From NCBI RefSeq assembly GCF_028369105.1, contig NZ_JAQNDO010000001.1:10510501-10574500 (forward strand): a stretch of 64,000 nucleotides of DNA, written 5' to 3'. The notes beneath the pieces are model-generated. The model was not told where the DNA came from and did not search any database. It saw nothing but the letters and a program-made list of their open reading frames with translations. Within the stretch, counting starts at the first letter, position 1. Each line of letters begins with the position of its first letter. This DNA comes from Polyangium mundeleinium (GTDB lineage: Bacteria; Myxococcota_A; Polyangia; Polyangiales; Polyangiaceae). Of this stretch, positions 1-64,000 are shown piece after piece. A program made the translations under genes and the position numbers.

Positions 1-1760
1 CACCCAGTCGCGAGGTCGCCTCGTCCCGCAGGAGCTCGTCGATGACGGAAAATCCCGCTTCATGCCGGATCGCCGCGTCCCAGGTCGACAGGGCCTCGCG
101 AAATGCGGGCTCCTTTTCGAGGAGCTCTCGCCCCATCCCCAGCCATTGCGATCCCTGGCCCGGAAAAACGAAGACCACCTTGGGCGGCGTGCCGCTCGCA
201 CGGCCCTGGCAGAGCCCCGCCGGGCTATCTCCGCGAATGAAGGCGCCGAGGATCGCTGCGATCTCCTGCTTCGTCTCGCCCACCACGGCGAGCCGATGCT
301 CGTGCTGGGAGCGCCGCGTGCTCGCGGTGTAAGCGATCTCCTCCAGGTCCTCCTCGGCTCTCGCGAGGTAATCGCCGTACATGTGCGCGGTCGTCGTGAG
401 CGCCGCGCTGCTCTTCGCCGACAGCGGCAGGAGATAGGCCCGCGGTGCGCCGCTCGACGGCGGCGGCGCCTCGCGGGGCGGCGCCTCCTCGAGGACGACG
501 TGGGCGTTCGTGCCGCTGAAGCCGAACGAGCTCACGCCGGCAATCCGCTTCTTCCGGCCGGGCTTCCAGGGGATTGCCTCCGATGCTACCTTCAATGGCA
601 GATCCGACCAGGCGATGTGCGGGCTCGGCGCCGAGAAGTGCAGGCTCCTCGGGATCTCGCCGTGGCGCATGGCGAGCAGCGTCTTGATGACGCCGCCCAC
701 GCCGGCCGCCGACTGCGTGTGCCCGATGTTGGACTTGAGCGAGCCGATGATCACCGGGTCATCGTGCGTCCTGACATCACGGAGCACCGCGCCGAGTGCG
801 CTCGCCTCGATGGGATCGCCGAGGGTCGTGCCGGTCCCGTGCGTCTCGACGTAATCTACGGCGCCGGGGTCGATGCCTGCGTCGGCGAAGGCGCGCCGGA
901 TGACTTGCTCCTGCGAGGGGCCATTCGGCGCCGTCAGCCCTTGGCTCTTTCCGTCCTGGTTCACCGCCGACCCGCGAATGACCGCGAGGATCGGGTCGCC
1001 GTCGCGCTCCGCGTCGGACAATCGCTTGAGCACGAGCATTCCGCAGCCCTCGCTCCACGCGACGCCGTCGGCGGAGGAGGAGAAGCTCTTGCAGCGCCCG
1101 TCCCGCGCGAGGCCTCCGAGACGGCTGAACTCGATAAACGTCGAAGGCGTTAACATCACGGCGACGCCGCCCGCGAGCGCCATGCTGGATTCCCCGGAAC
1201 GGAGGCTGCGGCACGCGAGGTGAATGGCCACGAGCGAGGAGGAGCATGCCGTATCGAGCGTCAGGCTCGGTCCGCGGAGGCCGAGCAAATACGAGAGACG
1301 TCCGGATGCGATGCTGCCGGCGTTTCCGGTCCCCATGTAGCCGTCGAGCTCCTCGGGCGCGCCGCCGGTCATGGTTGCATAGTCGTGGTACATGAGCCCC
1401 ACGAATACGCCTGCGTCCCGCCCCATCAACGTCTCCGGGGCGATTCCTGCATTCTCTAGTGCCTCGAAGCTCGTCTCAAGTAGCAATCGCTGCTGGGGAT
1501 CCATCCGCTCCGCTTCTCGCGGCGAGATGCCGAAGAATTGCGGGTCGAACTGATCGATTTCCCGCAAGAAACCACCCATGCGTGTCACGATCTTCCCGGG
1601 CACGGACGGATCGGGATCAAAATACTCGTCGATGTCCCAGCGCTCCTTCGGCACCTCGCCGATTGCATCGACGCCATCGGACAGCAATCGCCAGAACGTT
1701 TCGCCGTCGTGGACGCCGCCAGGGTACCTGCACCCGAACCCGATGATGGCGATGGGTTCT
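1..1760 (-). other. PKS module 5: KS and start of AT, cut by the window edge
   Basis: KS begins at [16 protein letters not shown] near 1755, with [13 protein letters not shown] near 1235, [11 protein letters not shown] and [11 protein letters not shown]. The AT begins near 200 ([15 protein letters not shown]); its active-site serine and specificity motif are outside the window, so the extender unit cannot be called. Confidence 0.88.
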
Positions 1761-4700
1761 TCCGGCCGGGCGGCGGCCTTCGGCGGCGGCGCGGCCGCGG
1801 CCCGAACAGCCGGGCCGCGCGTCATTTCGAGCAAATGACGCGCGAGCGCCCCCACGGTCGGGTAATCGAAGACGAGCGTCGCAGGCAATGGCTTGCCGAT
1901 CCGCTTCGACAGCGCGTTTCGCAGCTCCACGGCCATGAGCGAGTTGAGCCCGAACTCCTGGAGGGGTCGATCGACGGCAATGGATGCCTGTCCCAGCGAC
2001 ATAACTCTCGCGACGGCTGCGCGCACCATCGCCTCGATATCCTCCTGGGCGGGGACCGTCGAATCGAGCGTCGAAGTCCGCTCGACCGGCGCAGGCCCGT
2101 TGCGCCGCGACGCCTGCCTCACGGTCGTCGCGAGCAAGTCGCTCCAGGGCTTCTCCACCTCGGCTCCCCAGTACGCCCCCAGCGCCGTGACGTCGATCGG
2201 CATCAACAGGAGCTCCGCCTCGGGGTGTGCGAGCGCGCGCCCGAACATCGCGAGCCCCTCCTCCGATTCCAGCATTCGTATGCCCATGCGCGCGAGCCTT
2301 GTTTTCTGCGCTTCGGGCAGGTTCGCCGCCATGCCGCGATCGGCGAACGGACCCCAGTGATACGTCTGGGCGGAGAGCCCCTCGGCGCGACGGTGGTGCG
2401 CGAGCGCGTCGACGAACGCGTTGGCTGCCGCATAGTTTCCCTGCCCCGGCGTGCCGAAGAGCGACGTCGCGGACGAGAACGACACGAAGAAATCGAGCTT
2501 GTGGCCCCGGGTCGCCTCGTGCAGGTTCCAGGCGCCGAGGACTTTCGGTGCCATGACCTTCTCCACACGCGCGGCGGTCTGGTCGAGGAGCGGCGCATCG
2601 TCGAGCACGCCCGCAGCATGCACGATGCCTCGCAGCGGCCACGCCGCGGGTATGGAATCGACGAGCGCCTGAATGGAGGGCCCCTCCGAGACATCCGCGC
2701 GAACCACCGTGACATGCGCGCCCTCGGCACGAAGACGCTCGATCTCCTCGCGTTGTGCGGTCGTCGGCTCGCTCCGGCCCACGAGCAGGACGTGTGCTGC
2801 GCCGTGCACCTCCCACGACCAGCGAGCGACCCAGAGCCCCAGCGCTCCGAGACCGCCGGTAATGAGGATGGTCCCCTCCTTCCAGCCGATCTCGGAGCTG
2901 CCTTGCCCGCGCGTCACCTGCGCACGGACGATCCGCGCAGCGAGACGCTGACCTCCTCGATATGCGACCTCCGACTCGCGATCCGTGCTGCGAATCTCTC
3001 CCAGCATCGCGTCGACCTCGCCGACGGTCGCCGCCTCCAGGTCGACGAGCGTGCAATGAACGTCCGGGTACTCCTTTGCGAATACGCGGACGAGGCCCCA
3101 CAGTGGCGCATGCACGATCGAAATGGGATCACCGGCTGCGGTCGACTGCGCCCTCTCCGTCACCCAGATCAGGCGTCGCGGCGTCTGCTCGCGTCGCAGC
3201 AGCGTCTGCAAAATGTGCAGCGCGTCGATCGTATCGCTCTGCGCCCGCTCCGCCGCGGACCTCGCGTCGTCTCGCGCGGAAGCCCCTCCCCAGCAGCACA
3301 CGACGCCGTCGATCGGCACGTTGGTCAAGGCTTCACGCGCGTCGCCGTTGCCGCGGGTGAGCTCGTCCACGGTCTTGGCAAGGCAGGTCGCCCCCGACGC
3401 ACGAATGCGCGAAGCAATCTCGTCGACGACCGACGGGTTCTGCCCGATCGCGAGCCACGTCCCCGCGATTTCTTTTGCGGATGGCTGGATGGGCCGAGGG
3501 GACCAGCGCACGACGAACATGCTGTCTTCGGGCGATTGCTCCCCGATGGCTGCCTGCAGCGCAGCATGCGTCACCTGCCGCAGCCTCAGGCGCGAGAGGA
3601 CGGCGAATACGCGACCTTCGCGGTCCATCAGCGTCACCGTGGCTTCCAGACTCGCGCCGCTCGTCTCGGGACCACGCGTCGCCTGGACGTGTACGTAGGC
3701 CTCCGTCGCCCCGGTCCCGAACAGGTCGATTTCTCCGAACGCGAACGGCACGTGTGTATCGACGGCCGAGATCTCCAGGATGCCGAACAGCGTATGGAGA
3801 GCCGCGTCGAGCAAGACGGGATGCAAACCGTACGCGTCTCCGGGGGGCACCATCGCCGCGTCGAGAACGACGTGCGAGAATGCCTCCCGAGGACCTCGGT
3901 GAAGCTCCCTCATGGCACGGAACGCCGGGCCATATGCGAGGCCCACCCGCGCGAGGGCCTCATAAGCCTCCTCCGGCGCGATGACCTCGCGGCAGCGAGC
4001 GCGCACGGCGTCCAGATCCACGAAAGGCACTTCTTCGGCCTCGTCGAGCGGGCGTGCGACTCCCTTCGCGTGCGTTGTCCACGCACCGGACTGCGCGGAG
4101 GCGCTCGATCGGCCATGGATGGCCACCTCGAGGAGCCCCGCACGTTCCGCCAATGTGACCTGAATTGGTCGAGCCTTGCTCGGCGCGAGGTGGATCGGTG
4201 CCTCCAGGACGAGATCCGTGATCCGGACGCGCTGCGTTCGCAAATGCTGCGCAGCCGCCGCGCGCGCGAGCTCGACGAGCGCGGTACCGGGAAGCAGAAC
4301 CTCGCCGAGGACCCTGTGATCTCCGAGATACGGGGCGGCGGAGAGGCTCACCTCGCCCTGAAACACGGTTTGATCGCCCGCGAGGGACAGTTGCGCGCCG
4401 AGCCATGGATGGCCGGTTTGAGCCGCGTCGAGCCGCGTGAGCGCGTGGGCGTCGGCTGCGGTGTCGAGCCAGTACCTTTCCCGCTGCCAGGTGTACTTGG
4501 GCAATACGACGAGCCGGCCGCCCTGCGTATACATCCGCTTCCAGTCGATATGGGCTCCCGCTGCATGGAGCGCACCCACCGCCGAGAGCACGTGACGCAA
4601 ATGCTCATCGTCCTTGCGCACGGCCGCGATCGCTTGGGCTTTCGTATTCTCCGCCAGGGAGCGCGCCACGTTCGACGAGAGGACGGGGTGAGCGCCCACC

Positions 4701-7700
4701 TCCAGGAAGAGGTCGTGCCCTCCCGCCGACGCAGCCGATATGGCTTCGGCGAATCGGACCGTCTGCCGCATGTTTCTGCGCCAATAGGCGGCAGTGAGTT
4801 CCTCCCCGTCCACCGCGGCGCCCGTCACGGTGCTGATCATCCCGATCGCTGCTTTGCGGCATGACAGGGCGTCGAGCGCCTCTTCCAGCTCGACCTCGAG
4901 GTCGGCCATGAGCGGGCTATGGAACGCGTATTTCACGCGCAAATCACGGCATTTCACCGCGCGCGCCGAAAGCGACGCGACGATTTGCTCGAGGAGCTCC
5001 GCATCTCCGGAGAGGACCACCTGCTCCGGATCGTTGACGGCCGCGATCCCGACCCGATCTTCATGACCGGCGAGCGCCGCGCGAGCGTCAACCTCGGAGA
5101 GCGCGACCGCGACCATTCGACCTCGATCGGTGGCGCGCTGCATGATCGAACCTCGAATCGCGACCAGACGTGCGGCCCCCTCGAGATCCAGAATCCCCGC
5201 GACGTGCGCGGCAGCGATCTCGCCGACGCTGTGGCCAATGACCAGATCCGGCGTGACGCCCAGGCTCGAATAGAGCGCCGCGAGGGCGACCTCGTACGCG
5301 AAGAGCGCGGGTTGCGCCACGAGCGTCTGATCGAGACGCGAACGAGCCGGAGGCACGGAGAGCTCGTCGATCACCGAGAAGCCCGTATGGGGACGGAGAG
5401 CGGCGTCGCACGCCTCGAGCGCCCGGCGGAATGCAGCCGATTGCTGCAGCAAGTCCATGGCCATGCCGGACCACTGCGAGCCCTGCCCGGAGAACACGAA
5501 GACGACCTTCGACGCGGTGCTCGGCGCACGCCCCAGCGAAACACTGGAGGGAGCCTCCCCACGCACGAATGCACGCAGGAGCTCGGAGAGCTCAGCCTTC
5601 GTCCTGCCGGCGGCCGCGAGCCGGTGCTCGTGATGGACGCGCCGCGCGGACGCAGTATAGACGATATCCGCGAGGGGTGCGTCCGTTTGCGACAAGTGCT
5701 CGGCGTGGTCGTGCGCCGCCATGGCGAGGGACGCAGGGCTCTTGGCCGATAACGTGAGGAGATACGCCGGCGCGTCGTCGCACGACACCGGGCCAACCTC
5801 GCGTCGGGGGGCCTCCTCGATTACGACGTGTGCGTTCGTCCCGCTGAACCCGAACGAGCTCACGCCGGCGATCCGTGGCCTTCCATTGGGCTTCCACGGC
5901 GTCGCCTCCGACGCTACCTTGACTGGCAGCTCGGACCAGGGGATGTGCGGGTTCGGCGCCGTGAAATGCAACGACCGCGGGATGATCTCGTGCTGGAGCG
6001 ACAGCACGACCTTGATCAGGCTGGCGACGCCGGCAGCCCCCTCCGTGTGCCCGATGTTCGACTTGACCGACCCGAGGATCACCGGCTCGGAAGACGTCCG
6101 CCCCTCGGCCAGCACGGCGCCGAGCGCCTGCACCTCGATGGGATCACCGAGCGGCGTGCCCGTGCCGTGGGCCTCGACGTACTGCACGGAGGACGGGCGG
6201 ACGTTCGCCTGCGCGAGGGCCTGCATGATCACCGCCTCCTGCGACGGACCATTGGGCGCCGTCAGCCCCTGGCTCCGACCATCCTGGTTGATCGACGAGC
6301 CACGTATCACCGCGAGGATGGAGTCGCCGTCCCGCAGCGCATCGCCGAGCCGCTTCAGCACGACCACGCCACAACCCTCGGAGCGGACATACCCATCGGC
6401 GTCCGCCGAAAACGCGTGGCATCGACCCGTCGGCGACATGGCTCGCAAGCGGCTGAAGTAGACCGTGATATCGGGCTTCAGCATCAGATTGACGCCACCT
6501 GCGACAGCGAGCGTGCATTCGCCGGCGCGGAGTGCCTGGCACGCGAGGTGCACGGCCACGAGCGCGGACGAGCACGCCGTGTCCACGGCGAGGTTCGGCC
6601 CCTTGAGCCCGAGCCAGTACGACAAGCGACCCACGCTGGCGCTGTGCGCCGATCCGAGCAGCGAATACGCGTCGAGCCGCTCCGCGCCTTGGGCCAGCGT
6701 CATCGCCTGGTAGTCGTTGCCGCAAATCCCGACATAGACACCTGTCGAGCTTCCCCACAATTCGTCCGGAAGGATCCCAGCGTTTTCCAGGGCCTCCCAC
6801 GTCGTTTCCAGAAGGAGCCGCTGCTGGGGATCGATGCTCGCGGCCTCGCGCGGCGAGATCCCGAAGAACAGGGGATCGAATCGATCGATATCGTCGAGAA
6901 AGCCGCCCCAGCGCGTCGTCATCTTCCCTGCAGCGTCGGGGTCCGGATCGTATAGAGCATCGACGTCCCAGCGCGAGCTCGGCACGGTCCGGATCGCATC
7001 GACCTCTTCCGCGAGCAATTGCCAGAATGCCTCGGGGTCAGGCGCGCCCGGGAACCGGCAGCTCATTCCTACAATCGCGATGGAATCGGCGGCGTCACGG
7101 GGGCGCGGCGCGGTCACGACTGTCGAGGCGGGCGCTGCGATGGCGAGCTTCTTGTCGAGCAGGTACCGAGCGAGCTCGCGCACGGTGGGATGATCGAACA
7201 GCAACGTCGCCGGGAGGGCCTGACCGACGCGCTTCGCGAGCGCATTTCGCAGCTCGACCGCCATCAGAGAATCGAGCCCGAGCTCCTGGAGCGGCCGGTT
7301 GTCGACGATCTCGTCCTCCGACGCGAGCGAGAGCACGCGAGTCGCCTCGCGACGCACCATCGCCTCCACCTCCGAAGTGCGCGCCTCCGCGGAAAGGAGC
7401 GAAAGCTTCTGCACCCATCCCTCCAGGGCTCGAGGCGCAGGCAGGATCGACCTCGCCTTCAAAAGCAATCGCCAGAGAGCGGGAATTTCACGCCCCAGCG
7501 ATTCTCCGAGCGCGCGCAAGTCGAGAGGCAGGATACCGAGCTGCGGCGCCGCCATCGAGAGCGCCTTGCCGAGGAGCGCAACGCCCTCGGACGGGGAGAT
7601 CGCCCCGACGCCGAGCCGCCGGTAGCGCGCCCGCTGGATATCCCCCAGCGCGTCGGCCATCCCTCCTCCGCTCCAGGGGCCCCAGTTCAAGCTATGGGCC

Positions 7701-10700
7701 GCGAGCCCCTCGGCGCGCCGCGCATGCGCGAGCCCGTCCAAAAACGCATTCGCAGCGGCATAGTTGCCTTGCCCCGCAGAGCCGAGAAGCGAAGCGCCCG
7801 AGGAGAATAGCACGAAGAAATCGAGGCCCATGCCTCGTGTCACCTCGTGGAGGTTCCACGCACCGCGCACCTTGGCCCGGAACACCTGCCCGAACGCCCC
7901 GGGGGTTTGTCGGGCGATTACGGCATCGTGGACCTCACCCGCCGCGTGAATCACACCCCGCAAGGGGAACTCCGGGGTCATTTCATCGAGGACACGCCGT
8001 AGCGCCTCGATGTCCGCCACGTCGGCCTGCGCGACCGTCACACGTGCGCCCGCCGCACGCAGCGCCTCCACGGCTTGCAATCGCTCGCCAGACGGAGCGC
8101 TCCGGCCGAGCAGCACGAGGTGCGACACGCGGTGCTCCTCCCACAACCATCGCGCCACAGCGAGGCCAAGAGCGCCCAGGCCGCCGCTGATGAGCACGGC
8201 ACCGCCAGAAGCAATGGTATCGCGCCTCGGCGCGGGCAACACGACGATCTTGCCGACGTGACGCGCCTGCGCCATGAACCGGAACGCCGACTCCGCCTGT
8301 TCGATTGGAAAAACGCGCACCGGCAGGGGTCGGAGGTGCCCTCGGGCAAACCCGTCGACCACGAGCCGGAACATCTCCTGGATCCGATCCGGACCTGCCT
8401 CGAAGAGGTCGAATGCGCGGTACTCTACGCCAGGGTGATGCCGAGCGACGTCGTCCGCCGATCGGATGTCCGTCTTGCCCATCTCGAGGAATCGCCCGCC
8501 GGACCGCGTCAGCGAGAGCCCCGCGTCCACAAACGCGCCGGCGAGGGAATCGAGCACGACGTCGAACCCGTCACGCACCGCCCGGAACGCTTCCGCGAAG
8601 GCGAGGGAGCGAGAGCTCTCCACGTGCTCGACGCCCATCGCGCGCACAACATCCCATTTCGACGGGCTCGCGGTCGCGAAGACCCGCGCGCCGATCCATT
8701 GCGCGATCTGCACCGCCGCCATGCCGACGCCGCCCGCGGCCGCATGGATGAGAACGCTCTGGCCGACCTCGAGGCGACCGAGCTCGCGCAGGCCATACCA
8801 CGCCGTCAAGAACACGATCGGGATCGCCGCGGACTGCTCGAGGGACAACCCCGCCGGCGGCGCATGCGCGTAGCGCGCGTCCACGGTCGTATATCTCCGG
8901 AATGCGCCCCGCACGATGGCCATCACGGGGTCGCCCACCGAGAAGCCCGTCACGCCCTCCCCGACGGCCGAGACGATCCCGGCGCACTCGCCGCCCATCT
9001 CGACGCCCTCGGCTGGATCCATTCCGAGCGCCCGGATCACGTCGCGGAAATTCAGCCCGGTGGCCTTCACCTCGATCTCGATTTCACCCGGCGCGGGCGC
9101 ACTCCGCTCGGCAGGCACGAGGTGCAGTCGATCGAGCATGCCCTTCTGGGCGATCTCCAGGCGATACGACGGCGCATCCGGGATCTCGAATCGCTTCCGC
9201 TCCGCGACGCGCGAGAGACGCGCCACATGACGTGTCGCGCCGCGCCACAGCACCTGCGTCTCGCCGTCGCTCGCCGCCAGCTCCGACCACAACGCGGAGA
9301 GCGGATCGCGGCCATTGGGATCGAGGTCGACGAGCCGGCAGCCGAGCTCCGGCCGCTCCTCCATGATGGTGCGACCGAGGCCCCATAGCGATGTCGCGAC
9401 CATATCCACGGACTCGAATGGCGCCGCCGCATGCGCGCCCACCGTGACCAGCGTCAAGCGCGGCGTCGCGCCGTCGGCCCCGAGGAGCGACTGCACGAGG
9501 CTCAACAGGGCAATGCACGCGTCTTCGGACTGCTTCGACGGCAAGAGCGACCCGGGGGCTCCTTCCTGCTCATCCCACAGGAACACGACGTTGGAAGGCT
9601 TCGATTCAATCGTACCGTCGATCGAAGCCCCGAACGCGTCTCTCGCACCTCCGATGTCCACGAATCGCGATTGCGCGCCTGCGGCCTGCAAGCGCCCCGC
9701 GAGCCCGCGCGAAAGCGTGCTGTCGGCCCCGACCAGCAGCCACTCGCCAGCCTGCGCCTCGCTCGCCGGGTGCTCCGAGCTCGAAGGCAATGGTTTTTCC
9801 GGCCAGACGAGCTCGTACAGCCATTCCTCTCGGGTGTGACGCTTCGGGGCTTGCATGGCTGCGGCGTCGGCGCGCTTGAAGCTGATGCTCTCGATCGTCA
9901 GGACGTGCTCCCCTCCCGCGTCGAGCAGCACGACATCCCCGGTCAGCACCTCGCCGCGGGATGTTTCGGGCGTTCTCGCCGTGGCGTGCACGAAAACCGA
10001 CGTCGGGACGCGCTTCCACAAGGAAAACGTACCCAGCTCGAAGGGCAGGTACGCGCTGTCGTCCGACAAGGAGAACGCCGCTCCGATCGTCTGGAGCGCG
10101 GCGTCCAGCAATGCCGGGTGACAAGCATGGCTTTCCCCCTCGTCACCTGCGCTCTCCGGCAGCTCCAGGAGCGCGAGCGATTCTCCCTCGCCGCGATGGA
10201 TCTCTCGAATCCCCCGGAAGGCGGGGCCGTAGTCGACCCCTCGCGCGCCGAAGCTTTCGTAGAGCCGATCCGTGTCGACGGGAATCGTGCAGCGCGCGCG
10301 AATGGCCGACAACGCCGAATGCCTCGGCGCCTCGGGAGGGGCGATCCTGGTGAAGCGCCCACTTGCGTGCTCGGTCCACGCTCCGCCGGGCGGCGCCGAC
10401 AGGGGCTGACCATGGATGGCGACCGCTCCCGCTTCGCCCTCTGCGTCCGAGATCGACACCTGCACCCGCACCGCGCCTTGCTCGGGCAATACGAGAGGCG
10501 ATTGGATCGTCAGGCCCTCGATACGCAGATACGCGCCTTCCCCCAGCACCTCCTCTGCCGCGGCGCGAGCCAGCTCGAGCAGCGCCGTCCCGGGAACGAC
10601 GGGACGACCGAAGACCCTGTGATCCGACAAGTAGGGCGTCGTCTCGATCGCGAGCACGGCCTCGAAGACGGCTTTTGCTTGTGCCGCGTGAACCTGAGCG

Positions 10701-13700
10701 CCGAGGAGCGGATGCCCGGTCGAACGCGTGCCGCGCCTGCCCAGTTGCTTTTGTCCTCGGTCGATCCAGTATCGCTTCCGATTCCATCGATAGCTCGGCA
10801 GCTCTGAAAGCGAGCCACCATGGGGATACAATCGTCCGAGATCGTTCACGTCGCCGCCGACATACAGAGACGCGACCGTCGAAAGCAGGCACTCGTTCGC
10901 GTCCTTCCCGCGCCGCAACGTCGGGACGACCCGACCTTCGATTTTGCGAGCGGAGAGAAGCTGCTCGATATTCTGCGTCAGCACCGGATGAGGCCCGACC
11001 TCCACGAAGCTGCGATGGCCCGCGGCCGCCGCAGACTCCAGGGCCCGCACGAAGCTCACCGTCGATCGGACGTTTGCGGCCCAGTAGGCGGCGTCGAGCG
11101 TGCCCCCTTCCACGCGCTCGCCCGAGACCGTGCTGTACATAGCTATCGCGTGGGGGCCGTGCACCGTCTTCACGGCCCCGAGCGTGGCGAGCAGGTCGTC
11201 GGCGAGAGGCCCCATCTGCGGTGAATGAAACGCGTAATTGACGCGCAGCCACCGTGAAGGTACGGACCGCGCTGTGAGCTCGTGCATGAGCTCCGTGAGC
11301 GTCGCCTCGTCCCCCGCGAGCACGATCGAGCCCGGGTCGTTGATCGCCGCGATCCCCACGCGATCCTCATGACCTCGCAAAAGCACGAGCCCGTCCGCCG
11401 CGCCGATCGAGACGGCGAGCATCTTCCCGAGCCCCGTGGCGCGTTGCATGATTCGACCGCGCAGGCAAACGATCCGCACGGCTTCCTCGAGGTCGAGCGC
11501 GCCGGAGACGTGGGCCGCCGCGAGCTCGCCGACGCTGTGACCGATCACCGCGCTCGGAACGACGCCCCACGAGCGAAGCAGCCCCGTGAGCGCGACCTCG
11601 ACCGCGAAGATCGCCGGCTGTGCCACCTCGGTCTCGTGGATACGCGAGGTATCCTCCGGCGTGAAGAGCGCATCGACGAGAGAAAAACCCCCGTGGCGCT
11701 GGACGAGCGCATCACAAGCCAGTATCGAATCGCGAAACACGGGGTGCTCGTCGAACATCGCCCGCGCCATTCCGGCCCATTGTGATCCCTGCCCGGAGAA
11801 GACGAAGACCGGACTACCGAGGGAATCGGCGCCGGCGCGCCCCGTATGGACGTTCGCGTGGCCCTCCCCTCGGGCAGCCGCGCGCAAGCCCTCCGCGATG
11901 TCCTCCCGGTTGCTACCCACGACCGCGATACGATGCTCACGGTGCGTCCGCCGCGAGCTCGCCGTGAACGCGACTTCGTAAAGCGGAGCAGCCGCGCCCT
12001 CGCCACCCTCCACGAGGAAGTCCGCGTATGCACTTGCGAGAGACGAAAGCGCCACGGGGTCGTGCGACGAAATGGGAAGGAGCACCTTCGCCGGCGCTGC
12101 GGTGATGACGCTCTTCGGCGACGGGGGCGCCTCCTCGAGCACGGCATGCGCGTTCGTCCCGCTCAAACCAAACGCACTGACGCCTGCGATCCGGCGCGCG
12201 CCGCGCGCGGGCCACGAAGTGGATTCCGTGGCGACCTTCACCGGCAGGCGTTCCCAGGGAATGTGGGGATTCAACGTGTCGCAGTGAATGCTGCGCGGGA
12301 TCGTTCCGTGCTGGAGCGAGAGCACGGCCTTGATGAGCCCGGCGACGCCGGAGGCCGCCTCCGTGTGCCCGATGTTCGACTTGACCGATCCGAGGATGAC
12401 CGGCTCGCCTTCCGCGCGTCCATCGCCGAGCACCCGGCCGAGCGCCTGCACCTCGATCGGATCGCCTAGCAGGGTCCCCGTGCCATGCGCCTCGACATAA
12501 TCGACTGCAGCGGGCGCGAGCCCAGCCTGCGCGAGCGCGCGACGGATCACGTCCTCCTGCGCCGGTCCGTTCGGCGCCGTCGGACCATTGCTACGGCCAT
12601 CCTGGTTGATCGCCGTTCCGCGGATCACGGCGAGCACGCGATCGCCACGCCGAACCGCATCCGAGAGACGCTCGAGCACGAGGACACCGCAGCCATCGCT
12701 CCGGACGAACCCGTCCGCGTCGGCTGAGAACGACCTGCATCGACCCGTCGGCGACATCGCCCGCGTCCTGCTGAGGGCGATCGAATGGTCGGGCGTCAGC
12801 ATCAGATTGACGCCGCCGGCGAGCGCGAGCGAGCATTCACCTGCACGAAGCGCCTGGCACGCGAGGTGAATCGCGACGAGCGAGGACGAGCACGCCGTGT
12901 CCACGGGCATGTTCGGCCCTCGAAGGCCGAGCCAGTACGACAGCCGGGCGACAGCCATGCTATGCGCCGTGCCGAGCGTGACATAGGTCTCGGGGTGCTC
13001 GTTGGCCTGCCGTGCCAACCATTCGTAATCGTGCAGCGATACGCCCACGAAGACGCCCGTGTCGCTCCCCATGAGCTCCGGCTGCGTCCGTCCCGCACGC
13101 TCCAGCGCCTCGAAGCTCACTTCGAGCAGGAGCCTCGCCTGCGGATCCATTCCTTCCGCTTCGCGAGGCGAGATCTCGAAGAAAATCGGGTCGAAGGTAT
13201 CGACTCCCTCGATGAATCCGCCCCAACGACTCATCATCTTGCCGCGGGCGTCCGGATCGGGATCGTAGTAATCGTCGATGTTCCATCGGTCCCGGGGGAC
13301 CTCGCGGATGACGTCGTCGCCTCGCAGGAGCAGCTCCCAGAAGCTCTCGGGCCCCGATACGCCGCCCGGGAAGCGACAACCGATCCCGACGATGGCGATC
13401 GGATCGTCCTCCGCGGCGATGGGGGTCGTCGCGCGAGCCGGGGCGACCTCCTCCCCGAGCTTCATCACCTCGGTCAGCAGGAGACGAGACAACGCCTGCA
13501 CCGTGGGGTGATCGAATACGATCGTGGCCGATAGCCTCGATTCGACGCGCGCCGCGAGCCTGTTGCGCAGCTCGAGCGCCATCAACGAATCGAGCCCGAG
13601 CTCCCGGAGGGGACGAGCGAGCGGCACCTTCTCGGCGGAGCCGAGCGAGAGGACACGCGCCACGTCGGTCCGCACCGCGGCCTCCATCTCTGCGCGGCGC

Positions 13701-16700
13701 GCCTCCGGGGAGAGGCCCGCGAGCCGCGCTCGAAAGCCCTCGTCGGGTTGCTTCTCGCTCCGCGCGGGGCTGGGCGCGGCGAAGGCACGAAAGAGCGAAG
13801 GCAGCGCCCGTCCGGCCAAACCTTGGATGAGCCCGTCCAGGTCCATCGAGAGTGCGCCGAGCTGCGCCTCGCTTCGGCCGAGCGCCTGCCCGAGCAGCGC
13901 CAGCCCGTCGCGAGGCGTCAGCATCCCCAAACCTTCGCGCTGGAAGCGCGTCTTCTGCTGGGCGCCGAGGGCGGCAGCGAGCCCGATCTCCTCGAAGGGG
14001 CCCCAGTTCAAGGATATCGCCGGGCGCCCCGCGGCCTTGCGCGCGTGCGCGAGGCCATCCAGAAATGCATTGGCAGCGCAATAATTCGTCTGCCCGCTGC
14101 CGCCGAGGATCGAGCCCGCCGAAGAGAAAAGGACGAAGAAATCCAGCGCGAGATCACGCGTCGCTTCGTGCAGGTTCCACGCGCCCCGCATCTTCGGTGC
14201 GAGCACCCGTCGGAATCGCCCTTCGTCCTGGTTCTCGAGGAGGCCATCATCCAGCACGGCCGCGGAATGAATGACGCCCCGTAGCGGGAGCTCGGGCGGG
14301 ACGAGGCGCAGGAGCCCATCGACGTGCGCCGCGTCCGCGACGTCCGCGCGCGCCACCGTCACCCGCGCGCCGGACGCGCGCAAGGCCTCGATAGCTTCGA
14401 GTTTGTCCCCGGTGGGCTCACTTCGTCCCACGAGCACGAGATGGGAAACCCGATGCTCGTCCCAGAGCCATCGCGCCACCCGCAGCCCGAGCGCTCCCAG
14501 GCCGCCCGTGACCAGCACCGTGCTCTCCGGCGCGACGCGCGCGGGAGCCGCCTGCGCATCCGCGGGCCGCGCAGGCGCAAGCCGAGGTACACGCCGAACC
14601 CCTTTCCGCCAGGCGACCTGATCCTCTTCGTCGTTCTTTTCGAGCTCGAGGTAGATTCGCTCGCCGATGTCCTCGGCTCCCGGCTCAACGTCGACGAGAA
14701 TGCATCCGAGCTCGGGGCGCTCCTTCATGATCGCGCGCCCGAGTCCGAAGAGGGCGGCTTGCTCCGGCGAGACGTGATCGCCCACGGACACGGCGTTCGC
14801 GCCCTCGGTCACCCAGAGGAGGCGCGAGGGGATCTCGCCCATCCGCCGGCAAAGCCGCCGGACGAAATGCAGCGCCTCGATGCAAGCGCTCTCGGCCTGC
14901 GCAGCCGGAGAGGCGTCGTCTGTCGCTTGCAGGGCATTCCACAAGCAAACGACCCCCGTGAGGGCGCGTGCTTGTTCGAGCGTCGATCCCACCGCGTCGC
15001 TCCCCCGCGAGAGGTCGACGGTCAGGCACGTGATGCCCGCCTGCCGGAGGCGCGCCTCGACCCGATGGCCCGCGCCTCCGCCCCCGTGCACGAGGAGCCA
15101 TGAGCCCATGCCGGCGCGCGCGCTCCGCAAGGGTGCGTCTTGCCACGCCATATCGTACAATCGAGGCATGGGGCGGATCGCTGCCTTCGGGCTCGGAGCC
15201 GAGGCGACCGTCGTCGACGCGGCGGTTTCTCCAGACCGCTCGGGCTCCCGCCAGAAGCGCTCCCGCTGCCAAGGATACGCGGGCAACTCGACGACGCGTC
15301 CACCGCCGGCGGCCATGCGCTTCCAGTCGATGGAATACCCCTGCACATAGAGCTTCCCGAGCGAATCGAGGAGGCTCGCGCGTTCGTCTGCGTGACGTCG
15401 CAGCGACGCAATCGCGGCGCCGCGCGCACCGCGCTCGCTCAGGTTCTCCTCGACCGCGGGCAACAGGATCGGGTGCGGGCTCATTTCGAGGAACACCGTG
15501 TGTCCCTCGGCAATCAGAGATTGCGTGACATCGGAAAACCTCACGGGCTTGCGCAGGTTGTCGACCCAGTAGGCCGCGTTGAGCTCGTTGCCCGAAAGAG
15601 GCGCGCCGGTCACGGTCGAGCGCATCGGGATCGCCGCGTCTTTCGGCCGCAGCCCTCCGAGCGCGCGCAGCAATTCGGGGCGCAATGGATCCATCTGCGG
15701 GCTGTGCGACGCCACGTCCACCTTGACCCGCCGGCAGAAAACCTGCCTGGCCGACAGCTCCGCGAGGACCTCCTCGAGCGCCGCGGGGTCCCCCGCGATG
15801 ACGGTGGAGCGTGGACCATTGCTCACCGCCACGCTGAGCCGTCCCTCATGCGCCGCCAAAGCCTGCTCCGCCTCGGCCATCGGCAGCTCCACGAGAGCCA
15901 TGGCTCCCTGACCGCTCACCTTCCGCAGGAGCTTGCTGCGCCGGCAGATGATCCTGGCAGCATCCGGGAGCGACAGCGCCCCCGCGACGTGAGCCGCCGC
16001 GACCTCGCCCATGCTGTGCCCCACGACGGCCGAAGGCTCCACGCCAAACGAGCGCCAGAGCGCCGCGAGAGCGACCTCGATCGCGAACAGGACGGGCTGG
16101 ACGATGTCTATCTCCTCGAGCCGCGATTCGCTCTCGTCCGCCGCGAGCTCCGCGAGGACCGAGAATCCGGCCTCACGCCGGATGGCCGCGTCGCACGCCG
16201 AGAGCGCCTCGCGGAAGGCGGGTTCGTCCTTCAGCAACGCCCGCCCCATCCCCACCCATTGCGACCCTTGCCCCGGGAAAACGAACACGACCTTGGGCGC
16301 CGCCGCGGCGGCCGCACCCGCGACGACGGACGGTGGCACATCGCCCCGCGCATACGCCGAAAGCGCCTCCGCAAGCGACGCCTTCGAATCGCCCGTAACG
16401 GCGAGGCGTACCGGGTGGTGCCGACGCCTCGCGCCCGCCGTGAACGCGATGTCGTGGAGATTCGCATCGGCATCGCCGAGAAAAGTGGCATATGAGCGAG
16501 CCAGGGCCTGGAGCGCGGCTGGGCTCTTCGCCGAAAGCGGCAAGAGCACGACCTTGGCCTCGGGCGCCTCCGCCATTTCCGGGGTCGCGGGCGCCTCCTC
16601 CAGGACGACATGGGCATTCGTGCCGCCGATGCCGAACGAGCTCACCCCCGCGCGGCGCGGCCCGTCGTCCGCGATCCATTCATGCGCTTCTCGCCGGACA

Positions 16701-17869
16701 TAAAATGGGCTGTCCTCGAGCCCGAGCTCGGGGTTTGGCACCTCGAACTCCGGGTGTGCCGGGATCCGACCGTGCTCCATCGCGAGGACGGTCTTGATCA
16801 GCCCGCCGACCCCCGCCGCCGACTCGGTGTGGCCCACGCTCGCCTTGAGCGCGCCGAGCGCGATCGTGTGCTTGGCCGCCTCGCCGAATGCTTGCTTCAA
16901 CGCCGCCACTTCGATCGCGTCGCCGAGGGACGTCGCGGTGCCGTGGGCCTCGATGTACTGGATCGTGCTCGGATCCACGTCCGCGACGGCGAGCGCCTCG
17001 GCGAGCACTTGCACCTGACCGACCACGCTGGGCGCCGTGAAACCGACCTTCGAGGAGCCGTCATTGTTGATCGCGCTGCCGCGGATGACGGCGCGGATGT
17101 GATCTCCGTCGGCGATCGCGTCCTCGAGGCGCTTCAGCACGACGACACCCGCCCCGTTGCCGGTGAGCGTCCCCTTGGCATTCGCGTCGAAGGTCCTGCA
17201 ATGGCCGTCGGGCGATAGGATGAAGCCCTCTTCGTAGGTATAACCCAGGCCTTGAGGGAGCCGCACGGTCACGCCGCCGGCCAGCGCGACATCGCATTCA
17301 CGCGCAAGCAGGCTGGCGCACGCCACGTGCACCGCCACGAGCGACGTCGAGCACGCCGTCTGGATGGCGACGCAGGGACCACGCAGGTTCAGCTTGTAGC
17401 CGACGTACGATGGAACGTAATCCTTGTCGTTGGAGATGAGCAGCTCGAAATCTCTCGCGAAATGATTCGGATCTACCTGGAGCGAGAGATACGAGCTGGG
17501 GCTCGCGCCCGCATAGACGCCGATGGCCCCCTCGTGGACGAACGGATCGATGCCGGCATTCTCGAGCGCCTCCCAGGCGCACTCGAGGAAGATACGGCGC
17601 TGGGGATCCAAGAGCTCCGCCTCGCGGCGGCTGATGTCGAAGAAGGACGCGTCAAAGAGATCCACGCCCTCGAGGTACCCCCCGGCCGGCACGTAGTTCG
17701 AGGAACTCGCGCCGGGCGGGCGCATGTCCTCCGCCACGAACGATATGCCCCGCACACCGTCGCGCAGGTTCTGCCAGAACCGATGGAGGTCCGGCGCGCC
17801 GGGAAAGCGGCCCGCCATGCCAATGATCGCGATCGCCCCCTCCGGGACGTCCATCTCGTTCTCTTTCAT
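1..17869 (-). CDS. Giant modular type I polyketide synthase, at least four modules (3' end outside window)
   Basis: Cytoplasmic assembly-line PKS that accepts the chain from the Cys NRPS just upstream and extends it. The frame starts at the ATG at 17869, 15 nt after the NRPS stop, and begins [20 protein letters not shown]. The same frame holds at all the module junctions I checked (13381, 7066, 1744, 175), and I found no in-frame stop, so the protein exceeds 5,950 residues. Domains in order: KS-AT-KR-ACP (about 17845-13450), KS-AT-DH-ER-KR-ACP (13410-7150), KS-AT-DH-KR-ACP (7095-1820), and KS plus the start of an AT (1760-1). The KS cysteines lie in TACSTSL, TACSSSL, TACSSAL and TACSSSL. AT motifs VASH, YAFH, YAFH predict methylmalonyl, malonyl, malonyl. 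No methyltransferase or thioesterase is seen. I did not read every codon, so an isolated frameshift cannot be excluded. Confidence 0.93.
1820..7095 (-). other. PKS module 4: KS-AT-DH-KR-ACP
   Basis: [15 protein letters not shown] near 6570. AT (about 5500-4600): KYAFHSPLM, malonyl-type. DH (about 4460-3620): [10 protein letters not shown] and [11 protein letters not shown] (about 2910-2330): ITGGLGALG and a B-type LDD motif in AAGVLDDAP, so a trans double bond is expected. The ACP near 1940 reads [12 protein letters not shown], with Asn where DSL is usual; the phosphopantetheine serine is kept. The DH-KR spacing fits only the KR structural half, so I see no methyltransferase. Confidence 0.86.
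7150..13410 (-). other. PKS module 3: KS-AT-DH-ER-KR-ACP, fully reducing
   Basis: [14 protein letters not shown] near 12880. AT (about 11810-10960): GHSVGE and NYAFHSPQM, malonyl-type. DH (about 10770-9900): [10 protein letters not shown] and [10 protein letters not shown], both complete. ER (about 9130-8250): NFRDV and [13 protein letters not shown] for NADPH binding. KR (about 8215-7440): ISGGLGALG and [26 protein letters not shown] near 7280. Expected outcome: two unsubstituted methylenes per cycle. Confidence 0.88.
13450..17845 (-). other. PKS module 2: KS-AT-KR-ACP, first module after the NRPS
   Basis: The KS active site reads [12 protein letters not shown] near 17345, with [11 protein letters not shown] and [10 protein letters not shown] as the two histidine motifs. 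These differ from the TACSSS/NIGH pattern of the other KSs and fit a KS that takes an aminoacyl chain from a PCP. The AT (about 16290-15390) has GHSMGE and DVASHSPQM, a methylmalonyl-type motif. The KR (about 14820-14000) has VTGGLGALG, a B-type LDD motif (SAAVLDDG) and the catalytic Tyr in [11 protein letters not shown], so a B-type hydroxyl is expected. The ACP has [12 protein letters not shown]. The roughly 800 nt between AT and the KR core fit only the KR structural half, so there is no DH. Confidence 0.88.
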
Positions 17870-17884
17870 TGCTCGACTCTCTGC

Positions 17885-20800
17885 TCAGCGGCGCGCGCGG
17901 GCCCTGCGACGCGCCTCTGCGCGCTCGAGGGCCTTGTTCTGGGATACGGCCTGGGCCTCGGGTACGGCCAGGGTCGCGGCGAGCGCACCGATGTTCGGCG
18001 ATTGAAACAGAAGGGTGGGCGGGATCTCGCGGCCAAGGACCTTCCGAACGCGCTTGGCCAGGATGATGATCTGAAGGGAGGTCGCCCCTGCCTCGAAGAA
18101 GTTTTGATCCACACGGATCTCCGGAATCCCGAAGACCTCCTGCGCGATGCTCACGAGGCTCTCCTCGAGCGCATTTTGCGGCGCCGCGGCTTCGCCGGTA
18201 CGCGGCTTCGCCGCCTCCGGTTGCAGCGCGAGGAGCGCCTTGCGATCGACCTTTCCATTGGACGTCAACGGCATCGCGTCGAGCTCGACGAACGCGCCAG
18301 GGATCATGTACTCGGGCAACCGGTGCGAAAGGAAGGCTCGCATGACCTCGGAAAGCGCTCCCTCCGATCGCTCCCCTGCTCGCTGCACGACATACGCGCA
18401 GAGACGCTTGTCCACGGCCTTCTCTCCGAGCGCCAGCACGACCGCGTCCGCCACGTCCGGATGCGCTTCGATGGCGGCCTCGACCTCGCCGAGCTCGACG
18501 CGATAGCCGCGAATCTTGACCTGGAAATCCGCACGCCCGAGGATCTCGATATTGCCATCGGGGAGCCACCGGCCGAGATCGCCCGACCTGTAGAGGCGCT
18601 CTCCCGTCACGGGGTGAACGATGAAGCGTTCGCGCGTCTTTGCCTCGTCGCGCCAGTAGCCGCGCGCGAGCCCCACGCCGCCGATGTACATTTCGCCCGG
18701 CACCCAGTCCGGACGCTCGCGAAGCCGCTCGTCCAGGATATGATACGTGGCGGCGCGCATGGGACGTCCGTACGGAATGCTCTTCCACGTCGGATCGATG
18801 TCGCCCATCGGATAACAGATGTCCCAGACCGTGGTCTCCGTCGGACCGCCGGCGCCGATGATCGTGACGCCGGGGACCAGCGAGCGGAGCCGGTCGGGCA
18901 GATCGACCGGGATGAAATCGCCCGAAAAGATCACCCAGCGCAGCGAGGCGAGCATGGAGAGGGGCAAACCTGCATTCCCCTCGGCATACTCGACGAGCAT
19001 TTGCATGAACGCGGGAACCGAGTTCCACAGCGTGACCCCGTGCTCCTGCATGAGCTCGGCCCAATGCCCGGGGTCTCGCGTCTTGTCCGCGTCGGGCAGG
19101 ACGATCGCCCCGCCCACCACGCCGAGCACACAGAAGATGTCGAACACCGAAAGATCGTGATGCAGCGCCGTCAATGCGATCGCTCGATCCTCCGGCACGA
19201 GGCCGAAGCGCTCTTTGACCTCGATCATTCGGTTGGTCACGGAGCGGTGCTCGATCATGGCCCCCTTGGGCTGCCCAGTGGACCCCGACGTATAGAGGAC
19301 ATACGCCAGGCTGCGCGGGCTCTGCGAGGAGGGGAGCCGCCGCGCGTCCTCGTCTTCTTCGAGCGCCCGATCGTCCACGACGAGCACTTCGATCCCATTT
19401 CCCCACACGCGGCTCGCATACTTCGGCTGCGTCAGGACGATCCGCGCCTGACTATCCTCGAGCATGCGCGCGAGACGCTCCTCCGAACCCGCCACGTCGA
19501 GGGGGACATACGCCCCACCCGCCTTGAGCACGCCGAAGACCGCGACGACCTGCTCCCAACCTTTTTCCATGACGATCGGGACGAGCTGGTCGGGCGTGAC
19601 GCCGCGGGCGCGCAGCTCCCGCGCGAGTCGATTGGCGCGGCGGTCGAGCTCCGCGTACGTCAGCACTCGGCTCGATGTCAGGATGGCGGGTTTGTCCGGC
19701 GCGTGATCCACCTGCCGCTCGAAGAGCTCGTGGAGCAGGTCCTCCGGAGGCGGGCCTTCGCTCGTCGCATTCACTTCCTCGCGACGCGCCTTCTGCGCTG
19801 CCGGCAAGAGATCGAAATCGTAGGCGTCCCAGGCCGCATCCTCATCGGCGAGGCGGCGTAGGAGGCCCGTGTATGCGTCGAACATCTCCTGGACGAAGCC
19901 GTCCGGAAAAACGCCCGAGACGACGTCCCAGATGACCCTCGCATCTCCGTCGAGCTGCCATAGCTGCTGGTCCAGGACGAGCTGCGGGGTCTGCGTGATG
20001 CCGTAGACCATCTTGCCAATCTTGTCGAGCGCGTGGAGCCCCTCAATTTTCTGGTTCTGCAGGCTCGTGAACACCACGGGGAAGAGGGCGCCTCGATGCT
20101 CGCCCCGAGCGCGCGCGACCTCCCGCTGCACGTCGATGCCGCTCACCTCGCGATGCTCCATCGCCTCCCAGAGGTTTTGCTGCACCGAGAGCGCTCGCTC
20201 CGCGAAGGTCTGTCGCGTCGACGTGTCGACGGTGATGAGAAGCATTGACGTGAAATCACCGATGATGGTGTCGATCGCCGAATGGACGGGCAGGCGATTG
20301 AAGAGCGTCACGTTGACCGTGAGCCGCCCGCTCGATCCGAAGCGGCCGAGCACCTCGGCGTATGCCGTCAAGCAGACCACGGAGACCGACACCTTCGCCG
20401 CGCTCGCGCGTCGCTGGAGCCGCGACCATGAATCGGTGTCGAAGTGCGCCGACATGTGCTCGAATCGGACCTTTTCGAGGGTCGACGGATCTCGGGCGAC
20501 AGGCAATGCCGGCGCGGGCGCGATGTCCGCGGCGCGCTTCTGCCAGAACTCGAGAGATCTCTCGTACGCGGGGAGAAGCTTGCGCGACTCCAGCGCGAGC
20601 ACGTAATCGCGATAGGTGAGCTCGACCGGGGGGAGCGACGCGTCGGGGTTCTCGTAGAAAAACACCATCTCCTTGAAGACGATGGCGAAGCTGCCACCGT
20701 CGACGTTGATGGCGTCGATGCTGACGATGAGGCGCGTCACGCGCTCGTCCAAGCGCACGGCGACGAGGTGATGAAGGGGGGCGTGCTCGGTGTCGTAGAT

Positions 20801-21334
20801 CCGGTGGGACATTGCCGCCCGCAACTCCGAGAGCCTCGCCTCGCGCTCGACAGGGCTGAAGCTGCGCAAGTCTTCGACGTCGATATCACCTTGGAGGTCC
20901 GGCTCGACGATCTGGAGCATGTCGGGCAGGGTGTGAGCCCGCAGCATGTCGTGCCGCTCGACGACCTTGCGGAAGGCGTGACGGAGGCGTTCGACGTCGA
21001 GATCGACGCAGTCGTACTCGCGGTACAGGTGAATGCCCGTGGGTACGGCGAAAGCGCCCGTGCGACCGAGCCAGTATGCCTTCTGGATGTCGGTGAGCGG
21101 AAATGGGAGGAAGCGGTCCTCCAGCGCGGGCTCGATGGTCGCCTGCTCCTCGCCTCGCGCTTCGAGGGGGCCTTCTCGAAGCAATGCCAGAAGATCCGAC
21201 TTGTTCTGGGCAATTCTCTCGCGCAGCGCCGGCGTCAAGGTCCCTTTCGGGGCCTGGACCTGCAGTTGTTCCCCGCTCGCGGAGATCTTGATGCCGAGTT
21301 GCGCGAGCTCGTGGACGAGTTGATGGATGCTCAT
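17885..21334 (-). CDS. NRPS: TubC-type docking, heterocyclisation (Cy), adenylation (Cys-like), PCP
   Basis: Cytoplasmic NRPS of 1149 residues that condenses the PKS-made acyl chain with an amino acid and cyclises it. Residues 1-55 look like a TubC N-terminal docking domain. Residues about 65-500 are a Cy domain: the condensation motif is DAINVDGGS, the DxxxxDxxS form diagnostic of heterocyclisation. The A domain (about 520-1020) has YTSGSTGQPKG, HHDLSVFDIF and RSGDLGRW; the specificity positions I read are D-L-F-N-I-S-A-V-W-K, closest to known Cys codes. The PCP (about 1040-1115) has GATSLQ. No oxidase domain is inserted, so a thiazoline rather than a thiazole is expected. The C-terminus is very Arg/Ala-rich and may dock to the next PKS. 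It starts 6 nt after the upstream PKS stop. The Cys call is an inference by code similarity. Confidence 0.93.
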   Translation of the reverse strand: MSIHQLVHELAQLGIKISASGEQLQVQAPKGTLTPALRERIAQNKSDLLALLREGPLEARGEEQATIEPALEDRFLPFPLTDIQKAYWLGRTGAFAVPTGIHLYREYDCVDLDVERLRHAFRKVVERHDMLRAHTLPDMLQIVEPDLQGDIDVEDLRSFSPVEREARLSELRAAMSHRIYDTEHAPLHHLVAVRLDERVTRLIVSIDAINVDGGSFAIVFKEMVFFYENPDASLPPVELTYRDYVLALESRKLLPAYERSLEFWQKRAADIAPAPALPVARDPSTLEKVRFEHMSAHFDTDSWSRLQRRASAAKVSVSVVCLTAYAEVLGRFGSSGRLTVNVTLFNRLPVHSAIDTIIGDFTSMLLITVDTSTRQTFAERALSVQQNLWEAMEHREVSGIDVQREVARARGEHRGALFPVVFTSLQNQKIEGLHALDKIGKMVYGITQTPQLVLDQQLWQLDGDARVIWDVVSGVFPDGFVQEMFDAYTGLLRRLADEDAAWDAYDFDLLPAAQKARREEVNATSEGPPPEDLLHELFERQVDHAPDKPAILTSSRVLTYAELDRRANRLARELRARGVTPDQLVPIVMEKGWEQVVAVFGVLKAGGAYVPLDVAGSEERLARMLEDSQARIVLTQPKYASRVWGNGIEVLVVDDRALEEDEDARRLPSSQSPRSLAYVLYTSGSTGQPKGAMIEHRSVTNRMIEVKERFGLVPEDRAIALTALHHDLSVFDIFCVLGVVGGAIVLPDADKTRDPGHWAELMQEHGVTLWNSVPAFMQMLVEYAEGNAGLPLSMLASLRWVIFSGDFIPVDLPDRLRSLVPGVTIIGAGGPTETTVWDICYPMGDIDPTWKSIPYGRPMRAATYHILDERLRERPDWVPGEMYIGGVGLARGYWRDEAKTRERFIVHPVTGERLYRSGDLGRWLPDGNIEILGRADFQVKIRGYRVELGEVEAAIEAHPDVADAVVLALGEKAVDKRLCAYVVQRAGERSEGALSEVMRAFLSHRLPEYMIPGAFVELDAMPLTSNGKVDRKALLALQPEAAKPRTGEAAAPQNALEESLVSIAQEVFGIPEIRVDQNFFEAGATSLQIIILAKRVRKVLGREIPPTLLFQSPNIGALAATLAVPEAQAVSQNKALERAEARRRARARR

Positions 21335-21340
21335 GTCGCC

Positions 21341-24300
21341 TCAGAACGTGATGGTCTCGAGCTCTTCTTCCGCGTCGGCATTCGAAGCCTTCGCCTGCGC
21401 GCCCTCGAGCAGGCGCGCGAGAGAGACCTGCTGGAGCAGGTACGCTGCGAGCGAGCCGACGTCGTCGTATCGGCTGAGCGCCACGATCGAGGGCTCGAAA
21501 TCGAGGCCCATTCGAATGCGATTCCGGAGCTCCAGCTTCATCAACGAGTCGAGCCCGAGGTGATGGAAGGACGCGTTCCGCTCGATCTTGGACGAATCGA
21601 TGCGGAGCACATGGCCCATTTCCCGCGCCAGGAACCCCTCGAGCAGCGCGAGCCCCTCGTCGTGGTTCGCTCCCGCGATCGCCGCGCGCAGATCGTGGGA
21701 CCTGTTCGAGCGCGCGCTCTCGTCGCGCGGCCCCGCCGCGAGCAACGCGCCGAGATACGAGGATCGGGCTGCATCCGGGTAAAACTCGACCCATCGCCGC
21801 GCGTCGAATCGGACGACGCTCACGTTCGCGCGTGGATGCGCGAGCAGGCGCTCGAGCGCGAGCAGCCCCTCCCGGGGCGTCAAGCTGGCCATCCCGCGAG
21901 ATTCGAGCCGCTTGCCGCGGCTGTCGTCGGTCGCCGCGAGGCCGACCTCGGAAAACGGGCCCCACTGGATGCTCATCCCACAGAGGCCCCGGCGCTGCCG
22001 CTCATGCGAGAGCGCGTCGAGCATCGCATTGGACGCCGTATAGTTGGATTGTCCGGGCGAGCCGAGGAGCGCCGCGACGGACGAGTACAGAATGAAGAAA
22101 TCGAGATCCCGGCCCTCGGAGAGCGCGTGCAGATTCCACGCCCCCAGCGCTTTCGGCGCGAAGACGTTCCGGAAGCTCTGCTCGGTTTGCTCGAGCAACG
22201 TGCGGTCTTCGAGGATCGCGGCGGCGTGGACGATCCCTGCGAGCTTCGGCATCTGCGCGTCGAGCAGACCGAAGACCCGCTCCGCTTCCTCGCTGCGCGA
22301 GACGTCTGCCGACGCGACGAGGATCTTCGCGCCTGTCGTCTCCATGGCGGCGATCGCCTCCTGCGCCTCTCGGCCTGGGTTTCGGCGCCCGACCAGGGCA
22401 ACGTGCCTTGCCCCTCGATCGACGAGCCAGCGCGCCAGAGAGAGCCCGAGCCCCCCAAGACCACCGGTAACCAAGTACGTCCGGTCCCCACGGATCGAGA
22501 CGGGCTCCGCGGACGACGGCACGATCCGGGCTTCCGGGTCCTTCATTGCGATCGCGAGCTTGCCGATGTGCTTCGCTTGCGCCATGTACTGGAATGCCTC
22601 GGCGGCGCGCGAGGCCGGGAACGTTCGCACTGGCAGCGGCGCAAGCGCGTGCGCCTCGAACATCTCCATGAGTTCTTGAAGGAGCGCGCCAATCTCCTCT
22701 GGCTGCTGCGCCAGCAGCGCGAGCAAGTCCACGAGGGAGAACGACAAGCTTCGCAGGAACGGTCGGAGGCCGAGCGGTTTGTCTTCGTAATAGTCCCGCT
22801 TGCCGATCTCGACGAAGCGCCCGTAATCACGGAGCAAGGATAGGCTCGCCGGGATGAACTCCCCCGAGAGGGAGTTCAGGACGACGTCCACGCCCTCCCC
22901 GCGCGTGATCTGCTTGATCTCGTCGACGAAAGCGAGCGAGCGTGAATCGAACACGTGCGCCACGCCGATCGAGCGAAGGTAGGCACGTTTCTCCTCGCTC
23001 CCCGCAGTCGCGAAGACCTCCGCGCCGACATGCTTCGCCAGCTGGATCGCCGCGAGCCCCACCCCGCCCGCGCCTGCGTGAATCAACACCCGCTCGCCTC
23101 GCCGCAGGCGGCCGATGCGGACGAGCGCATAATGGGCGGTCGTGAAGACGGCGGGCAGCGTCGCCGCCTCCGCCCACGAAAACCGCGTCGATTTCGCCAC
23201 GATATGCTCGCTCCGCGCGAGCACGTGGGAGCTGAATGTGCGCGCGCCGAACCCGAGAACCTCCTGGCCGACGGACCAGCGCGTGACGCCTTCGCCCACG
23301 GCGACCACCCGCCCCGCGCATTCGAGGCCGAGCCGCGGTCCCTGCCCATCGGCCCCCGCCGCGTCGTCCGGCAGCACGCCCATGGCGAGCAGGACGTCCC
23401 GGAAGTTCAGGCCGGCCGCCTCCACTTCGACGAGCACCTCCCCGGGACCAGGAACGAGCGCGCGGGCCTCGTGCAGCGAGAGCCGCTCGAGCACGCCTGG
23501 TGATTGAATTCGTAGCTGGAAAGGTTTGTTTTGCGCGGAAACCTTGCGAGCTCCGAGGGAGGCGTGCTCGCCAGGCTCGAACGTTCCCCGAACGAGCTCC
23601 GCGACGTACCGCTCTTCGTCCCGCCACGCGACTTGATCCCCGCCCCCCTTGGCCATGAGCTCACGCCGCAAGAGCTCGCCATCTCGTTCGCTCGCTGTCG
23701 TGGCGAGATCGATCGACGTGCAGGGCAGCTCGGGGTGCTCCAGGACGAGGGTCCTCGCGAGCCCGATGAGCGGCGCCTGCCCCACCGAGACCGGCTCACC
23801 CGCACGCACGGCCTGCGCCCCGCGCGTGACCAGGAAGAGCCGCGGCGGCGACCGAAAACCATTCCGGAGGAGCGCCTGCGCCAAATACATCGCGCTCACG
23901 CTCCCGCGCGCGAGACCCGCCGAGAGCGTCTCCAGCGTCGTCGCGTCCGGCGACGCGGCGTCGAGGCTCGCGAGGTGAACGGCGCCGAGACAAACTCTCT
24001 CGGCGCCGAACGCATCTCGAAGCAATCTTCGGTAGTCGTCCGCGTTCGCCGGATCGAACGTGTAGAGATCCGGCTCGATGCGTGCATACGAGGAGCCCGG
24101 GAAGACACGCACGCAGGATCGTCCGGCAGCGCCGAGCTCCGCTTCGAGCGAGGCTCCCACGCCGCTTCGATCCATGAGCAGGAGCCACGCGCCCCCCTCC
24201 GGCAAACGCGCGGGAGGCTGAGGCTCGACGTGCCTCCAGGCGATCTCGTGCACGCATCCCTCGAGTGGGTCCTTCGTCGACGACGAGGCCGCTTCGAGGG

Positions 24301-27300
24301 GTTGCGCTCGGAGTCCCTCGATCTCGACCAGGGCGCGGCCGTTCTCGTCGACAATCCAAAGATCGCAATGCCCCGCGACCTTCGTCACGACGACCCATGC
24401 CTTTCGTGACGGCCGCGCGTGAACGGTGAGCCGCGCAATGCCCACGGGCACGTACGTCACGACATCCGCGGTCGTCGCGAGGAAGCTCATCGCGCTCTGC
24501 AAGCAAGCATCGAGCAAGGACGGATGCAGAATGTACCCGTGGTCATCCACGATGTCGGGCAGCTCGACACGACCGAGCGCCTGGCCCTCCTCCGTCCGCA
24601 GCTCGACGAGCGCTTGGAACGCCGGACCATACTCGAGCCGTCGCGCGGACATCTGCTCATAATGCTCCGCTGCAGAAAGACGGCTCGAGAGCCGCTGTCC
24701 GAGGCTCTCCGGCTTCTCCACCTGTCGCGCGGAGTCCGGGCTCCCGCTGTCGATGCGCATCACGCCTCGTACGTGGCGCGTGAAATGGGAATCCTCCGGC
24801 TCGCGGCTCGCAATCCGGAACGAGCATCGCCCCGCGCCCGTGTCGGTCAACACCACCTGCGCGATTCGTTCGCTGTCGTCGTCCCCGAGCACGAGCATCT
24901 GTTCGAACGTCACGTCTTCCAGAACCAGCTTGGCTGCGCCGAGCTTCTCCCGACCCGCGGCGAGCGCCATCTCGAGGTACCCTGCCCCGGGGAAAACGAC
25001 GGCCGCTTGCACCCGATGATCACGGAGATACGGCGTGATCTGAACGCCGAGAGTCTGTTCCCACCAATGCTCGTCGTTCTGCGCCGATGACACGAGAAGC
25101 CGCGACCCGAGGAGCGGGTGCTCGAAGCGGCCCTTCCCGTTGCCCGTGCGCCTCCGCGTGTGCGTGGCGGGCGCCCGATCGGACTCGATCCAGAATCGCT
25201 CGCGTTGCCACGGATAGGTCGGCAGCTCCACCACGCGCCCGCCCTCCGGATGGGTTCGCCTCCAATCGATGGCGCGGCCATGCACGAAGAGCCTCCCCAG
25301 GGATTGAAGCAGGCTCTGCCGCTCGTCGGCTTGCCTGTACAGCGAAGCCAGCGCCACACCTTTCGTTCCGCTCTCGCGGAGGTTCTCCTCCACCGATGGA
25401 ACCAGGATCGGGTGAGGGCTCATTTCCAGGAAGACCGTGTACCCCTCCCGAATGAGCTCTCGTGTGGCCTGGGAAAAGAGCACGGGCTTCCGCAGGTTCT
25501 CGGCCCAGTAGTCGGCATTCAGCTCGTCGCCCGAGATCGGTGCGCCGGTCACGGTCGAGCGCATCGCGATGCTCGACTTTCTCGGAGAAAGGCCGGCGAG
25601 GGCCGCGACGAGCTCGCCTCGCAGCGGCTCCATCTGCGGACTATGGGACGCGACGTCCATCTTCACGCGTCGGAAAAATACCTCTTTCTCCTCGAACCTC
25701 GCGAGGACCTCCGCGAGCGCTCCGGGCTCGCCGGCGATCACCGTCGAGCGCGGGCCATTGCTCCCAGCCACGCTCAGGCGCGTCTCGTATCCGACGAGCG
25801 CCCGCTCCGCGTCCGGCAACGCGAGCTCCACCAGCGCCACCGCGCCTTTCCCGCTCATGGTGCCCATCAGTCGACTTCGACGACCGATGACCGCCGCAGC
25901 ATCCTCGAGCGAGAGCGCGCCGGCCACGTAGGCGGCCGCGACTTCGCCCATGCTATGGCCCACCACGGCGTCCGGCACGACGCCCCAGGACCTCCAGAGC
26001 GCCGCGAGCGCCACTTCGATGGCGAACAGCACTGGTTGCACCACGCTGCCCTCGGCGAGCCGCGATCTCGCCTCTTCGGCGCGGAGCTCGTCCACGACCG
26101 AAAGGCCGCACTCGGGCCGGAGCGCGGCGTCACAGGCCTCGATCGTCTCCCGAAACACCGGCTCCTCCGCGAGGAGCTGCCTGCCCATCCCCACCCACTG
26201 CGAGCCTTGACCGGGGAACACGAAGACCACCTTCGGCGCCGACAGCGGCGAGGTACCGTGCGCGATGGCCGTCGGCTCCTCCCCGCGCCCGAAGGCCTCG
26301 AGCGTCTCCGCGATCTGCTCCCTCGAATTGCCCACGATGGCGAGGCGATGTGTGAGGTGGCTCCGCCGGACGCTCGCCGTGAATGCGATGTCCGAGAGCT
26401 CGATTTCGGGCGTCTTGCGGATGTGCTCTCCCATCCTCCTCGCATGATCGCGGAGCGCCGACGCGGTATGCGCCGACAGCGGCAAGATTTGGGACCTGGC
26501 GCGGTCGCGCAGCTCCTCGGGTTCGCGCGGACCCAACGCGGCAAGCGATTCGGAGAGCACGGCATGGCTACGCTCGTCCCGACGCATGATCGGCAGGGTA
26601 AGCCCGGACAGACCCAATTCCGCGAAACATTGCTCGATCGGGCGGACGAGCAAGGGATGCGGGTCGAGGTCGAGGAAGGCCTCGTGTCCATGCCGGAGGA
26701 GGAGCGACGTCGTCTCCGCGAACAGCACGGGCTCGCGGAGGTTCCTGCACCAGTAAGCCGCGTCGAGCGCCGCGCCGTCGATGCGATCCCCCGTCACCGT
26801 GGAGTAGAACGGAATCGCACCGGAGCGCGGCGACAACCCCTCGAGCGCCTCGGCGAGAGAAGGCAGGAGCGAATCCATCTCGCGGCTGTGGGATGCGTAG
26901 TCGACCTTGATTCGCCGGCAGGTGACGCCCTCCCGCTCGAGCTCCGTGACCAATGCCTCGAGCGCCGCTTCGTCCCCCGACAGTACGGTCGCGCTCGGGC
27001 TGCTGCTCACGGCAATGGACACGCTGTCGCCGCGGCCCTCGAGCGCCCGCTTCGCGGCAACCATCGGGAGCTCGACGACGGCCATCGCCCCCTTGCCCGA
27101 CGCCCGCGTGACGAGCTTGCTCCGTACACAGATGACGCGCGCGGCGTCGTCGAGGTCGAGGCAACCGGCCACGTGCGCGGCGGCGACCTCGCCCATGCTC
27201 TGTCCTACCACCGCGCAGGGCTCGACGCCGAGCGACCGCACGAGCGACGCGAGGGCGACCTGCACCGCGAAAATGGCCGGTTGCACCTTCGGCGTCTCCT

Positions 27301-29077
27301 CGAGCCACCCTGCGTCTTGCGAGAGGAGCACATCGAGGAGGGAGCCCTCCATATGAGGACGCATCGCCACGTCGCAGCGCTCGATCGCGGCTCGAAATGC
27401 AGGCTCGACGAGGAGGTCCATCCCCATCCGCAGCCATTGTGAGCCCTGCCCGCCGAAGACGAACACTGGCGCGCCCCTGGGACGAACGCGGCCGAGCTTC
27501 TGCGCGGTCGTCATGCCGCCTTCGAGGACGACATGGCAATTCGTTCCGCCGAACCCGAACCCACTCACGCCGGCCAGCCGCCGGCCCCCGTGCTCGGGCC
27601 ACGGCTCGACGGTGGTCGGTACCGCGAGGCGAAGAGCTTCGAGATCGATATGCGGGTTCGGCGATTGAAAATGGAGGTTCGGGGGGACCACGCCGTTTCG
27701 CAGCGAGAGCGCCGTCTTGACGAGACCGGCGATTCCGGCGGCCGCCTCGAGGTGACCGATGTTCGTCTTCACCGCGCCGAGCCGGAGCGGTCTGTCCGGG
27801 GAGCGCCCCGCCCCGAGCACGGCTCCGATCGCGCCCGCCTCGATGGGATCGCCGAGCATGGTGCCCGTCCCGTGCGTCTCGACGAAGTGAACGTCGCGCG
27901 CGTCGATCCCCGCGTCCGCATACGCGTCGCGAAGGACGAGTTCCTGCGCCTTCGGGCTCGGCGCCGTCAAACCATTGCTCGCGCCGTCGTTGTTCATTGC
28001 GCTGCCGAGCAGTATGCAATGGATGCTGTCGCCATCGGCAATGGCGCGCGAGAGGGGCTTCATCACGACGACGCCGCCGCCCTCGCCCCGAACGTAACCG
28101 TTCGCCCGGGCATCGAACGCCTTCGATCTACCGTCGGGCGCCATAGCGCCGAACTTCGACATGGCGACCGTGCTCTCCGGGGAGAGCAAGAGGTTCACGC
28201 CACCCGCGAGCGCGAGGTCGCATTCGCCGAGTTCCAGGCTGCGGCGTGCATGATGGACGGCGACGAGCGACGAGGAGCAGGCCGTATTGAAGGCAATGCT
28301 GGGCCCACGAAGACCGAGCGTGTACGACACGCGGGCAGGGATGATGCTGAGGTCCTGTCCCGTCGCCGAATGCTGGGTCATGGCAGCACGCCTGTCGTCC
28401 GGTATGTCGGCGTAGTCGTGCCACATCGCGCCCATGAAGACGCCCGTCCGGCTCTCCTCGAGCGAGCGAGGCGGGATCCCGGCGCTCTCGAGCGCCTCCC
28501 ATGCGAGCTCCAGCACGAGCCGTTGCTGCGGGTCCATCATCATCGCTTCACGCGGAGAGATGCCGAAGAACTGGGGATCGAACTGATCGACCTGGTCCAG
28601 GAATCCAGCCCATTTCGTCGACATCTTCCCGGGCGCGCTGACGTCTTTGTCGTACAGCGCGTCGACGTCCCATCGATCCCTGGGCACTTCGGAGATCGCG
28701 TCCACGCCCGAGCAAAGCATCCCGAAAAACGAGGCGAGATCCGGAGCGCGGGGGAACCGGCAGGCCATCCCGACGATCGCCATCGGCTCCTTCGCCGCCA
28801 TCCCGCTACGCGCAGCGAGCCGCGGCGCGACGGGCTCCTTTCCCCGATCGCCGGCCAGATAACCGAGGAGGGACTCGAGCGTCGGATACTCCCAGGCGAG
28901 TGTTGGAGCGAGAGGGCGCCCGAGCTTCCGCCCGAGGTCCGCCACGATCCGGGTCATATCCATCGAGTCCAGTCCATGGCGGCTGAACGGCGCGTGCACG
29001 TCGATCGAGTCGGGCGATGCCCCCCGTTTGGCCGCCACCCGTTGCATCAACCAGCTGCGGAGGTCCTCCATGTCCAT
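21341..29077 (-). CDS. PKS with loading functions: ACP-KS-AT-AT-DH-ER-KR-ACP
   Basis: First protein of the hybrid line, 2578 residues. ACP 1-75 (HGLDSMD, Ser38); KS 98-520 (Cys267, His402, His442); AT1 about 538-840 (GQSMGE, Ser627; YASH 727-730); AT2 about 950-1240 (GHSMGE, Ser1042; VASH 1142-1145); DH 1319-1600 (His1354, Asp1523); ER 1855-2180 (HAGAGGVGLAAIQ); KR 2198-2380 (VTGGLGGLG, Tyr2346); ACP 2475-2550 (LGLDSLM, Ser2511). Tandem ATs with an N-terminal ACP are known from myxobacterial starters such as myxothiazol, stigmatellin and soraphen, where one AT loads the starter acid on the first ACP and the other loads the extender. By that precedent AT1 would choose the starter and AT2 methylmalonyl. 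The DH motif is HRVQAAVVFP, with Ala for the usual Gly. The start has a strong AGGAAGGAGA ribosome binding site. Confidence 0.95.
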   Translation of the reverse strand: MDMEDLRSWLMQRVAAKRGASPDSIDVHAPFSRHGLDSMDMTRIVADLGRKLGRPLAPTLAWEYPTLESLLGYLAGDRGKEPVAPRLAARSGMAAKEPMAIVGMACRFPRAPDLASFFGMLCSGVDAISEVPRDRWDVDALYDKDVSAPGKMSTKWAGFLDQVDQFDPQFFGISPREAMMMDPQQRLVLELAWEALESAGIPPRSLEESRTGVFMGAMWHDYADIPDDRRAAMTQHSATGQDLSIIPARVSYTLGLRGPSIAFNTACSSSLVAVHHARRSLELGECDLALAGGVNLLLSPESTVAMSKFGAMAPDGRSKAFDARANGYVRGEGGGVVVMKPLSRAIADGDSIHCILLGSAMNNDGASNGLTAPSPKAQELVLRDAYADAGIDARDVHFVETHGTGTMLGDPIEAGAIGAVLGAGRSPDRPLRLGAVKTNIGHLEAAAGIAGLVKTALSLRNGVVPPNLHFQSPNPHIDLEALRLAVPTTVEPWPEHGGRRLAGVSGFGFGGTNCHVVLEGGMTTAQKLGRVRPRGAPVFVFGGQGSQWLRMGMDLLVEPAFRAAIERCDVAMRPHMEGSLLDVLLSQDAGWLEETPKVQPAIFAVQVALASLVRSLGVEPCAVVGQSMGEVAAAHVAGCLDLDDAARVICVRSKLVTRASGKGAMAVVELPMVAAKRALEGRGDSVSIAVSSSPSATVLSGDEAALEALVTELEREGVTCRRIKVDYASHSREMDSLLPSLAEALEGLSPRSGAIPFYSTVTGDRIDGAALDAAYWCRNLREPVLFAETTSLLLRHGHEAFLDLDPHPLLVRPIEQCFAELGLSGLTLPIMRRDERSHAVLSESLAALGPREPEELRDRARSQILPLSAHTASALRDHARRMGEHIRKTPEIELSDIAFTASVRRSHLTHRLAIVGNSREQIAETLEAFGRGEEPTAIAHGTSPLSAPKVVFVFPGQGSQWVGMGRQLLAEEPVFRETIEACDAALRPECGLSVVDELRAEEARSRLAEGSVVQPVLFAIEVALAALWRSWGVVPDAVVGHSMGEVAAAYVAGALSLEDAAAVIGRRSRLMGTMSGKGAVALVELALPDAERALVGYETRLSVAGSNGPRSTVIAGEPGALAEVLARFEEKEVFFRRVKMDVASHSPQMEPLRGELVAALAGLSPRKSSIAMRSTVTGAPISGDELNADYWAENLRKPVLFSQATRELIREGYTVFLEMSPHPILVPSVEENLRESGTKGVALASLYRQADERQSLLQSLGRLFVHGRAIDWRRTHPEGGRVVELPTYPWQRERFWIESDRAPATHTRRRTGNGKGRFEHPLLGSRLLVSSAQNDEHWWEQTLGVQITPYLRDHRVQAAVVFPGAGYLEMALAAGREKLGAAKLVLEDVTFEQMLVLGDDDSERIAQVVLTDTGAGRCSFRIASREPEDSHFTRHVRGVMRIDSGSPDSARQVEKPESLGQRLSSRLSAAEHYEQMSARRLEYGPAFQALVELRTEEGQALGRVELPDIVDDHGYILHPSLLDACLQSAMSFLATTADVVTYVPVGIARLTVHARPSRKAWVVVTKVAGHCDLWIVDENGRALVEIEGLRAQPLEAASSSTKDPLEGCVHEIAWRHVEPQPPARLPEGGAWLLLMDRSGVGASLEAELGAAGRSCVRVFPGSSYARIEPDLYTFDPANADDYRRLLRDAFGAERVCLGAVHLASLDAASPDATTLETLSAGLARGSVSAMYLAQALLRNGFRSPPRLFLVTRGAQAVRAGEPVSVGQAPLIGLARTLVLEHPELPCTSIDLATTASERDGELLRRELMAKGGGDQVAWRDEERYVAELVRGTFEPGEHASLGARKVSAQNKPFQLRIQSPGVLERLSLHEARALVPGPGEVLVEVEAAGLNFRDVLLAMGVLPDDAAGADGQGPRLGLECAGRVVAVGEGVTRWSVGQEVLGFGARTFSSHVLARSEHIVAKSTRFSWAEAATLPAVFTTAHYALVRIGRLRRGERVLIHAGAGGVGLAAIQLAKHVGAEVFATAGSEEKRAYLRSIGVAHVFDSRSLAFVDEIKQITRGEGVDVVLNSLSGEFIPASLSLLRDYGRFVEIGKRDYYEDKPLGLRPFLRSLSFSLVDLLALLAQQPEEIGALLQELMEMFEAHALAPLPVRTFPASRAAEAFQYMAQAKHIGKLAIAMKDPEARIVPSSAEPVSIRGDRTYLVTGGLGGLGLSLARWLVDRGARHVALVGRRNPGREAQEAIAAMETTGAKILVASADVSRSEEAERVFGLLDAQMPKLAGIVHAAAILEDRTLLEQTEQSFRNVFAPKALGAWNLHALSEGRDLDFFILYSSVAALLGSPGQSNYTASNAMLDALSHERQRRGLCGMSIQWGPFSEVGLAATDDSRGKRLESRGMASLTPREGLLALERLLAHPRANVSVVRFDARRWVEFYPDAARSSYLGALLAAGPRDESARSNRSHDLRAAIAGANHDEGLALLEGFLAREMGHVLRIDSSKIERNASFHHLGLDSLMKLELRNRIRMGLDFEPSIVALSRYDDVGSLAAYLLQQVSLARLLEGAQAKASNADAEEELETITF

Positions 29078-29079
29078 CG

Positions 29080-29091
29080 TGTCTCCTTCCT
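29080..29091 (-). promoter_or_regulatory. Strong ribosome binding site of the first PKS gene
   Basis: Read on the minus strand, AGGAAGGAGACACG precedes the ATG at 29077, placing a purine-rich Shine-Dalgarno match about 5 nt from the start. It fixes this ATG as the start of the hybrid cluster. Confidence 0.75.
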
Positions 29092-29802
29092 ATGTTTCCT
29101 GGAGCTCGAGCTCGCCTGCTGGCGCCCATTGAGCACGTGGATGGGGCTTCGCCATACCGCGCAGCCGCGGCGGCGGGCGCCGTGAAATCACTCCGCACGG
29201 ATGAGATTGCCTGCTGAAAGCAAAAGTATTTACGCCAACGCTGCCCTTCGGGGCTCCCGCAAAAACTCTGGCACCACGACGACCCTGACTCCGAATGCAG
29301 GCTCGATGGTCAGCGCACATCTAGAACAATGGCACGCGAGTGGCAAGCAAAAATATCGCCCGGACGGCGCGGGGGGGTGGGCGCAACGAGCAAGAAACAC
29401 GCGCGCGATCCATCAATCCGCCATCGGGAGGGTGAGGCCTGGACCCCGCGATCGACGTCGGGGGTGAGGTCTGAACTCCGCAACGATCCGCGGCGTCGTG
29501 GATCGTATGATCCAATGGGATCAAGTGAGCCATGACCGAAGATCAGGTCGAAGACCACGACGAGGCATGTACCCTGACTGTTTTTTCTGTTTGAAATTCA
29601 ACGTGTTGGTACACAGCGAACACGTCAGCTCAGCATCGGGATGGCTCAATCGATCCACTCGTATGGCCGAGCAGCGTGTCGAGACACCTCGGGTGGAGCC
29701 AGGGCCCGGGCACGTGTGTTATCTTGTGGACATTTCTAGATGCGCTTCACTACGATGCGTGCTCGCGAGGGGGCTTCGACCTGAGCCGTCCCTCGTCATT
29801 GT
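29092..29802. promoter_or_regulatory. Divergent intergenic region between the PKS operon and the plus-strand genes
   Basis: About 0.7 kb without a convincing gene, lying between two divergently read units, so promoters for both should be here. Two short inverted repeats sit close together: CGATCC/GGATCG at 29484-29489 and 29500-29505, and TGATCC/GGATCA at 29508-29513 and 29518-29523. They could be operator half-sites. I see no sigma-70 boxes I would defend, and a TGGCAC match at 29330 lacks the matching TTGC half of a sigma-54 promoter. Confidence 0.4.
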
Positions 29803-29814
29803 TGGAGGTAAATC

Positions 29815-30135
29815 ATGGAAATCAGGCGCATCAAAGGCATCAAGCGGATCGTCATCCCGCAACAGGCCGGTACCACCGGCGCCGCCTCGAATTCCCTGCA
29901 GCTCGTGGCGGGCCGCAGGCGGAAGCGGAAGAAGCTCTCGAAGAGCTCCAAGTTCCTCGAGAAAGTGACGCGACGGGCCGCGCGATCGAATCGGTCCGTC
30001 TTCGACGAGTACCTGGCCCGCCACGATCGCTCGAACCGCAAGAAGAAGAACGGCTGGCTGAAGGACCTCTCGAAGAACGTCTTCAAGTCAAGCCGCAAGG
30101 GCCGCAAGAGCTTCAAGCTGAGCTCGCTCTTCTGA
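29815..30135 (+). CDS. Small, very basic protein of unknown function
   Basis: 106 residues, rich in Lys and Arg, with clusters such as GRRRKRKKLSKSSK and RSNRKKKNGW and few acidic residues. There is no signal peptide, membrane segment or recognised domain. The composition suggests binding to nucleic acid, polyphosphate or another polyanion, but that is inference. GGAGG at 29804-29808 lies 6 nt before the ATG. The next gene, also small and basic, starts 31 nt after its stop, so the two are probably co-transcribed. Confidence 0.75.
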   Translation: MEIRRIKGIKRIVIPQQAGTTGAASNSLQLVAGRRRKRKKLSKSSKFLEKVTRRAARSNRSVFDEYLARHDRSNRKKKNGWLKDLSKNVFKSSRKGRKSFKLSSLF

Positions 30136-30166
30136 CGAACGCATCGACCAGTTAACGGAGAACATC

Positions 30167-30445
30167 ATGGCAACCGAAACCGTGACGAATACGAAGCCGG
30201 CGGCATCGGCCGCTGCACCCAGCGCATCGGCCGCGGAGCCGATCGTCATCGACATGGGCAAGAAGAAGCGCAAGCTCGTCAAGAAGCTGCGCCGTGGCAA
30301 GCCGAACCGGCTGATGGACCGCATCCAGGAGGTCCTGCAGGAGGCGAGGGACGCCAAGGCGATCCCGGCCGGCGCGCAGCCGGTCGTCATCGTCGTCCGT
30401 GAGAAGAAGAATACGAAGTACGGCAAGATGTGGGGCCTCGGCTGA
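30167..30445 (+). CDS. Small basic protein, resembles DUF6200-type proteins
   Basis: 92 residues. An Ala/Thr/Pro-rich leader (about 1-24) is followed by VIDMGKKKRKLVKKLRRGK and a short hydrophobic strand near the end (PVVIVVREKK). The layout 'acidic residue, GKKKRK, Leu/Arg repeats, VV-rich strand' recalls small proteins grouped as DUF6200; this is recognition by eye and needs a profile search. GGAG precedes the ATG by 6 nt. It follows the 106-residue basic protein in the same direction and ends just before a clear terminator, so the two form a small operon separate from the kinase gene. Confidence 0.78.
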   Translation: MATETVTNTKPAASAAAPSASAAEPIVIDMGKKKRKLVKKLRRGKPNRLMDRIQEVLQEARDAKAIPAGAQPVVIVVREKKNTKYGKMWGLG

Positions 30446-30465
30446 TAGCTGAGGGCTTGCTGCCC

Positions 30466-30503
30466 GGGAGCCGATCGAAGAGGTGATCGGCTCCCTCTTG
30501 TTC
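30466..30503 (+). terminator. Rho-independent-type terminator after the small-protein pair
   Basis: Perfect 11-bp stem, GGGAGCCGATC (30466-30476) with GATCGGCTCCC (30485-30495), and an 8-nt loop GAAGAGGT. The tail TCTTGTTC is only moderately T-rich. It starts 21 nt after the stop of the 92-residue gene. Confidence 0.75.
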
Positions 30504-30586
30504 CCGTCGCCCCATAACGCAGCGCTGCTTGCGGGCGGGGCGACCGCTATCAGATTCTCTTGCGCCGCGCGACACCACGAAGTCCC

Positions 30587-32413
30587 ATGCTGAAAAAGAA
30601 GCTCATTCCGACACAACTCGAGCTAGGCGACCTCCACCGCAGCCGCGTGGGAGCCCGAAAGGCCACTCGCCCCGTGCGCTTCCGGCTCCTCTTCATCTTC
30701 GGGCTGTGCCTCCGTGTCGTGTGGCACCTCGTGATGGCGCGAATCCCGAAACCCGCGGGTCCGGGCGGCAAGTACACGCCCGTGCGACTCGCGCAGCTCG
30801 TCCGGGAATCGGCGGAGCGGCTTGGCGGCTTGTGGATCAAGGCCGCGCAGATCATGGCCATGCGCCGTGATATCTTTCCCAAAATATTTTGTGATGAGCT
30901 CGCCGCGCTACACGATCGAGCGGTCGGGTTCCCTGGGGACGTCGCCGTCAAGATCATCGAAGAGGAGCTCAACTGCTCGATCAAGGACGTCTTCCGCGAA
31001 TTCGACGTCGTCCCGCTCGCCGCAGCTTCGATCGGCCAGGTCCACGTGGCGCGCCTCCGGGATACCGGAAAGAAAGTGGCCATCAAGGTCCAGCGACCCG
31101 GCATCATCGAGTCCTTCCGCAAAGACCTCGCGATCTTCGCCGGGTATCTGAACTTCCTCAAGCTCATCCGCTTCATGCCTTGGGGGAGATGGGACGAGAT
31201 GTTCCAGAAGCTTCAGGGGACCCTCGCCGACGAGGTCGACTATCGCATCGAGGCCGCCGCGATGCGCCGCATGCGACGCACCTTGAAGCAGGACAAGGTC
31301 TATGTTCCCCGGGTCTACTCGCGTTATTGCAGCAAGCGGGTGCTCGTTATGGAGTTCATCGACGGCGTGCTCATGTCGGATTACATCCACGCGCTCGTCG
31401 ACGAACCGAAGAGGGCCAAGCAATGGCGCAAGGAGAACAACGTCAAGACCAAGAAGGTCGGCGAGCGCCTGTTCCTCAACTTCCTGATGCAGGTGCTCGA
31501 GGACAACCTGGCGCACGGCGATCTTCATCCGGGCAACATCATGCTCCTCAAGAACAGCCGGATCGCGTTCATCGACTTCGGCTCCGTCAGCGTCCTCGAC
31601 AAGGGGTTCCTCGAGAAATACAGGATCGCGATCCGGTACGTGGCCCTGCGTGATTTCTCGAAGTTCTTCGACGTGAACCTGACCATGGTCCCAGGGGTGC
31701 CCAACGTCGATATCGAGCAGATGCGCTCGCAGGTCGTGCGTGAGCTCGAGGGCTGGGAGGCGCTCACCGACGTCAAAGGCATTCCCTACGAGCAGCGGGC
31801 GCTGACAGGCGCGAACGTTCGGCTCGCCGCGGTATTCGGCACGTACAAGGTCCCGCCGAACTGGGGGCTCCTGCGATTGATGCGGAGCAGCGCGGCGCTC
31901 GACGCGTCGCTCAAATTCTTGATCCCCGAGGTCAACTTTTTCAAGCTGACGCGCCGTCATTTCCAGCGACTCAACCAGCGAAGGGCGAAGTTCGTCACGT
32001 CGAAGCGGAGCCGCGAGGCCCTCGCCAACACCGTCGGTGACTTGATGCGCTTGCCTGCCGGCGTCGGCGAAAACCTCATCTTCCAGGGCGAGCTCATCCG
32101 CAAGCGTGCCATGAGCTTCCAGGCGCAGATCTCGAAGGCCGCCGAGGTGGGAAAGGCCCTGCTCACCACCGCCCTGAACATCGGCCTCATCGCGACGGTG
32201 CTCGTCGTCGCGCGTTACCTGTCGAAGCAGCACGATGTGGGCACGAAGGCGATCGCTCAGCTCCCGCTGCGGGATGTCTTCAGCTCGATGCCACACGTCT
32301 CCCCCGGCGTGTGGATCGTCGTCATCCTGCTCTCGCTTTACCTGCTCCAGAACTTGCGGAAGCTCGTGAGGGTCCTCGGTGTCACCGGCGTGGGCAGCAA
32401 CCCGTTCTTGTGA
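30587..32413 (+). CDS. UbiB/ABC1 (AarF)-family atypical kinase with C-terminal membrane segments
   Basis: 608 residues from the ATG at 30587; a TTG at 30560 in the same frame would add nine residues but is less likely. The UbiB/ABC1/COQ8 kinase-like fold is shown by LAAASIGQVH (Ala-rich loop), VAIKVQRPG (Lys in the nucleotide pocket), AHGDLHPGNIM (catalytic loop) and FIDFGSV (metal-binding Asp). The N-terminal family motif KxGQ appears here as WIKAAQIM, with Ala for Gly. Two hydrophobic stretches near the C-terminus (about residues 535-555 and 575-595) should anchor it in the membrane. Family members support quinone or lipid metabolism; the substrate here is unknown. It lies about 140 nt after the small-protein pair and its terminator, so it may have its own promoter. 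Confidence 0.9.
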   Translation: MLKKKLIPTQLELGDLHRSRVGARKATRPVRFRLLFIFGLCLRVVWHLVMARIPKPAGPGGKYTPVRLAQLVRESAERLGGLWIKAAQIMAMRRDIFPKIFCDELAALHDRAVGFPGDVAVKIIEEELNCSIKDVFREFDVVPLAAASIGQVHVARLRDTGKKVAIKVQRPGIIESFRKDLAIFAGYLNFLKLIRFMPWGRWDEMFQKLQGTLADEVDYRIEAAAMRRMRRTLKQDKVYVPRVYSRYCSKRVLVMEFIDGVLMSDYIHALVDEPKRAKQWRKENNVKTKKVGERLFLNFLMQVLEDNLAHGDLHPGNIMLLKNSRIAFIDFGSVSVLDKGFLEKYRIAIRYVALRDFSKFFDVNLTMVPGVPNVDIEQMRSQVVRELEGWEALTDVKGIPYEQRALTGANVRLAAVFGTYKVPPNWGLLRLMRSSAALDASLKFLIPEVNFFKLTRRHFQRLNQRRAKFVTSKRSREALANTVGDLMRLPAGVGENLIFQGELIRKRAMSFQAQISKAAEVGKALLTTALNIGLIATVLVVARYLSKQHDVGTKAIAQLPLRDVFSSMPHVSPGVWIVVILLSLYLLQNLRKLVRVLGVTGVGSNPFL

Positions 32414-32593
32414 CACGCGTCGCCGATCCGTGGCATGTGTGAGGGGATGAGGCATACCGTGCGTAGGTTTTAGAAGCCTCTGCCGTCGTTGACGCGAAGG
32501 GAGTTCCTTTGTGGCACGGCTCTCGTCGCAGGCAGCATGCTCGTGGATTGCCGACAACACGGGTACTCCCCGTCCGCACACCTGTAGCGGACC

Positions 32594-32653
32594 GCGGACG
32601 TCGTGGTCATCGGCGCTGGTTTGTCCGGGCTCGTAACTGCGCGGGAGCTCTGG
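32594..32653 (+). pseudogene. Remnant of an FAD/NAD-binding oxidoreductase N-terminus
   Basis: A 20-codon stretch reads ADVVVIGAGLSGLVTARELW, the Rossmann GxGxxG start of flavin amine oxidase-type proteins. A stop codon lies a few codons upstream in frame, and the similarity ends abruptly after AREL, 46 nt before the 3' end of group II intron 1. It is most likely the stub of a gene destroyed by the insertions. Confidence 0.5.
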
Positions 32654-32750
32654 GGTGCCGTCCTCAAAAGGGCGAAGCCGTGCGATCGACAGGTTGCGGT
32701 AGGGACGGCCCTTCATCGATGTCACCACCGACTCGGGCCGCCCCCCGCGC

Positions 32751-32772
32751 AGATCCGAGCGTGCGCTGCTAA
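32751..32772 (-). ncRNA. 3' half of domain V of group II intron 1
   Basis: The minus strand reads CAGCGCACGCTCGGATCT (32768-32751), preceded by one copy of the CTAA target duplication. Joined to 34318-34303 it gives a 34-nt hairpin with the layout of bacterial domain V (GAGCC start, central GCG/CGC stem, C-G bulge). Confidence 0.75.
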
Positions 32773-34302
32773 CAGCCCGTGGATCTACGCGCCCCCGATC
32801 GCGACCCCAACATCCTGCATTTGATGCGGGTACATCCCGCGCCACGTGGCCCGGGAAAATCGTGCCAACCGCCTCGGCGTGCCCCGTACCAGGGCCACCA
32901 TGGCTGCCCATATCACCAAAACTGCAAGGGCGGAGCCCTTCCGGGCCGCGGCCAGGGCCCGCGGGGTCCCTGCGCCGAGTATTTGACGTAGCACGAGCCC
33001 CAAATTGAGCGCGGCGATATGCGCCAGGTAGCGTTTTCTCACGTTCTCCCGGCCTCTCACTCGCACCCTCCTCATTCCGCCCGTCTCGCATGCGTGGGCG
33101 AATGTTCGTTCGATGAGCTCTCCACGTTTGCGTTGAAGAGCGCGCCCCTTCGGACGACGCACGCGGTTTCGGTTCCCGTAAAACGCTTGCTGCATATCCC
33201 AGCCCTTGTCCACCCATCTGCGGACGGACTGGATCCTCTCCGGGACGTACGTGCGATAGCCGGACACCTTCAACGATAGAAGCAGCTCGGCCTTGTGATA
33301 CCCCTTGTCCGCCACGACCTCGATCACGGTGCGCTCGGGCTCCGCGTCGCTGCTGCCGCCCTCCGGAGGCGGATCGTCGTCCGAATCGCGCTCCTCGCTG
33401 CTCTTGGCCTGCTCGACATTCGTGCGCGCCTGCTCGAGGCTTTGCGCCATCGTCGCTGGGTCGGCCTCGTTCGCTGAATAGACCTCTGCGGCGACCACGA
33501 CGCCCGTGCTCATGTCGACGACATGCTCGGTCTTGTAGGCCAATCGCGTGCGGCCATCCTTGAGCTTTGCGATGCGGGCATCTTCGTCGGTGGGGCTTTT
33601 CCAGTCGGTATTCGACGTCTTCTTTCCCTTGCGCTTGCGGTCGAGTCGCCGAGCATCCTCCATGGTCGGATTCTCGATGCCTTCCTCCTTCGCCAGCCGC
33701 TTGATGTAGTCCGCGTACACCTCGCCCGTCTCGCGCCGCACGATCGCCTTCATCGAGGCGTCCGCGCGGAGATACGTCGAGTCCACGCCCATGACTTTGC
33801 CATGGAGGAGCCCGGAGCGATTCACGACCCCGAGCACGAAGGCGAACATCCCCTCGAAGACCTCACTGCCGAGGCGCTTGCGCATCTTGGAAAGCGTCGA
33901 ATGGTCGGGCACCGTTTCGCCGGGCAACAGCCCGAGGTATTCCCGCAGCGACAGCGAGTCCGAGCAGCGCCACTCGAGCCCACGCTCGGACTCGATCCCC
34001 TCGAAGTAGCCGACCAGCAGCATCCGGAAGTAAAGCCCAGGCGGGATCGATGGCCTCCCCGCCGTCCCGTCGGCCTCGAAATACTTCGCGCACGCCGCCT
34101 CCATGGCCCGGTCAAACCCGTTCTCGCGAAGAAGCTCGTTCAGCTTCTCGTAGAACCGGTGCCCCGGCGACCGCGGCAGCGAAGGCGCCGCCACCCAGAG
34201 CGACGCCTGCTTCTCACGTGTTCGCCCCATCGACATGACGCGGACAAACTACCATCGACGCCAGTTCCTGTCGAGCCTCCTTCGGGATAAGTCCACAGGC
34301 TG
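32773..34302 (-). mobile_element. IS1182-type insertion sequence with 4-bp target duplication
   Basis: About 1530 bp. The left end CAGCCCGTGGATCTA and the right end, read inward, CAGCCTGTGGACTTA match at 12 of 15 positions. CTAA flanks both sides (32769-32772 and 34303-34306) as a target duplication. It contains one full-length transposase gene. It sits in the loop of domain V of group II intron 1. Confidence 0.85.
32785..34236 (-). CDS. IS1182-family DDE transposase
   Basis: 483 residues, full length, cuts and joins DNA at the element ends. The N-terminal DUF772-like region has RPSIPPGLYFRMLLVGYFEG and VPDHSTLSKMRKRL. The catalytic acids are visible in MGVDSTYLRADAS, VVADKGYH and RGELIERTFAH. 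The acidic insert around residues 285-305 (SSEERDSDDDPPPEGGSSDA) is a variable region. The stop codon lies inside the left terminal repeat. The frame is intact and the element may still be active. Confidence 0.93.
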   Translation of the reverse strand: MSMGRTREKQASLWVAAPSLPRSPGHRFYEKLNELLRENGFDRAMEAACAKYFEADGTAGRPSIPPGLYFRMLLVGYFEGIESERGLEWRCSDSLSLREYLGLLPGETVPDHSTLSKMRKRLGSEVFEGMFAFVLGVVNRSGLLHGKVMGVDSTYLRADASMKAIVRRETGEVYADYIKRLAKEEGIENPTMEDARRLDRKRKGKKTSNTDWKSPTDEDARIAKLKDGRTRLAYKTEHVVDMSTGVVVAAEVYSANEADPATMAQSLEQARTNVEQAKSSEERDSDDDPPPEGGSSDAEPERTVIEVVADKGYHKAELLLSLKVSGYRTYVPERIQSVRRWVDKGWDMQQAFYGNRNRVRRPKGRALQRKRGELIERTFAHACETGGMRRVRVRGRENVRKRYLAHIAALNLGLVLRQILGAGTPRALAAARKGSALAVLVIWAAMVALVRGTPRRLARFSRATWRGMYPHQMQDVGVAIGGA

Positions 34303-34318
34303 CTAACGCACTCGGCTC
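34303..34318 (-). ncRNA. 5' half of domain V of group II intron 1
   Basis: The minus strand reads GAGCCGAGTGCGTTAG, the start of a domain V hairpin, directly after the reverse-transcriptase gene. It ends at the CTAA target duplication of the IS1182-type element. Confidence 0.75.
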
Positions 34319-35156
34319 CTGCCTTGGGTACGGACGTCGAAGCGTTCGATGGGCCAGGGGTGCAGGATCTTCGGTGCGGGGAGCCATCGTTGCGACAGCT
34401 TGCGCATCCTCTCCCAGTTCGGCCGGCCTCGCTGGCTGCGTCGCGCGAGCGCGAAGTGCCAGTGTCGCTCGACCTGGGTTCGGAATGATTGCAGCGCGCA
34501 GATGTTGGTCGGGACCGCGTGATACGCGTAATAGCCGCGTACCACCTGGCCCAGCCACTTTCCCTGATCCGGGACAGGTAGGTGACGCCTTCGCATCAGC
34601 TCGCCCTTGAGCTCCCTGAGCTTGGCGCGCAGCCGCTCCCGCATCGTTCGCCGCATGAGGAGAAACTTGCCATTCCTCGTACTCCCGCAGATGTGCGTGA
34701 AGCCGAGGAAATTGAAGGTCTCCGGCTTGCCCCCGAGGCCGCGCTCTTTTCTTCTGCCGGCCGCAAATAGCCCGAAGGAGATCAATCGCGTCTTGTCGGG
34801 ATGCAGATCCAGCGAGAAGCGCCGCAACCGCTCGCGTAGCTCCTCGAGGAATCGCACCGCATCAGCGTGACGCTGGAAGCCCACGAGGAAATCGTCGGCA
34901 TAACGCACGATGATCATGTCACCGGTCGCATGCCGCGTTCTCCACTGCTGGATCCAGAGGTCGAGGACGTAGTGCAAGTAGATGTTCGCCAGAAGCGGCG
35001 ATATTGTCGCCCCCTGTGGCGTTCCCGCCTTGCTCTCCGTCCACGCACCGTCCTCCATCACGCCTGCGTTCAGCCATTTGCGGACGAGCCGCAGGGTTTT
35101 CCTATCCGCAATCCTGTGCTCGACGAATCTGAGTAGCCATCCGTGGTCGATGGCAT
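34303..35156 (-). pseudogene. Group II intron 1 reverse transcriptase, C-terminal part
   Basis: Reads from AIDHGWLLRFVEHRIADRK through TPQGATISPLLANIYLHYVL and the catalytic RYADDFLVGF to the maturase end ILHPWPIERFDVRTQG. It lacks the N-terminal RT blocks, which lie at 37984-38464. The break falls within the conserved GFFDAIDH motif, exactly where group II intron 2 ends. A translation start at an internal ATG (35061) would not make an active enzyme. If intron 2 spliced out, the two parts would form one protein of about 445 residues. Confidence 0.9.
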
Positions 35157-35204
35157 GGTGGGCAGGGACGGGCCCTTGGTTTCCCTTGGGCTCGTCCCCC
35201 TCGC

Positions 35205-35238
35205 AGAACCCGCCGTGCGGTTTTCCCGCAACGGGCTC
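35205..35238 (-). ncRNA. Domain V of group II intron 2
   Basis: A 34-nt hairpin on the minus strand that begins GAGCCCGTTGCGGG, has an AAAA-type loop followed by CCGCACG, and ends GGGTTCT. This is the catalytic domain V layout of bacterial group II introns. It lies just after the reverse-transcriptase stop, as expected. Confidence 0.85.
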
Positions 35239-35266
35239 CCCAGAGCACGATCGCGGCGAAGCTCCA

Positions 35267-36556
35267 TCAGACCGCCGGGTGAAGCAGCTTGGGATGCGGA
35301 AGGTGGAACCACGATTTTGCTTCGAGGTATGCCCAGTGCGAACGACTGCGCTGTCCGCACCGTCGAATCGCCCGGCGCCACTGCCGCTTCACCTCGCCGA
35401 GGACCCAGAAGAGCTTCGGCAGGGTGTGCGACAGCGCAAAGTACTGGTAGAAGCCGCGCAACCGTGACGCGAGCTCGCGTTGCTGGTCACGCCGCCGCCA
35501 GTGCATGTGTCTCCGAAGCCATTCGTATATTCGGTCCAGAAACTTGCGACAGCTCTTCGTGCTAGGAATACGCACGACGGCGGCCTTGCCATTGCGGTCG
35601 ACGCCGCATACGTGCTTGAAGCCGAGGAACTCGAAGGTCTCCGGCTTCTTGCCGTATTCGGCCATCTGTCCGCGTGCAAACCGCCCAAAGAGCAGCATCC
35701 GGGTCTTCTCACGGGCCAGCTCCAGCCCGAATTTCCCCATCCTCTTCGTCAGGATGCGGTCGAGGCGTTCGGCGTCTCGCTTGTATTGGAAGCATACGAC
35801 GAAATCGTCGGCGAACCTCGTCAGGTACGCCTCCCCCTGACACCACGCTTTGAACTTCCTCTCGAACCAGAGGTCGAGCACGTAGTGCAGGTAGATATTC
35901 GCGAGCACGGGGCTGATCGGCCCCCCTTGCGGGGAGCCTTCGTGCACGCGAACGACGATGCCATCCAGCATCACGCCAGCCCGGAGCCACCGCCCGATGA
36001 GGCGAAGGATCACGGGGTCGGCAATGCGGTGGGCCACCATCTTCCGCAGCCAGTCGTGATTGATGTGGTTGAAGTACCCGCGGATGTCGGCCTCGTACAC
36101 GTGCCGCACCTTTCCCGCCACGACGTGGCTTCGCAGCGCACGCAGCGCCTGATGCGGTTTGCGCCCGGGCCGAAATCCATACGAACAGCCCAGAAAGTCC
36201 TGCTCGTAGATCGCGCTGAGGATCCGCGCCACGGCGCGCTGAACGAGGCGGTCTTCAACCGTCGGGATCCCGAGCGGTCGCGTCTTGCCGTCGCCCTTGG
36301 GGATCTCCACCCGTCGCACGGGAGGCGGCCGATATTGGCCCGCCCGTAGCCGCGCGTGGAGCCCATCGATCCTCGCTTCCAGATCGCGTTCAAACTCCTG
36401 CATCGTCTCGCCATCCACCCCGCCCGCGCCACGTCGATTCATTTGCTTCCACGTCTCGAGCAGAAACTCGGGCGTGAGCAGATGCGCCAGTGACGTGAAG
36501 CGGACCTTCCGATCGGCCTTTGCCTTCTCCGCGATGCGCGACAGTCCTGTTGTCAT
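35267..36556 (-). CDS. ltrA: Group II intron 2 reverse transcriptase/maturase
   Basis: 429 residues. Reverse transcribes and helps splice its intron RNA. RT blocks in order: RRVEIPKGDGKTRPLGIPTV, SYGFRPGRKPHQAL, YEADIRGYFNHINHDWL, GSPQGGPISPVLANIYLHYV, and the catalytic motif RFADDFVVCF, with Phe-Ala-Asp-Asp instead of the common Tyr. Then come a thumb/maturase domain with FLGFKHVCG and the end HLPHPKLLHPAV. No HNH endonuclease follows, as in many bacterial lineages that home with host help. The frame is complete, and the sequence is clearly different from the reverse transcriptase of intron 1, so the two introns belong to different lineages. Confidence 0.93.
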   Translation of the reverse strand: MTTGLSRIAEKAKADRKVRFTSLAHLLTPEFLLETWKQMNRRGAGGVDGETMQEFERDLEARIDGLHARLRAGQYRPPPVRRVEIPKGDGKTRPLGIPTVEDRLVQRAVARILSAIYEQDFLGCSYGFRPGRKPHQALRALRSHVVAGKVRHVYEADIRGYFNHINHDWLRKMVAHRIADPVILRLIGRWLRAGVMLDGIVVRVHEGSPQGGPISPVLANIYLHYVLDLWFERKFKAWCQGEAYLTRFADDFVVCFQYKRDAERLDRILTKRMGKFGLELAREKTRMLLFGRFARGQMAEYGKKPETFEFLGFKHVCGVDRNGKAAVVRIPSTKSCRKFLDRIYEWLRRHMHWRRRDQQRELASRLRGFYQYFALSHTLPKLFWVLGEVKRQWRRAIRRCGQRSRSHWAYLEAKSWFHLPHPKLLHPAV

Positions 36557-36666
36557 CCGATTCCTGCCTCTGCGTGCAGCGGATGTCTCCCCGCCGTGCG
36601 TGTTGCTCTGCGGCGCGCCTTCCCCCTGTACGCGGCTTTCCCGCGCTCCGAGTACTAGAACTCATC

Positions 36667-37077
36667 TCATAAACTGTCCAGGAGCCTCCTGAGAAGCAGG
36701 ACGACGCATCCGAGGTGGACGAAGCCGAGGAAATTTTCGGCGTGGCGCTCGTACCGTACCAAGATGCGGCGGAAGCTTTGGAGCCAGGCGAAGAGGCGCT
36801 CTACCTTCCAGCGGCGCTTGTATCGACGGAGAGGGCGGAGATCTTGGGTAAGGCGCTTGCGATTCGATCGATTGGGCGCAATCAGCTCGATCCCCCGCTC
36901 CGCCGCGAGCCGCGCGTCGAGCGCGTCGCTGTCGTAGGCCTTGTCGCCGATAAGGCGCTTGGGGGGCTGGGCAAGGAAGCAGTTATCGAGGGTTCGTTCG
37001 ACGAGCGTGACTTCATGCGGCGAAGCACTTTCGATGCAGACGGCGAGAGGAAGACCAGAGCCGTCTGCAATGGCCAT
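36667..37077 (-). CDS. IS5/IS427-family transposase, second frame (C-terminal catalytic part)
   Basis: 136 residues from an internal ATG. The frame is open further upstream, where [11 protein letters not shown] reads before the ATG, which is the usual family sequence. Catalytic features: LIGDKAYDS (second Asp) and [11 protein letters not shown] (Glu). It is normally made as a fusion with the first frame by a -1 ribosomal shift near the A5G6 run at about 37120-37135, so the ATG start shown may not be used. Confidence 0.82.
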
Positions 37078-37469
37078 GATTTTGGTCCCCTTGCCACGCT
37101 TCGTTTTTCCGACGCAGCGCCCCCCTTTTTGGCGCTCACGAACGTGCCGTCGATGAACGCCTCACTCAAGTCGATCTGCCCTCGGTCGCGTAAGTCCCCG
37201 GCCAAGGCATACAGGATCCGTTCGAGCGTGCCGTCCCTCGACCAGTGCTGGAATCGCCGATGGCACGTCTGGTAGGGCGGATATCTCTCGGGCAAGTCGG
37301 CCCATCGAGCGCCGGTGCGCATGATCCATAGGATGCCGTTGAGTACCTCGCGTGCATCCTTCCACGGCCTGCCGCGGCGATCGGCGCGCACGCGCGGAGC
37401 AGGGATAAGCGGCTCGAGTAGCGCCCACTGAGGGTCTGTCAGGTCCACACCTGCATATGTCGCCAGCAA
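36882..37469 (-). CDS. IS5/IS427-family transposase, first frame (N-terminal part)
   Basis: 195 residues as read, but the family-like sequence ends at about [12 protein letters not shown]; what follows is out-of-frame reading. The N-terminus has [34 protein letters not shown] and [12 protein letters not shown], and the first catalytic Asp lies in AFIDGTFV. A -1 shift at the AAAAAGGGGGG run would continue into the second frame ([11 protein letters not shown]). The two-frame layout is typical of the IS427 group. Confidence 0.85.
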
Positions 37470-37983
37470 TCAAAATGTACCGACGGGTGGACCGATGCTC
37501 GTTAAATTGATCCTACAAAGTGGGATGTTGTAGCTGATGGACCCACTGGACGGTTTATGAGATGACTTCTACGCACGCCTCCGACTCCTGCGCGAGCGTC
37601 CGTCTTCGTCAGGTATACGCCGTTCCTCCGACGTACTCCGTGGATTGGCACGTCCACGAAGACTCACGCAGGCCTCCCAGGTTCCTTGGCGCCTCCTTTT
37701 CGACGCGTGCCGTGCTCTCAGACCCCGCCGGGGTCTCCGGTCGCCCTCGCCTTGTCGGTCGACCTACCATGGCCTTCCAGGTTTTTCGACCCTGTCGGCC
37801 CCCGGACCATTGTCACGAGGCTCAATCGCTTCACTTACGTTACGGCCCGCGTCTCGCTCTGCCTACGCTTCGCTCATGTCGTCACCTCCACGAGCGCAAG
37901 GCTCGATTCCCGGTGGGGCGGCTCTTCCCCTTGCCGGAGCGGGAGTTTCACCCGCTGGAAGCGCCAGGCTTGGCCTGGCGCAC

Positions 37984-38464
37984 CGAAGAAGCCACGGATG
38001 TCTGCGTCGAGCACGTAGTTCACCTTCTTCCGGTGAATCCCGACATAGAGCGCGTCCAGCGCTTGATGCTGGCTGCGCCCTGGCCTGAATCCATAGGAAA
38101 AGCCGAGGAAGTCCTGTTCGTAGATGGCGTTCATCACCTCGACGATCGTACGCTGGACGATTTTATCCTCCACCGCCGCGATCCCCAGCGGTCGTTGTCG
38201 ACCGTCAGCCTTGGGGATGTACACCCTCCGCGAGGGCCTTGCCCGGTACGCTCCGCGATGCAGTCGTTCGTGGAGGTCCCAGAGGCGAGCCTCCAGATCC
38301 ACGCCATACTGCTTCCACGAGACACCATCGATTCCTGGCGCAGCCTTTCGCTCGAGGAGCTGGAAGGCGTCACGCAGGCGATCGACGGTCACGTAGTGGA
38401 ATAGCGCAGTAAACCTTGCACTCCTATCCTTCTTTGCTGCTCGACGTACACGATCCAGCGCACT
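37984..38464 (-). pseudogene. Group II intron 1 reverse transcriptase, N-terminal part
   Basis: Recognisable from SALDRVRRAAKKDRSARFT through GIDGVSWKQY, RRVYIPKADGRQRPLGI, GFSYGFRPGRSQHQAL and LDADIRGFF, where it stops against intron 2. The open frame reaches further upstream, but that part overlaps the folded 5' half of the intron and no start codon there is convincing. It pairs with the C-terminal part at 34303-35156. Confidence 0.88.
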
Positions 38465-38986
38465 TGGCGCGCTTGTCCGGCCCTGTGTCCGGGGCGCGTT
38501 TTGCTGGTCCGTGTTCCCCTTGGCCGGGCCCCTTCCCTCCACCACCTCCGCGGCCGCTGATGCGACGTTGTTCGGCAGCTTCTTCGGTACTACGAGCCCG
38601 TCCGACTTCCCCTCGCCGTGCGTCTCCAGGGTGCGGCCATTGGCCTTTCTGGAGCGGCCTGGGGCGCCATGTTCCCCAGGCAGCGAGAGGATCTCCCGGT
38701 TCCCGTGCTGAAAGATTCCGGGCGTGCGTGGGGTCTCCGACCGCGCGGGGCCGGTGAGGAGCTCGCGTTGGCGCTCCCCCTCGTGTTGCCTTCCGCCTGA
38801 AATAACGGCGTAGGCGCCCCGAACTAGCTGATTTCGCGGCTCAATACCCAGCCCGCCCGTGCCCCTGTCGAACGCTTCGCCGTCGCCCTTACGGGCGCTG
38901 ACGCATGACTCGGGGTCATCGTGGGTCGCTACTCCTTCGATGTAAGGCTCTTTCATCCTCATCTTCCAGCCGGTCTCCCGGCGCAC

Positions 38987-39230
38987 TATCTCCTCGCCCA
39001 CCCCCGTCTGGACGCCGTCCCGCCCCCGTGGCAGGCGCCGCGCGTGCGCGCGTTCGGCCTGCTGCCGCGCGGCATTGGGCTTCGACAGCAAGCGCCGCGC
39101 AGACGTCTGCGCAGCCGCTCGCGCGAGGCAGCGTTCGTCAGACGCGTACATTTGTGGGGACACACGCCCGCCCTCTTCGCGCCGGTGATCGACGCGGACG
39201 ATCGAGGGGACGCGACGTCGTCGACTCGCT
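38987..39230. other. Host sequence between group II intron 1 and the IS66 element
   Basis: About 244 bp that I cannot assign. It holds the 5' exon side of intron 1 and possibly the left end of the IS66 element, whose terminal repeat I could not place. Both strands have open frames here but none resembles a protein I know. Confidence 0.4.
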
Positions 39231-40715
39231 CTATCGCTGAGCAGCTATCTCGTGCGGCAGCGGAATTCGCTCCCCGCGTACCGCCGCCCTGATGGCCGTA
39301 CGCAGGTATGCCTTCGGATCGAGCCCGCAGAGCTTCGCGCTCTCCACGAAAGAATAGAAAATCGCTGCGACCTCGGTCCCTCGCCGCGACCGAGACCCAT
39401 AGTGATTCTTGCGTCCGACCACGACGCCGCGCTCGGCTCTCTCGGTGTAGTTGTTGTCGAGCGGAATTCGCGGATCCGAAAGGAATCGCGTGAGCCCACT
39501 CCAGTGCCCGGCCATGTACTTGATCGCGTCGTCGAGGCTGCTCCTGGGCACGACCGGCGTCGTCTCCGCCCAATGCTGGATGAGCTCCAGCAGCGGCCTG
39601 GATTCCGCTTGTCGCAGCGCGATCCGCTCGGCATCTCCCTCGGGGCCGGGCCTGCACTTCGCCTCGACGGCGTACAGGCCGCGGATCAAGTCGAGCACTT
39701 GCTTCGTCTCCGCGGGATACGAGGACTCGATCTTGATGAATTCGCGCCTCGTGTGTGCCCAGCAATGCGCGAGCGAGAAGCCCTCTGTTTTCGAGAGCGA
39801 CTTGTACACGGCGTAGCCGTCGCACATCACGACGCCCTTGTAGCCACCAAGCACCTTCCTCCCGTCCTCGTTCGAGCGGCCCTCCAGAATTCGATAGGCC
39901 ACCGCGTCGGGCGCCACCACCGACCACGCGTGCCAGCGCGAAGGCTCATTCTTGCCGAGGAGCGGCCATCGCGTCTCGTCCGCGCCGATGACGCCTCGGC
40001 TGAGGACGTATTGGAAAAGCGATTCGTATCCCGGCGCGAGCAGCCTCGCAGCACGCTCAGCCTGGTCCCAGAGCGTCTGCGATTCCACGAGCAAACCCTC
40101 CCGTCGCATCTTGCGCACCTGGCGCTCCAGCGGAGCGTGATCGCCGTACTTGTCCACGGCCACCTCGGCGGCGAAATCAATCGAGTACCGCGCCCCCTCG
40201 AAGAGCTTCTCGGGCCCGGGCGCCGTCTCGATGCATCCGCCACAGGGGCAGCGATACTTCTGGCGCTTGTGTTTCTTCACCACGAAGCGGCGCGGCACGG
40301 GGTCGATCTCCTCCGAGGTCTCGAATTGCCCCTCCCACTCCTCGAGCGCGCCGCCGCACGATTTGCAAACCTTGTCGGCGTCGTCCAGCTTGTGCTCGAC
40401 CTCCACGATCTCCAACGAAAGCTGCGCCTTCGGGCCGTGTCCCTTCTTCGGCGGCTTCGGCGGCTCGGGCGGCTCGCCACTTTCGCCATTCGCGCGTCGC
40501 TCCGACCTTTCGCCGAAGAGCAGGCGATTCTTCTGAGCGATCTGCTGTTCGAGCGTCGCGATGCGCAGCTTCATCTGCTCGGCGTCCCCGCCCTTCAGCG
40601 CGATGAGCTCCGCGGTGAGCTTGATGATCTCCCTCGCGAGCCGCTGGTTCTCGCGCTCCAGGAGCAGCGCTGCCTGCCGGAGGATTTCGGGGTCGTTCTC
40701 GGTCTCGAAATTCAC
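39231..40715 (-). CDS. tnpC: IS66-family transposase TnpC
   Basis: 494 residues. An N-terminal coiled coil (about 10-70) and a Pro/Lys-rich linker are followed by zinc-finger-like CKSCGGALEEW and RCPCGGCIET, then the IS66 catalytic domain: VIGADETRWPL, VMCDGYAVYKS, HCWAHTRREF and LDNNYTERAERGVVVGRKN, and a C-terminal SFVESAKLCGLDP segment. All family blocks are present and the length is normal. The start lies 66 nt after the tnpB stop. Confidence 0.95.
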   Translation of the reverse strand: MNFETENDPEILRQAALLLERENQRLAREIIKLTAELIALKGGDAEQMKLRIATLEQQIAQKNRLLFGERSERRANGESGEPPEPPKPPKKGHGPKAQLSLEIVEVEHKLDDADKVCKSCGGALEEWEGQFETSEEIDPVPRRFVVKKHKRQKYRCPCGGCIETAPGPEKLFEGARYSIDFAAEVAVDKYGDHAPLERQVRKMRREGLLVESQTLWDQAERAARLLAPGYESLFQYVLSRGVIGADETRWPLLGKNEPSRWHAWSVVAPDAVAYRILEGRSNEDGRKVLGGYKGVVMCDGYAVYKSLSKTEGFSLAHCWAHTRREFIKIESSYPAETKQVLDLIRGLYAVEAKCRPGPEGDAERIALRQAESRPLLELIQHWAETTPVVPRSSLDDAIKYMAGHWSGLTRFLSDPRIPLDNNYTERAERGVVVGRKNHYGSRSRRGTEVAAIFYSFVESAKLCGLDPKAYLRTAIRAAVRGERIPLPHEIAAQR

Positions 40716-40781
40716 GTGGGCCTCGGACTCTATATGTCGTCAGCCCCCGTGAATGTACCGACGGATCGAAAAAAAAAGTTA

Positions 40782-41159
40782 TCAGCCCCAGCGCAGGACA
40801 CGCTCGGTGGGGGCGTGCGGCGGCGGCGAGAGGGGCACGCGCAAGGCGAGCTCGCTCCCCTCGAGCAGAATCGCGAGCTCGCTGGTGGTGAGCACGAGCG
40901 TGCGGTCGCCAGGCTGCGCCCAGGGCGCCGCGAAGCAGCCCTTCGCGAGGCGCTTCGAGAAGAGGCAAAGACCTGTCCCGTCCCAGTAGATCAGCTTGGC
41001 GAGCTTTCGCGTCCGGCCGACGAAGAGGAAGAGGTCGCCGGACATGACGTCGCGACCGAGACCCTGGACGACGAGCGCCGCCAGGGTATTGAACGACTTC
41101 CTCATATCCGCGGGCATTCGGTAGACGTACACCCGGACCTGCCGCGTCGACCCGATCAC
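40782..41159 (-). CDS. tnpB: IS66 accessory protein TnpB
   Basis: 125 residues of the IS66 Orf2 type: VYVYRMPADMRKSFNTLAAL, DLFLFVGRTRKLAKLIYWDG and GLCLFSKRLAKG. It is needed for IS66 transposition by an unknown role. The start is a GTG that overlaps the tnpA stop (GTGA), so translation is coupled. Confidence 0.93.
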   Translation of the reverse strand: MIGSTRQVRVYVYRMPADMRKSFNTLAALVVQGLGRDVMSGDLFLFVGRTRKLAKLIYWDGTGLCLFSKRLAKGCFAAPWAQPGDRTLVLTTSELAILLEGSELALRVPLSPPPHAPTERVLRWG

Positions 41160-41539
41160 GAGAGCCTCCGGACGAGCTCGACGAGCGAATCCAGGTCGAG
41201 CCCCTCGATCAAGAGCCCGGCCGGGCCGCGGACGACAAACGGACCGCGTGGAGGCGGGGATGCGGGCAGGTCGATGACTTCGACGCGCTCGAAGGTGGGC
41301 GCCTGGGCGCGTACGTGCGGCGTCACGTCGAGCTGCGTCGCCCAGCGCTGCAATGTTTGAAAGCAGATGCCGAGCTCGAGACCGATATCACGCTGCGATG
41401 CGCCCTGCTCGCGTCTCGCGCTGTAATACGAAACCACCTTCCGTCGAAGCGAAAGGGGATATGCCTTGCCGCGACCGCGTCGGCCCTCGATACGCGAGAC
41501 CTCCGCACGAATGGCTGCCGCTTGTTGTTCTGTACACAT
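41156..41539 (-). CDS. tnpA: IS66 accessory protein TnpA (helix-turn-helix)
   Basis: 127 residues from the ATG at 41539, which has GGAAGGAG upstream; an in-frame extension to 41581 lacks such a site. Residues about 12-60 form a helix-turn-helix of the transposase-8 type (YPLSLRRKVVSYYSARREQG, DIGLELGICFQTLQRWATQL). The C-terminal part is variable. Overlaps tnpB by 4 nt. Confidence 0.87.
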   Translation of the reverse strand: MCTEQQAAAIRAEVSRIEGRRGRGKAYPLSLRRKVVSYYSARREQGASQRDIGLELGICFQTLQRWATQLDVTPHVRAQAPTFERVEVIDLPASPPPRGPFVVRGPAGLLIEGLDLDSLVELVRRLS

Positions 41540-41811
41540 GTTGAGGCTCCTTCCGGCGGGGAGCCTGGGCACGAGGGCCACGGGGCGTCAGGACGGGGGG
41601 CGGCGAGGTGTTACGATCGACAGACGAGGGGGCGCGATGAAGTGAAAGCGAGCGTTCGGAGGCGCGCCCAGCGGCGGCGCGACGGGCGGCTGGTTTTCGT
41701 GACATTGGTGGTCTTCAATGCGGTCCTGTTCGATCAGCTTTGCGAGCGCGTTCAGGAGGAGGGGCAGCGGAGTGCGATGAACGATGAAGCGCTCCGGTAC
41801 GGGCTGGGAGC
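41540..41811. other. Non-coding remnant between IS66 and the sigma-factor relic
   Basis: Contains no recognisable gene. It should include the right end of the IS66 element and possibly degraded 3' sequence of the sigma-factor gene, but I see no clear terminal repeat. Confidence 0.35.
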
Positions 41812-42171
41812 GCCGGGGCGGGCGGAGTCTGCGATGGCGAGCGCCTCCTCGTCGACGGCGCCCGTCTCGCCGAGCATCACGCGTGCGGCGACCTTTCAGG
41901 AGAACCCTCGATCTGCGCGCAAGATGAGGATGGTCTGACCCTCCTCGTCGAGCTCCCTCCGCAGTTCCACGAGCGCATCCCGTTTGTCCGTCTTGCGCAA
42001 AGACGTCGTGCTCTTGCGCGCCTTTTGCCGGTTCTTCGCCTCGTCGTCCCACTCATCGCCGAGGGGCTCCTCTCTGCGGCGCGCTCGCCGGCGCTGGTTC
42101 GCGAGAAACGCATTTCGCGCGGCGGTGTACAGCCAAGCTTGCAATGAGGACTTGCCCTGGTGCGCACGGGC
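41812..42171 (-). pseudogene. Decayed ECF-type sigma factor
   Basis: The minus strand reads GKSSLQAWLYTAARNAFLANQ (region 2.4-like), basic and acidic linkers, then ALVELRRELDEEGQTILILR and DRGFS. Here a TGA stands where the family has Trp, followed in frame by KVAARVMLGETGAVDEEALA (region 4-like). The N-terminal half of region 2 is missing. Truncation plus the in-frame stop indicate a dead gene. Confidence 0.6.
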
Positions 42172-42350
42172 TTCAGCTCGAGCGCTTCTCCACCTGCTCC
42201 CCTCTCCCTTCGGCCGTGCCCAAAATCGTGCCCCCTACCCCACGAACACCGGCGAAATTCAGCGGACTTCCGAAGACAGTGCTGGGCCACCCTGAAGGAC
42301 CACACCCAAATGATTCCGGTCAGTTCCAGCAGACTCGCCCGGTTCCATTG
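42172..42350. other. Unassigned sequence
   Basis: About 180 bp between the sigma-factor relic and the tRNA/tmRNA-like fragment. No gene, repeat or hairpin that I can support. Confidence 0.35.
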
Positions 42351-42377
42351 CACGGTTCAATTCCCGGCGCCTCCACT
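42351..42377 (+). other. tRNA/tmRNA 3'-end-like fragment, possible attachment-site remnant
   Basis: CACGGTTCAATTCCCGGCGC, followed by CTCCACT, resembles the T-loop and 3' acceptor strand of a tRNA or tmRNA (GGTTCAATTCC, then a GCGCCTCCA-type end). No matching 5' acceptor strand lies upstream, so it is not a complete RNA gene. It overlaps the end of a tyrosine recombinase remnant, as expected at a used integration site. Confidence 0.45.
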
Positions 42378-42540
42378 CAAGTGGGCGTAGCGCATGGTCA
42401 TGTCGATCGTCGTGTGACCGAGCAGCTCCTGGGTGCCTTGAGCGGCACGCCCCGCATGACCAGGTGGCTGGCGAACGTGTGCCAGGGGACGTGCCAGCTG
42501 ATCAGCCGGAGCCCTGCGCGCCTGCAGGCCCGCCAGAGGG
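42375..42540 (-). pseudogene. Tyrosine recombinase (phage-type integrase) C-terminal remnant
   Basis: The minus strand reads LISWHVPWHTFASHLVMRGV, then PLK, and after a frameshift TQELLGHTTIDMTMRYAHLS. These are the HxxR and H/tyrosine boxes of tyrosine recombinases. The HxxR arginine position is Trp (HVPW), and the frameshift separates the two boxes, so it is inactive. Upstream domains are missing. It lies 4 nt after the SPFH gene stop. Confidence 0.75.
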
Positions 42541-42544
42541 GTGC

Positions 42545-43627
42545 TTACTGTACGCTCCCCTGTGCCCCTTGTTCGCTCGCAGCTGGTGCAGGCGTCGCTT
42601 CAGCCGCGGATGTAGCGGTTTCCTGATTCTTTTTCCCATCTGCGGAGCTAGAAACCGCTCCCGGCGTTGCTGCCAGAGCGCCCGTGGCTCCGTCGACGTT
42701 CAAAAGCATCTGCGCCCCCGGCCCCCCGCCTAGCACAACCACCTTCGTGTTCTGCGATCTCGCGAGCTCCAGCTGCGACTTCGCGAGCTCTAGCGACGCC
42801 TCGATCGTGCGCCACTTGAGCATGTCCGGAGAAACTTTACTCGCGATCAGGTTGTAATCACGGATCCCAGCCGCCTCCGTGCGCCTCCGCTCGGCCTCTT
42901 TCTCTTCCTTCTCCAGCCTGAAGCGATACTCGAGCATGAGCTGCTCTTGCTTGTACTTGTCCGCGATCGCGCTCTGGACGATCTCGGGTAGCTCGATGTC
43001 AACGAGCTTGAGCTCGTAGAGCTGCACGTAGGAACGCGCATTACCGCTTTCATCGAGGCGCCCGAGCGCCGATACCTTGCCGACCTCCTGGAGGAGGTCA
43101 CGCACGCTCGTGTAGATCTCGTGCGCCGTCCGGTTGCCGAAGGTGCGCCGGACGTGAGACTCGACCTCGGGCCGGATTAACCGCTCGAAGTAATCGACGC
43201 CGATGTCCTGGTGCAGATAACCGAGCATTTCCATCTTCGGCTGGTATCGTACGGAGACCTCCACCGGGAGGTTGAGCCCTTCCTCGCTGAGCACGTCGAA
43301 TTTCAGCTTTTGCTGCTGCATCCGCGTCTCGTAGACGGTGAGCTCGTCCCAGGGTGGAATCACGTTGAGTCCCTCGCCCCATACACGCTCTGTCACTGTC
43401 CCGCCGAGAAAAAAGCGATACATGACGGCGCTGCTCCCCGACGGCACACGGATGAATATCCGCGGCCAGAGAAAGCCGACCAAAAACAGGAGCATGACCA
43501 GCGTCGTATAGAGGGTGAGTCGGGCCTTCCGGAGCCACTTCGCGATCCGCTCCCGGAAGGGTAGCTTCTTCGCGTCGCCACTCGAAGATCCTTTTTGCAT
43601 CTCTTCATCCGCTTCCGGCTTGCTCAT
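42545..43627 (-). CDS. SPFH/band-7 (prohibitin-like) membrane protein
   Basis: 360 residues. One membrane segment near the N-terminus (about 37-55, TLYTTLVMLLFLVGFLW), then an SPFH domain (about 58-230: VPSGSSAVMYRFFLGG, WGEGLNVIPPWDELTVYETR, LPVEVSVRYQP) and a charged coiled coil (about 235-270). The Ala/Ser-rich tail is low complexity. Members of this family form membrane scaffolds and often partner proteases or transporters. It starts 23 nt after the DUF697 gene and is probably the last gene of the NRPS unit, although a link to peptide production is not shown by the sequence. Confidence 0.88.
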   Translation of the reverse strand: MSKPEADEEMQKGSSSGDAKKLPFRERIAKWLRKARLTLYTTLVMLLFLVGFLWPRIFIRVPSGSSAVMYRFFLGGTVTERVWGEGLNVIPPWDELTVYETRMQQQKLKFDVLSEEGLNLPVEVSVRYQPKMEMLGYLHQDIGVDYFERLIRPEVESHVRRTFGNRTAHEIYTSVRDLLQEVGKVSALGRLDESGNARSYVQLYELKLVDIELPEIVQSAIADKYKQEQLMLEYRFRLEKEEKEAERRRTEAAGIRDYNLIASKVSPDMLKWRTIEASLELAKSQLELARSQNTKVVVLGGGPGAQMLLNVDGATGALAATPGAVSSSADGKKNQETATSAAEATPAPAASEQGAQGSVQ

Positions 43628-43650
43628 TGGCGGCTCTCATCGTCGGCTGG

Positions 43651-44319
43651 TCAAGACGGCTTGGTCGCCTTGGAGTCCTCTTTGGACTTCTGCACGTCTG
43701 CGACGTACTCCTTGGCGTTCTCGAACTCCTGCTTGAAGTAGCTGCGCACCTTGTGAGGATCGAAATCGAGCAGCGTGCCGCCTGTCTCGAAATGCATGAC
43801 AAAGACCTTGCCCAGCGCCCGGGTGAACGCGCCCGAGATGACGGGGACCGTGACGATGCCGAACGCGGTGCCCACGAACGGAATCAGCTTCCCCAGGCTG
43901 GCACCGATCACGGCGCCGGTGCCGACACCGAGGACGCCCGAGAGAAGCGAGCCAATGAGCTTCTTGGCGATGTCCTCCCGGAAACTCAGCTCATAAACAT
44001 CCGAGAGTTCGGCGAGCATTTTCACCTGGATGCCCGTGACCGCGACCATATCAGCGATAGGCACGGGAACGAGCCCGGCGCCGAGCGCCCAGAGCACATT
44101 GCGCCGAATGATGGCATCCGCGCGGCCTACGCGTGAAATCGGCTCAGGGGACTTCGACGCGGCGCTGCTCGGGGACTTTCCCTCGGCCTTCGGCTCGACC
44201 TTGGCTTCGGCCTTCGGCTCGACCTCGGATGCGCTCGTCGCCTCCTCTTTCACCTCGATTCTCGGCTCATCCGTCTTCTTCTCTGTCGACTGTTTTGATT
44301 GCGTAGTTTCGGTCGCCAT
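43651..44319 (-). CDS. DUF697-type membrane protein
   Basis: 222 residues. An acidic, repetitive N-terminal tail (about 1-60, with VEPKAEAKVEPKAEGK repeats) is followed by the DUF697 core: RRNVLWALGAGLVPVPIADM, VAVTGIQVKMLAELSDVY and a Gly-rich hydrophobic segment (LIGSLLSGVLGVGTGAVIGA) that should enter the membrane. Relatives in other bacteria are often next to or fused with GTPases; none is present here. AACGGAGAAG precedes the ATG. It lies 39 nt after the solute-binding-like gene. Confidence 0.85.
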   Translation of the reverse strand: MATETTQSKQSTEKKTDEPRIEVKEEATSASEVEPKAEAKVEPKAEGKSPSSAASKSPEPISRVGRADAIIRRNVLWALGAGLVPVPIADMVAVTGIQVKMLAELSDVYELSFREDIAKKLIGSLLSGVLGVGTGAVIGASLGKLIPFVGTAFGIVTVPVISGAFTRALGKVFVMHFETGGTLLDFDPHKVRSYFKQEFENAKEYVADVQKSKEDSKATKPS

Positions 44320-44358
44320 GATTCTTCTCCGTTTGCAGGTCGAGAAAACGAGCAGGTT

Positions 44359-45909
44359 TCAGTGTCTCCCCGTCGCATCCCGCCAGGTGCGAACGAGCTC
44401 GGCAACGAACTTGCCGTCCAGGCGCGGCGCTTCGACGAACGTCGTGTCGAGCTCCACACCATAACGTCTAAATTTGAGAAATGGATTGTCGGTATCGTCG
44501 ATGTTCCGGAGCTTCAATTCGGGGTTCGCCGGCCGGAACCCCCGCTTGACGGCCAGCTTCTGTATCTCCATGCTACGAAGGAAGTCGATCCACTTCTCGG
44601 CAGCCGTGCGCTGCTCGGCGGTGAGCTGGCCATCGTCGAAAATGACGACGGGATGCTCGTTCACGATCGTCGGCCGCGGATACACGACGCGCACCTCCGC
44701 CATGACGTCGGCATGCATGTCGATCTGCTGGAAGACCGTGAAAATGAGATGCTCCTGCGTCACCACGGCGTCATATCGGCTCGCGCCGAGACTGAACATG
44801 GCGTCGGTCAAAAGGTCCGCCGACGCCGTAGGCGGCGGCGCTCCTGCCTCGCAGCGCTCGAGCCAGCGCTGGAAAGGCTCACGTCGCTCCTGAAACGAGC
44901 GCGCGAAGTCCGTCTCGGCAAGCTCGCTCCGCACGATCCCCTCTTTCGCGGGTTGCTCGAGCGCCTCATTGATGAGCTCCTTGAGCGCGGCCGGCCTGTC
45001 GTTCGGCGGCAATGCGTACTCGTACGCCATCAGGTACAGCGCTTCGAGCCCCTCCGCCGAGCGCGTCGGCGACGAGTGCGTAATTTTCACCTGTCCCCAC
45101 CGCTTTATTTCGTCGACCGTCGGAAACGGCGCGATATAGGCACGCTTGGTCCTCTTGTCGACCCGCCGAGCCGCCGGCGCCGGTTGTTGCGAGAGCGCGG
45201 CCGGGTCGACCGAGCCGTACCAATCGCTCCACGTCCCCGGCACCTTGTGTTCGAGCGCCATTATCTCGAGATCCTGCGGGTCCCTAGGCACCCCCGAGCA
45301 CAACGAGTTCACCCACGACCCTTCACCATTCCTGGTTTTATCGAGGATGGCTTCGAGGACCTCGAGCCTGTCTTCCCATATCAAGACCAGGAGCGGCGAG
45401 CGAACGAGCGAGACCTGCTTCGTGATGTCGAACGGCGACCGGTCATGAACCTCCCTCCAGCGAGCATCGAGATACCGGAGGACGAGATCATCCGCGGGGG
45501 ACCAGATCGTCGGCTTCACCCCGCCCTTCAGGATAAGGTCGGCTCCCTCGACGCTACTCGCCGCAGTCGCTTTGATCTGGATCTTCGGACATATCTTCGC
45601 GAACCGAGTCGCTGCCTCGTCGATCCACGCCCGCTTGTCGCCGCTGTACAGCATCTCGACGATGACGGGGTGGCCGTCCTGCGGCGCCGACCCGCAAGTC
45701 TCGCTCGAGACCTCGTTCGTGATGCTCACGTCCGCGAGCCGTGATGGCCTTGGAAGGTCGAGCACGAACCTGCCACCTCGCGCGAAAAACGCAGCGAAGA
45801 GAGCAAGCAGCCCCGAAGAGATCACAATGTCGCGAATGGTGAGCCCGAGCGTCGTTTTTCTCGAGCGATGTTCGTCGTGCTTCCGAGTCGGGGCCACGAG
45901 GTCCTCCAT
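44359..45909 (-). CDS. Membrane-anchored solute-binding-like protein
   Basis: 516 residues from the ATG at 45909, which shares one base with the preceding stop (TGATG); a longer in-frame reading to 46056 would lie inside the neighbour. A single N-terminal hydrophobic segment (about residues 24-42, IRDIVISSGLLALFAAFFA) is an anchor or uncleaved signal. The rest resembles bacterial extracellular solute-binding proteins: YSGDKRAWIDEAATRFAKIC, ADLILKGGVKPTIWSPADDL, VSLVRSPLLVLIWEDR, and repeated hinge-like strands. It may capture the exported peptide or a substrate; that is inference from its place after two exporters. Confidence 0.78.
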   Translation of the reverse strand: MEDLVAPTRKHDEHRSRKTTLGLTIRDIVISSGLLALFAAFFARGGRFVLDLPRPSRLADVSITNEVSSETCGSAPQDGHPVIVEMLYSGDKRAWIDEAATRFAKICPKIQIKATAASSVEGADLILKGGVKPTIWSPADDLVLRYLDARWREVHDRSPFDITKQVSLVRSPLLVLIWEDRLEVLEAILDKTRNGEGSWVNSLCSGVPRDPQDLEIMALEHKVPGTWSDWYGSVDPAALSQQPAPAARRVDKRTKRAYIAPFPTVDEIKRWGQVKITHSSPTRSAEGLEALYLMAYEYALPPNDRPAALKELINEALEQPAKEGIVRSELAETDFARSFQERREPFQRWLERCEAGAPPPTASADLLTDAMFSLGASRYDAVVTQEHLIFTVFQQIDMHADVMAEVRVVYPRPTIVNEHPVVIFDDGQLTAEQRTAAEKWIDFLRSMEIQKLAVKRGFRPANPELKLRNIDDTDNPFLKFRRYGVELDTTFVEAPRLDGKFVAELVRTWRDATGRH

Positions 45910-46634
45910 CAATCGACGTTTCCATCCGGTCGAAACGCTGCATCCACGACCTCCTCCCAGCGCGTCGGCAGTTTGGGGATGTCGGCGGCTGCGACGCGCG
46001 CCATGAGCTCGTCGCGGGAGGAGACGTCGAACTTCCGGATGTAGGCGAGCAGGCACTCCGGGCGCGAGAACAAGAACATCAGATCGGTGAGCTGCATCGA
46101 GCGAATCACCAGCATCGGGTGCGGCGCTTCGAGGGGGCGGTAGTCAGGGTTGTGCAAGCCAGGCTCAAGGCAGCCGGGGTAGAATTGGCCAATCATCAAG
46201 CCCTGCGCGGTGATCTCGGGCTTCAGCGCGAAATGCACTGGATCGATCAGCATGGGCCCGCCATCGTTGGGCAAATCCGGAAACAGGGTCAGGATGGCGC
46301 GAAACTCGCGGCCGACCTCCGTGGTGGGCGGCAGCGTCGGAAAGCGCGCCGCCAGCGCGCGCATTACCGGCTCCACGGCGGCGGGGTGGAGCTCGCCCTG
46401 GTACACATGAAAGCGGATGGCCCGAAAGCGGGCCAAGGCAGGACCGACGAAGGGGCAGACGTGGCCCTTGCGGCCGAGCAGCGGATTCGGCTTGGCGATG
46501 TAGGTCTGGAGCCAGGTCAGCACCTCGAGCAGCTGCGCGCGTGCATTTGCAGGCAGATCGGCACTCTGCTCGACGAGCTGGTTGGCGCTGATCAATTCAG
46601 GCTCACCGGCCATTTCATCGATTCTCGGGTTCAT
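45909..46634 (-). CDS. Small protein of unknown function, resembles DUF6875 proteins
   Basis: 241 residues. The ATG at 46634 overlaps the exporter stop (ATGA), and its own TGA overlaps the next start, so translation is coupled on both sides. The segment LQTYIAKPNPLLGRKGHVCP with the following FVGPAL is the feature I recognise as DUF6875-like ('PHP-LGR-G-VCP-VP'). The rest (FPDLPNDGGPMLIDPVHF, MIGQFYPGCLEPGLHNP) has no known motif. No signal peptide or membrane segment. Tight coupling to the exporters suggests a role in peptide maturation or export, but no activity can be assigned. Confidence 0.75.
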   Translation of the reverse strand: MNPRIDEMAGEPELISANQLVEQSADLPANARAQLLEVLTWLQTYIAKPNPLLGRKGHVCPFVGPALARFRAIRFHVYQGELHPAAVEPVMRALAARFPTLPPTTEVGREFRAILTLFPDLPNDGGPMLIDPVHFALKPEITAQGLMIGQFYPGCLEPGLHNPDYRPLEAPHPMLVIRSMQLTDLMFLFSRPECLLAYIRKFDVSSRDELMARVAAADIPKLPTRWEEVVDAAFRPDGNVD

Positions 46635-48256
46635 GCGCGTTCCACAGACCGAATACGGCCGTACTCCATGGTTATCACGCGATCCGCACAGTGGAAGAAT
46701 CGGTCGTCGTGGGTGACTGCAATGACCGTCTTCCCGCGCTCCTTCAGCGCCGGCAACAGCTCTTCGTAGAAGTACGCGCGGAACTCGGGGTCCTGATCTG
46801 CGGCCCATTCGTCGAACACACAGATGGGCCGATCCTCGAGGAGCGCCACGATCATGGCCAGGCGCTTGCGCTGTCCGGTGGAGAGATTGCGGTTCGTGAA
46901 ACCCTTGTTCTCGAACGACGTCTTCTGCTGGAGATCCATCTGCGCGAGCAACCGGTGCACGGCCGCCGGGTCGACGTCGAGCAGCCCGTAGAGCTTGGCG
47001 AACAGGTGGAAGTCCGAATAGATGGCCGAGATCTTCTCCCGATACGCGGCAACGTTGTTGGAATCGACGCGTACCCCGCCGACCAGGAGATCGCCGCTCG
47101 TCGGCGGATACAGCCCCGTGAGCACCTTGAGGGCCGTCGACTTGCCGCTCCCGTTCCCGCCGACGATGAACACAATCTCGCCTTCCGTGATGTCGACATC
47201 GAGAGGTCCGATGCGGAACGCGCCATCGCCGTCCTCGGAAACGTATTCGAACTCGATGCCGCGCCCCGCGATGACGCCGAATCCACCTCGCCATGCGTCC
47301 TCGACGTCCAGCGCGATTCGTGCCTCCTGGATGGCCTTGTCGAGCTTTTCCTCCAGCGTCCGCGCTCTGTCTAGCGCCACATTCGAGCGGATGTATGCAG
47401 GCGCTCCCGTGATCAGCACGGTCATGGGTCCCCAAAGGAACAGGATGGCCGCGACGATGCCAACCAGCGCAGAGGAGTTCACATCGATGTGCTGTGGAAT
47501 GACGAGGACGATGACGCCGAGCAGCGCATAAAGGTTGCCGCTGGCGAAGATGAAATTGTCGCCGTTCATCTCGCCGGACTTCAGGTTGAATCCCCGCAGC
47601 GCCTCCGACGACCGCTCGATGTCGGTGCAGATGTCCCGCCCGCGCCGGCGGCTGAGCTTGACCTCCTTGAAGCCCTTCAGCAGGTCCGTGAGCCGATCGA
47701 AGAACACGACGCGGGCGTCCCCGAGGCGCTGCAGATAGCGCTCGAGCTCCTTCGCCCTGTCTCGGTACGTCGAGTAGCCGATGGCGAGCAAGAACGTAAT
47801 GGCGATAAAGGTCGGCAGGGAGATCCAGGCGACGTACAGCACCGCGAACGCCAGGATGATGGCCGCTTGCAAGAAGGCCGATATCAGCGGCCCGTAGTTG
47901 GACACGACGCTCAGGTTTTCCGTGATGCCGTCGTGGATCTCCGCAGTGCCGATGCGCTCGACCCCCTGGATGTCCGCCTTCTCGAGCTTGTCGACGATCC
48001 TGATCTTGATCCGGTGCAGCGCCGATTCCACGACCGTGGCCGTCCGGTAGTACACGTATTTCGCGCTGAGATAGTGGCCGACGACCACGAGCGCGAAGAG
48101 GCCGACCGCCGAAAGCCCCGAACGCTCCGGCGCGCCGGCCACGACATTCGCCCCGATAAGCACGAACATGCTCGTGGCGCCCGCCACGCACGCCGCCATG
48201 AAGATGCGACGGCGCTCGTTCCCCGCCTCCTGGGTGATGAGGTCGACGATCGTCAA
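46631..48256 (-). CDS. ABC exporter 2, cyclic-peptide/siderophore export type (PvdE/SyrD-like)
   Basis: About 541 residues. The likely start is a TTG at 48256 (reading LTIVDLI), which overlaps the stop of exporter 1 (TTGA); the sequence upstream in this frame lies inside the neighbour. A membrane domain with several spans (about 20-300) is fused to one nucleotide-binding domain: VGGNGSGKST (Walker A), NLSTGQRKRLA (signature), ICVFDEWAADQDP (Walker B) and VTHDD (H-loop). With exporter 1 it probably forms a heterodimer that moves the NRPS product across the inner membrane. It ends with ATGA overlap to the next gene. Confidence 0.93.
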   Translation of the reverse strand: MTIVDLITQEAGNERRRIFMAACVAGATSMFVLIGANVVAGAPERSGLSAVGLFALVVVGHYLSAKYVYYRTATVVESALHRIKIRIVDKLEKADIQGVERIGTAEIHDGITENLSVVSNYGPLISAFLQAAIILAFAVLYVAWISLPTFIAITFLLAIGYSTYRDRAKELERYLQRLGDARVVFFDRLTDLLKGFKEVKLSRRRGRDICTDIERSSEALRGFNLKSGEMNGDNFIFASGNLYALLGVIVLVIPQHIDVNSSALVGIVAAILFLWGPMTVLITGAPAYIRSNVALDRARTLEEKLDKAIQEARIALDVEDAWRGGFGVIAGRGIEFEYVSEDGDGAFRIGPLDVDITEGEIVFIVGGNGSGKSTALKVLTGLYPPTSGDLLVGGVRVDSNNVAAYREKISAIYSDFHLFAKLYGLLDVDPAAVHRLLAQMDLQQKTSFENKGFTNRNLSTGQRKRLAMIVALLEDRPICVFDEWAADQDPEFRAYFYEELLPALKERGKTVIAVTHDDRFFHCADRVITMEYGRIRSVERA

Positions 48257-49884
48257 GGCGCATCCATTCGGGTGGTCGCCTGGACCTTCCCGTAGCTCAG
48301 CTTGATGACGCGGTCCGCGCAATGAAAGTAGCGATCATCGTGGGTGACGGCGATGACCGTCTTGCCCCGGCCCTTCAACGCGGGCACGAGATCCTCGTAG
48401 AAGTATCTGCGGAATCCAGGATCCTGATCGGCGGCCCACTCGTCGAATACGTAAACGGGGCGGTCCTCGAGGAGCGTCATGATCGTGGCCAGGCGCCTGC
48501 GCTGGCCGGTCGACAGAGCGCGCCGGGTAAATTGCTGCTCCTCGAAAGAGGTTTTCCCCTGGAGGCCCATTTCCGCGATCAGCGCGCGTACCGATTCCGG
48601 CTTCGCGTCCAGCATGCCATAGAGCTTGGAGAAGAGGTGGAAGTCCGAATAGATCGCCGAAATCATCTCGCGATACGCGGCCACGTTCTCCGGCTGGACG
48701 AGGACACCACCGACGCGCAGCTCTCCGCCGCTCCGCGGGTAGAGCCCCGTGAGCACCTTGAGCAGCGTCGATTTGCCGCTCCCGTTCCCACCGACGAGGA
48801 AAACGACCTCGCCCGGCTCGATGTCGAGGCTCAGAGGGCCGACGCGGAAGTTCCTGTCTCCGTTGTCGGAGGGATACTCGTACACGATATCGCGTGTCGA
48901 GAGGGTGCCGATGCGACCATTCCAGGGATCCTCGGTCTTCTGGACGGCCGCTCGCTGAACGGCCTCATCGAGCTTCCCCTCCAGCGCCCGGATCTGTTCG
49001 AATGCGACGCTGGATCGAAACACCGCATTGAGCCCTCCGGCCACGCTGGTGAAGGGGCCCCACACGAACGCGGTGCATGTGACCAGGCTGGCCATGGTCT
49101 GGGCATCCACGTCGACGTACCTGGGCAGAGTGAAAACGACCGCCCCCAGCAGGATGTACAGGACGCAGTTGGGCATGACCAAAACGCCGCTGAGCCCCTC
49201 GGCCGTCCTCACGGCGCCGGTGCGGAGGGACTCGGCCATCCCCACGATATCGTCGTGGATCTCACGCCCGCGCCGGCGGCTGAACTTGGCTTCTTTGAAG
49301 CCCTTCAGCAGATCCATGACCCTATCGAAGAGCTCGAGCCGTAGCTGCCCCATGTGGCGCAGCACATCGACGACCTCTTCGAATCTGTATTGAACGATGA
49401 AGAACCCGAACACCAACATGAGCGCGATCAGCGCGAAGGCTGGCAGCGAGATCCACGCAATGTAAACGAGCCCGAACACGAGGACGAAAAGCGCCTGCAG
49501 GAAGCTCCCGAGCACCCACCCTTGCTCCGATACGACGGACATGTTCTCCGTGACGCGATCGAAGATCTCTGCGGTCCCGACGCGCTCGAGCCCCTCGAGC
49601 TCCGTTCGCTCGATCTTCTCGGCGATCCTCGTCCTGATGCGGTGGAGCACAGCCTCGACGAGGGACGTCGTCCGGTGGTATGTCGATCGAGCGCCGAGGA
49701 CGTAGAGAGCCATCGTCAGCACGAACATGAAAAGCTCGCGCAGGTCCGCCTTCTCCGGGGACCCGGCAAGGACATTGGCGCCGACGAGGAGGAGCGCGTT
49801 CGCGACCCCCCCCATCGTCGCGACGGCCAGGATGGAAGCCCGCTGCCCCTTCGCCTCCTCGAGAAGAAGGTCTATGACGTACAT
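48253..49884 (-). CDS. ABC exporter 1, cyclic-peptide/siderophore export type (PvdE/SyrD-like)
   Basis: 543 residues from the ATG at 49884, which lies 13 nt inside the NRPS gene end (NRPS stop at 49872); AGG precedes it. N-terminal membrane domain (about 1-290), then the ATPase: VGGNGSGKST, ALSTGQRRRLA, VYVFDEWAADQDP and VTHDD, all intact. It is clearly homologous to exporter 2 over its whole length, so the pair arose by duplication. Overlap with the NRPS gene argues that synthesis and export are translated together. Confidence 0.93.
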   Translation of the reverse strand: MYVIDLLLEEAKGQRASILAVATMGGVANALLLVGANVLAGSPEKADLRELFMFVLTMALYVLGARSTYHRTTSLVEAVLHRIRTRIAEKIERTELEGLERVGTAEIFDRVTENMSVVSEQGWVLGSFLQALFVLVFGLVYIAWISLPAFALIALMLVFGFFIVQYRFEEVVDVLRHMGQLRLELFDRVMDLLKGFKEAKFSRRRGREIHDDIVGMAESLRTGAVRTAEGLSGVLVMPNCVLYILLGAVVFTLPRYVDVDAQTMASLVTCTAFVWGPFTSVAGGLNAVFRSSVAFEQIRALEGKLDEAVQRAAVQKTEDPWNGRIGTLSTRDIVYEYPSDNGDRNFRVGPLSLDIEPGEVVFLVGGNGSGKSTLLKVLTGLYPRSGGELRVGGVLVQPENVAAYREMISAIYSDFHLFSKLYGMLDAKPESVRALIAEMGLQGKTSFEEQQFTRRALSTGQRRRLATIMTLLEDRPVYVFDEWAADQDPGFRRYFYEDLVPALKGRGKTVIAVTHDDRYFHCADRVIKLSYGKVQATTRMDAP

Positions 49885-52800
49885 TGCTGCCTCGCGATCA
49901 AGCGAGCTTCCACGCGCGTGGAGGCGTCCGCCTCGGTCGACGGGCCCGAAGGCGTCTCCCCGAATGCGTCGCGCGAGGTGAATTGCGCGATGAGGCGTCG
50001 CAGCGACGAAAGGACCCTTTCCGCGATCCGCTCCACCGTCGATTCTTCGTACATCGCGGGGCTGTAGCTCCATGTGAACCGCAGGCGCCCGTGCATCACG
50101 ATGCCACTCAATACGAGCTCATGAAACAACGCCATGTTCGGGCTCGCGCTCGTGTGCTCCGTCCCCGCGAACTCCCAGGTCGAGCCCGCCTCATGCTGCC
50201 CGAGATAGTTGAACAGCATCGGCATTGACACGGTGAGCGACGCGCGTACGGCCTCGTCCGGGTGCGCATACCGCAGCCATCCGTATCCCACGCCCCGTGC
50301 TGGCATGGACCGGAGCTGCTCCTTCACACCATTCAGCAGCGCAGCCGGATCGCCCCCCGGAGGCACGCGCAGCGAGAGCGGGAACAGCGACGAGAACCAC
50401 CCCACGGTGCGGGACACGTCGACGTCCTCCACCACGGGCTCGCGACCATGATGCTGCAATGCCACGCAGACCGTATCTGTCTCGGAGGACGCGCTCAATC
50501 CTTCTGCGAGCGCCGATAGCAGGACCGCATGGATCTCCGTTCCACGACCCGAACCCACGTCGTGGAGGAGTGCACTGGTCTCTGCCGCCGACAGCTCCAC
50601 CTCCAGGGTGCGGCTATCGCCGAAGGTCCCCACCGCGCCGTCGCGGTCCCGCGCGCCCGGCGTAACGCTGCGAGCGCATTGCGCCTGCCAGTACGCGAGT
50701 TCCTCCGACAGACCGCCGCCGCCGACAAACGCGTGCAATCGCTCGGACCACTGGCGAAGGGATGTCGTCTTGGGTCCGAGATCCGGCGTCCGCCCAGCGA
50801 TCAGCGCATCGCAGGCGCGCTCTACGTCCTCGCACACGATGCGCCATGACACGATGTCCGTGACGAGGTGATGCATGGCGATGAGCAACCGCGTCCCACA
50901 TTCACCCATCTCCAGCCACGCAGCGCGGAGAATCGGGCCGCTGGACAGATTCATACCCCGTTGCAGGACCTCCGCTGCCTTCTTCACGGCGGCATCGCGG
51001 GCCGAGGGCGGAAGCGCCGACAGGTCCACCCGCTCGAGCACCAGGGTCGCCCCCTCCTCGTACGTCTGCACCCACCCGGCGTTGGTGCGACGATACCGAA
51101 GCCGCAATGCGTCGTGCTGCTCCGCGAGGATCCGCAGCGCCTCTGCGGCGATCTCCGGCGATAGCGCGGGCGGCGGCGTCCACGACATCGCCGGGCTGAA
51201 GTGATGAGCGTCTTCGGGATCTCTATCCAGGAACCAGTGCTGGATCGGCGTCAGCGGGACCGTCCCGGTCACGGCGCCCTGCTCCGCGAGGACCGCGCTT
51301 TCCCTGCGCGCCGCCTGCGCGAGCTGCGCCACCGTCTGGTGCGCGAAAAGATCGCGCACGGTCAGGTGGAGGCCAGCTTGTTTGGCGCGGCCTATCACCT
51401 GGATCGCGAGGATCGAGTCCCCTCCGAGCGTGAAGAAGTTATCGTGGATCCCGACGGGCGAGAAATGCAGCACCTGCGACCACAGCTCGGCGAGCGCGCG
51501 CTCCGTCTCGGTCCGCGGCGCCACGTACGAGGTCTCCACCGCGCTACGCGTCATCTCCGGTGCCGGCAGCGCCTTGCGGTCCACCTTGCCGCTGGGATTC
51601 AGCGGCAGCGCCGCCAGCCGCACGAATACAGAGGGGACCATGTACGCGGGCAGCGAGGCCTGCATGTGCTCGCGCAGCGTGCCCTCCGAACATTCGCCTT
51701 CCCCGACCACCACGTACGCGACCAGCCGCTTGTCGTCGGCTGCGTACGCCCAGGCAACCACAGCGCACGCTCGCACCGCCGGATGGGACGACAGCACCGC
51801 CTCGATCTCGCCGAGCTCGATGCGGAAGCCCCGGATCTTCACCTGGTGATCAATACGCCCGAGGAACTCCAGCTCTCCGTTCGTGTCCCATCGGGCGAGG
51901 TCACCCGTGCGATACATCCGCGCCCCGGGCACATTCGAGAACGGGTCGGGGACGAAGCGCTCCGCTGTCAATCCGGGGCGCGCCAGATAGCCGCGCGCGA
52001 GCCCGGCGCCCGCAATGTACAGCTCCCCAGGGATGCCCACCGGGACCTGCATCAGGTTTCGGTCGACCACATGGAGCTGCGTGTTGGCGATACCTCGGCC
52101 GATCCGGACGTAGCTCTGCTCGGCGTCGACGCGATATTGCGCAGACCAGATCGTCGTCTCCGTCGGCCCATACACGTTCCTGACCGTGGATGCCCGGAGT
52201 GCGAGCTTGGCCGCGAGATCCGGCGTCATTGCTTCTCCGCCGCACAGCACCTGCAGGGGCCTTCCCCCCTTCCAGCCTGCGTCGAGTACCATGCGCCACG
52301 TCGCAGGCGTCGCCTGCATCATCGTCGCGCGCTCCAGGGCTCTCACCAGCGCTTCCCCATTGCTCACGTCTTCCTGCGACGCAAGGTGGACCGAGGCCCC
52401 CCGAAGCAAGGGCATGAACAGCTCCAGCCCGGCGATATCGAAGGACAGCGACGTGACGGCCAGCATCGCGTCCTGGGGCCCGGCCCCCATCTCTTCGGCG
52501 AAATCGTGGAGCAGGTTCGTCAGCGCGCCGTGCAGAACCTGAACGCCTTTGGGCCTCCCGGTCGAGCCCGACGTATAGATGACATAAACCGCGTTTTCCG
52601 GCCCTATCTGGGCGCCGGGAGGCGTGAGCGGCAGCTCCCGCCAAGGGGGGGCGCTCGCATCGAGATGCACCGTCACGGCCTCGTGTGCAGGCAATCTGTC
52701 CTGCAGGCGCTCCTGGGTGAGCAGCACCGCGGGCCGAGCGTCTGTCAGCATGTAGGCCAGCCTCTCCCGCGGATAGCCGGCGTCGAGTGGCACGTACGCG

Positions 52801-55800
52801 CCACCCGCCTTCAGAATGCCGAGCAGCCCCACCACCATCTCCAGCGAACGCTCGACACATAGCCCCACCAGCACCTCCGAGCTCACGCCCAGCGCGCGCA
52901 GATGGTGGGCGAGCTGATTCGAGCGCTGGTCGAGCTCCCGGTAGGTGAGCTGCTGCTCGTTGAATACCAATGCCACCGCGTCGGGTGTCCGTGCGACCTG
53001 CTCCTCGAAGAGGCCGTGAATGCACTTGCCCTCGGGATACGCGGCCGCCGTATCGTTCCAGGCAGCGATCTGCCCGTGCTCCGCCTCGGTCAGGAAGGCA
53101 AGCTCGGACAGGGGTTTGTCAGGACGCGCCACCGCGCCGAGGAGCAAGGTGTGCAGGTGCTCGCCCAGCCGCTTCGCCGCGGCGTCGTCCACGCGCGTCG
53201 TGTCATAGGCAAGGTGGACGCTGGTCCCTTCCGCGTCACGGACCAGGGCGAACACCAGCGCGTTTTTCGCGGTTGTCACACCGGGGGACACCGCTTCGAG
53301 GAACGGCGACCACCCCGCCGCGGTCCCGGCGTGCGGCGCCGATACATCGAAGAGGAGCACGTCATACAGCGGGTTCTCATCGCCGTGCCTGGACAACCTC
53401 TGGTCCTGCACCACCACGTCGAACGGCAATGCCTGATGCTCGTGGACCTCCACGGACGTGCGCCTCGCAGTCGATAGCAGCTCGCCAAACGTCGGGTTTC
53501 CCGAAAGGTCGGTCCGCAGCACGACCGTGTTCGTGAAGAAGCCCAGGAGGCTTTCCGCGCCCGGCACCTCGCGATTCGCGATCACCGCCCCCAGCCCGAA
53601 GTCCTTCTGGCCGCTGTAACGCGACAGGACCGCCGTCAGGACCGCATACCACGCCATGAACGGCGTACAGCCGTGCTCACGCGCCAACGCATGCAGCGCG
53701 CTGCTCGCATGCGCTGGAATGCGGAGCATCACGCTCGCTTCGGGGCCTGGGCCGTCCCCCGCGGCGGGGCGAAGAATGGGCAACTGGAGTCGCGGCACGC
53801 CCGCGAGTTTGTCCTTCCAGTACGCACGCGACGCCCCGAACCCGCCTCCTGTCAGCGCATCCTGCTCCGACCGTGCATAGTCAGCGAACTGGTACGAAAG
53901 CCTCGGCAGATTCGCAGGCTCGCCGCGGCAGCACGCCTCGTACAACCGCGAGAGCTCGGAGAGAAGCACGCCGCTGGACCATTCGTCCGTGATGATGTGG
54001 TGTTGCAGGACGAGCACAACGTGGTGCTCAGCCGCCATGCTCACGATGAGCACTCGCGTCAGCGGTCCGGCTCCGAGGTCGAAATGAACCCCGATCTCGG
54101 CCTCCAGGAGCGCGTGCAAGGCGTCTTCCCGCGCCCCTTCGGGCAACGCCGAGACGTCCTCCACGCGCACCGGAATCGATACGCTCTCCACCACCACCCG
54201 CCTCGGCACGCCGTCCACCTCGGGATACGTCGTGCGCAGGATCTCCTGCCGCTCCGCGAGCAACGTCACGCTCCGGCGCAGCGCCGGCTCCGAGAGCGCG
54301 CCTCGAAGGACGAACATCTGCGGGACCTGGTACGACAGCGCCTCGGGCGAGAGTTTGTCGACGAACCACATCCGCCGCTCGGTCCCCGAGAGGCCGGCGT
54401 ACGCGGGATCGAGCTCGCCGCGCGGGGCGGGAGAGAGGGCGACCACGGGCGCCGAGCGCTTCTCCATCCCGTCCAGCGACGCTGCCAGGGCCGCCACCGT
54501 CGATTGCTGAAATAGCGTCGCCACGGTCAGCCCGAGCCCGAGCCGCGCTTTCACCGCGGACACGAGGCGCACCGCCAAAAGCGAATGGCCGCCGAGCAGG
54601 AAGAAGTCGTCGTGCGCGCCGATGGGCCGCACCTCGAGCAACTCTTCCCATAGGGCCACGAGCGCGCACTCCGTTTCGGTCCTCGGCGCCACGTACGAGG
54701 TCTCCGCGTCGCCGCGCGTCGCCTCGGGCGACGGCAGCGCCTTGCGGTCGACCTTGCCGTTCGCGGAGAGCGGCAGTTTGTCGAGGAACACGAACGCCGA
54801 CGGCACCATGTATTCCGGCAATTTCGCGCGGATCCACTCCCGCAAATCACCTGTCGTGCACGCGCCGTCCTTCACCACCACGTAGGCGACGATTCGCTTG
54901 TCCCCCGGCGCATCCTCACGCGCCACGACGACGCACGACCCCACCGCGGCGTGCGAGCAGAGCGCCGCCTCGATTTCGCCTGTCTCGACTCGGAACCCTC
55001 GGATCTTCACCTGGTGATCGGCGCGACCCAAAAACTCAAGCTCGCCGTCTTCGTTCCAGCGCGCGAGATCCCCGGTGCAGTACATCCGGGCGCCAAGCTC
55101 CTTCGAGAAAGGATCCGGGACAAACCGCTCCGCCGTCATGCCAGGACGATTCAGATAGCCACGCGCCAGGCCCACCCCCGCGAGGTGGATCTCCCCTGCC
55201 ATTCCTATGGGCACGGGCCGCTTGGCGCCATCGAGCACGTGGATCTGCACGCCGTGAACCGGTCGGCCGATCGAAAAACTCTCCGGCCGCTCTGGATCAA
55301 AATAAGCTTGCGCGCCGAAGATGCTGAACTCGGTAGGGCCGTAGGAGTTCAGCACGTTCCGGCCCTTCGCCCACTGCGCCGCGAGCGCGGGCGAGGTCGT
55401 GTCGCCCGCCAGCGTGATATGGCGCAGATGGGGTGCGCGACAGTTCAGCACCCGCAGCATCGCGGGCGGGATGAACGACACCGTGATCCCACGGTTCTCC
55501 AGGCACTCTGCAATGCCCTCGACCGCACCGGAGGCATTGCTCGGCAACACACACGCGGCGCCGTTGCACAGCGATATCATCCAGTCGATGATCGCTCCGT
55601 CGAACGCCACCGCTGCGCTCTGCAACACGCGATCGCTCGGATGGATCACGAAGTGCTCGCGCTGGAATGCCACACGCGCGGCCAGCCCCCGGTGTTCGTT
55701 GATCACCGGCTTGGGTTTGCCCGTGGAGCCTGAGGTGAACACCACGTAATTCGCATGCTCGGGCTTGACGCCGCTCTCGGGGGGAGCATCCGGCTGCGAC

Positions 55801-56327
55801 GCCCATTGCGTCGCGTCCGCGTCGAGCCGCACCATCGTCACACCGGACGCCGTGAACCGGTCCTCAAGGCTTTCGTGCGTCAGCAGCACCGGTGCCTGCG
55901 CTTCGGATAGCAGGAGCGAGAGCCTGTCCGCCGGATATGCCGGATCCAGCGGCACGAATGCGCCGCCTGCCTTCAGGATCCCGACCAGGCCCACCACCAT
56001 GTCGAACGACCGCTCCACGCACAGCGCCACGCGCACCTCGGGCCCAACGCCGAGAGAGCGAAGGTGGTGCGCCAGCCGGTTCGCCTGCGCCTCGAATTCA
56101 CCATAGCTGAGCTGCCGGCCGTCCTGCTCGAGGGCCACGGCCCCCGGCGCCTTCGCCGCCTGCTCCGCCATGAGCTCGTGAATGCACCGCGCGGCGGGGT
56201 CCACTTTGGGCGTGTCGTTCCACGCGGCGAGTTTTCCGTCTCCTCTTCGGTCAAGAGGTCCAAGTCCGACAAACGTTTGTCTGGGTGCGTCGCGGCATCC
56301 GTCACCACCGTCCGCAGATGCCCGCAC
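49872..56327 (-). CDS. NRPS, downstream part: A3-PCP-C-A4-PCP-E (after frameshift)
   Basis: True coding starts at about 56234, where the frame continues the upstream NRPS after a 1-nt deletion; residues before KLAAWNDTPK are out-of-frame noise. A3 (about 56230-54720) is almost identical to A1, specificity positions D-G-I-F-T-A-S-I-F-K, substrate not predictable by me. PCP3 has LLGGHSLLA. C4 (about 54400-53070) has HHIITDEWS. A4 (about 53030-51550) has FDIAGLE and positions D-I-L-Q-L-G-V-I-W-K, close to the known Gly code. PCP4 has LGGDSILA. The final E domain (about 51270-49960) keeps HHLVTDIVSWR. No thioesterase follows. It overlaps exporter 1 by 13 nt. Without frame repair this part may not be translated. 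Confidence 0.9.
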   Translation of the reverse strand: MRASADGGDGCRDAPRQTFVGLGPLDRRGDGKLAAWNDTPKVDPAARCIHELMAEQAAKAPGAVALEQDGRQLSYGEFEAQANRLAHHLRSLGVGPEVRVALCVERSFDMVVGLVGILKAGGAFVPLDPAYPADRLSLLLSEAQAPVLLTHESLEDRFTASGVTMVRLDADATQWASQPDAPPESGVKPEHANYVVFTSGSTGKPKPVINEHRGLAARVAFQREHFVIHPSDRVLQSAAVAFDGAIIDWMISLCNGAACVLPSNASGAVEGIAECLENRGITVSFIPPAMLRVLNCRAPHLRHITLAGDTTSPALAAQWAKGRNVLNSYGPTEFSIFGAQAYFDPERPESFSIGRPVHGVQIHVLDGAKRPVPIGMAGEIHLAGVGLARGYLNRPGMTAERFVPDPFSKELGARMYCTGDLARWNEDGELEFLGRADHQVKIRGFRVETGEIEAALCSHAAVGSCVVVAREDAPGDKRIVAYVVVKDGACTTGDLREWIRAKLPEYMVPSAFVFLDKLPLSANGKVDRKALPSPEATRGDAETSYVAPRTETECALVALWEELLEVRPIGAHDDFFLLGGHSLLAVRLVSAVKARLGLGLTVATLFQQSTVAALAASLDGMEKRSAPVVALSPAPRGELDPAYAGLSGTERRMWFVDKLSPEALSYQVPQMFVLRGALSEPALRRSVTLLAERQEILRTTYPEVDGVPRRVVVESVSIPVRVEDVSALPEGAREDALHALLEAEIGVHFDLGAGPLTRVLIVSMAAEHHVVLVLQHHIITDEWSSGVLLSELSRLYEACCRGEPANLPRLSYQFADYARSEQDALTGGGFGASRAYWKDKLAGVPRLQLPILRPAAGDGPGPEASVMLRIPAHASSALHALAREHGCTPFMAWYAVLTAVLSRYSGQKDFGLGAVIANREVPGAESLLGFFTNTVVLRTDLSGNPTFGELLSTARRTSVEVHEHQALPFDVVVQDQRLSRHGDENPLYDVLLFDVSAPHAGTAAGWSPFLEAVSPGVTTAKNALVFALVRDAEGTSVHLAYDTTRVDDAAAKRLGEHLHTLLLGAVARPDKPLSELAFLTEAEHGQIAAWNDTAAAYPEGKCIHGLFEEQVARTPDAVALVFNEQQLTYRELDQRSNQLAHHLRALGVSSEVLVGLCVERSLEMVVGLLGILKAGGAYVPLDAGYPRERLAYMLTDARPAVLLTQERLQDRLPAHEAVTVHLDASAPPWRELPLTPPGAQIGPENAVYVIYTSGSTGRPKGVQVLHGALTNLLHDFAEEMGAGPQDAMLAVTSLSFDIAGLELFMPLLRGASVHLASQEDVSNGEALVRALERATMMQATPATWRMVLDAGWKGGRPLQVLCGGEAMTPDLAAKLALRASTVRNVYGPTETTIWSAQYRVDAEQSYVRIGRGIANTQLHVVDRNLMQVPVGIPGELYIAGAGLARGYLARPGLTAERFVPDPFSNVPGARMYRTGDLARWDTNGELEFLGRIDHQVKIRGFRIELGEIEAVLSSHPAVRACAVVAWAYAADDKRLVAYVVVGEGECSEGTLREHMQASLPAYMVPSVFVRLAALPLNPSGKVDRKALPAPEMTRSAVETSYVAPRTETERALAELWSQVLHFSPVGIHDNFFTLGGDSILAIQVIGRAKQAGLHLTVRDLFAHQTVAQLAQAARRESAVLAEQGAVTGTVPLTPIQHWFLDRDPEDAHHFSPAMSWTPPPALSPEIAAEALRILAEQHDALRLRYRRTNAGWVQTYEEGATLVLERVDLSALPPSARDAAVKKAAEVLQRGMNLSSGPILRAAWLEMGECGTRLLIAMHHLVTDIVSWRIVCEDVERACDALIAGRTPDLGPKTTSLRQWSERLHAFVGGGGLSEELAYWQAQCARSVTPGARDRDGAVGTFGDSRTLEVELSAAETSALLHDVGSGRGTEIHAVLLSALAEGLSASSETDTVCVALQHHGREPVVEDVDVSRTVGWFSSLFPLSLRVPPGGDPAALLNGVKEQLRSMPARGVGYGWLRYAHPDEAVRASLTVSMPMLFNYLGQHEAGSTWEFAGTEHTSASPNMALFHELVLSGIVMHGRLRFTWSYSPAMYEESTVERIAERVLSSLRRLIAQFTSRDAFGETPSGPSTEADASTRVEARLIARQQCTS
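53500..54770. repeat. Diverged direct repeat over condensation domain C4 and its PCP
   Basis: Very similar to about 56660-57930 (offset about 3160 nt), including long identical runs around 53560-53660 and 56720-56820. It covers a PCP-C unit. Borders are approximate and substitutions are more frequent than in the A1/A3 repeat. Confidence 0.75.
54883..56291. repeat. Nearly identical 1.4 kb direct repeat over adenylation domain A3 (copy 1)
   Basis: Matches 62592-64000 at an offset of 7709 nt, with only a few differences seen: single substitutions near 55319, 55530 and at 56249, and one missing base after 56234. It covers almost the whole A domain core and the C-A linker. The match may continue beyond the right edge of the window. 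Confidence 0.9.
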
Positions 56328-59300
56328 AACCGCTCCGCTGCCGTGCGCGAGACACGCCTCGTGTCGTACAGGACCTCCACGACGGTCCCCTCGGCCGAGT
56401 GCTGCACGGACACGGCGAGCGCGTCCTTCGCCGTCGCCATGCCCTCGTGCACCGCCCCAAGGACGGGTGACCAGCCGGCCGTAGCTCCGGTGCTCGGCGA
56501 CGTCACCTCGAAGAAGGCCACGTCATACAGCGGGTTCTCTCCGGCCTGCCGCGAGAGCCCCTGATCCTGCACCACGATGTCGAACGGCAGCGCCTGGTGC
56601 TCGTACGCGTCCAGCGAAGTCCGCCGCGCACGCAAGAGCAGTTCGGCAAACGTCGGGTCTCCCGAGAGGTCGGTCCGCAGCACGACCGTGTTCGTGAAGA
56701 AGCCCAGGAGGCTTTCCGCGCCCGGCACCTCACGATTCGCGATCACCGCCCCCAGCCCGAAGTCCTTCTGGCCGCTGTAACGCGACAGGACCGCCGTCAG
56801 GACCGCATACCACGCCATGAACGGCGTACAGCTGTGCTCACGCGCCAGCGCATGCAGCGCGCTGCTCGCATATGCAGGAATGCGAAGCATCACGCTCGCT
56901 TCGGGGCCTGGGCCGTCCCCCGCGGCGGGGCGAAGAATGGGCAACTGGAGCCGCGGCACGCCCGCGAGTTTGTCTTTCCAATATGCACGCAACGCCCCGA
57001 ACCCGCCTCCCGTCAGCGCATCCTGCTCCGACCGTGCATAGTCGGCGAACTGGTACGAAAGCCCCGGCAGACTCGCAGGCTCGCCGCGGCAGCACGCCTC
57101 GTACAGCCGCGAGAGCTCGGAGAGCAGCACGCCGCTGGACCATTCATCCGTGATGATGTGGTGCTGCAGGACCAGCACGACATGGTGCTCAGCCGCGATC
57201 CTCACCACGAGCACCCGCGTCAGCGGTCCGGCTCCGAGATCGAAACGAACCCTGATCTCAGCATCCAGGAGCGCGCGCAAGGCGCCTTCCTGCCCCGCTT
57301 CGGGCAACGCCGAGACGTCCTCCACGCGCACCGGAATCGATACGCTCTCCACCACCACCCGCCTCGGCACGCCGTCCACCTCGGGATACGTCGTGCGCAG
57401 GATCTCCTGCCGCTCCGCCAGCAGCACCACGCTCTTTCGCAGCGCCGGCTCCGAGAGCGCGCCTCGAAGGACGAACATCTGCGGGACCTGGTACGACAGC
57501 GCCTCGGGTGAGAGTTTGTCGGCGAACCACGTCCGCCGCTCGGCCCCCGAGAGGTCGGCGTACGCGGGATCGGCTGCGCCGCGCGGGGCGGGAGAGAAGG
57601 CGGCCACGGGCGCCAATCGCTTCGCCATCCCGTCCAACGACGCCGCCAGGGCCGCCACCGTCGATTGCTGAAATAGCGTCACGACGCTCAGCTCGCGCCC
57701 GAGCCTCGCCTTCACCGCGGACATCATGCGTATCGCCAGGAGTGAATGGCCGCCGAGCAGGAAGAAGTCGTCGTGCGCGCCGATGGGCCGCACGTCGAGC
57801 AACTCTTCCCAAATGGCCACGAGCGCGCGCTCCGTCTCGGTCCGCGGCGCCACGTACGACGTCTCCGCCTCGCCGCGCGTCGCCTCGGGCGACGGCAGCG
57901 CCTTGCGGTCCACCTTGCCGCTCGGATTCAGCGGCAGCTCCGTCAGCCGCACGAACGCTGACGGCACCATATACTCCGGCAATGTCGCGCTCAGGTGCTC
58001 ACGCAATGCGCCCGGCGCCCACCCCTCCTCCGCTGCAACCACGTACCCCACCAGCCGCTTGTCGCCCGACGCGTCCTCCCGCGCCACCACCACGCTGCCG
58101 CGCACCGACCCGTGCGTCGCGAGCGCCGCCTCGATCTCGCCGAGCTCGATCCGGAACCCGCGGACCTTCACCTGGTGGTCGATGCGGCCCAGGAATTCAA
58201 GCTCCCCGTCCTCCCTCCAGCACGCCAGGTCGCCCGTGCGATACATCCGCACGCCCGCCTCGGGCGAAAACGGGTCTGGAACGAATCGCTCCGCCGTCAG
58301 CTCGGACCGATTCAGGTAGCCGCGAGCGAGCTGCACGCCCGACAGGTACAGCTCCCCCGCTACGCCCACGGGCACCGGGCGCAAATCGTCGTCGAGCACG
58401 TACGTGCGCGTGTTGTCGATCGGACGCCCGATCGGCACCGGCCCCTCCTCGTCCGCCCGGCAGGCGTGGCTCGTCACATCAATGGCCGCCTCCGTAGGGC
58501 CATACAGATTGTGGAGCTCGCCCTTGCTGCCCCCATACCAGGACCCACGCAAGTGCGCCGGCAGCGCCTCGCCGCTCGCGAACACCAGCCGCAGCGACGC
58601 GCGCTCCCGGGGCTCCGTCGCCGCCAGGAACACGCCGAACATCGACGGTACGAAATGCGACACCGTGACGCCGCGCTTCTCGATGAGCGCAGCGAGATAA
58701 CGCGGATCCTTGTGCCCCTCGGGCGCCGCAATCACCATGCGCGCGCCCTCCAAAAGCGGCCACCACAATTCCCAGCCCGACACGTCGAACGACAGCGGCG
58801 TCTTCTGCAAGACCGCGTCGCTCGCCTTCAGACCGTAGGCGCGCTGCATCCAGCGCAGGCGATTGTCGAGCCCGCGATGCGTGTTCAGCACACCTTTCGG
58901 CCGACCCGTCGAGCCTGAGGTGTAAATCACGTACATCGCATTGTCCGGCCCTACCTCCACGTCGGGCGGCGTGACCGGCTGCTCCTGCCAGCGGGCCGCG
59001 CCTGCATCGAGGTAGACCGTGACAACCTCATGCGCGGGCAGCCTCCCCTCCAGGCGCTCCTGGGTCAGCAGCACCGCCGGACGCGCGTCCATCAGCATGT
59101 AGGCCAGACGTTCCCGCGGATAGCCAGGGTCGAGCGGCACGTACGCGCCACCCGCCTTCAGAATGCCGAGCAGCCCCACCACCATCTCCAGCGAACGCTC
59201 GACGCACAGCCCGACCCGCACCTCCGGGCCCACGCACAGCCCGCGCAGGTGGTGGGCGAGCTGATTCGAGCGCTGGTCGAGCTCCCGATAGGTGAGCTCG

Positions 59301-62300
59301 TGCTCGCCGAACACCAATGCCACGGCATCAGGCGTCCGCGCGACCTGCTCCTCGAAGAGCTCGTGAATGCACTGTTCGGGGGGGGCCGCCGCCGTGGCAT
59401 TCCAGGCTGCGAGCTGCCCGTACTCCGGCTCGGTGAGGAGATCGAGCTCGGACAGAGGTTTGCCCGGGTGCGCCACCATGTCGAGGAGCAGGGTGCGCAG
59501 GTGCCCCCCGATTCGCTCGACGTCTTCCTCGCGGAGCGCTGCGGGATCCCACATCCAGTGCAGGTTGAGCGTTTTGCTCGCCACCACCGCAATGGCGAGC
59601 GGATAGCTCGTCTGCTCGAAGCTCCGGAAGCCCACGATCGGCAGGACCTCGGCCTGCTGCGCAGCTTCGTCCACCGGGTAGTTCTCGAAGAGGAGGAGCG
59701 TGTCGAACAGCGCGCGGCCGCCGCCCACCGCGCACGATCGCTGCACCTCGTAAAGCGGCGTCGCCTCGTGGGCGCGCAGCTCGACCTGCTCGGCTTGCAG
59801 CCGCTTGAGCCATTCGACCACGCCCTCCGCTCCCGACCAGCGGGCCCGGAGCGGCAGCGTGTTGATGAACAAGCCGACCATCCGCTCGATGCCGGCGATT
59901 GGCGCGCTGCGACCGGAGGTCGTCATGCCAAGGACAACATCCGGTCGTCCCGCGTAACGGCCGAGGATCTGCGCGAGCGCCCCTTGCACCACCGTATTCA
60001 CGGTCAGGCCGTGCCGCCGTGCGAACGCCGTGACCTCCTCGGTCTCGGCGTCCGTCAGCGAGGCATTGCGATGCGCGTGCTCCCGCGTCGCCCCGGCAGC
60101 CATCGCCGCGGGAGGCGGAAATGGCAGCCGCGTCGGCTCCTCGACGCCGTCCAGGTAGGCGGCGAAAAACGCCGACGACGCCTGTTCGTCCCTCGTGGCG
60201 AGCCAGGCGATGTAGCGCTCATACGGCGCTGGTTCCGGCAATACGAGCTTGTTCCCGCCTCGGAGCGCGGCATAAGCGGCCTGCAGTTCTCCGAGCACGA
60301 CCGGCATCGACCAGCCGTCGGACAGGATGTGATGCGTGGTCTTCAGCATCCACGTCCGACCTCCGGGCATCCGCACGAGCGCAACCCGCGCCAGCGGAGC
60401 GCACGTGAAATCGAAGCCCGCGGCGCGCTCCTCGCGCTGCAGGGCTTCCCAGCGCGCCTCTGCCTCAGCCGCGTCCAGCACGGACCAGTCGTACGTCGGC
60501 ATTGCGAAGGAGATGCGGAGCCGCACCACCTGCAGCGGCTCCGGGACCCCCTGCCACACGAACGACGTCCGGTAGACCGCATACCGTGCGAACACGGTCT
60601 TCCACGCGCTCTCGAGGGCCGCGGCGTCCACCTCGCCGCCCAGCTCGAGCGCAAGCTGGACCGTGTAAGTCGGCGATTCCGGCTCACGCAGAGCGTGGAA
60701 CAAAAGGCCTGCCTGAAGCGGCGAGAGCGGGTAGATACTCTCCACGCCGCGCGTGGTCCCGAAGAGGCGGTCCAGGGCCTCTTGCCCGAGCCGCGCGAGC
60801 GGGAAGTCCGAGGGCGTGTATCCAAATGCCTCGCCCGAAGTGCAATGGGCGATGAGCCGCCGTAGCGAAGCGACGAACCGTGCCGCGAGCCGCTCCACCG
60901 TGGACGCGTCGTGCACCACGGGGCTGTACGTCCATTCGAACCGCAGGCGCCCCTGCCAAACGCCGCCGTTCACCGCAAGCGTATGCCACAGCCTCATCCG
61001 CGGGCTCGTAGACCTCCCCGTCGACGCGCCCGCCGGCCCGAGCAACCCTCGGCCCTGCGCCGCCATGTCGAGCTGTCCGAGGTAATTGAACACCACGGGC
61101 GAATCGACTGACAGCGAGGCTCGCACCGCCGCGTCCGGGTGCCCATACCGCAGCCAGCCGTACCCCACGCCTCGGCTCGGTACCGACCGGAGTTGCTCCT
61201 TGATCCCCTTCAGCAGCGCCGCAGGATCGTCGTTCCCCGGCACCGTCAGCCAAACGGGGAACATGGCCGTGAACCATCCGACGGTGCGGGACACGTCCAC
61301 GTCCTCGACCACCGCTTCGCGCCCGTGCCCCTCCAGGTCGACGCAGATGGTATTCGTCTTGCAAAACGCGCTCAGCGCGAATGCGAGCGCCGAAAGCAAG
61401 ACGTCATTGATCTCGGTGCGGTAGGCCGCGCTCACGGCGTGCAGAAGCGCTCGGGTCTCCTCCGCTGACAGCTCCACGTCCACCGTACGGCTCTCGCCCA
61501 CCGTGCCCGGCGCCGCCTTGCGGTCGAGCGGGAGCGGTGCCACGGCGCGCTCGCATTGCGCCTGCCAGTAGCCTAGCTCCTCCGACAGGCCGCCGCCGGC
61601 CACGAATCCGTGCAGCCGCTCCGACCATTGCCGGAACGAGGTCGTCTTGGCGGCGAGCTGCGGTGTTTGTCCGGCCAGCCGGACCTCGCAGGCGCGCTCG
61701 AGGTCATCGTGCAGAATGCGCCACGACACGCCATCCACGACGAGATGGTGCACGACGAGCAGGAGCCGCGTCCCTTCCTCGCCCAAATCCAACCACGCCG
61801 CGCGGGCGACCGGGCCCGTGAAGAGTGACAAACCTCCTTGCAGGGTATCCGCCACGTTCTGCACAGCGGCCTTGCGTGCCGAGGACGGCACCGCCGAGAG
61901 GTCCACCCGCTCGAGCGGCAGCGCCACCTCCTCCGCGTGGCTCTGCACCCACCCGGACTCCGCGCGGTGATACCGCAATCGCAGCGCGTCGTGTTGCCTC
62001 AACACGACCTGCAATGCCTCCGCCACGATCTCGGGCGATAGCGTGAACGACGGCGTCCACATCATCGCCTGATTGAAATGATGTATCTCTTCGGGGTCCT
62101 TGTTCAGGAACCAATGCTGGCTCGGCGTCAGCGAAGCCCTGCCGGTCACCGCGCCCTGCTCCACCAAAGCTTCGCTCGAGCTGCGCGCCGCCGGCGAAAG
62201 CTCCGCGACCGTCTGGTGCATGAACATGTCACGCACGGTCAAGTGCAAACCGGCTCGCTTGGCTCGCCCCACCACCTGGATCGCGAGGATCGAATCGCCT

Positions 62301-64000
62301 CCGAGCGCGAAGAAGTTGTCGTGGATTCCCACGGGCGTGGCGCGCAGCACCTCCGACCAGATCTCCGTGAGCGCTTGTTCCGCTTCCGTGCGTGGCGCGG
62401 CGTAGGCTGCCTCCGCGGCCTGTCGCGTGTCGTCCGGCGCAGGCAGCCGCCTGCGGTCCACCTTGCCGTTCGGCGAGAGCGGCAGCGCATCGAGGGAGAC
62501 GAAGGCCGACGGGATCATGTAATCGGGGAGCCTGCATTGCAGGTGCTCGCGCAACGCGCCCGCCGCCGGCGCGCCGTCCTTCCCCACCACATAGGCGACG
62601 ATTCGCTTGTCCCCCGGCGCATCCTCACGCGCCACGACGACGCACGACCCCACCGCGGCGTGCGAGCAGAGCGCCGCCTCGATTTCGCCTGTCTCGACTC
62701 GGAACCCTCGGATCTTCACCTGGTGATCGGCGCGACCCAAAAACTCAAGCTCGCCGTCTTCGTTCCAGCGCGCGAGATCCCCGGTGCAGTACATCCGGGC
62801 GCCAAGCTCCTTCGAGAAAGGATCCGGGACAAACCGCTCCGCCGTCATGCCAGGACGATTCAGATAGCCACGCGCCAGGCCCACCCCCGCGAGGTGGATC
62901 TCCCCTGCCATTCCTATGGGCACGGGCCGCTTGGCGCCATCGAGCACGTGGATCTGCACGCCGTGAACCGGTCGGCCGATCGAAAAACTCTCCGGCCGCT
63001 CTGGATCAAAATAAGCTTGCGCACCGAAGATGCTGAACTCGGTAGGGCCGTAGGAGTTCAGCACGTTCCGGCCCTTCGCCCACTGCGCCGCGAGCGCGGG
63101 CGAGGTCGTGTCGCCCGCCAGCGTGATATGGCGCAGATGGGGTGCGCGACAGTTCAGCACCCGCAGCATCGCGGGCGGGATGAACGACACCGTGATCCCA
63201 CGGTTCTCCAGGCACTCTGCAATGCCCTCGACCGCGCCGGAGGCATTGCTCGGCAACACACACGCGGCGCCGTTGCACAGCGATATCATCCAGTCGATGA
63301 TCGCTCCGTCGAACGCCACCGCTGCGCTCTGCAACACGCGATCGCTCGGATGGATCACGAAGTGCTCGCGCTGGAATGCCACACGCGCGGCCAGCCCCCG
63401 GTGTTCGTTGATCACCGGCTTGGGTTTGCCCGTGGAGCCTGAGGTGAACACCACGTAATTCGCATGCTCGGGCTTGACGCCGCTCTCGGGGGGAGCATCC
63501 GGCTGCGACGCCCATTGCGTCGCGTCCGCGTCGAGCCGCACCATCGTCACACCGGACGCCGTGAACCGGTCCTCAAGGCTTTCGTGCGTCAGCAGCACCG
63601 GTGCCTGCGCTTCGGATAGCAGGAGCGAGAGCCTGTCCGCCGGATATGCCGGATCCAGCGGCACGAATGCGCCGCCTGCCTTCAGGATCCCGACCAGGCC
63701 CACCACCATGTCGAACGACCGCTCCACGCACAGCGCCACGCGCACCTCGGGCCCAACGCCGAGAGAGCGAAGGTGGTGCGCCAGCCGGTTCGCCTGCGCC
63801 TCGAATTCACCATAGCTGAGCTGCCGGCCGTCCTGCTCGAGGGCCACGGCCCCCGGCGCCTTCGCCGCCTGCTCCGCCATGAGCTCGTGAATGCACCGCG
63901 CGGCGGGGTCCACTTTGGGCGTGTCGTTCCACGCGGCGAGTTTCTCCGTCTCCTCTTCAGTCAAGAGGTCCAAGTCCGACAAACGTTTGTCTGGGTGCGT
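55973..64000 (-). CDS. NRPS, upstream part: (C)-A1-PCP-E-C-A2(Ser)-PCP-C, begins outside window, frameshifted end
   Basis: The frame is open to the right edge. It enters at the tail of a C domain (THPDKRLSDLDLL). A1 (about 63945-62430) has FTSGSTGKPKP and positions D-G-I-F-T-A-S-I-F-K. PCP1 has LGGDSILA, E1 (about 62160-60830) HHLVVDGVSWR and VSRTVGWFTAMFP, so residue 1 here should be D. C2 (about 60740-59420) has HHILSDGWS. A2 (about 59370-57870) has FDVSGWE and positions D-V-W-H-F-S-L-I-D-K, a serine code. PCP2 has LLGGHSLLA. C3 (about 57560-56240) has HHIITDEWS. After LLTEEETE the frame shifts (ENSPRGTTRPKW...) and stops at 55973; the last 85 or so residues are not native. Confidence 0.92.
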   Translation of the reverse strand, partial: THPDKRLSDLDLLTEEETEKLAAWNDTPKVDPAARCIHELMAEQAAKAPGAVALEQDGRQLSYGEFEAQANRLAHHLRSLGVGPEVRVALCVERSFDMVVGLVGILKAGGAFVPLDPAYPADRLSLLLSEAQAPVLLTHESLEDRFTASGVTMVRLDADATQWASQPDAPPESGVKPEHANYVVFTSGSTGKPKPVINEHRGLAARVAFQREHFVIHPSDRVLQSAAVAFDGAIIDWMISLCNGAACVLPSNASGAVEGIAECLENRGITVSFIPPAMLRVLNCRAPHLRHITLAGDTTSPALAAQWAKGRNVLNSYGPTEFSIFGAQAYFDPERPESFSIGRPVHGVQIHVLDGAKRPVPIGMAGEIHLAGVGLARGYLNRPGMTAERFVPDPFSKELGARMYCTGDLARWNEDGELEFLGRADHQVKIRGFRVETGEIEAALCSHAAVGSCVVVAREDAPGDKRIVAYVVGKDGAPAAGALREHLQCRLPDYMIPSAFVSLDALPLSPNGKVDRRRLPAPDDTRQAAEAAYAAPRTEAEQALTEIWSEVLRATPVGIHDNFFALGGDSILAIQVVGRAKRAGLHLTVRDMFMHQTVAELSPAARSSSEALVEQGAVTGRASLTPSQHWFLNKDPEEIHHFNQAMMWTPSFTLSPEIVAEALQVVLRQHDALRLRYHRAESGWVQSHAEEVALPLERVDLSAVPSSARKAAVQNVADTLQGGLSLFTGPVARAAWLDLGEEGTRLLLVVHHLVVDGVSWRILHDDLERACEVRLAGQTPQLAAKTTSFRQWSERLHGFVAGGGLSEELGYWQAQCERAVAPLPLDRKAAPGTVGESRTVDVELSAEETRALLHAVSAAYRTEINDVLLSALAFALSAFCKTNTICVDLEGHGREAVVEDVDVSRTVGWFTAMFPVWLTVPGNDDPAALLKGIKEQLRSVPSRGVGYGWLRYGHPDAAVRASLSVDSPVVFNYLGQLDMAAQGRGLLGPAGASTGRSTSPRMRLWHTLAVNGGVWQGRLRFEWTYSPVVHDASTVERLAARFVASLRRLIAHCTSGEAFGYTPSDFPLARLGQEALDRLFGTTRGVESIYPLSPLQAGLLFHALREPESPTYTVQLALELGGEVDAAALESAWKTVFARYAVYRTSFVWQGVPEPLQVVRLRISFAMPTYDWSVLDAAEAEARWEALQREERAAGFDFTCAPLARVALVRMPGGRTWMLKTTHHILSDGWSMPVVLGELQAAYAALRGGNKLVLPEPAPYERYIAWLATRDEQASSAFFAAYLDGVEEPTRLPFPPPAAMAAGATREHAHRNASLTDAETEEVTAFARRHGLTVNTVVQGALAQILGRYAGRPDVVLGMTTSGRSAPIAGIERMVGLFINTLPLRARWSGAEGVVEWLKRLQAEQVELRAHEATPLYEVQRSCAVGGGRALFDTLLLFENYPVDEAAQQAEVLPIVGFRSFEQTSYPLAIAVVASKTLNLHWMWDPAALREEDVERIGGHLRTLLLDMVAHPGKPLSELDLLTEPEYGQLAAWNATAAAPPEQCIHELFEEQVARTPDAVALVFGEHELTYRELDQRSNQLAHHLRGLCVGPEVRVGLCVERSLEMVVGLLGILKAGGAYVPLDPGYPRERLAYMLMDARPAVLLTQERLEGRLPAHEVVTVYLDAGAARWQEQPVTPPDVEVGPDNAMYVIYTSGSTGRPKGVLNTHRGLDNRLRWMQRAYGLKASDAVLQKTPLSFDVSGWELWWPLLEGARMVIAAPEGHKDPRYLAALIEKRGVTVSHFVPSMFGVFLAATEPRERASLRLVFASGEALPAHLRGSWYGGSKGELHNLYGPTEAAIDVTSHACRADEEGPVPIGRPIDNTRTYVLDDDLRPVPVGVAGELYLSGVQLARGYLNRSELTAERFVPDPFSPEAGVRMYRTGDLACWREDGELEFLGRIDHQVKVRGFRIELGEIEAALATHGSVRGSVVVAREDASGDKRLVGYVVAAEEGWAPGALREHLSATLPEYMVPSAFVRLTELPLNPSGKVDRKALPSPEATRGEAETSYVAPRTETERALVAIWEELLDVRPIGAHDDFFLLGGHSLLAIRMMSAVKARLGRELSVVTLFQQSTVAALAASLDGMAKRLAPVAAFSPAPRGAADPAYADLSGAERRTWFADKLSPEALSYQVPQMFVLRGALSEPALRKSVVLLAERQEILRTTYPEVDGVPRRVVVESVSIPVRVEDVSALPEAGQEGALRALLDAEIRVRFDLGAGPLTRVLVVRIAAEHHVVLVLQHHIITDEWSSGVLLSELSRLYEACCRGEPASLPGLSYQFADYARSEQDALTGGGFGALRAYWKDKLAGVPRLQLPILRPAAGDGPGPEASVMLRIPAYASSALHALAREHSCTPFMAWYAVLTAVLSRYSGQKDFGLGAVIANREVPGAESLLGFFTNTVVLRTDLSGDPTFAELLLRARRTSLDAYEHQALPFDIVVQDQGLSRQAGENPLYDVAFFEVTSPSTGATAGWSPVLGAVHEGMATAKDALAVSVQHSAEGTVVEVLYDTRRVSRTAAERLCGHLRTVVTDAATHPDKRLSDLDLLTEEETENSPRGTTRPKWTPPRGAFTSSWRSRRRRRRGPWPSSRTAGSSAMVNSRRRRTGWRTTFALSALGPRCAWRCAWSGRSTWWWAWSGS
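56660..57930. repeat. Diverged direct repeat over condensation domain C3 and its PCP
   Basis: Partner of about 53500-54770. Shares AGDGPGPEASVMLRIPA and NREVPGAESLLGFFTNTVVL at protein level. Confidence 0.75.
62592..64000. repeat. Nearly identical 1.4 kb direct repeat over adenylation domain A1 (copy 2)
   Basis: Partner of 54883-56291. The left border is sharp: upstream of 62592 the two A domains differ (AYVVGKDGAPAAG against AYVVVKDGACTTG). The right border is not reached before the window ends. Confidence 0.9.

Follow-up and report, generated by a model that had tools for sequence, protein, structure and literature searches.

A four-gene PKS-NRPS line

The window, which is the whole 64,000-nucleotide stretch analyzed here, covers positions 10510501-10574500 of contig 1 in a two-contig Polyangium genome (13.25 Mb). 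Four minus-strand genes (A-B-C-D), lying head to tail and totaling 43.4 kb, extend leftward from window position 29077 to a point 14.3 kb beyond base 1, and we followed the sequence past the window to reach this end. Within the span 1-29077, which holds about two thirds of the PKS-NRPS cluster, there are three minus-strand ORFs (29077-21341, 21334-17885, and 17869 to past base 1). The intergenic gaps are short or overlapping, and genes C and D are joined at an ATGA, where the start of gene D overlaps gene C. The line consists of the following features (negative positions lie left of the window):

21341..29077, minus strand: gene A, 2578 aa, ACP-KS-AT (loading, GQSMGE)-AT (methylmalonyl, VASH)-DH-ER-KR-ACP (ORF, Pfam, motifs)
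28856..29053, minus strand: N-terminal loading ACP of gene A (Pfam PP-binding, aa 9-74; phosphopantetheine site HGLDSM)
17885..21334, minus strand: gene B, 1149 aa, TubC_N docking-Cy-A-PCP, without Ox (Pfam, motif, A code)
19805..21103, minus strand: Cy domain of gene B (Pfam Condensation, aa 111-439; DxxxxDxxS motif)
18335..18382, minus strand: A8-A10 site of gene B, where EpoB and the G089 relative have Ox, absent here (MAFFT alignment, PF00881)
13460..17869, minus strand: gene C module 2, KS-AT (methylmalonyl, VASH)-KR (LDD)-ACP (Pfam, motifs)
7145..13459, minus strand: gene C module 3, KS-AT (malonyl, YAFH)-DH-ER-KR-ACP (Pfam, motifs)
1820..7144, minus strand: gene C module 4, KS-AT (malonyl, YAFH)-DH-KR-ACP (Pfam, motifs)
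1..1819, minus strand: gene C module 5, first part, KS and start of AT (methylmalonyl, VASH) (Pfam, motifs)
left of the window to -3745 (G000:C1:10506755), minus strand: remainder of gene C module 5, with DH-KR-ACP (Pfam, motifs)
-3742 to -14316 (G000:C1:10496184-10506758), minus strand: gene D, 3524 aa, module 6 KS-AT (malonyl)-DH-ER-KR-ACP, then C-A-PCP-TE (Pfam, motifs)

Gene C encodes four PKS modules (KS-AT-KR-ACP, KS-AT-DH-ER-KR-ACP, KS-AT-DH-KR-ACP, and KS-AT-DH-KR-ACP); its window portion contains three of these KS-AT-starting modules whole and part of the fourth (Pfam). Each PKS module has its own AT with a catalytic GxSxG, as in cis-AT lines, and a carrier domain is present in every module. 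The sites that we inspected are in place: the catalytic residues of the KS (cysteine), AT (serine), and DH (His/Asp pair) domains, the nucleotide motifs of the ER and KR domains, and the serines of the carrier domains. Gene B has a TubC_N docking domain, and gene A ends in an acidic tail (ELETITF). The line ends in gene D, where Pfam placed a thioesterase (PF00975), with the motifs GWSFG and HYTL, after the C-A-PCP module.

An initial annotation of the window had described a hybrid PKS-NRPS line with cysteine-type heterocyclization, a reading supported by the ORFs, Pfam domains, and motifs. The module order that it gave (reducing, Cys/Cy, methylmalonyl-KR, malonyl-DH-ER-KR, malonyl-DH-KR, and at least one more) agrees with the Pfam domains and motifs; the additional module is the methylmalonyl-DH-KR module 5, which is followed by gene D with module 6 and the NRPS module. 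It had also proposed extending the sequence left of base 1 to the release domain, and doing so located the TE at the end of gene D. Its loading module plus fully reducing module was right as to the domains but not as to a separate loading module, since gene A, with two carrier stretches, one KS, and two AT stretches (Pfam), has an interleaved ACP-KS-AT-AT loading arrangement. The same interleaved start is found in MiuA (miuraenamide) and in the soraphen, myxothiazol, myxalamid, and chondramide lines (PMC10051162).

AT specificities were calibrated on the epothilone genes of Sorangium cellulosum So0157-2 (loci L110-L112 and L007), since the structure of their product is known. In that cluster, VASH occurs in the methylmalonyl modules (EpoC, the last module of EpoD, and EpoE) and HAFH in the malonyl modules. 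In the query line, modules 1, 2, and 5 carry VASH and are predicted to use methylmalonate, and modules 3, 4, and 6 carry YAFH or VAFH and are predicted to use malonate. The loading AT (the first in gene A) reads GQSMGE rather than GHSxGE and also carries YASH; its sequence points to no particular starter. Module 3 has VHD in its KR, and the KRs of all other modules have LDD or a near variant. Two DH domains, in gene A (HRVQAAVVFP) and in module 5 (HRVGDDVVFP), depart slightly from HxxxGxxxxP, and dehydration at these two steps is therefore an assumption.

The predicted cysteine module and its missing oxidase domain

The Cy domain of gene B carries DAINVDGGS, matching DxxxxDxxS, in place of HHxxxDG, and the EpoB Cy structure 5t7z matches gene B over aa 1-499 (E 2e-183). 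Gene B is 71% identical to a relative in another Polyangium genome (G089) and 55% identical to EpoB (over Cy and A). Its A code, DLFNISAVW, is identical to that of the G089 relative and shares 5/9 positions (D, L, N, S, and W) with the classic Cys code DLYNLSLIW, which is the code of EpoB; Ox-bearing relatives in two further genomes (G099 and G104) have DLYNVSAVW. The A domain appears Cys-like and is predicted to activate cysteine. Because the code differs from the classic one, we considered whether the heterocycle might instead come from serine or threonine and be an oxazoline. We regard this as very improbable: the code keeps N278, S301, and W331 of Cys codes and does not follow the Ser/Thr patterns known to us (DVWHLSLID and DFWNIGMVH), and EpoB, whose module is known to use cysteine, belongs to the same lineage as gene B.

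Pfam detected no in-line FMN oxidase (Ox) domain (PF00881) in gene B, whereas PF00881 was detected in the G089 relative. In a MAFFT alignment, both the G089 relative and EpoB have Ox inserted between A8 and A10, a stretch that is cleanly missing from gene B, and gene B and the G089 relative are 77.8% and 74.5% identical in the segments flanking the missing domain. A tree of 76 Cy-A proteins (quick method, SH-aLRT support) paired gene B with the G089 relative at 100% support and joined EpoB to the pair at 99%, all three within a clade rich in Ox. The simplest reading is that the gene B lineage has lost Ox. Gain of Ox in the relatives is possible in principle, but loss is favored because EpoB, as the outgroup, has Ox and gene B nests within the Ox-rich clade. 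The same Cy-A clade also contains Ox-less genes in two other genomes (G083:C1:12951929-12955387, in L114, and G084:C1:13090662-13094120, in L090), with the Cys-like codes DLYNVSAVW and DLYNLAAVW; these genes suggest that Ox was lost more than once in the clade.

With the Ox domain missing, the ring is expected to stay a thiazoline. The thiamyxins are myxobacterial PKS-NRPS products whose thiazolines come from Cy modules without Ox (PMC10100342). In principle, the ring could be converted to a thiazole by an oxidase encoded at another place in the genome; the nearest relatives have Ox in line, and another NRPS of the same genome contains one Ox domain. However, that domain is embedded in an NRPS 2 Mb away, no oxidase gene adjoins the line, and our search of the genome found no close stand-alone Ox, returning just two weaker matches, one within another NRPS and one 24% identical. 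We therefore consider a thiazole improbable. The probable thiazoline of the initial annotation is strengthened by these observations, since the two closest relatives have Ox at the site that is empty in gene B and the genome contains no close stand-alone homologue. The comparison offers a natural experiment in which an Ox domain inside an A domain was apparently lost without breaking the A8-A10 region, and it could be of use in engineering thiazole and thiazoline synthetases.

The proposed assembly and product

We propose, with a probability of roughly three in four, that the four proteins form a complete colinear line (in the order A, B, C, D) making a thiazoline polyketide-amino acid product. 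The first AT of gene A would load an acyl starter onto the N-terminal ACP, and module 1 would add methylmalonate with full reduction. Gene B would then activate cysteine, and its Cy domain would condense and cyclodehydrate it to a thiazoline, which would be left unoxidized because the Ox domain of the gene B lineage is missing. Modules 2-6 would give CH(OH)-CHMe, CH2CH2, CH=CH, CH=CMe, and CH2CH2, and the terminal module (C-A-PCP of gene D) would add one amino acid, probably hydrophobic. By colinearity, the predicted chain would be starter-CH2-CHMe-thiazoline-CH(OH)-CHMe-CH2CH2-CH=CH-CH=CMe-CH2CH2-CO-NH-CHR-CO.

This proposal is least certain as to the starter, the last amino acid, and the way the ring closes. 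The terminal A code, DAFYMGSVI (read by hand), suggests a hydrophobic residue, and to our knowledge it has no close match among described A codes; the C domain of gene D reads HHIGLDL rather than HHxxxDG. The TE would release the chain, most likely by ring closure through the hydroxyl next to the thiazoline, which would form a 15-membered macrolactone that bears the thiazoline in its side chain. TE sequence does not tell macrolactonization from hydrolysis, and the same line might instead release an open-chain thiazoline acid (or ester) with no macrolactone. In the thiamyxin system, TE ring closure onto a hydroxyl has been proposed, and that line yields both ring and open forms (PMC10100342). 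Against hydrolysis, the predicted nucleophilic hydroxyl would be spaced for a normal 15-membered ring, and we think release by hydrolysis a serious possibility but less probable than not. The predicted product is a 2-(2-methylalkyl)thiazoline polyketide-amino acid, as the 15-membered macrolactone or the acid. As an example, an isobutyryl starter and leucine would give C28H46N2O3S, with a computed [M+H]+ of 491.330. Over the several starters and residues for which masses were computed, the macrolactones would fall at m/z 407-525 ([M+H]+), and the corresponding linear acids would be heavier by 18.01.

More tentatively, the line may represent a thiazoline counterpart of the epothilone layout, in which an EpoB-lineage synthetase with its Ox domain precisely excised serves a new 15-membered polyketide-amino acid macrolactone; we know of no described macrolactone of such a scaffold with a thiazoline side chain. 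The biosynthetic logic is already well known, and the general interest is moderate. Still, the four genes are a compact and complete line with no evident tailoring and a specific structure prediction, which makes the line tractable for expression or mass-guided isolation.

Known relatives, distribution, and genomic surroundings

Epothilone (EpoA-EpoF, Sorangium cellulosum) is the nearest known system that we met. It shares with the query line a starter part, a docking-Cy-A-PCP module of the cysteine type, a PKS of several modules, and a release domain, as well as the layout of a macrolactone with a heterocycle side chain. EpoA, however, is KS-AT-ER-ACP, whereas query gene A is ACP-KS-AT-AT-DH-ER-KR-ACP; EpoB has Ox, whereas gene B does not; the epothilone line ends in a PKS module and the query line in C-A-PCP-TE; and module count and order differ. 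We rejected assignment as an epothilone-type cluster, since the loading, module order (that of EpoA-EpoF was not found), and end are all different.

The G089 Polyangium line (contig 21, 49352-75518; L097 and L098) shares the ACP-KS-AT-AT loading, a Cy-A-PCP gene 71% identical with an identical A code, and a following KS that is 71% identical. It differs in having Ox, in placing two PKS modules before the cysteine and only two after it, in having genes on both strands, and in that no terminal NRPS module was detected. The PKS genes that flank its Cy-A-Ox-PCP gene are both encoded on the other strand. The thiamyxins differ from the predicted product in their GNAT loading, mostly NRPS modules, methylthiazolines together with thiazoles, and lack of a long polyketide part.

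Among 108 family genomes, the best relatives of gene B were those in G089 (71%) and, next, EpoB (55%). At a stringent cut-off in a 379-genome sample of the phylum, the G089 relative was the only match, and a pattern-based scan of 84,980 species, from which the query genome and very near genomes were perhaps left out, gave EpoB of So0157-2 as the best match. The terminal C-A-PCP-TE of gene D had matches of at most ~47% within the genus, and the loading region (N-terminal 602 aa of gene A, family-level search) reached 63-64% in other lines. Among the NCBIfam matches listed for genes A and B and for the end of gene D, none was an equivalog above its cut-off. No orthologous line was found in the 108 family genomes, the 379-genome phylum sample, or the 84,980-species pattern scan, and our searches of the open-access literature turned up no line or product of matching module order.

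The initial annotation could match the module order to no known metabolite, and this holds for the collections searched, in which no orthologous line was found; epothilone is clearly different. The soraphen, myxothiazol, myxalamid, chondramide, and miuraenamide lines differ from the query line downstream of the loading module, and we know of none among them with the query module order. That the product is an already known metabolite whose cluster went unrecognized seems unlikely, given that our open-access literature searches yielded no such line or product and that no orthologous line was found in the sequenced relatives searched. Judged from its genes, we take the cluster to be real, complete, orphan, and of a known kind, with a product structure that we infer.

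We found no gene for tailoring, regulation, or transport next to the line. To the right of gene A are DUF6312, DUF6200, and ABC1-kinase genes and then a patch of mobile elements, which separates the PKS line from the next NRPS:

32785-34236: DUF772 transposase
34303-35061, 35267-36556, and 37874-39163: three reverse-transcriptase ORFs
37713-37948 and 38731-38953, minus strand: two group II intron D1-D4-6 matches (Rfam)
39231-41159: IS66 pair

Beyond the patch is a second cluster (window 49872 to 67273, extending into L005) with two NRPS genes (2151 and 3766 aa), ABC-transporter ORFs at 46631-50073, and a DUF6875 ORF; Pfam reported no TE in it (49.9-67.3 kb). We rejected this NRPS as part of the line, as it is ~20 kb away, has its own ABC-transporter genes, and is cut off by the transposase, reverse-transcriptase, and group II intron sequences.

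To the left of gene D, an alpha/beta-hydrolase gene and a phage-integrase fragment are followed by genes of the contractile-injection type. The integrase fragment (157 aa, L003:13675-14148), near the left end of the PKS line, may be an old insertion border. The contractile-injection genes (L003:5692-11760, 24.3 to 18.2 kb left of the window) comprise two sheath-like proteins, a gp19-like tube protein, and a Pvc16 N-terminal domain protein, and resemble those of an extracellular contractile injection system.
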